Source of the DNA: Terramyces sp. JEL0728
Taxonomy: Eukaryota > Chytridiomycota > Chytridiomycetes > Rhizophydiales > Terramycetaceae
Length of the DNA stretch: 25,837 nucleotides
NCBI GenBank assembly: GCA_027603945.1
Contig: JADIIU010000162.1
Location: 1-25,837 of the forward strand
Direction: 5' to 3'
This document shows, in pieces, positions 1-25,837 of the stretch. Numbering within the stretch: position 1 is the first letter of the stretch; the number at the start of each line of letters is the position of its first letter. The position numbers and the translations under genes are program-made. The notes beneath the pieces were generated by a model. That model ran no database searches. It saw only the letters and a list, made by a program, of their open reading frames with translations, and was not told where the DNA came from.

Positions 1-211
1 AATGCAAAAACTCGACTTTATCATTTCCAGTATCTTTCTTGATTTGTTCGATAATTGGAAGTGTTTTTTCTTGGTTTCTTGCAGCTACTACAACAGTGCA
101 GTTTAATCGAGCGAGTTCGAAACAAGTTACTTTGCCTATTCCGGATGAGCCTCCTGTTACAATTGCGACTTTTCCTGTTAAATCTTGTGTAGGTTTGTAG
201 TTGAAGACCAT
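1..211 (-). CDS. short-chain dehydrogenase/reductase, N-terminal part (cut by window edge)
   Basis: This is the first 70 codons of a classical-type SDR oxidoreductase; the rest lies beyond the left edge. It starts at the ATG at 211-209 and reads MVFNYKPTQDLTGKVAIVTG, then GSSGIG, so the Rossmann NAD(P)-binding motif TGGSSGIG is intact. The protein and DNA are very close to the start of the neighbouring SDR (276-1136); for example, the end of this fragment (NDKVEFLH) matches residue for residue. The two genes are a tandem duplication with only 64 bp between the stop of the neighbour and this ATG, so its promoter must be very short or overlap the neighbour. The substrate cannot be told. The family reduces or oxidises retinoids, steroids and other carbonyls. 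Confidence 0.85.
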   Translation of the reverse strand, partial: MVFNYKPTQDLTGKVAIVTGGSSGIGKVTCFELARLNCTVVVAARNQEKTLPIIEQIKKDTGNDKVEFLH

Positions 212-275
212 TTTGTGAAAAAATATTTCACATGCTGGTGTTTCACTGCCGCTCGGATATTTGATAAAGAGTAGT

Positions 276-1136
276 TTATTTAAGGTATTCAGCAACAAAC
301 TCTCTGGACTTTGTGTACAGTTCTTCAACTGCTGCAGCATCGTCAGCAAGAGCCGAGTATTTTACTCTCTTGCAGTCGTCAAAGTAAAATCCATTGTCTT
401 CCCTCTTGGCTTCGAGCGCACAGAATAACGTAGTCATGGCTCCTTGTTCTTCGGAAAGCATGAATATTTTAATTACCGGCTGAATGAATCCTGGTACGTT
501 TCTCCAAACATCAGTAGCAACCACGCCAGGATGCAAAGAGAATACCAGGGTGCTCTTTAGATCTTTTGCGAGTTTCTTTGTGTACATGACGTTAGCCAGC
601 TTTGAATGTCCATATGTATCCAATTTTACAGTCTTTTGGTTTGCCTCTTTCAATTTAGTAAAATCATATAGCTGCCCTTGAACGTGTATTTTTGAAGCTA
701 CGTTTACTATACGTGCGTTTGGAGTCGCTTCTAGCACCGGTCTGAGCAGTTCTGTGAATAGGAAAGGTCCTAGATGGTTGGTTCCAAAAGTCATTTCAAA
801 CCCATCTTTGGTTAAGCCGCCAGCATTTGCAACACCAGCATTGTTAATCAACAAGTCAAGTCTATCGTGTTTAGACAAGTATTCGCTGACTGCTTCAGGA
901 ACTGTCTTTAAATTATCCAACTCCAAATGCAAAAACTCGACCTTATCATTTCCAGTATCTTTCTTGATTTGTTCGATAATCGGCATTGTCTTTTCTTTAT
1001 TTCTGGCAGCAATAACCACTGTGCACTTTAATTTTGCAAGTTGGTAGCAAGTTACTTTACCGATACCGGATGAGCCTCCAGTTACAATTGCGACTTTTCC
1101 TGCCAAGTCTTTAGTTGGGTTGTATTGAAATACCAT
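276..1136 (-). CDS. short-chain dehydrogenase/reductase (retinol dehydrogenase/WWOX-like)
   Basis: A complete 286-aa SDR, probably an NAD(P)-dependent carbonyl or alcohol oxidoreductase. Visible motifs are TGGSSGIG (residues 19-26, cofactor binding), LLINNAGVAN (NNAG structural motif) and YGHSKLAN (YxxxK catalytic pair), with length and order as in the RDH/WWOX-like branch. The frame stays open upstream to 1340, but I chose the ATG at 1136. It aligns with the start of the tandem copy (MVF-Y-PT-DL-GKVAIVTGG), and a TATAAA lies about 31-36 bp upstream. The upstream reading adds a hydrophobic stretch that the copy lacks. No intron is seen. Substrate and pathway are unknown. Confidence 0.9.
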   Translation of the reverse strand: MVFQYNPTKDLAGKVAIVTGGSSGIGKVTCYQLAKLKCTVVIAARNKEKTMPIIEQIKKDTGNDKVEFLHLELDNLKTVPEAVSEYLSKHDRLDLLINNAGVANAGGLTKDGFEMTFGTNHLGPFLFTELLRPVLEATPNARIVNVASKIHVQGQLYDFTKLKEANQKTVKLDTYGHSKLANVMYTKKLAKDLKSTLVFSLHPGVVATDVWRNVPGFIQPVIKIFMLSEEQGAMTTLFCALEAKREDNGFYFDDCKRVKYSALADDAAAVEELYTKSREFVAEYLK

Positions 1137-1558
1137 TGGAGAATTGCGTTTTCCAGCGCACCTTGATTTATAAGCTATTCTTGCCGGCCCGTTCTTTGCA
1201 TCAAATAATCGGCCGATCGGAAGTAGAAATACGACAAAAAGTACTTTTGAATATTGCATTTCAAATTGTAATTTGGTTGATAATTCCATTTCAAGTTCCT
1301 CAACAATTAACAAAGTGGACAAACTGAAAATTATAATCAAGGAAGCTTATGAAAGATTTGAAAGGCAATGACTAAGCGGTTTCTGGTGTAACAAGATACT
1401 GAAACTCAAGAGGAATGTGTTTGTTGCTGAAAGAGTTCAAGCGCTGGAGAAACAGTTTCCAGAGAAATGTCTACTGGTGGAGCCTTTCCTTTGCTAACAA
1501 ATCCCTATAAAATAATTACGCTACAATAGACATAAAATCGTGTTAATTTAACTTTTAT
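1137..1558. other. spacer between SDR promoter side and 3' end of capping-like gene
   Basis: No gene is recognised in these 422 bp. The SDR frame continues open through about half of it but from a non-ATG codon, and the product has no family match that I can see. It should hold the promoter of the SDR and the 3' UTR of the capping-like gene. Confidence 0.5.
1167..1172 (-). promoter_or_regulatory. TATA box-like TATAAA of the SDR gene
   Basis: TATAAA read on the minus strand, 31-36 bp before the chosen ATG at 1136. It supports that start over the longer upstream frame. Evidence is by motif only. Confidence 0.4.
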
Positions 1559-3333
1559 TTAATTCAGTATTAAATCTAACCACGAATCTTTCTTTTTCTG
1601 TACAGGTGGAGTCTCTTTCGGCGGAGTTGGTTCTTTTTTATACGGTATCTTTTCAATCCTCTCGTATCGTTCTTGACATAAATCAGATAGTGGCGACTCG
1701 CTATCGTAGTCTTCGTTTGTCTTGACCGATATTTGCATAGTTGGTGGTGGTGGGGGTATATAATTGCTTTCAATTTTTGTGATTTGTTTAGAAGCAACAT
1801 CTGATAGTTTGATTTCTGGTTCCTGTTGTTAGAAAATTGCACCTTTGGATCTACAGTAACTGGCACACTTTGAGTTACTACTGTTTGAGGTGATACACCA
1901 GAGCCAAATTCAATCTCTTCTTCCTCTCCTTCTGAGCTAAATCTATCTTGCTGTTCTGGTAAAACTATCCCCCCTGATATTTCCTCTTCCTCCTCCTCTT
2001 CTTCCTCTCCATCTTCTATTTCATTCAAATTCGTATTCATTGGTTCAATCTTTTCTAGTTTCGTGTCTGTTACTCCAGTCTTTGGCTTCTTTGCTGTTGG
2101 CGAGGTCGGTGCCGTATTTTCATCAACTTGGCTGATTAATCGTTTTTCAGGCGGTATTGGATTTGAATTTCGTCTTTCGCGCATTTTCCACATTGTCCTC
2201 ATTGTTTCAACGTGCTCCTCCAGCTACATTAATTTAAAGTACTGTTTCAAGTCTAACAGGGTTAATAATACTGTTCCAGCACCCCCGTATTCTCTTTTCA
2301 TCGTCTGCCATTTGTTTATCAGGTCTGTGTTAGCTAATAGTACCGAAACCTACAAAATCGCCATCCGCCTTTCCTTCGTTGACCTGCATATCCATTTTCG
2401 TATAAATATGTTTCCCAGTCTTTATCAAACCGGCAATCGACGATTTTTCCATCAGGTGGATTCATCTTCCATTCGTGTAATAATTCGGCTTCAGGGGTGA
2501 AATCGTCAAAGTATTTATGCAATTGCCGATCAGCGATAAATAGTTGATAATGTGCTTTACGTTCCTTATCCCATAGGATTTGTATTTTAAATGTAAACCA
2601 GTGCAGCTCTGGCGGCGACCAATAGAATAGTTTAGGATTATTTGGATTGCGCTGCGGGACATATGGCACCCGAACCGGTGTAAATATGAGTCCTTTAGGT
2701 GTCTTTTGGTTCTGTAATATTATATGAAGACCGTAGCTCCGTTCCTGCTTTTTCATGTCTACCTTAAATGCTTGCTTTTGAATATTAGGTAATAGTATAT
2801 GATGCGGTTTGATAATATCCTGCTGAAGAATCTACATTAAATCCGTCTACCCCCAGCCGTGTGCTAAAAGATCTCTGCGCTACAGATACACCATCTATGG
2901 CAATCAAATCAAATGCTGTAAAAGTGAAAACGACCTGCATCAGTATAAATTACTCCTTCTTCTGTTTCTTCCGCATTTATTTCCCCGTCAATTAATGTAT
3001 CATTGTGAAATAACTGGCTATTATTCGGTATAGGGAATAGCATTTGGTTGTATAAAAGTATATTTTCACTGGTGAATAGAAAGGTTGCTGGACCTTGAGG
3101 CGTTACTTCTAGGAATAAAAAAGAGCGAAGTCCAGTTCCTCTATCTGACACAAAGTAGTCATTATTGTCTATCACTGTAAGATGGGACTCTAGAAGTGAA
3201 GTAGGTTCTGCGCCTGAAAACCTGTAATTAAGTATGTGTACCACTCGGACTTTGCTGACAACAGATTCTTTATCTTGTTTCGGATTATCTCAACGTATCT
3301 GGGTTCAACTGGTTGTCCTATTGCCATTTTCAT
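1559..3333 (-). CDS. mRNA-capping guanylyltransferase-like protein with lost catalytic residues
   Basis: Seven exons: 3333-3242, 3221-2935, 2915-2851, 2831-2344, 2324-2243, 2223-1843, 1822-1559. The six introns are 19-20 nt, and the spliced frame encodes 552 aa. The match to fungal Ceg1-type guanylyltransferases runs end to end: GQPV near the start, HNDTLIDGEIN (motif III, 103-113), FDLIAIDG (128-135), RLGILQQDIIKPHH across the third intron, MKKQERSYGL, GLIFTPVRVPYVP, PDGKIVDCRFDKDWE and WRFCRFRPDK (OB fold, motif VI). Normal enzymes transfer GMP to 5' diphosphate RNA ends through a lysine in KxDG. Here that motif reads RGTG (Arg58 for Lys, Thr60 for Asp), motif IV has Lys194 where an acidic residue is expected, and motif V LLKWKP reads LFYWSP. 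GMP transfer is therefore unlikely. A tail of about 210 aa follows, with an acidic Glu run and a Pro/Lys-rich end. The family call is strong; pseudoenzyme status is inferred. Confidence 0.88.
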
Positions 3334-3639
3334 TTTTTCGAGATTTCGTTCAAAAAATTCGAGTATGATTTACGAGATGGTAAAACGAGAAGAGATATAT
3401 TAGAGTTATTTGCTCTTTATAGTAGTAGCTTTACAAGTAATTTAACTCGATTTTGAAGGCTAAAGTTGAACAGCTTGAATTACACAATCATATCGTCTGA
3501 TATACGTGCAGAATCCAGCCAATTCCACTGGGTAGTAATAAATAGATGGCAGCTGGCTTTTCTACCACGCTTTGATAAAGAACTGGAACATTTGAGATCG
3601 CACTTGAATAAAATTTTTGCAAAAAAATTATAGATACCA
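3334..3639. other. divergent promoter region
   Basis: A 306-bp gap between the starts of the capping-like gene (minus) and the PPR gene (plus), so it must carry both promoters. It is AT-rich. I see no clear motif or additional gene; the open minus-strand frame over 3480-3707 overlaps the PPR start and looks like chance. Confidence 0.55.
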
Positions 3640-6069
3640 ATGAGCTGCCTGTGTATACTAAAGCATAATAGATCGTTATTTCGGATATACCAACGCCGAC
3701 TACTCACTTCTCACTCGGTGCAGCAACCTCAAGACAAATTACAATATCTTCCAGCGGATAATTTACAAATATTTATGGAGACAATTAAAGAATATCCATT
3801 TAGCTTCAAAAAGGGTTCGCCGATACATACACAATTCAAAGCATTAAAACGGCAGAAACTGCCGGATCATGTCTACATTTCAAAGTTATATTTGCTGGAG
3901 AATGAGGTTGACACTGCATTTGAAATGTTCAAGCGACTGACTACTATAAAAAAGTTTCGCGGAGTGCTGGGCAGTCAGGAGCACTATCTTGCACTGAAAA
4001 GTGGGTCGCAGGATTCATTTGAAGTGGATGTAGTCAAGGAAAAAAAGAGGATCAAGCAGATACATGAGCTGCATAAACTCTTTGCCGATACAGATAAAGC
4101 ATCTACCTTTGAATACCACTTGGTCACGTTACAACTCCAAGGATACAAATTATCTCTAAAGGAGTTGATTGATATTTATAGCCGGCATAGAGACCATTCA
4201 AGGCAAATGTTTTTCGGTATTTTGCATGTGCTGCGGAATGACTCTTCAATTGTGCTTCAGTTTATAGAGCACTGTGAAATGGATGGACTGGTTTTTGACA
4301 CAAATATTTATACTGCGATTATGAAAGTGCTGGTGGACGACTATCCGTACTTGTCTATACAATACTTTGACAGGATCCAGCAACCGGATGTCATTAGTGT
4401 AGCCGTGTTGATCAAGGCTTGGAGTAACCTGGGAAATCCCGAAAAAGGATTTGAAATAATCAAGGAGTTTGAAAAGACTCATCCTCCTTTGCTGATGATT
4501 GTAATATTCTACTAATAGTAGTACACTGCACTGTTAAGTGGTTTTGCTGGTGGGGTCAACCGCTACGATTTGGAATCCATCTTTAATTTGATGCTTGAGA
4601 AAGGCTTGATACCTGATATGGCTGTGTATAATGTAATGATTAGGGGGTATTGCAAGCGAAATGATTCGCAAAACATTCTAAAGTATGTCTTGCAAGCAGA
4701 AAAGTACTATCGACCAGACAAGTACTTGTATGCTACTCTAACTCCATTTGTTTCGGCATTGCCTTCGTCGTCTGTATTGTATAGATGGTATGTTGACCGA
4801 TTTCAGAGGCATCCTTCTTTATCCAAGTTCCACTACGACGAATTTCCAGAAATATTGGGTGAAAAGTTCAAGAATCAAATGAAGCGTCCATTTAGACTCA
4901 AAGGAATGCTCTACCTTGTCCATCGGTATCTTCCTCGACAAAAATTGCCGTATAAATTCTTGTTGAAAGCTACACTAAAAAGACCTCAATTTGCGATGGT
5001 TCTTAATCGCTACAGGAAACACTTTAAATTAGATGCAGATATCTATTCTTTGTTGATATTACAATGTTATGGAAAACGACCTAACCAAGAGCGGGCTTGG
5101 AATTTATTTACCGAAATGAAAAAGGACAAGATTATTCCAACGCCTTTGGTATACAGAAACCTGCTGCTCGTTTGTCGTAAATCGAATGATGTAAAAGGCT
5201 GCAGCAATATTATTGATGAAATAATAGAACAGAATGTTATTATGGAAAAAGGGATGGTGGTAAACATAATGGACATGCTGCTTCGAAACCAAACAAATCA
5301 GGCTACGCTATGGCAAGTAGTGAAAAAGAGAACATTGACACCATCACAATCTTCAAAATTTGACGCATCTTTTCCGAGAATGAATGCTGTAGAACAAAAG
5401 TCAATTACAAATCCGCCTTTGGTTAGTTTAATTGACAGTGCAGTTAAATTTGTCGAATACCAACAGAAGATTCAATTAAAACTAATACCAATTCCTGGAA
5501 AGCAGATTAATAGGTTGATTCGCAATGTACTAGTGCTGGACAACCCATCGCAATACCTTGAAAAGGTTTACAGGTGGATTAAGGGGGCTAACGATGGTCA
5601 ACTTGAGTTGGCATTCAAACATCAATTAATGAAGTCTCATTTATGGGATTTGGCGAATGCATATGTTGACGTTGAACTTAAAAAGAAGCATGTCATTGAA
5701 CTTGCGCAAAATAGAGAAGTATCTCAGTTATATACAGTGTTTAAGCTGTCGCCTGAACCAGAAATAACTTCGTTGATTATAGAGCAGTTGGGAGTGTACA
5801 TTAAAGACGAAAAGCTCACCAGATTAGTATACCAAGAAGCAGTAAAATCAAGTGATATAGTTTGGAGTTATATTCGTAGTCTCGTTTGGTGGGGATACCT
5901 TGAAGACGCCGTCCAAGTATCGACAGTCGGGTTGCAAGTCGACGACAAGACTGTACCGGTCAAGCTTGGCAGATGGTTGAAGTTGAAAGGCCTAGCGGAT
6001 TTGCAAATGAAACTTGTTGGGTATTGGAATGAACATAGACCGGATTGGAAAGTAGAACAAGAAATTTAA
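3640..6069 (+). CDS. pentatricopeptide-repeat protein, probably mitochondrial
   Basis: Two exons, 3640-4500 and 4522-6069, encode 802 aa. The 21-nt intron (4501-4521) contains an in-frame TAA, which is why the unspliced frame appears to stop at 4515. Splicing restores a consensus PPR across the junction: IYTALLSGFAGGVNRYDLES then IFNLMLEKGLIPDMAVYNVM. Further repeat-like helices follow, such as IYSLLILQCYGKRPNQERAW and LFTEMKKDKIIPTPLVYRNL. The N-terminus (MSCLCILKHNRSLFRIYQRR) is basic with no acidic residues, as in a mitochondrial presequence. PPR proteins bind organellar RNA and act in its processing, stability or translation; the RNA target cannot be read from this sequence. It is divergently transcribed from the capping-like gene. 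Confidence 0.88.
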
Positions 6070-6689
6070 TATAATTTCACAAGTTTGGTGACATGTGTAA
6101 CGGGCAATTATAACCTCAATACAATTTCTAATAGAATGTTTCTTTGACACTACTTTAAAATTCGTACTCTGCGATACCAGTCGGCAATGGTATAGCACAA
6201 TTCTGGGCAAGTACGCCGAAAACAAACCCATAGTGGTGTTATTGGATAGTTAACTTCACTCGCCCAACAAAAATCTTTTTTTGATTAGTAGATGCAAAGT
6301 CAAATGGAGAGGGATGACATCATAAGTGATAATTCTTATTCGACTTTTTCACTTTGAAATATTTAATCTCTGGCCAGAGTTTTGAAGAATTTAAAGGATC
6401 ACCGTCAATCAAGATTCTCTGGCAAGAAACTTGATTTTCGGTAATCACACAAAATTATCTTTCAGACTACACTTTCGTTTACTGACAAGCGGTTTGCTGC
6501 TCTAAAAATGTCCCAATCAGGATAATTTTTTCTTGGCGATGCCTGTTTCCAATCCGGCCAATCAATGCATTAGCCGACGAAAAGTTTGATACACAAGATT
6601 CAGCATTTTTCCCACTTCATAATCACAGATATATAGCAGCTTGATCTTAATTACTATAAAACTGAAATAATAATATTCTATCGCTAATA
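6070..6689. other. spacer upstream of first velvet gene
   Basis: No gene is recognised. It contains the ATGACATCAT element (6314-6323) and a 15-mer AAATATTTAATCTCT (6357-6371), both of which recur upstream of the second velvet gene, so part of this stretch is probably a duplicated promoter. A CCGGCCAATCAA motif lies near 6556. Confidence 0.5.
6314..6323 (+). promoter_or_regulatory. ATGACATCAT element, velvet gene 1
   Basis: The 10-mer ATGACATCAT lies 376 bp before the ATG of velvet gene 1. Identical 10-mers lie 456 bp before the expected start of gene 2 and 405 bp before gene 3. The core TGACATCA is one base from the CRE palindrome TGACGTCA bound by bZIP proteins. A regulatory role is inferred from recurrence only. 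Confidence 0.4.
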
Positions 6690-7277
6690 ATGTATCATTG
6701 CAACCCGAGTAAAAAATGCAAATTGATTGTTCGACAATCACCCTTCAAAGGCAGAGAAGCTGGACTAAAACAACCATATTTACAAACGCACTTGTAAAAA
6801 CAATTAATCTAGGTTTCCAGCTCTAATCCTGCAGGTGGAATTTGACGAAGCACAAACCCCAGAGCAGGTAATACCGATTCTGATGCAGTTAAACTCAATG
6901 AAACTAGTATGCAGCGTTATTCTGAATGATTCCGAAAGCTCCATGAACCTAACGACTCTAAAGAATTCATATTACAGCAAAAACCCATTCACATGCAACC
7001 TTACTGGTGATTTAACGACCGCCGGAGCTGTCCTAGAGGATCCTGAAGACAAGAAACAAAAATTATTCTTTATATTTAATGATCTGAACATCAAAGTCGT
7101 CGGTGAATACATTTTTCACTGTATAGTCCTTAATTTACAAGAGTAATCTGGTCTTAATGTAGCGCTTCACAGTTAATGACTGTTCAGTCAAAGTCTTTTA
7201 GTGTTCTCCTGCGTTCTCATTTTGTAAAATCCACCATCAAGACTTCCTTGTCGCAGTATTTGGAGAGTCAGTTATAA
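6690..7277 (+). CDS. small velvet-domain protein, array copy 1
   Basis: Exons 6690-6793, 6813-6867, 6889-7142 and 7163-7277 join to 175 aa; introns are 19, 21 and 20 nt. Velvet proteins are fungal DNA-binding regulators of development and secondary metabolism with an NF-kappaB-like fold. Family landmarks in order are LIVRQSPFKGREAGLKQP (velvet start, RQxP), FPALILQVEF (equivalent of PPPIVQLEV), YYSKNPFTCNLTGDLTTAGA, VLEDPEDKKQKLFFIFNDLN, IKVVGEYIFHC (equivalent of sVRTEGxYrLkF) and KSTIKTSLSQYLESQL (equivalent of eSTxLsrxLaxQG). The protein is little more than the domain. It has no long linker, PEST or clear nuclear signal, unlike VeA/VelB/VosA. The middle intron is 3n and stopless, so an unspliced form would add seven residues (VIPILMQ). 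The family is clear although divergent; the regulon and partners are unknown. Confidence 0.85.
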
Positions 7278-8380
7278 TTATTCAATATTCATCTCTATTC
7301 GTTCTTTTTCGTATTCGTCTTGAATCTAAAGCGTCGATTATTGCTGGTTGAATTCATGAACTATGAATTGGGGCTGGGTTGCAAAAATCACCAACTACAA
7401 ACCTGTTTCATCGCGCTGAGGATTGTTCATTCCTTGCACTTTTATGGATGTCTTTACAATTTGGCATGGGACAGCGATTTTTCGAATTATATTTCCAACA
7501 TCAGGTTTGGCGTTGCTAGCAAACCGGGATAGCACTGCGAAATTACGCTGACAAAGCCTCAACAGTCGATTTGCAGGCTGAAGCCGTTGTTAATTCGTTC
7601 AAATGTATCAAGTGTATATTTTTGTGGAAAAGATACAAAAGGAAAACGGTAGCCAATCAGGTTATTGAATGGTGCCTCAAAAACGAAAGCGGGTAATGGA
7701 ATCCACCATCTCTTTTTTTCTTTGTAAAAAAGCTTGGAGCGTTTAAAAGGTGGAAATCCACCATTAGAAGTTGGAAGCTACTGGTGGGATTGAACCTCCG
7801 ACTGTAGGCTGCTCGATCTGGTGAAAGCTGGACCACCATCCCCACAAAAATCATTGCATAGCAGATAATTAGGTATTAATTAGCTTTATTTTATCACAAC
7901 GTTAGAACTGTCAAATATGGATATATGACATCATTTCTTTCTTTGAAAAATTACTTTTAAAAATTCTATACGAAAGCGTTAAAATATTTAATCTCTATTA
8001 AATTTGAATCATCGAATTGGATAGAATTTAAATAAATTATATTTATCTGCCACTGATCTAGCGTTTTATTCTGTATATCGGGATCAGATATTCTAAATGC
8101 CGCGATAACGTTGCAGAAAATCAAGTAATTTAGCTACTACAATAGCTACCGAGACTCTTTCGTTAATTTAATTCACAGATGCTAATAGATATGCATGTGC
8201 TATATTTAGTAACACAGGGAAATTCCGCCAATGAATTCATTCACCGCAAATAGGGACACAAGAATTAAATATACTGGTATGGAAATTTTTGGAAAAAGAA
8301 AGAAAAAGATTAGTATATATATCGTCATTTGAAATGTCCACAGACGCTTGGTAGGTTTCGTACTAAAAATTCGCAAAGCT
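7278..8380. other. long spacer between velvet genes 1 and 2
   Basis: About 1.1 kb without a recognisable gene. It holds the second ATGACATCAT element (7925-7934) and the AAATATTTAATCTCT 15-mer (7982-7996). Around 7650-7850 there is a GGTGG/CCACC-rich patch with a hairpin (GGTGGAAATCCACC, 7749-7762) and, on the minus strand, sequences resembling RNA polymerase III A and B boxes but no tRNA cloverleaf. The open frame at 7320-7532 does not start with ATG and matches nothing I know. Confidence 0.5.
7925..7934 (+). promoter_or_regulatory. ATGACATCAT element, velvet gene 2
   Basis: Second copy of the shared 10-mer, followed by TTCTTTC much as at gene 3 (TTCTTGC). It sits 57 bp before the shared 15-mer; at gene 1 the equivalent distance is 43 bp. 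Confidence 0.4.
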
Positions 8381-8952
8381 AAACCCACAGAATATTCTAC
8401 TATTATCCGGCAATCCCCCTTCAAAGGAAGAGAAGCTGGTTTAAAGCAGCCATATCTAAAATCACATCTGTACCAGAGTGCTAATTTAGGTTCCCACCTC
8501 TGATTGTCGAGGTAGAATTTACCAGACCATTGTCAAAAGAGCAGGTAATACTTTGGTAACTATAAGCTATGTGCTTATAGGATTACATGTACAGTTAGCT
8601 TGAAAGATGCTGTAAATCATTGTGATATGACCACCCTAGCGAACGAATACTACAGCAGATACCCACATACGCCGAATTTAACCGGTAATCTAACAGCCAT
8701 TGGACAAGTACTGGTGGATCCAAACGATAAAAAGCCGAAACTGTTCTTTCTTTTTGATGATCTCGATATAAAGGTGATTGGCGATTACATATTTTGTTGT
8801 TCTATCGTGAATATGACAGAGTAAGTGTTTCTAATGGTAGCTTTTCTATGTTTGAAGTGCTTAGCAAGCCTTTCAAGATTTCCCTGAGGTCAAATTTTGT
8901 AAAGTCGACAATAAAGACACCACTGTGGTTGCATCTGGAAGGCCAGTTGTAA
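8381..8952 (+). CDS. small velvet-domain protein, array copy 2, no start codon found
   Basis: Exons (8381)-8469, 8490-8544, 8567-8820 and 8841-8952; introns are 20, 22 and 20 nt at the same positions as in the other copies. The reading gives IIRQSPFKGREAGLKQPYLK, FPPLIVEVEF, YYSRYPHTPNLTGNLTAIGQ, VLVDPNDKKPKLFFLFDDLD, IKVIGDYIFCC and KSTIKTPLWLHLEGQL, a good velvet domain. Exons 2 and 3 have the same lengths (55 and 254 nt) as in the three sister genes. The start is odd. Where genes 3 and 4 have ATG (8 codons before the I/IRQ motif) this copy has AAA at 8381, and no in-frame ATG exists back to the TGA at 8330. Either a further upstream exon or non-ATG start is used, or the gene has lost its start and is an early pseudogene. 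The left coordinate is set by alignment. Confidence 0.7.
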
Positions 8953-9182
8953 AAGAAAAAATACAGTTTTATTGAATTAGCTAATAAACTTTAAAGTGCA
9001 GAATTTCATTTTTGTTTTAAATATCACCAACTGTGGCCAACAGCAAAGCAAGCGCTCTGGTACCAGCAGTGTAATACCAGTTAATTTGTTTGGATTACAC
9101 GGATATTTATCCGCTCATTCCATTAGACTAACACATCGGAATTGATTCAAAGTTTCCTACTATCATAATTTGAATTCTAGAT

Positions 9183-10646
9183 TCATTTTTGTTTATTGAA
9201 GTAAATGCGAAAAGGATACTCTTTTGACAATAGATTTTTGTACGTTAATTTCATATTTTGGCGAAAAGACAGACAAAACTGTACCGCAATTAACTTTGAT
9301 CTTCTAAGAGTGTCTGCAAACACCTGCAATGAGTGTTCATTAATTTCCCTATTTTGGGACAAGGTTAAGTAACAAATTGACGATTTGCAAATACAGTGCG
9401 CAAATTGCTTCAGCATGGCCGTATCATTCAGGTCCAGTCTTCCCAAGGATAGGCTTTGCAAATTTGTCCTTGACAAATGCTTTCCAATCCTGATCATGTC
9501 TTCAGATTCAATGCTCCAATTTCTCATTTGTAATTCGCGCATTGAGCTCTTTTTGATTGATTCGATAAAATTAACCACCGCGCCATTGGAGGCATAGCTA
9601 CATTCTATTTCTAATTTGGCAACAGGTAGATTGTTTACACATTTCGAGAGAATTGCCAAACCTTTGTCCGTAAAAAAACTGCAATTATGTTCTATGCGAC
9701 TCCCATAACAGTAACTACAAGCGCTTCGAATACACAATGATTCCAGTTTGGATTGAGATATTGCAACGAGGATGCGTTCCAGATGCTGAATGCATATTGA
9801 GAGCGAGACTTTACGTAAATCGGATTTGACAAGATTCTTTGCAAATAATTCACAAATTGAATCAGTGGTGAGCTCCAAACCATCAATCTCTTGCAATTTA
9901 CTATCAGGCAGTATTTCAATCAAAGGAGTTAGGTGTTCATCAAAAAGGAATTCAGCCACCATTGCCAAATATCTAATTGTAGAATTTTTAATCGCGTTCG
10001 CAAGAATATAAAGTTCATCTTCTCGAGCCCACCTCAGATCAAATCTGAAACGGATCAAGTTGCTTTTGACAAGCCCGTCAGAGATGCCTTTCCAATGTTC
10101 AAAAGAAACAACGCCAAGATTTAATTGCTTCAATCGCCCATCCACAAGTATTTCCCGTAAAAGTGTCACATCTTTTTCATCCATCCATTCAACACTAAGG
10201 CTTGTCATTTTACCACGCATATTTTCCAAAATCCAAGTCTGATCATCTCCTTTAAAATAGCGTGGGAATTCAACACTTGTTTTAATATTCAAAAGAGCAA
10301 ATAATTCTTTGTTCAACCCCGAGAATTTAGTTCTACCGTAATTTGACCCATATCCGTAAAACGCACTAGCCTCCAAATTACTACACCTCGGCAAGTTAGC
10401 CAGCAAGTTCTGCTGCTTCACTTCAACCGACAGCTTTTTCAATCTGAATCCTCTTTTTATGAAATCGGGAAGATTGTCCATGTATTTTTGAAAGAAGAGT
10501 TCTTTGTTTAAATCTTTCTTTACCAAGAACTGAATATTCTTTAATGGCTCCAAGTAACAATGAAATTCCTTGTTGGTGGTTGATAGAACGAGAATATCAT
10601 CCTCGTCCAAATAATCGAGAATTGCCAAAACGAGATCTTTGAACAT
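9183..10646 (-). CDS. F-box/leucine-rich repeat protein
   Basis: A single exon encoding 487 aa. The N-terminal 40 residues (MFKDLVLAILDYLDEDDILV then LSTTNKEFHCYL) fit an F-box, which docks Skp1 in SCF ubiquitin ligases. The rest is a run of irregular leucine-rich repeats, for example KLQEIDGLELTTDSICELFA, NLQSLSLGRLDLNDTAMLKQ and SICYLTLSQNREINEHSLQV, the usual substrate-recognition part. The start is the only ATG near the F-box. The gene lies on the opposite strand inside the velvet array, convergent with velvet gene 2 (230 bp between stops) and divergent from velvet gene 3. The substrate is unknown. It is not a close paralogue of the other F-box gene at 20444. Confidence 0.75.
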   Translation of the reverse strand: MFKDLVLAILDYLDEDDILVLSTTNKEFHCYLEPLKNIQFLVKKDLNKELFFQKYMDNLPDFIKRGFRLKKLSVEVKQQNLLANLPRCSNLEASAFYGYGSNYGRTKFSGLNKELFALLNIKTSVEFPRYFKGDDQTWILENMRGKMTSLSVEWMDEKDVTLLREILVDGRLKQLNLGVVSFEHWKGISDGLVKSNLIRFRFDLRWAREDELYILANAIKNSTIRYLAMVAEFLFDEHLTPLIEILPDSKLQEIDGLELTTDSICELFAKNLVKSDLRKVSLSICIQHLERILVAISQSKLESLCIRSACSYCYGSRIEHNCSFFTDKGLAILSKCVNNLPVAKLEIECSYASNGAVVNFIESIKKSSMRELQMRNWSIESEDMIRIGKHLSRTNLQSLSLGRLDLNDTAMLKQFAHCICKSSICYLTLSQNREINEHSLQVFADTLRRSKLIAVQFCLSFRQNMKLTYKNLLSKEYPFRIYFNKQK

Positions 10647-12029
10647 TTTTGTGAAAAATGAGTCAGTTCTTTAAACAGATGCAGCAGTTATTTTTATTCT
10701 AGGATATGATATTAGAACTTTGGATCAAATAAAAGATGGACTAGAATCCTGTCAGAAAAGCTAAAAAGATTGCACAGGTCTTGAAATATTTCCGCATCCA
10801 CCTAAAACCTATGAGAATACCACTCTTTTCCAAAAGCACGAAGCAATCCGGCTGAACTTGCAAGTAGAGTTATTATACATGGCATAAATCTTGCAAAAGG
10901 TGCCTTGTGACCAAATAATTCCGACCAATCAATTTATTGAGGTAAGAAATCACCATATTCGGATAGTTATGGATAAACCCATTCTGCAAATTTTCAATTG
11001 GATGAACTTGGAATTCTCAATGGGGAATATTAAGGTCTCACTGACAGTCTTACAATCAAACCTCACATTTCAACTTGAGATGCAAACCACTCTCTAATGG
11101 GTACACATTACTATTTTGGTTGAAGAGTTGGCAGGAAAAAGACTTTCCACTTGGATGAAGAGTTTGGGCAGATTCTGAGTTGTTTATGCGGCTATCCATT
11201 TTATACAAAATTCGTCACAAATCCAGCGCAATTAGCATTAACCGTTTTTGTTATTGGTCAAACAAAAATTCCCGTGTCTGACCGCAAATTCCTAATTCTT
11301 TGCTTCACTGCCATACAAATACAGTATTGTCCATTTTCTTTTGGTCGTAACCTTGAAAGCTTTTTCATGGCCCACACCAATCATTCTATTGAACCACCAA
11401 TCTATTTCAACGGTATGACTCAAAAACTTACCAAATTAAACAAATATTTTTGATATTGGCAGAGGCTGGTAGTAGTTGGAGGGCTTGTATTCAGAACAGC
11501 TATTCGCAGACAAGCTGATCTTTCAACGGCAAGCTTTTAACGGACAAACTCAGCTTTAGTAGTCCAAACAACGTCTACATTCAATGAGAAAGGATGCCAC
11601 ACTGTTTTACTTTGCCATAATTTGATGACATCATTTCTTGCATTTCAAAACGTTATCTCGCATTTCCATAGCCAAATTTAGAAATAGAGCACTTATCAAT
11701 GATTAAATACTACCAGATTGTATTCAAAGATGTCTGAAGGTATTCAATCATTGAGGTGTATCACTTGATTATATCTTTGTTACTCCAAGAACTAGAGCAC
11801 TATTCGAACATGCAATTTTGAATACGCTGAATACTTTTATACAAGTAGCATCAAAGATTGTATTGTATCACCTATCTCTAGAAATGGAAATGTGTTTATC
11901 TAGCAGCTACACGCACCCTGGTCGATACAGGTTTTATCTTGCGCGGAATCTTTAGAGATTATTCTACAGTGACTTTAATTTTTTAGATTTAAGAGTGTTG
12001 CGTCCTGGTAACTTTTTTATAAAAAACAT
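10647..12029. other. long spacer between F-box gene and velvet gene 3
   Basis: Almost 1.4 kb with no convincing gene. Open frames at 10891-11097 and 11151-11453 start at non-ATG codons and are low-complexity or hydrophobic with no family match. It holds the third ATGACATCAT (11625-11634) and a patch (about 10903-10932) that resembles one at 12935-12968 in the next spacer (CCTTGTGACCA ... CCAATCAA). TGACCAAATAAT occurs at 10908 and again at 12791. Confidence 0.5.
11625..11634 (+). promoter_or_regulatory. ATGACATCAT element, velvet gene 3
   Basis: Third identical 10-mer, 405 bp before the ATG of velvet gene 3, extended on the right to ATGACATCATTTCTT as at gene 2. No copy was found before velvet gene 4. 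Confidence 0.4.
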
Positions 12030-12627
12030 ATGCCCTCGCAATTCAACGTGTTAATCCGACAAGAACCGTATAAAGGCAGAGAATCTGGATTGAGACAGCC
12101 TTATTTGCAAACACATTTGTATTCTACACTCTAATTAAGATTCCCTCCATTAATCCTCCAACTGGATTTTGATAACATGCAAACTAAACACCAAGTACTT
12201 TGGTATTAACTTTTAGTTGGATAATATCAATATTCTGTGCTCAGTAAGGCTTCAAGACCCTGCAACAGAGATGGATTTGACGGTGCTCGCCAACGAGTAC
12301 TACATCAAATACCCATTCAACTCCAACTTGACTGGCACTTTAACAAAGCACGGGATAGTACTCTTGGATCCGAAAGATAACTGTCCAAAGATGTTCTTTA
12401 TCTTTAATGATCTCAACATTAAAGTTAAGGGAGAGTATATTCTAATCTGCACGCTGGTTAATGTTGAAGAGTACAACTTGACTTACAATAGCCTCAGGAA
12501 TGTCATTAGTGTTAAATCCAAACCGTTTTATGTAGAGTTGAGATCAAACTATACAAAGACGAGTATCAAGACATCGCTTTCCTTGTACTTGGAAAGACAG
12601 CTTGAGGCAAAGCCTAAAAGGCACTAA
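12030..12627 (+). CDS. small velvet-domain protein, array copy 3
   Basis: Exons 12030-12118, 12140-12194, 12217-12470 and 12492-12627 encode 177 aa; introns are 21, 22 and 21 nt. Landmarks: VLIRQEPYKGRESGLRQP, FPPLILQLDF, YYIKYPFNSNLTGTLTKHGI, VLLDPKDNCPKMFFIFNDLN, IKVKGEYILIC, SKPFYVELRSNYTKTSIKTS and a slightly longer basic C-terminus (EAKPKRH) that might aid nuclear entry. The third intron is 21 nt and stopless, so the frame stays open across it. Its position and GT/AG ends match the third introns of the other copies, which argues that it is spliced. The start is the ATG at 12030, directly after a TATAAAA-like run. Function as for copy 1: probable velvet-type DNA-binding regulator, target unknown. 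Confidence 0.85.
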
Positions 12628-12646
12628 GCTCAGTATTTATATTTTT

Positions 12647-12652
12647 AATAAA
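12647..12652 (+). terminator. AATAAA poly(A) signal-like site after velvet gene 3
   Basis: Canonical hexamer 20 bp after the stop codon of velvet gene 3. Motif evidence only. Confidence 0.35.
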
Positions 12653-13570
12653 TTCCGTTGATAAATGGAGTTGCTTGATTTCCGCCGTGATTTAATTGCA
12701 TGGGTTTCAAAACGAGAAGGATATGACTACTAAATGTTTGCATTTCAATAAGTTGCTATAAAACAACAAGTACCATTGGCAGGAATAGCCTGACCAAATA
12801 ATATGCAGATTCAAGATGTCAGTTGGTTATTGATATTAGAATGATGGCAGGGTGTATACCGCCATTCGGTTACTCGATTGACACATGTATGCTTCCTTAA
12901 TGTTTCTCTGAGCATTAGTTTTGTCCATCAAAATCCTTGTGACCATTTCCCGAATCCGGACCAATCAAATTACTGTAGTGGCACCGAATATGACCAAATT
13001 TTCCAAACACGGGATTTGACCACTCTGTATTTTGCCATCAAGTTAATCCAGCATATTTCAATTCATAGAGTGTATACCAATCCCACAGTATTGGTGTCTT
13101 TATCAAAAATCACGGACACTTGGCTAGTTACACAAAAGAAACTCCGTCAAAAATCAAACTCCGACTGGTGAGTAATGCAAATCAGGATAGAGATTATGAG
13201 AATTTCTTGCAGCCATTATTTTTTGAAACAATCTCACAATGAGGACGCACTGCAGAAAATAGTTTACAATATAATTTCAGATGGGCTAACTGCATGCAGA
13301 AACGACTCGGCTGATTTAAAATAATATTTAATGTAAAATACAAATTTATGTGATATCCACGTAAGGATGGAATCCTTCTGTACCCTTACTCTGCTTTTTT
13401 TTGTGTACAAGAAAATTGGTTAGAGGTCCAATTGGTAGGACTTTGATCTCCACCAATGAATTCACTAACCGAGGATTCAAGGAATCTAGAAAAAGTGACT
13501 GTCCGCAAACCGCTAGAAATAAACTCAAGGAGCGAGTTTTGTTATTTTTTTTGCATCCAAATTTGGCGGA

Positions 13571-13576
13571 TATAAA
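13571..13576 (+). promoter_or_regulatory. TATA box-like TATAAA of velvet gene 4
   Basis: TATAAA 34 bp before the ATG at 13605, in GGATATAAACCC. Suitable spacing if the leader is very short. Confidence 0.4.
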
Positions 13577-13604
13577 CCCTCCGTTTTAGTTCAACACCGC
13601 CAAA

Positions 13605-14175
13605 ATGGAAACACCTAAAAATGTAATCATCCGACAATCGCCATTTAAAGGACGAGAAGCAGGATTGAAACAGCCATTCTTATTAACTCATCTGTAACCA
13701 TTGATTAAATAGATTTCCTCCTTTGATATTGCAGTTGGATTTTGCTGGACCGATGTCAAAGGAAGAGGTATCTGCCTAATAATCAAGCTGTCCTCATATA
13801 CATACATATGCTCAGTAGCGCTAAAAAATCCAGATATTTCGATGGATCTTACCACCTTGCACAACTCTTACTATAGCCGATACCCATATACCGCAAACCT
13901 GACTGGAACGTTAACTGTAGCCGGAACCGTTCTGACTGACCCAGAGGATCGTAAGCCAAAAATCTTTTTCCTATTTAACGACTTGAACATCAAAGTTTGT
14001 GGGGACTACGTTATAACTTGCGCTATAGTGAACCTTGCACGGTACTTGCAGCTAATCTAGCCCAAAAGAAATTATTCTAGTCCAAACCAAAGCATTCTCT
14101 GTGTTAATGAGGTCCAACTTTATAAAGCCAATAATCAAAACATCCCTCTCAAAAAGCTTGGAAAATCAAACGTAG
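13605..14175 (+). CDS. small velvet-domain protein, array copy 4
   Basis: Exons 13605-13693, 13713-13767, 13788-14041 and 14061-14175 encode 170 aa; introns are 19, 20 and 19 nt. Landmarks: VIIRQSPFKGREAGLKQP, FPPLILQLDF, CSVALKNPDISMDLTTL, YYSRYPYTANLTGTLTVAGT, VLTDPEDRKPKIFFLFNDLN, IKVCGDYVITC and KPIIKTSLSKSLENQT. Without the third splice the frame would stop at 14058-14060 and lose the last velvet strand; the 19-nt removal restores the KxxIKTSLS motif shared by all copies. It is convergent with the receptor-like gene at 14236 (60 bp between stops). It lacks the upstream ATGACATCAT element of the other three copies. Confidence 0.85.
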
Positions 14176-14203
14176 TACTCGAGAGAATGTACATAAAGAT
14201 GTC

Positions 14204-14209
14204 AATAAA
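14204..14209 (+). terminator. AATAAA poly(A) signal-like site after velvet gene 4
   Basis: Hexamer 28 bp after the velvet 4 stop, in the 60-bp convergent gap. Motif evidence only. Confidence 0.35.
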
Positions 14210-14235
14210 AATGCTTTAATAATTATGATTACAAT

Positions 14236-15649
14236 TTACTTTATGTGGGCAGCACCGGGAATCTTTAATTCATCTTCCATACTTTCCTGCTCTATTAATA
14301 GCTCTTGCTGATATATGGCAGGGATTCCCACAGGTGGAGATTCATTTTGTTTCTCAGCGGGGATTTGCATTCTTGGTACGGAAGGAGGGTGATACTCTGC
14401 ATTTTTTAAACTATGATGATGTGGTAAAGATGGAAGTGGAGTCTCATCATTGACAGGTGCTGAAATCGGAACCATTTGAATAGAGGCATTTGATGCCGAG
14501 TAATTTCGTGTGCGATCATCAAGGGTGCTATTTGATCGGACATCCTGATTCTTTTTGGTATTGGTATGCAATTCAGCGGTCGAGTTAGCTGCTGAATAGA
14601 GCATCGAGTTGGAAATTTCAAATTTCTTTACAATTGATTTTCTCCCGTGGTTCCTTGTACAATAAATGAAAATTGCAAATCCACCAATGGGAAGAAATAA
14701 AAGACACAGAGGCAGGAACACTTTAAGCAACAGCAATGGATCTGGGCTCGAGCTTGTTGAACTACTTTAAATAACAATTACGGAACTACACCCTTTGCTG
14801 GTTGAGTTTGAGCAGCTACAGGCATATCAAGTGTGCTGGTGCTATTGTCTGTTCCTAACGAGCTTGAACAAGTAATTGTATTCAAGATGTTGGAGCACTG
14901 AGGACTACGAGATAACAAGAAACCACTATTTTTGTAAGCTCGCTGAGCAGTAAATGACAAATTATCTATCGATCTGTCAAATAAATAACATGTCTGATTA
15001 TCAGCTCCACTATAGCTGTAATCGTAAGCTGTGCAATCTATGTAAATTAGAAATTACAATTGTAACCACTGCACTGGGTCTGGCATTCGTTTTCTGTTTG
15101 GTTGGAAATGTAAACGAATGGCTGTTCGTTGATTACACTCTTAGCGAGCGAATATAAGTCTCCATATCTTTTGAACGAATATCCTTGGTACACTCCTCGT
15201 GTTGAAGAGTTATCAGTTGACAATGTATTGTTTCTACATCAGGAAATAGTTACGGGACAATACAGTTGATATCTCCTTGGTTATCAAAACAAAATGGATT
15301 GAAATTCATGTAAAAGCTGGTTAGTTTGGACTTACCCGCACGACATTGTTCCTTCACTTGTGATATTGAGGGTAGCAATCGACCTATCATGTAAAAAACA
15401 CTGAGTTGTAGTTGGGTTGTAAGTAAATGCTGAGCATAAATAACTACTATTTCCAAGTGCTTTTGCACTGGGTTGGACAACAGTACTACAAAGTGTTATG
15501 CAGTCATTGAATGAGTTGGAAATATTCACTTGGACGTAGTCGCTGTTTATCTGACAAGTATTTGAAGTGTACAATGAGCCTGATTTGAAAAACTTTACTC
15601 CATTGTAGATGGATGCTACTACTGTACCGAATAGTAGTGTCAGTTTCAT
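14236..15649 (-). CDS. two-module cysteine-rich (PAN/apple-like) type I membrane protein, copy C
   Basis: Exons 15649-15336, 15316-15254, 15233-15058, 15037-14782 and 14761-14236 encode 444 aa; introns are 19, 20, 20 and 20 nt. The start MKLTLLFGTVVAS is a short signal peptide. Module 1 reads YNGVKF ... SLYTSNTCQI ... NDCITLC ... CSAFTYN ... CFLHDRSI ... SCGFYMNFNPFC. Module 2 reads GVYQGYSF ... GDLYS ... ECQTQCSGYNYCTAYDY ... CYLFDRSI ... GFLLSRSPQCSN. A Ser/Thr-rich stalk, one membrane span (about 279-304, LLLLKVFLPLCLLFLPIGGF) and a 140-aa cytoplasmic tail follow. The CxxxC ... CxxF/Y ... C-x-L-xDR pattern suggests a PAN/apple-type fold, a protein- or sugar-binding domain; this is by pattern, not alignment. 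Introns 1 and 3 are shared with copies A and B. The tail lacks the GELPINPR motif of A and B. The ligand is unknown. Confidence 0.78.
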
Positions 15650-15871
15650 TATTTCTGTTTCGCGAAGAAATGAAAACGCGTATGGGTTATCAACAATTGC
15701 ATTATCCTGTAGGTATTTTCTTAATCTTTGCTAAACCCACTTGACTGCAAATAACCTTTACCCAACTTTATATGACGGATTTCACTTCTCGACGCATTTG
15801 CGTACACATGGAAATCTGGGTTCGGATTTGGATTTGGGGTAGCAAGCGCTGTCCAATTGCACAAACCATAT

Positions 15872-17139
15872 TTAGACAGTCTCTTTATTAACCAGCAATG
15901 GAGGTTGGACGTCAGTCTCCAACTCTGTTCGTGGCTGTTGTTGCAAGCAAACGTGTAGCGGAACGTTCCTGTAGCCATTGATCCCATCCAACAAAGGCGG
16001 CTGACTAAAAGTATCTTCAGGGATGTACGGTCTGGGATTGATTGGTAGCTCTCCGATATCCTGTGACACTCTTTTCCTCTCCAAACTCATACTCGTATAC
16101 ACCGGCATTGGTGTTGATTGCGGTTTCGTAATCGGTGTTTCAGCTATGATAGTTGATGCATATGAAGCGATAGGCGTTGATTTGGACGATATTATTAAAG
16201 TACTGTTTCTCTTCCTTTTAAAGGCGAATACTACAACCACAACCAAAAATACAACTGCGGCTGCAGGTACCAAGTACACAGCTATTGGCTTTGCATCTGA
16301 AGTTGACACGGCACTGGTGCTCGTGGTTGTGCCAGCTGGAGGATCAAGCGCATCTTCACAGGTGATATTATTCCCACTATTAGAACACTGAGTAGTTCTA
16401 CTCAACAAGAACCCACAATTCCATCCTTTTACATCACTTGCGGTGTTAAACGATAGCTGGTTCAAAGGTTTATCATACATGAAGCATCCAATAAACAAAG
16501 TGGATAAATTACCAACTGAGAAAGCAGTACAGGCTACATTAGCAAAGAGAACCTTTTGTAGTCTGACATCTGGATATACATTCGTCAAACGATTGCACTT
16601 GCGGTCCAGCTATATACAACTGATTAGTTCTGCAACTGGTAAGCGAATACAAATCCCCGGTAGCAGTAAACCTTGTTCCCTGGTAAACCCCACTCGTAGC
16701 ACCAACCAGACTCTGTCCACTATTATTTGGTATATTACAAAACACAGACTCTTGATTATCCTTACAATACGGATTGTTGCTCAGTATAAACCTGTATTAA
16801 TTATGGTTACCCACAAGAATTGCCCGTACTGGAGAATACACTGAGTAGATTGATTGAGCGGTCGTACAACCGGCAATTGTTTGCAGAGTAAGCATAGGAA
16901 GTGCAGTTGAACCCACCACCAGGCAAGGTTTGTGTAGCATTAGCACATTTCAAGGAACAATCGACTGCTGAGGTAGCATTAACTTTTTGGAATTCGGTAT
17001 CGCTTATCGTACACACATCTGATGTATAAATTCCGTTTTTGGTGGAAAAGGAGATTCCATTGAACGTTGAAGCTGCGACTGCTCTAAAGAATAACATTGG
17101 CAGATAAGTCGTCAACCATCTCTGATACCCTTTTGTCAA
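15872..17139 (-). CDS. two-module cysteine-rich (PAN/apple-like) type I membrane protein, copy B
   Basis: Exons 17139-16811, 16791-16553 and 16533-15872 encode 409 aa; both introns are 19 nt and match the positions and phases of introns 1 and 2 of copy A. A signal peptide starts at 17139 or, shorter, at the ATG at 17097 (MLFFRAVAASTFNG), which aligns better with copy A. Module 1 ends NSCGFILSNNPYC. Module 2 runs GVYQGTRF ... DECISRCQTTKACTAF ... CFMYDKPLNQLSF ... CGFLLSRTTQCSN. A Thr/Ser-rich stalk, a membrane span (VYLVPAAAVVFLVVVVVFAF) and a basic KRKR stop-transfer follow. The tail holds GELPINPR (350-357), QPPLL and a C-terminal VQPPLL. The architecture resembles fungal surface sensors, but no ligand or pathway can be read. 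Spacing to neighbours is about 220-230 bp, so each gene has its own promoter. Confidence 0.8.
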
Positions 17140-17368
17140 CTCAATACACTAGTAGGAGCCCGCCTGTTACGTGTTTCAAACGACTCTTTTTCAATGTTTG
17201 GATAACACCAAATTCGCAACGAGGGGCAAGCAGGTAATACGCTGATATCATTGGTAGCAGTGCTTGAATTTGGCTGTATTATTAATAAGAACGAAACAAG
17301 TTTCTCGAGATGTTTGAGGAAAGCCCTCACGATAACTCGGTTACTTTCCTAATAAAATGATTACGCAT

Positions 17369-18632
17369 TTATTTCTCTATCAATCTCAAAATTGGCGGTT
17401 GGAGATCTTTGATCTCACGAGGTTGATTGGGCAAGGATGTTTGATTCTCGCTGTTGTTTTGTTGTAACAGCGGTGGTTGAGCGTTCCTAATAGTACCCAT
17501 TGATTGATTTATTCGAGGGTTGATTGGCAATTCTCCCACTTCACTTTTGTCGGCAGTTGTTTGCACAATATACTTTGAGGATGGTAGATGGTTATGCTGT
17601 AATTGATACGGGCTTTGATTATACTGGCTTGGAGTGTCTCCTGGCGGTGAACTGGAAACGGTAGTAATTGGAGTAGAGCTAGATGAACTATCATTCTTTT
17701 TTGGTCTTCCAAAGTAGACACCAAGACCAATCAATACCACCACTGCTAGCACAACAGGAACAATAATAGCAACCAAGTTTGGGCTTGAACCTGACGCTGA
17801 AGTCGAATTTGAAGGGGTTGAAGTTGCGGTTGGAGAACTAGCAGTACTGGCACCAGAATCGCTATTTCAGAAAAATTATACTTTATATCAGGACAAGCAA
17901 TAGATTTACCGTCATTGAAACACTGAGTGCTTCTGCTTAACAAAAAGCCGCAACTCCATCCACTAACATTGACTTGCGAGTTGAACGAATACTGATTCAC
18001 AGGTCTATCGTACAAGTAACATCCAGCTGGCGTAGTGCTTAGATTTCCAGCAGTAAAAGTGGTACAAGCTAAGTAAGAATAAAGTACCATGGGAACTCTG
18101 ACATTTGGATGCACAATCATCGATACTATTTACTTGAACGGCCTGCACAAACATTTCGTTGGTTCTACAACTAGAGCGTGAATAAACGTCGCCGTTTGCA
18201 TTAAATTTGACACCATCGTAAATACCGCTTTGAACTCCAGACACGGTCTTTCCGCTATTATTTGGTATATTGCAAGTAACGGTACCTTTGCTATCCAAGC
18301 AATACGGGTTGTTTCCCAAAATAAACCTAAATTAACAGGATATACCCACAAGAATTACCGCTACTCGAAAACAGACTCAAGAGATTGATTGAGCGGTCGT
18401 ACAACTGGCAATTGTTTGAAGCGTAAGCAAATGAAGTGCAGTTGAAATTTCCTCCGAGTAATTGACTTGCAGTATTGCATTTTTGCAGACAATCTGCATT
18501 TGACGAAGCGTCTACTTTTTGATATTCAGGATCGCTAATTGTGCATGAGTCTGAAGTGTAAAAATTGTTGTTTGTATTGAAATTGATGTTGTTGAATGTT
18601 GCAGCATGCGCTACTGAGAGAAGCAACAGCAT
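17369..18632 (-). CDS. two-module cysteine-rich (PAN/apple-like) type I membrane protein, copy A
   Basis: Exons 18632-18346, 18326-18088, 18068-17882 and 17861-17369 encode 401 aa; introns are 19, 19 and 20 nt. Signal peptide MLLLLSVAHA. Module 1: FYTSDSCTISDPEYQKV ... ADCLQKC ... CTSFAY ... CQLYDRSINLLSLF ... NSCGFILGNNPYC. Module 2: GIYDGVKF ... DDCASKCQSSHACTTF ... CYLYDRPVNQYSF ... CGFLLSRSTQC. The third splice opens a Ser/Thr-rich stalk that leads into one membrane span (about 268-289, VAIIVPVVLAVVVLIGLGVY). The cytoplasmic tail carries GELPINPR (347-354), QPPLL and a near-terminal LQPPIL, as in copy B. Exon 2 is 239 nt in both A and B. Probable cell-surface binding or sensing protein; the ligand is unknown. 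It is the upstream-most member of a three-gene head-to-tail series. Confidence 0.8.
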
Positions 18633-18809
18633 TAGTAAAAAATTTCAGCCTTTATTGTGTAATTTTTTGATGGTAATGCTAGCCGTATTTGGCCACTAAA
18701 GGAAAAGCATGAGGAATGGAGTTTTGGTTTAAAGGATCAGGAGCAATGGTATTCCCTTTGATCAGTTACCATTCTGATAATGCGTTACCATTTACCACAG
18801 TTTTCGAGA

Positions 18810-18994
18810 TTAGGCATGATCCTTCCCATTCAAATAGTAAATCATTCCAGCAACCAACGCTGCTGTAACTACAGCTACAATATTCAACCCTAAATTGTTC
18901 CAAGGTTGTTTGAGATTAGCCAACTTTTTGGTAACTTTCAAATGAAATTCAATATATTTAAAAATACACAATATTTGGGCTTGCTGGCGGCCAT
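18810..18994 (-). CDS. possible very small single-span membrane protein, or tail exon of the phosphatase gene
   Basis: The last part of this stretch encodes LNIVAVVTAALVAGMIYYLN followed by GKDHA and a stop at 18812-18810, preceded by a basic segment with KKLANLKQPWNN. This looks like a real membrane span with a short polar end, as in small mitochondrial inner-membrane subunits. One way to start it is the ATG at 18994 (context GCCATGGCC) with a GT...AG removal of 35 nt; that is longer than every other intron here, and the start overlaps the phosphatase 3' end by 37 nt. Alternatively it is a tail-anchor exon of the phosphatase, but I found no 19-22 nt intron with a branch motif to join them. 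Exact structure unresolved. Confidence 0.3.
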
Positions 18995-19955
18995 GGCTGA
19001 CCAGGTTGAATAGGATGCGGACCTACAGCAAGGACTTTACGACAAACAAAGCAGTGACTTTCATCATCTGTTTTCACATCTATATTTTCGAGTTTCTGTA
19101 ATATAGATTCCAATTCCAAGTCAACTTCAGTATCACTGAACTCTACTTGAACAAAGGATTCGGCAGACACTGGTCCTGGCTCAAATAGGGTTTCCATGCT
19201 GGTGTTTGAAACGGTGGAATCGCGGTGCTCTAGTATCTTTTCAGGCGATAGCTTGGATTCAAAGTACAGGTTTACATATCGCTCTTGTAACAGGTTGCGC
19301 TGGTATGTATCGGGGTGTCTAATAAAGAACGGATCAGAGAACCAGTCGTCTTTATGGAACTGCATGGATTGTGGTCGGTAGTGACGGAGTCTTTTTACAG
19401 CTTCCTGCGGTGTCAAGTGATATTTCTCCATAAGGAATATGGCTAAAAACGTCCCTGTTCTTCCAACACCTGCATGACAGTGGACAATCACTCGCTTTCC
19501 TTTTTGGATCGTTTCATTCGCATGCTTTAAAAAGATATCCACTTGCTTAAAAGACGGAACGTAGCCATCAGATATAGGGAGAAACAAGACATTCAACTCG
19601 TCTTGCTCAGTTATGTCATCAAACACATCCTCATCGCAATATACTTCTGTGGCATCGTAATTACAATTCGGGCAGTAGGTCAAGTTACTATAGGTTACTG
19701 GTGCTTCAGTTAAATTCACAATCAATCCAACTTGCTCTTTAACCATTGCGGGATAATTCACTCTTTCCACCTTGAATTAAATATTATTACTGGTATAGAG
19801 GTTCCTCCAATCAGTTCATTACCAACCCAGCTAAAATGCCATGGCAAATCAGGGTCAGACGGGTAGCATTTGCTCGGCCTGCCTTGTTTCGTTTTCCTAG
19901 CTTTTGATTTTAAAGACGGGCTAGATTTATCATTTACAGGACATACTGCATTCAT
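18958..19955 (-). CDS. dual-specificity protein phosphatase, DUSP23-like
   Basis: Exons 19955-19791 and 19770-18958 encode 325 aa; the intron is 20 nt (GTAATAATATTTAATTCAAG). The signature HCHAGVGRTGT gives Cys153 and Arg159 of the HCx5R phosphate loop, and LPISDG places the general-acid Asp123. GGTSIPVERVNYPAMV and GLIVNLTEAP match the start of the small DUSP23/archaeal-like cysteine phosphatase fold, and the helix TPQEAVKRLRHYRPQSMQ follows. The C-terminal 90 residues are acidic and contain CFVCRK and a proline-rich end (PGQPWPPASP), with no known domain. A basic N-terminal stretch (KSKARKTKQGRPSK) could be a nuclear signal. The substrate is unknown. Its start faces the F-box gene at 20444 across a shared promoter region. 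Confidence 0.85.
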
Positions 19956-20443
19956 TAAAGGAGAGATTTTCCATCTATATTTAAAGGCGGGATCGGCGTT
20001 TGGTCACCAGTAAGGGGCTGAAGCATGGTGAAACGGACAATTTAAAGGCAGCCCATGTTTGTGATTGATATTCTACTCTCAAGGGATTGCAATTGATGAC
20101 TTGGCTCATTAGTTGCTGGATCACATTTTAATTCTATTAGCTTGTCCGTTCCGTATGACTCATGAAAGCTCACCATAGCCTTAGCTGTTGCGGATACAGA
20201 GTAAACTAATGCCCATGTGACTAAAGTAGGATGTATTGCCAGAATTAGTCCAAATTGTATCTACTATTTGAAGCGAGTAAGTATTAATGAATTTTGTTTA
20301 ATACATTCGCTACATACAGCAGAAGCCAATCAGTTTGTTCAGGAACAGCAGCATTTAATTACAGTTCATTCCCCAAAACAGCAGCATTCAAATACAGTTC
20401 ATTCCCCCAAAACAGCAGCAAATAATCGCGTTTTTTATGAAAA
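19956..20443. other. divergent promoter region between phosphatase and F-box genes
   Basis: 488 bp with no supported gene. ATTTAAAGGC occurs twice (about 19980 and 20040). A 32-34 bp tandem repeat fills the end next to the F-box start. The repeat is also readable as protein (VHSPKQQH...), but that frame has no good start. Confidence 0.5.
20344..20422 (+). repeat. 32-34 bp tandem direct repeat, about 2.4 copies
   Basis: Unit 1 is 20344-20375, unit 2 is 20376-20409, and a partial third unit begins at 20410. Each starts AACAGCAGCA and ends ACAGTTCATTCCCC with small differences between. It lies 22-100 bp upstream of the F-box ATG, so copy number could change spacing in the 5' region. Confidence 0.85.
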
Positions 20444-21566
20444 ATGAAATTACTTCCAACTGAAATATGGTCATTGATAGCAAATTACTTGCCGCAAAAA
20501 GACTTGATTCGGTTCTGCAAAGTATCAAAGGCACTATTTCATACAGGAATTCGAATACTATACAAACATCCAAAGATACCACCAATGGCAACAAGAGACA
20601 GCTGGACAACTTTTATAGACTTGCTAGAGTACAAGAACGGCTACTGTGACTATAGCCAGTATATAAGCGAATGCGATGATATAGATATATGGATGCACTA
20701 CGGTGATGGTAAGCGAATTTAAAATAGACTCGCCAAAGCTAGAACGACAAGATTCAAAGATGGATGATATCCCGCAATACTCTGTTTATCACGCTCTGGA
20801 CATTCTGATGAAAGGCAGATTATCCAAACTCTCCATCCATTTTCACTCTTATTTGCTGGAGTGTTTACCGTGGACACGAGGATTTGAAACTCTTTCGTAC
20901 TTGGATTTAAAGATACTAGTTACGGACGCATTTCTTTCAGTGATATTTAAAGAAGCAAATAATTTGAAATCGCTGTACTTGCAGAGAGCCGAGATATCTG
21001 ACGATGGTTTATTCCAGATTGCAGACAAGTGTAAACAGCTAGTAAATCTTTATATCAATATGATTCCATTGTCAGAGAGGAGCAGATATGCAATGATGAC
21101 TGACACGAGCAGAGGAAAACTAATTTCAAACAGCGGAGCGCAGCATTTATTTGAAAACCTTGAACATTTAATATCTGTAGTCATCAATAATGTTGAATTG
21201 GGCCCAGAATGCTTTACAATGCTTAATCCAAACATTATTTCACTCTCTCTGAATCTCAGCTACAGTGTTGGAATGACATTCGAGAGTGTGGAACTGTTGC
21301 TAAAAGAATTACCAGATATAAAGCAATTAAAATTAATACCCGGCAGTTCTCTACTTGAATCTGTGATAACCGAAGAATTCATTACTGGAATCCCAGAAAT
21401 ACTAAAGAAAATTGAAAAGATTGATTTGCAAGGGTTTGATTACCGAAAAGACAATGTTTATTATGGAGTCAAGAGTAATATGTGGTACTTGGACGAATTT
21501 AATCAGAAATTCAAAAAGATGTATCCCGAGATTCAGCTTGTTTACAATAATCAAGCGATTTATTAG
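20444..21566 (+). CDS. F-box protein with degenerate leucine-rich repeats
   Basis: Exons 20444-20708 and 20728-21566 encode 367 aa; the 19-nt intron is GTAAGCGAATTTAAAATAG. The N-terminus MKLLPTEIWSLIANYLPQKD then LIRFCKVSKALF is a canonical F-box (LPxEIxxxIxxYLxxxDLxxxxxVSKxF), so Skp1 binding in an SCF complex is expected. After the splice, repeats such as GFETLSYLDLKILVTDAFLS and NLKSLYLQRAEISDDGLFQI look like irregular LRRs for substrate binding. Without the splice the first frame would stop at 92 aa, leaving the LRR part orphaned. The ATG at 20444 directly begins the F-box. Convergent with the amidase gene (about 190 bp between stops). The substrate is unknown. Confidence 0.82.
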
Positions 21567-21757
21567 CAAATATATTTCATCATTCGTTTTAGGCAATAAT
21601 TTAAAGGTTTCTTGCTAGTGCAATCTGTTTGTTACAGTTTTATCACCGATATAACAATTTGATTAATATACAGCTGTTTGATAAAAATCAACCAAGATTT
21701 TGCATTGCTACAAGAATGTCTGCCAGTATATTACAAGCCCTTTACGAAAAGAAACCA

Positions 21758-22522
21758 TTAAACGTCAACTACAAGTATATTCGTTTCATTTGGATCTAGA
21801 TTTCCCAACAATTTAAACTTTCCATCTTCAATTGCTAATACAGTTGAAGTACCTCCAAATCTGGTCTCTCCTTCCGTCCCAATCCGGTTACAAATAGCAA
21901 CAACAACCCTCTTCTTACTCTTCAACAATGGCTGTAACCGAGTAGCCCAGTACTGGATCATTTCTACCATAGAGTCCTCGTTGTATTCATGCAGCAACCA
22001 AGCCATTGAACAAAAAATGTAATCACATTCATTTTGGAGATGGTAATTTGCGAATTCATAGTCAGTAAAGGGTGCTTGAAATCTATACGGATTCAAATCC
22101 ATGCAAATACCAAACCCAATCTTTTTTCCGTTTATTTCAATGTGTTTGAACGATTCGCCTTCCGTAGCCCAGTTTTCGTCTGTGTAATACAGGAAATGCT
22201 TATCGTATTGTGTAATTATCCCTTCTTTGTTTACTATACATACTGAATTGTAGAGATCAGTGTTGTTTCGCGGGTATCCTACTTGTACAATACAATCAAA
22301 CTTTTTAGCAGTGTCAATCGCCCAATTTATCGTTGGTCCGTTACTAGATTCACAAAAAGGGAGAATATGGTCTTTGGATGTAAAGCTGTATCCTGTAAAA
22401 CACATTTCAGGCAGAATCAAGTAATCCACTGCTTTAATATTCGATATTAGTGTATTTGCGGTCTTGATTGACTGTTCTATTTGACAAAATGATGGCTCAA
22501 ATTGTAACAGCACCACTTTCAT
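21758..22522 (-). CDS. NTA1: protein N-terminal amidase (NTA1-like, nitrilase superfamily)
   Basis: A single exon encoding 254 aa. It is a carbon-nitrogen hydrolase with the expected Glu-Lys-Cys triad: Glu39 in LILPEMCFTGYSF, Lys108 in YDKHFLYYTDENW and Cys140 in GFGICMDLNPYRF. The stretch ICMDLNPYRFQAPFTDYEFA is typical of NTA1, which deamidates N-terminal Asn and Gln and so feeds the Arg/N-degron pathway. I chose the ATG at 22522 (MKVVLLQFEP), the usual start of the fold; an in-frame ATG 14 codons upstream adds only a short hydrophobic-basic stretch. It is shorter than the yeast enzyme (about 450 aa), lacking its insertions. It lies 50 bp downstream of the glutathione peroxidase stop, on the same strand. 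Confidence 0.82.
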   Translation of the reverse strand: MKVVLLQFEPSFCQIEQSIKTANTLISNIKAVDYLILPEMCFTGYSFTSKDHILPFCESSNGPTINWAIDTAKKFDCIVQVGYPRNNTDLYNSVCIVNKEGIITQYDKHFLYYTDENWATEGESFKHIEINGKKIGFGICMDLNPYRFQAPFTDYEFANYHLQNECDYIFCSMAWLLHEYNEDSMVEMIQYWATRLQPLLKSKKRVVVAICNRIGTEGETRFGGTSTVLAIEDGKFKLLGNLDPNETNILVVDV

Positions 22523-22572
22523 TTTTCGAAAGATTGAAATTTTGGGAGTGAAAATTAAATACAAAGAGTTTA

Positions 22573-23056
22573 TTACAACAACTTTTCAATTGCTGGAATC
22601 AAATCCTTTGGTTCAGTTTTAGGGTTGAACCTTTCAACTACTTTTCCATCCTTTCCAATCAAGAACTTTTCAAAATTCCACGCAATATCTTCATTGCCGG
22701 TCTGTTCCTTCAAATACTGGTAAATTGGAGCCTGGTTGTCTCCATTTACTTTAATCTTTTCCATAATTGGGAATGATACACCGTAATTCTTTTTACAGAA
22801 CGATTCGATTTCTTCGGCAGAACCTGGCTCTTGTTTTGCGAATTGGTTGCATGGGAATCCTACCACTACTAATCCTCTGTCCTTGTATGTCTTGTACAAA
22901 GATTCAAGTCCTTCCAAGTGGTAAGTTAGACCACATTTTGAAGCAGTGTTGAAAACTAAGACTACCTGCGTTAATTAAACCTACTTTTCCTTGCAGTGCC
23001 GCATTGTCGAATGGTTTGCCGTTCAATGCATTGTTTTGGAATTGGTAAATTGACAT
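22573..23056 (-). CDS. glutathione peroxidase-like (thiol peroxidase)
   Basis: Exons 23056-22985 and 22965-22573 encode 154 aa; the intron is 19 nt (GTAGGTTTAATTAACGCAG). Splicing yields VVLVFNTASKCGLTYHLEGL, with Cys35 in place of selenocysteine, followed by GFPCNQFAKQEPG (active-site Gln) and IAWNFEKFLIGKDG (active-site Trp and Asn). Cys81 in FCKKNYGVSFPIM is in the place of the resolving cysteine of yeast Gpx3, so a thioredoxin-dependent two-cysteine mechanism reducing H2O2 and lipid peroxides is likely. The length is that of the short fungal forms. No signal peptide; probably cytosolic. The start MSIYQFQNNALNGKPF is standard for the family. Confidence 0.93.
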
Positions 23057-23190
23057 TTTGGAGCTCGAAGCAAGTTGCAATTTAAATACCGAATGCGGAA
23101 AAATTACAAATCAATATGACTGCCATTAGAAGCAAAGACCAGTAAAAGGACTAAATGCAAGTTTAAATATTTGATTTATTTAATAAATAA

Positions 23191-24465
23191 TTAAATATGA
23201 ATGGCTGCTCTGTTGTAAGCATCCAAGACGGCCTTTTCATCCTTGGCTTGTTGTTCTGGGGTTTTGTCGGCCCAACCATAGATTACACCTTGTTCCAAAA
23301 CTTCCAAACGAGCAGGAGAAGTATAGGCAGGGTCCAAATTAAGCTGTTCAGTAATTTGTCTCATAGTTTCTTCAATTTGTCTGATCATGGCAATATCTTT
23401 ATCGCTGTATCTCCATTTCTTGAGGAATTGTTGGGAAATTGGCTGCATGTAACGGATGTTGACCTTGTCGGTACGGTCGAATGGATGTGGAGTAACAACG
23501 TCGCGTTTAGCTTTGGTTGCTGGAGGAGTAACTTTGACAGGAGTGGAAGCAGTGTTATCGTAAACAAAGCACATTCTACCGTTGGCTGCACCACTGTCGG
23601 TAACAAACATATCGGAAACAGGAGCATTTGGAGCAACACCAAACATGCTCATTATATCAGTAGACTTTGCCTTGGCATCAGCACCAGATCCCCCATAAGC
23701 TTTCACGAATGCAGGGTTAGATTTTTGCCAGATAGACCATAAACGATCGACGTTAGAGTGGTGCATAAAGAAGATTGGGTCATTGACAGAGATTCTTGGG
23801 TCGCACATATCCCCGCAGATAGATTCATGGACCGTGTTGTGTGGGTAACCTTCCAAGTATTGTCTAAAGTGGTCGAAATCTTTTTGCTGCATAATGAATT
23901 GGATAGTAACTGGAGAAACTTGGGCTCCCATTAATGGGTTGGTTGCGTTGCTCCATTGGCGCTGGACACAAACAGTCTGGCTTGGATTATCCATATCTTT
24001 GCGGGTGAAATCAGCAAATGGAGCTTGGATACAGCCAGTAGCAGCATCGCCATTTCCACCAAAAGCAGCTGAAGCCCAGATTGGAGACAGTTCAGGAGCT
24101 TGAGAGTCGATGGTCCAGTCCCAGTATGGCATTGGTCCAGTGTACTTGCACTCGTTTTGCAAGAATCCCCAGTAAGTGCCGAGCATCAATCTGTGCCATG
24201 GCAAGAAAGCTGGGTGGCTGTGAGCAATTTCCACAGCTTGGTTGTGGATGTAGACCATATCATCGTAGATGGACTTTGATCCGACAGAAGCTGGCAACTT
24301 TGATTTGGTGTTGAATTTCAAACATCTGACAGCTTGGATATAGCCCTTTTGGTTGGCAGGAGTCATTCTTCTCCATTCCACGTGGTTGGTGACAGTTTTG
24401 CAGCCAGTAGAGGCAGGAACATTTCCAGCGATAGCAGTAGCAATCAATAAATTAATAACTTGCAT
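23191..24465 (-). CDS. secreted tyrosinase (type 3 copper enzyme)
   Basis: An intronless gene encoding 424 aa. It starts with a short signal peptide (MQVINLLIATAIAG). The CuA site is seen in DMVYIHNQ, HSHPAFLPWHR and the nearby PMPYWDWT; the CuB site in GYPHNTVHESICG and DPIFFMHHSNVDRLW. Six histidine ligands can be assigned. These enzymes oxidise phenols to quinones, as in melanin synthesis or wall and cuticle-related chemistry. MCFVYD closes the catalytic domain, and a dibasic KR (residues 320-321) precedes a 103-aa helical, charged C-terminal part with no membrane span. In fungal tyrosinases such an extension shields the active site until cleaved; here that is inferred. A TATAAA lies 35-40 bp upstream of the ATG. 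Tandem copy at 25188. Confidence 0.95.
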   Translation of the reverse strand: MQVINLLIATAIAGNVPASTGCKTVTNHVEWRRMTPANQKGYIQAVRCLKFNTKSKLPASVGSKSIYDDMVYIHNQAVEIAHSHPAFLPWHRLMLGTYWGFLQNECKYTGPMPYWDWTIDSQAPELSPIWASAAFGGNGDAATGCIQAPFADFTRKDMDNPSQTVCVQRQWSNATNPLMGAQVSPVTIQFIMQQKDFDHFRQYLEGYPHNTVHESICGDMCDPRISVNDPIFFMHHSNVDRLWSIWQKSNPAFVKAYGGSGADAKAKSTDIMSMFGVAPNAPVSDMFVTDSGAANGRMCFVYDNTASTPVKVTPPATKAKRDVVTPHPFDRTDKVNIRYMQPISQQFLKKWRYSDKDIAMIRQIEETMRQITEQLNLDPAYTSPARLEVLEQGVIYGWADKTPEQQAKDEKAVLDAYNRAAIHI

Positions 24466-25187
24466 TTTATTTTAGTAAAGTGTACAGATTTTGACAGCTT
24501 TTATACCTGTGCCAGGCTATTTCTCACCGTTTCTTTGTGTTTCTCAGGCCGCGGTGTTGCTAAATTGGGATGCCAAAACAAAACGTGGTTTTTACGATAT
24601 TTCTGTTTCTTGCAGGTCTAAACCGCTGTAGAAACTTGGGTTCTGCATATTGGACGGGTTATCTTTGAAGTTGTCAAAGAAAATTCCATTTATCTACAAC
24701 TTTGGACACGGAATCCAGTGTGGGGCATGTCAATTTTTTTTTCAAATCCCAGCCCCGGACTTGAGACAGTGTACCCCCAACCCAAAGTAAACAAGAAACT
24801 GTCTCTTTTGGATGCCAGTTAAACCCCAATTCTACGTTTAAATGATAAATCAAAATCACCTTGCCAGACATATGCGTAGCCAGGCAATGCCGAAGCTGTA
24901 TCAAAGTTACTTTGAATTTTTTAGCTGCACAAGAAGCCAAAGCAAAAATAACGCATAATTTGAACCGCTGTGAAACAGTTTCCAGTGCTGTGTTTTTAAT
25001 TTAGCAAACATCAAAAAAGGAAACCCAAGGAATAATTTAATATTGTGTGGGGTTAATCACAAAATATGAACTACTATATACCCATTCGTCCTTCAGGGCA
25101 AAAGTCCTGGTTGAATCTCAATAGACTTGAACAAGATCTTTTTTCAAATGTGATTACATGGATTATTACTCTGAATGAAAACATTTA
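24466..25187. other. spacer between tandem tyrosinase genes
   Basis: 722 bp holding the promoter of the first tyrosinase and the 3' region of the second. The minus-strand open frame at 24674-24940 has no recognisable product. AACCGCTGT occurs twice (about 24620 and 24963), and GAAACAGTTTC at about 24972 is an inverted repeat; their meaning is unknown. Confidence 0.5.
24500..24505 (-). promoter_or_regulatory. TATA box-like TATAAA of tyrosinase gene
   Basis: TATAAA on the minus strand in GGTATAAAAGCTG, 35-40 bp before the ATG at 24465. Motif and spacing only. Confidence 0.5.
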
Positions 25188-25837
25188 TTAAATATGAGTC
25201 ATTGCCCTTTTCAATGCAGCCAAGACAGACTGTTCGTCTTTTGCTTGTTGTTCAGGAGTCTTGTCGACCCATCCATTTTGTACTCCCTTTTCCAACAATT
25301 CCAATCTGACAGGAGAAAGATATTCTGGATCCAGGTTGATTTCCTCGGTAATCTTTCGCAGAGTTTCTTCAATCTTTCGAACAAGCTTGATTTCGTTGTC
25401 ATTGTACTTCCATTTCTTTAGGAATTCAGTCGAGAGAGGTTCTACGTAACGAATATTGAGCTTGTCGGTACGATCAAACGGATGGGGTGAGATATTGCTG
25501 CGCTTTGAAATATTAGAGTTTGCCGCACTGCCGTTTGATGCAGTAGCAGCTTTGGAAGGTGCGGCAGTTGGAGCTGTGTTGTCATAGACATAACACATTT
25601 TTCCGTCAGCACCACCGCCAATAGTTGAGAGCAATTCATAAACCGGATAGTTGTTTACAAGCCCAAACATGTTCATGATATCAGTGATTGCAGCAGCAAC
25701 ATCAGCACCAGAACCCCCAAAAGCATTTTGATGTTGAGGATTAGAGTGTTGCCAAACAGACCATAATCTATCGACGTTTCCATGGTGCATAAAGAAGATT
25801 GGGTCATTGACAGAGATTCTTGGGTCGCACATATCCC
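25188..25837 (-). CDS. secreted tyrosinase, C-terminal part (cut by window edge)
   Basis: About the last 216 residues of a second tyrosinase; the signal peptide and CuA site lie beyond the right edge. It opens with GDMCDPRISVNDPIFFMHHG and NVDRLWSVW, including the last CuB histidine ligand, and ends like the first copy (GWVDKTPEQQAKDEQSVLAA ... AMTHI). A dibasic KR stands at the same place before SPHPFDRTDKLNIRYV. Between the catalytic domain and that site it has a Ser/Ala/Asn-rich linker different from copy 1. The first 55 nt inside the window are identical to 23759-23813 of copy 1, pointing to recent duplication or gene conversion. Confidence 0.93.
   Translation of the reverse strand, partial: DMCDPRISVNDPIFFMHHGNVDRLWSVWQHSNPQHQNAFGGSGADVAAAITDIMNMFGLVNNYPVYELLSTIGGGADGKMCYVYDNTAPTAAPSKAATASNGSAANSNISKRSNISPHPFDRTDKLNIRYVEPLSTEFLKKWKYNDNEIKLVRKIEETLRKITEEINLDPEYLSPVRLELLEKGVQNGWVDKTPEQQAKDEQSVLAALKRAMTHI

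Follow-up and report, generated by a model that had tools for sequence, protein, structure and literature searches.

Probable spliceosomal introns of 19-22 nucleotides in a chytrid nuclear genome

Tiny introns have hitherto been linked to ciliates, to the relic nuclei of endosymbionts and to parasites with strong reduction. The locus described here raises the question of whether a fungal nuclear genome can carry them too. The window, the whole stretch of 25,837 nucleotides that was analysed, is one contig of the draft assembly (15.0 Mb, 231 contigs) of Terramyces sp. JEL0728, a rhizophydialean chytrid (Chytridiomycota). Its genes contain short GT...AG segments that the original prediction had read as tiny spliceosomal introns in a fungal-type genome. 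Our results support that reading, with a chytrid as the host. Statistics from other contigs, homology that spans the junctions, positions shared among paralogues, and the presence of a U2 snRNA and spliceosome proteins all argue that the segments are real U2-type introns of the nuclear genome, which would be spliced out of RNA. At 19-22 nt, they appear to be near the shortest known for any organism.

All 31 segments claimed in the window were confirmed: 14 of 19 nt, 11 of 20 nt, four of 21 nt and two of 22 nt. Their removal had been said to restore the reading frames of eleven genes. The frame repair held up, as no internal stops remained in any of the 12 host stretches, which carry 3 to 28 when unspliced (the stretches of the PPR gene and of one velvet gene, V2, had no assigned start codon, and that of V1 stops short of its stop codon). 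The gene number did not, since the original list itself sums to 12.

A gene model trained solely on other contigs found 23 of the 31 introns. It also called two extra introns in the window (19023-19047, score -3.1, and 9809-9830, score -4.7), both weak and probably wrong. With relaxed settings on the velvet genes, recovery rose to 27 of 31, at the cost of one further weak extra (8946-8966). The remaining four introns, which start at 8470, 8545, 13694 and 15317, are called from frame and paralogue position. Across both strands, the window holds 691 GT...AG stretches of 19-22 nt, 50 of which score above 5; by hand count, 26 of these are listed introns and 24 are not, so the score is not specific by itself.

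The capping-enzyme-like gene (3333-1559, minus strand) has six introns. Introns 2 to 5 (2935-2953, 2832-2850, 2325-2343 and 2224-2242; 19 nt each) were called by the trained model, by comparison with the deposited protein and by frame. Intron 1 (3222-3241, 20 nt) was called by model and frame, and the Boothiomyces protein carries 7 additional residues at precisely this site; intron 6 (1823-1842, 20 nt), likewise called by model and frame, is missing from the deposited protein P0180 too. On the plus strand, the PPR-protein gene that ends at 6069 has one intron (4501-4521, 21 nt; trained model and frame).

The four velvet paralogues, also on the plus strand, have three intron positions in common, at which intron length varies by one or two nucleotides. 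The introns of V1 (6794-6812, 19 nt; 6868-6888, 21 nt; 7143-7162, 20 nt) were obtained with relaxed model settings and frame. In V2, the first (8470-8489, 20 nt) was placed by frame at the position common to V1, V3 and V4, the second (8545-8566, 22 nt), which has a weak motif and scores -1.6, by frame and paralogue position, and the third (8821-8840, 20 nt) by the trained model and frame. The trained model and frame also gave the first two introns of V3 (12119-12139, 21 nt; 12195-12216, 22 nt) and the last two of V4 (13768-13787, 20 nt; 14042-14060, 19 nt), while the first of V4 (13694-13712, 19 nt) follows from frame and paralogue position. Frame-based calling cannot see 21-nt introns that lack stops; the third intron of V3 (12471-12491, 21 nt) has no in-frame stop and was called with relaxed model settings.

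Three PAN-like genes lie on the minus strand, and all but one of their introns were called by the trained model and by frame. These are 18327-18345 (19 nt), 18069-18087 (19 nt) and 17862-17881 (20 nt) in gene A (18632-17369), 16792-16810 and 16534-16552 (19 nt each) in gene B (17097-15872), and 15234-15253, 15038-15057 and 14762-14781 (20 nt each) in gene C (15649-14236). The exception is the first intron of gene C (15317-15335, 19 nt), which scores 1.2 and was called by frame. Single introns with the same two lines of support occur in a dual-specificity phosphatase gene (19955-18961, minus strand, its stop codon outside this range; intron 19771-19790, 20 nt) and in a gene at 20444-21566 on the plus strand, labelled a putative F-box gene in the original prediction (intron 20709-20727, 19 nt). 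The glutathione peroxidase gene (23056-22573, minus strand) has a 19-nt intron at 22966-22984, again called by the trained model and frame, whose junction aligns without a gap to Hyr1 (3cmi).

Spliced proteins aligned through their junctions to PDB homologues in all three cases tried, namely the capping enzyme, glutathione peroxidase and PP2A-A. For PP2A-A, a predicted intron of 45 nt was dropped as false because the homologue carries 15 residues there. The capping gene shows what is at stake for annotation. Its spliced model matches PF01331 with 83.7 bits, compared with 36.1 bits for the deposited model, and PF03919 with 30.7 bits, where the deposited model has no match. The deposited Terramyces model loses conserved residues and one domain at the tiny introns. 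In the sister genus Boothiomyces, the 7-residue insertion falls at the site of one of the Terramyces introns, and a 26-nt intron is inferred at one shared site in Globomyces.

The length peak extends beyond the window. We counted motif-bearing GT...AG segments, without recourse to homology, in 200 kb from 20 other contigs picked by number only. Segments of 19 nt (70 observed, 17.2 expected), 20 nt (79 and 20.3) and 21 nt (35 and 17.6) were in clear excess. The excess at 22 nt was slight (25 and 17.5) and equal in size to those of 7-9 counts at 13, 34, 51 and 78 nt. Within the window, motif-bearing segments numbered 10 at 19 nt, 13 at 20 nt and 7 at 21 nt, whereas 60 dinucleotide shuffles led to an expectation of about 3 for each length; counts at 41 nt (7) and 61 nt (6) were likewise raised in the window, though not in the 200 kb. 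Genome-wide, the pattern GTAANTN{1,31}CTAAYNTAG had 369 matches compared with 109 for its reversed control, and 88 of the 100 matches listed were 19-22 nt long (hand count).

A gene finder supplied with only GT and AG, flat intron lengths of 12-120 nt and no motif placed 72 of its 114 well-flanked introns in the 19-22-nt range. With four fake dinucleotide pairs, it placed 4, 5, 5 and 12 introns in this range, and with GC-AG 4, although its coding model was trained on GT-AG-called genes and is therefore mildly biased toward GT-AG. Together with the excess in the 200 kb, this contrast indicates that the segments are not due to chance. Two other runs were superseded: an earlier pass, whose background model drew on the entire sequence, performed weakly (39 strict introns, 22 at 19-22 nt), and the motif-free finder mis-split several genes in the window, where it was replaced by the model with learned signals. 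Once signals and lengths had been learned, 133 of 138 introns were 19-22 nt and five were longer, a result that is not independent of the GT/AG-only run. The trained model predicts 1.9 introns per kb of coding sequence, weak calls counted, and extrapolation from the 200-kb scan gives about 10,000 introns genome-wide.

The architecture of the introns is nearly fixed. All 31 window segments have GT and AG ends. As had been predicted for most of them, CTAAT, CTAAC or TTAAT lies close to the 3' end in 20 of the 31, and a relaxed form of the motif is found in 30. The best branch adenosine, chosen by motif, is 13-14 nt past the first G and 5-6 nt ahead of the last G. Among the 133 predicted introns of 19-22 nt, it is nucleotide 14 or 15 in 113. 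Longer introns exist but are few, such as one of 45 nt in the RPS3 gene. There is at least one GC-AG intron of 20 nt, in the Prp18 gene; this case may be rare, as the GC-AG class showed no peak at 19-22 nt across 20 loci.

The assembly encodes a U2 snRNA (140 bits) whose GTAGTA sequence is able to pair with the branch motif. All four core spliceosome families searched for are present, namely Prp8, Slu7, Prp18 and a U2AF-like protein that scores 252 bits, below the curated family cut-off of 310 bits. The presence of Slu7 and Prp18 rules out their loss; in yeast, these factors are mainly required when the distance from branch to 3' splice site is long. Loss of the U2AF large subunit for want of room for a polypyrimidine tract is not supported either, given the U2AF-like gene, which itself has four predicted introns of 19-20 nt. 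An Rfam search of the assembly gave no match to U1, as was also the case in control genomes, and two matches to U6 at 27 bits, below the cut-off of 44 and seemingly unrelated. The U6 pattern ACAGAGA...GATTAGC matched four times (three in the control); judged by their surroundings, three of the four resemble chance hits, and the fourth lies on the minus strand. Another U6 core pattern had a single match, with one mismatch, apparently inside coding sequence. These searches do not support the idea that U6 was missed through an intron of its own.

Could the segments be something other than spliced introns? Assembly or sequencing artefacts, or frameshifts in decaying genes with a GT...AG pattern by chance, would fit a draft assembly, segments initially picked by frame repair, and 24 high-scoring stretches outside the list. 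This explanation is already contradicted by the controls: the length peak is independent of frame on contigs chosen by number, the fake-dinucleotide and reversed-pattern controls fall short of it, paralogues have intron positions in common, and the sister genus has an insertion at the same site. We therefore give it practically no weight. Translation through the segments, with only some copies spliced, would account for the deposited proteins Boothiomyces P0181 and Terramyces P0180, which contain residues seemingly read from intron segments. It is nonetheless very unlikely, considering that 27 of the 31 segments (those of 19, 20 or 22 nt) shift the frame and that both conserved residues and a Pfam domain are lost from the deposited read-through model.

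Some internal eliminated sequences of Paramecium are similar in size to these segments, which might suggest that they are cut from DNA rather than RNA, in ciliate fashion. Ciliate internal eliminated sequences are bounded by TA, whereas the segments here are bounded by GT and AG without exception. Moreover, the YTAAY-like motif matches the sequence with which U2 pairs at the branch, the host is a fungus, and chytrids are not known to eliminate DNA in this way; the chance that such elimination operates here is vanishingly small. A different possibility accepts splicing and attributes the narrow lengths to intron gain, either with a short template as the source or through a single intron family that spread. 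A narrow length and common motifs are what one would expect of copies of one element, and the introns are indeed numerous. Beyond donor, branch and acceptor, however, they look unalike by eye, and the paralogues share positions, so we consider this origin unlikely.

We are highly confident in the main explanation, that the segments are U2-type introns, most of them of fixed small geometry, handled by an ordinary spliceosome, with lengths that would be held by a spacing limit and deletion pressure. A GTAAnT-like donor would be followed after 13-14 nt by a YTAAY-like motif with the branch adenosine, and after a further 5-6 nt by the final G; the length of 19-22 nt would result from the sum of these spacings. 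U2 would pair with the branch motif, and the ordinary spliceosome would excise the introns through branching and exon ligation. Its spacing needs would set a lower limit which, with deletion pressure, would yield the narrow length range. We lean modestly towards a broader proposal, that in Terramycetaceae an ordinary fungal spliceosome drove or allowed the bulk of the introns down to a ruler of 13-14 plus 5-6 nt. Terramyces would then be the first known fungal nuclear genome at this limit without the spliceosome reduction of tiny-intron parasites, and Globomyces an intermediate step. Among the literature matches listed, no title or abstract opening reports introns of 19-22 nt from a fungal nucleus.

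Terramyces combines thousands of such introns and a clear branch motif with Slu7, Prp18 and a U2AF-like protein. Comparison with its close relatives can therefore test how little spacing the spliceosome needs, and the lower limit of intron size becomes open to study in a fungus. Introns of 19-22 nt break automatic gene models of this fungus built under the usual minimum lengths. Terramyces gene sets made in this way are wrong at some loci, as one deposited protein shows, and those of its relatives perhaps likewise.

How do these introns compare with known tiny introns? Those of Paramecium and Nyctotherus have a longer mode and belong to an unrelated lineage. The heterotrich Stentor coeruleus resembles Terramyces in its genome-wide tiny GT-AG introns, near-fixed branch position and many conserved spliceosome parts, according to PMC9505925. 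In this ciliate the introns measure 15-16 nt, their branch A is nucleotide 10-11 and the branch lacks a strong consensus, whereas those of the fungus are 19-22 nt, with the A at 14-15 and a clear YTAAY-like motif. Chlorarachniophyte nucleomorphs share a narrow range of tiny introns (more than 800, of 18-21 bp, as stated by PMC10245619), but are relic endosymbiont nuclei with extremely reduced genomes, unlike the 15-Mb fungal assembly. The same paper lists 224 conserved introns of 16-17 nt, likewise narrow in range, and 17-19 identified spliceosome proteins for the mikrocytid Mikrocytos mackini, compared with the extrapolated total in Terramyces, where Slu7 and Prp18 are present. In a lineage related to fungi, the microsporidian Encephalitozoon cuniculi has short GT-AG introns down to 22 nt (37 introns of 22-76 nt, as given in PMC3629993) but, unlike Terramyces, is a highly reduced parasite.

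All 31 GT...AG segments that the original prediction read as spliceosomal introns start with GT and end with AG when each is tested against a host gene rebuilt from the sequence and with a gene finder. Their lengths are as claimed, with 14 segments of 19 nt, 11 of 20 nt, four of 21 nt and two of 22 nt. On recounting, they lie in 12 genes rather than eleven. These are the capping-like gene (3333-1559, minus strand; six introns), a PPR gene (one), the velvet paralogues V1 to V4 (three each), three PAN-like genes (three, two and four), a dual-specificity phosphatase gene, a gene putatively labelled F-box and a glutathione peroxidase gene (one each). Every one of the 12 host stretches is free of internal stops once its segments are excised and contains 3 to 28 stops while they are retained, counts for which the V1 stretch stops short of its own stop codon and the starts of the PPR gene and V2 are provisional. 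The motifs CTAAT, CTAAC or TTAAT, said to occur in most of the introns, are present in 20 of the 31, and a relaxed branch motif in 30; splice signals are weak in a few. Overall, we judge both the observation and its interpretation to be sound, and we infer that the segments are removed from RNA. At the left edge of the window (1-1136, minus strand), two short-chain-dehydrogenase-like copies that share identical stretches lie in tandem, with no tiny introns predicted.

Homology extends across the predicted junctions. The spliced capping-like protein (residues 1-360) matches the alpha subunits of capping enzymes in the PDB over residues 13-354 (4pz6, E-value 3e-25), a region that spans five of the six junctions. 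For glutathione peroxidase, the alignment of the spliced product with Hyr1 (3cmi) runs through its junction without a gap (E-value 2e-50). On another contig, a PP2A-A gene with seven introns of 19-22 nt excised aligns over residues 5-567 with the PP2A-A subunit of 9j5i. A 45-nt segment of this gene had also been excised as an intron, but it is coding, since the only large gap relative to 9j5i (15 residues) falls there. The Pfam cut-offs were passed by all spliced products scanned, namely V1, V3 and V4 for Velvet and PAN-like A and B for PAN_1.

The velvet paralogues (6690-14175, plus strand) share intron positions at three places, and their spliced products line up. From V1 to V4, the lengths are 19, 20, 21 and 19 nt at the first site, 21, 22, 22 and 20 nt at the second, and 20, 20, 21 and 19 nt at the third. 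Since lengths vary by one or two nucleotides per site, not all of the segments can be coding sequence that keeps the frame. The velvet family itself is greatly expanded, with 65 exon-level matches in the 15-Mb assembly, several of them clustered on contigs C5, C14, C35 and C45.

Could these lengths arise by chance or from the model used to find them? A simple Viterbi gene finder based on codon statistics, with GT and AG as its only splice signals and a flat length distribution for introns from 12 to 120 nt, called 114 introns with good coding scores on both sides, of which 72 were 19-22 nt long and the other 42 were scattered across 13-115 nt. With four fake dinucleotide pairs, the same finder placed only 4, 5, 5 and 12 introns at 19-22 nt (totals 93-108), and GC-AG placed 4, with a total within that range. 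Its coding model was trained on GT-AG gene calls, which is a mild bias. When donor, branch, acceptor and length were learned, 133 of 138 well-flanked introns were 19-22 nt, the five exceptions being 24, 44, 45, 45 and 87 nt long. Trained without the window, this model called 23 of the 31 listed introns in the window along with two weak extras, which we think are wrong; relaxed settings found 27, plus one weak extra. Frame-based calling under-counts 21-nt introns that lack stops. The score by itself is not specific for introns: the window has 691 stretches 19-22 nt long that run from GT to AG, 50 of these score above 5, and 26 of the 50 are on the list.

A scan for motifs (GTR start, YTAAY 3-9 nt from the end, terminal AG) found 10 segments of 19 nt, 13 of 20 nt and 7 of 21 nt in the window, against about 3 expected for each length from 60 dinucleotide shuffles; counts were also high at 41 nt (7 cases) and 61 nt (6 cases). 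The length class extends to other contigs, where the motif scan peaks at 19-21 nt and 19-22 nt dominates with the gene finder. For the scan, we sampled bases 20001-30000 of 20 contigs, picked by number with their content unseen, from the assembly (15,016,339 bases, 231 contigs). These 200 kb contained 70, 79, 35 and 25 cases at 19, 20, 21 and 22 nt, whereas 15 shuffles gave expectations of 17.2, 20.3, 17.6 and 17.5. Lengths of 19-21 nt form a distinct peak, while the 22-nt excess of 7.5 does not exceed those of 7-9 at 13, 34, 51 and 78 nt. The summed excess at 19-22 nt is about 136 per 200 kb, from which we estimate roughly 10,000 such introns in the assembly, extrapolating from 1.3% of it. 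A whole-genome search for GTAANTN{1,31}CTAAYNTAG returned 369 matches, compared with 109 for the reversed pattern, and 88 of the 100 places printed were 19-22 nt long by hand count.

The anatomy of most of the introns is nearly fixed. In each of 133 introns 19-22 nt long, the best putative branch A was picked by motif. Its distance from the first G is 13 or 14 nt in 113 of them, and its distance to the last G is 5 or 6 nt in 114. Counting the first G in addition, 19-nt introns are mostly 13+5, 20-nt introns 14+5 or 13+6, 21-nt introns mostly 14+6, and 22-nt introns 15+6 or 14+7. The donor is GTAAnT-like, and the assembly contains a U2 snRNA with GTAGTA. Searches for four spliceosome protein families all gave matches: for Prp8 (774 bits for one domain), for Slu7 and Prp18, and for a U2AF-like protein, the last scoring under the family cut-off. 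Tiny introns are predicted at four places in the U2AF-like gene, and the Prp18 gene contains a 20-nt GC-AG intron whose excision joins AAWPIGV to GIHER. Taken together, the branch geometry, donor, U2 snRNA and protein families give these introns the appearance of ordinary U2-type introns compressed to a spacing still usable by the spliceosome. The snRNA set found here is incomplete, since the U1 search of the assembly gave no match, as in the control genomes, and the U6 search gave only two 27-bit matches under the cut-off. These two lie in near-identical sequence (L010 and L011, on contigs C199 and C111), probably a repeat or duplicated gene and not U6; two U6 pattern searches of the assembly gave no credible match. 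Among the few longer introns seen is the first intron of an RPS3-like gene (45 nt; L016:4814-4858, plus strand), which has canonical signals.

Pieces of 37 and 159 residues of the deposited Terramyces capping protein (500 aa) are 100% identical to window DNA (tblastn). In this protein, five of the six tiny introns are read through or jumped over, and stretches kept by relatives are lost. It scores 36.1 bits for PF01331 compared with 83.7 for our spliced model, and has no match to PF03919, for which the spliced model scores 30.7 bits. The sixth intron (1823-1842) is absent from it, so the deposited annotation seems to include at least one 20-nt intron already. For PP2A-A, the closest of 120 matches listed was from Globomyces pollinis-pini (72% identity). 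The genome's own protein is thus absent among these matches, although the strain's proteins are in the database, which suggests that its model is broken or missing.

Judged from protein sequences, relatives may carry similar traces. The capping protein of Boothiomyces sp. JEL0866 has seven extra residues, YFIFHNR, exactly at the first junction, which may be a 21-nt segment read as coding. Compared with G. pollinis-pini, the Globomyces sp. JEL0801 protein has foreign residues at the fifth junction; back-translated by hand, these could derive from a 26-nt GT...AG segment with a shifted frame after it. Terramyces and Boothiomyces both belong to the Terramycetaceae (Rhizophydiales). Two tyrosinase genes lie side by side in the window (23191-24465 and 25188-25837, minus strand); in Boothiomyces sp. 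JEL0838, the product of 24465-23191 has matches under two consecutive locus tags, HDV04_005172 (79% identity) and HDV04_005171 (64%). Solved capping enzymes carry a KxDG motif, at whose place the capping-like protein has SDRGTGLR, the same letters as in Boothiomyces sp. JEL0866. Judging by these residues, the catalytic lysine seems to be missing, and the protein may be a paralogue, or its enzymatic activity may be lost.

For Rhizophydium megarrhizum, also rhizophydialean, assemblies of about 15.4 Mb yielded 207 genes with a Gonapodya gene model versus 9,233 with a yeast model, and completeness at the protein level reached 40.5% in one MAG but 77.7% in a single-cell genome (PMC13391722). The authors blame reference quality and fragmented genes (PMC13391722); tiny introns could be one cause.

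Tiny spliceosomal introns are a known kind. They measure 15-16 nt in Stentor, where the branch A is usually nucleotide 10 or 11 (PMC9505925), 16-17 nt in mikrocytids and 18-21 bp in chlorarachniophyte nucleomorphs (PMC10245619). Those of Encephalitozoon cuniculi, from a fungus-related lineage, span 22-76 nt (PMC3629993), and a survey of 644 fungal genomes exemplifies relatively short introns by Cryptococcus neoformans, with a mean of 63 bp (PMC8476143). The accessible text of a comparison involving Batrachochytrium counts introns but states no lengths (PMC5364385). Among the matches listed in our literature search, none reported a 19-22-nt length class for a fungal nuclear genome. As far as we searched, what is new is the scale and the place, a fungal nuclear genome in which the tested spliceosome factors are present.
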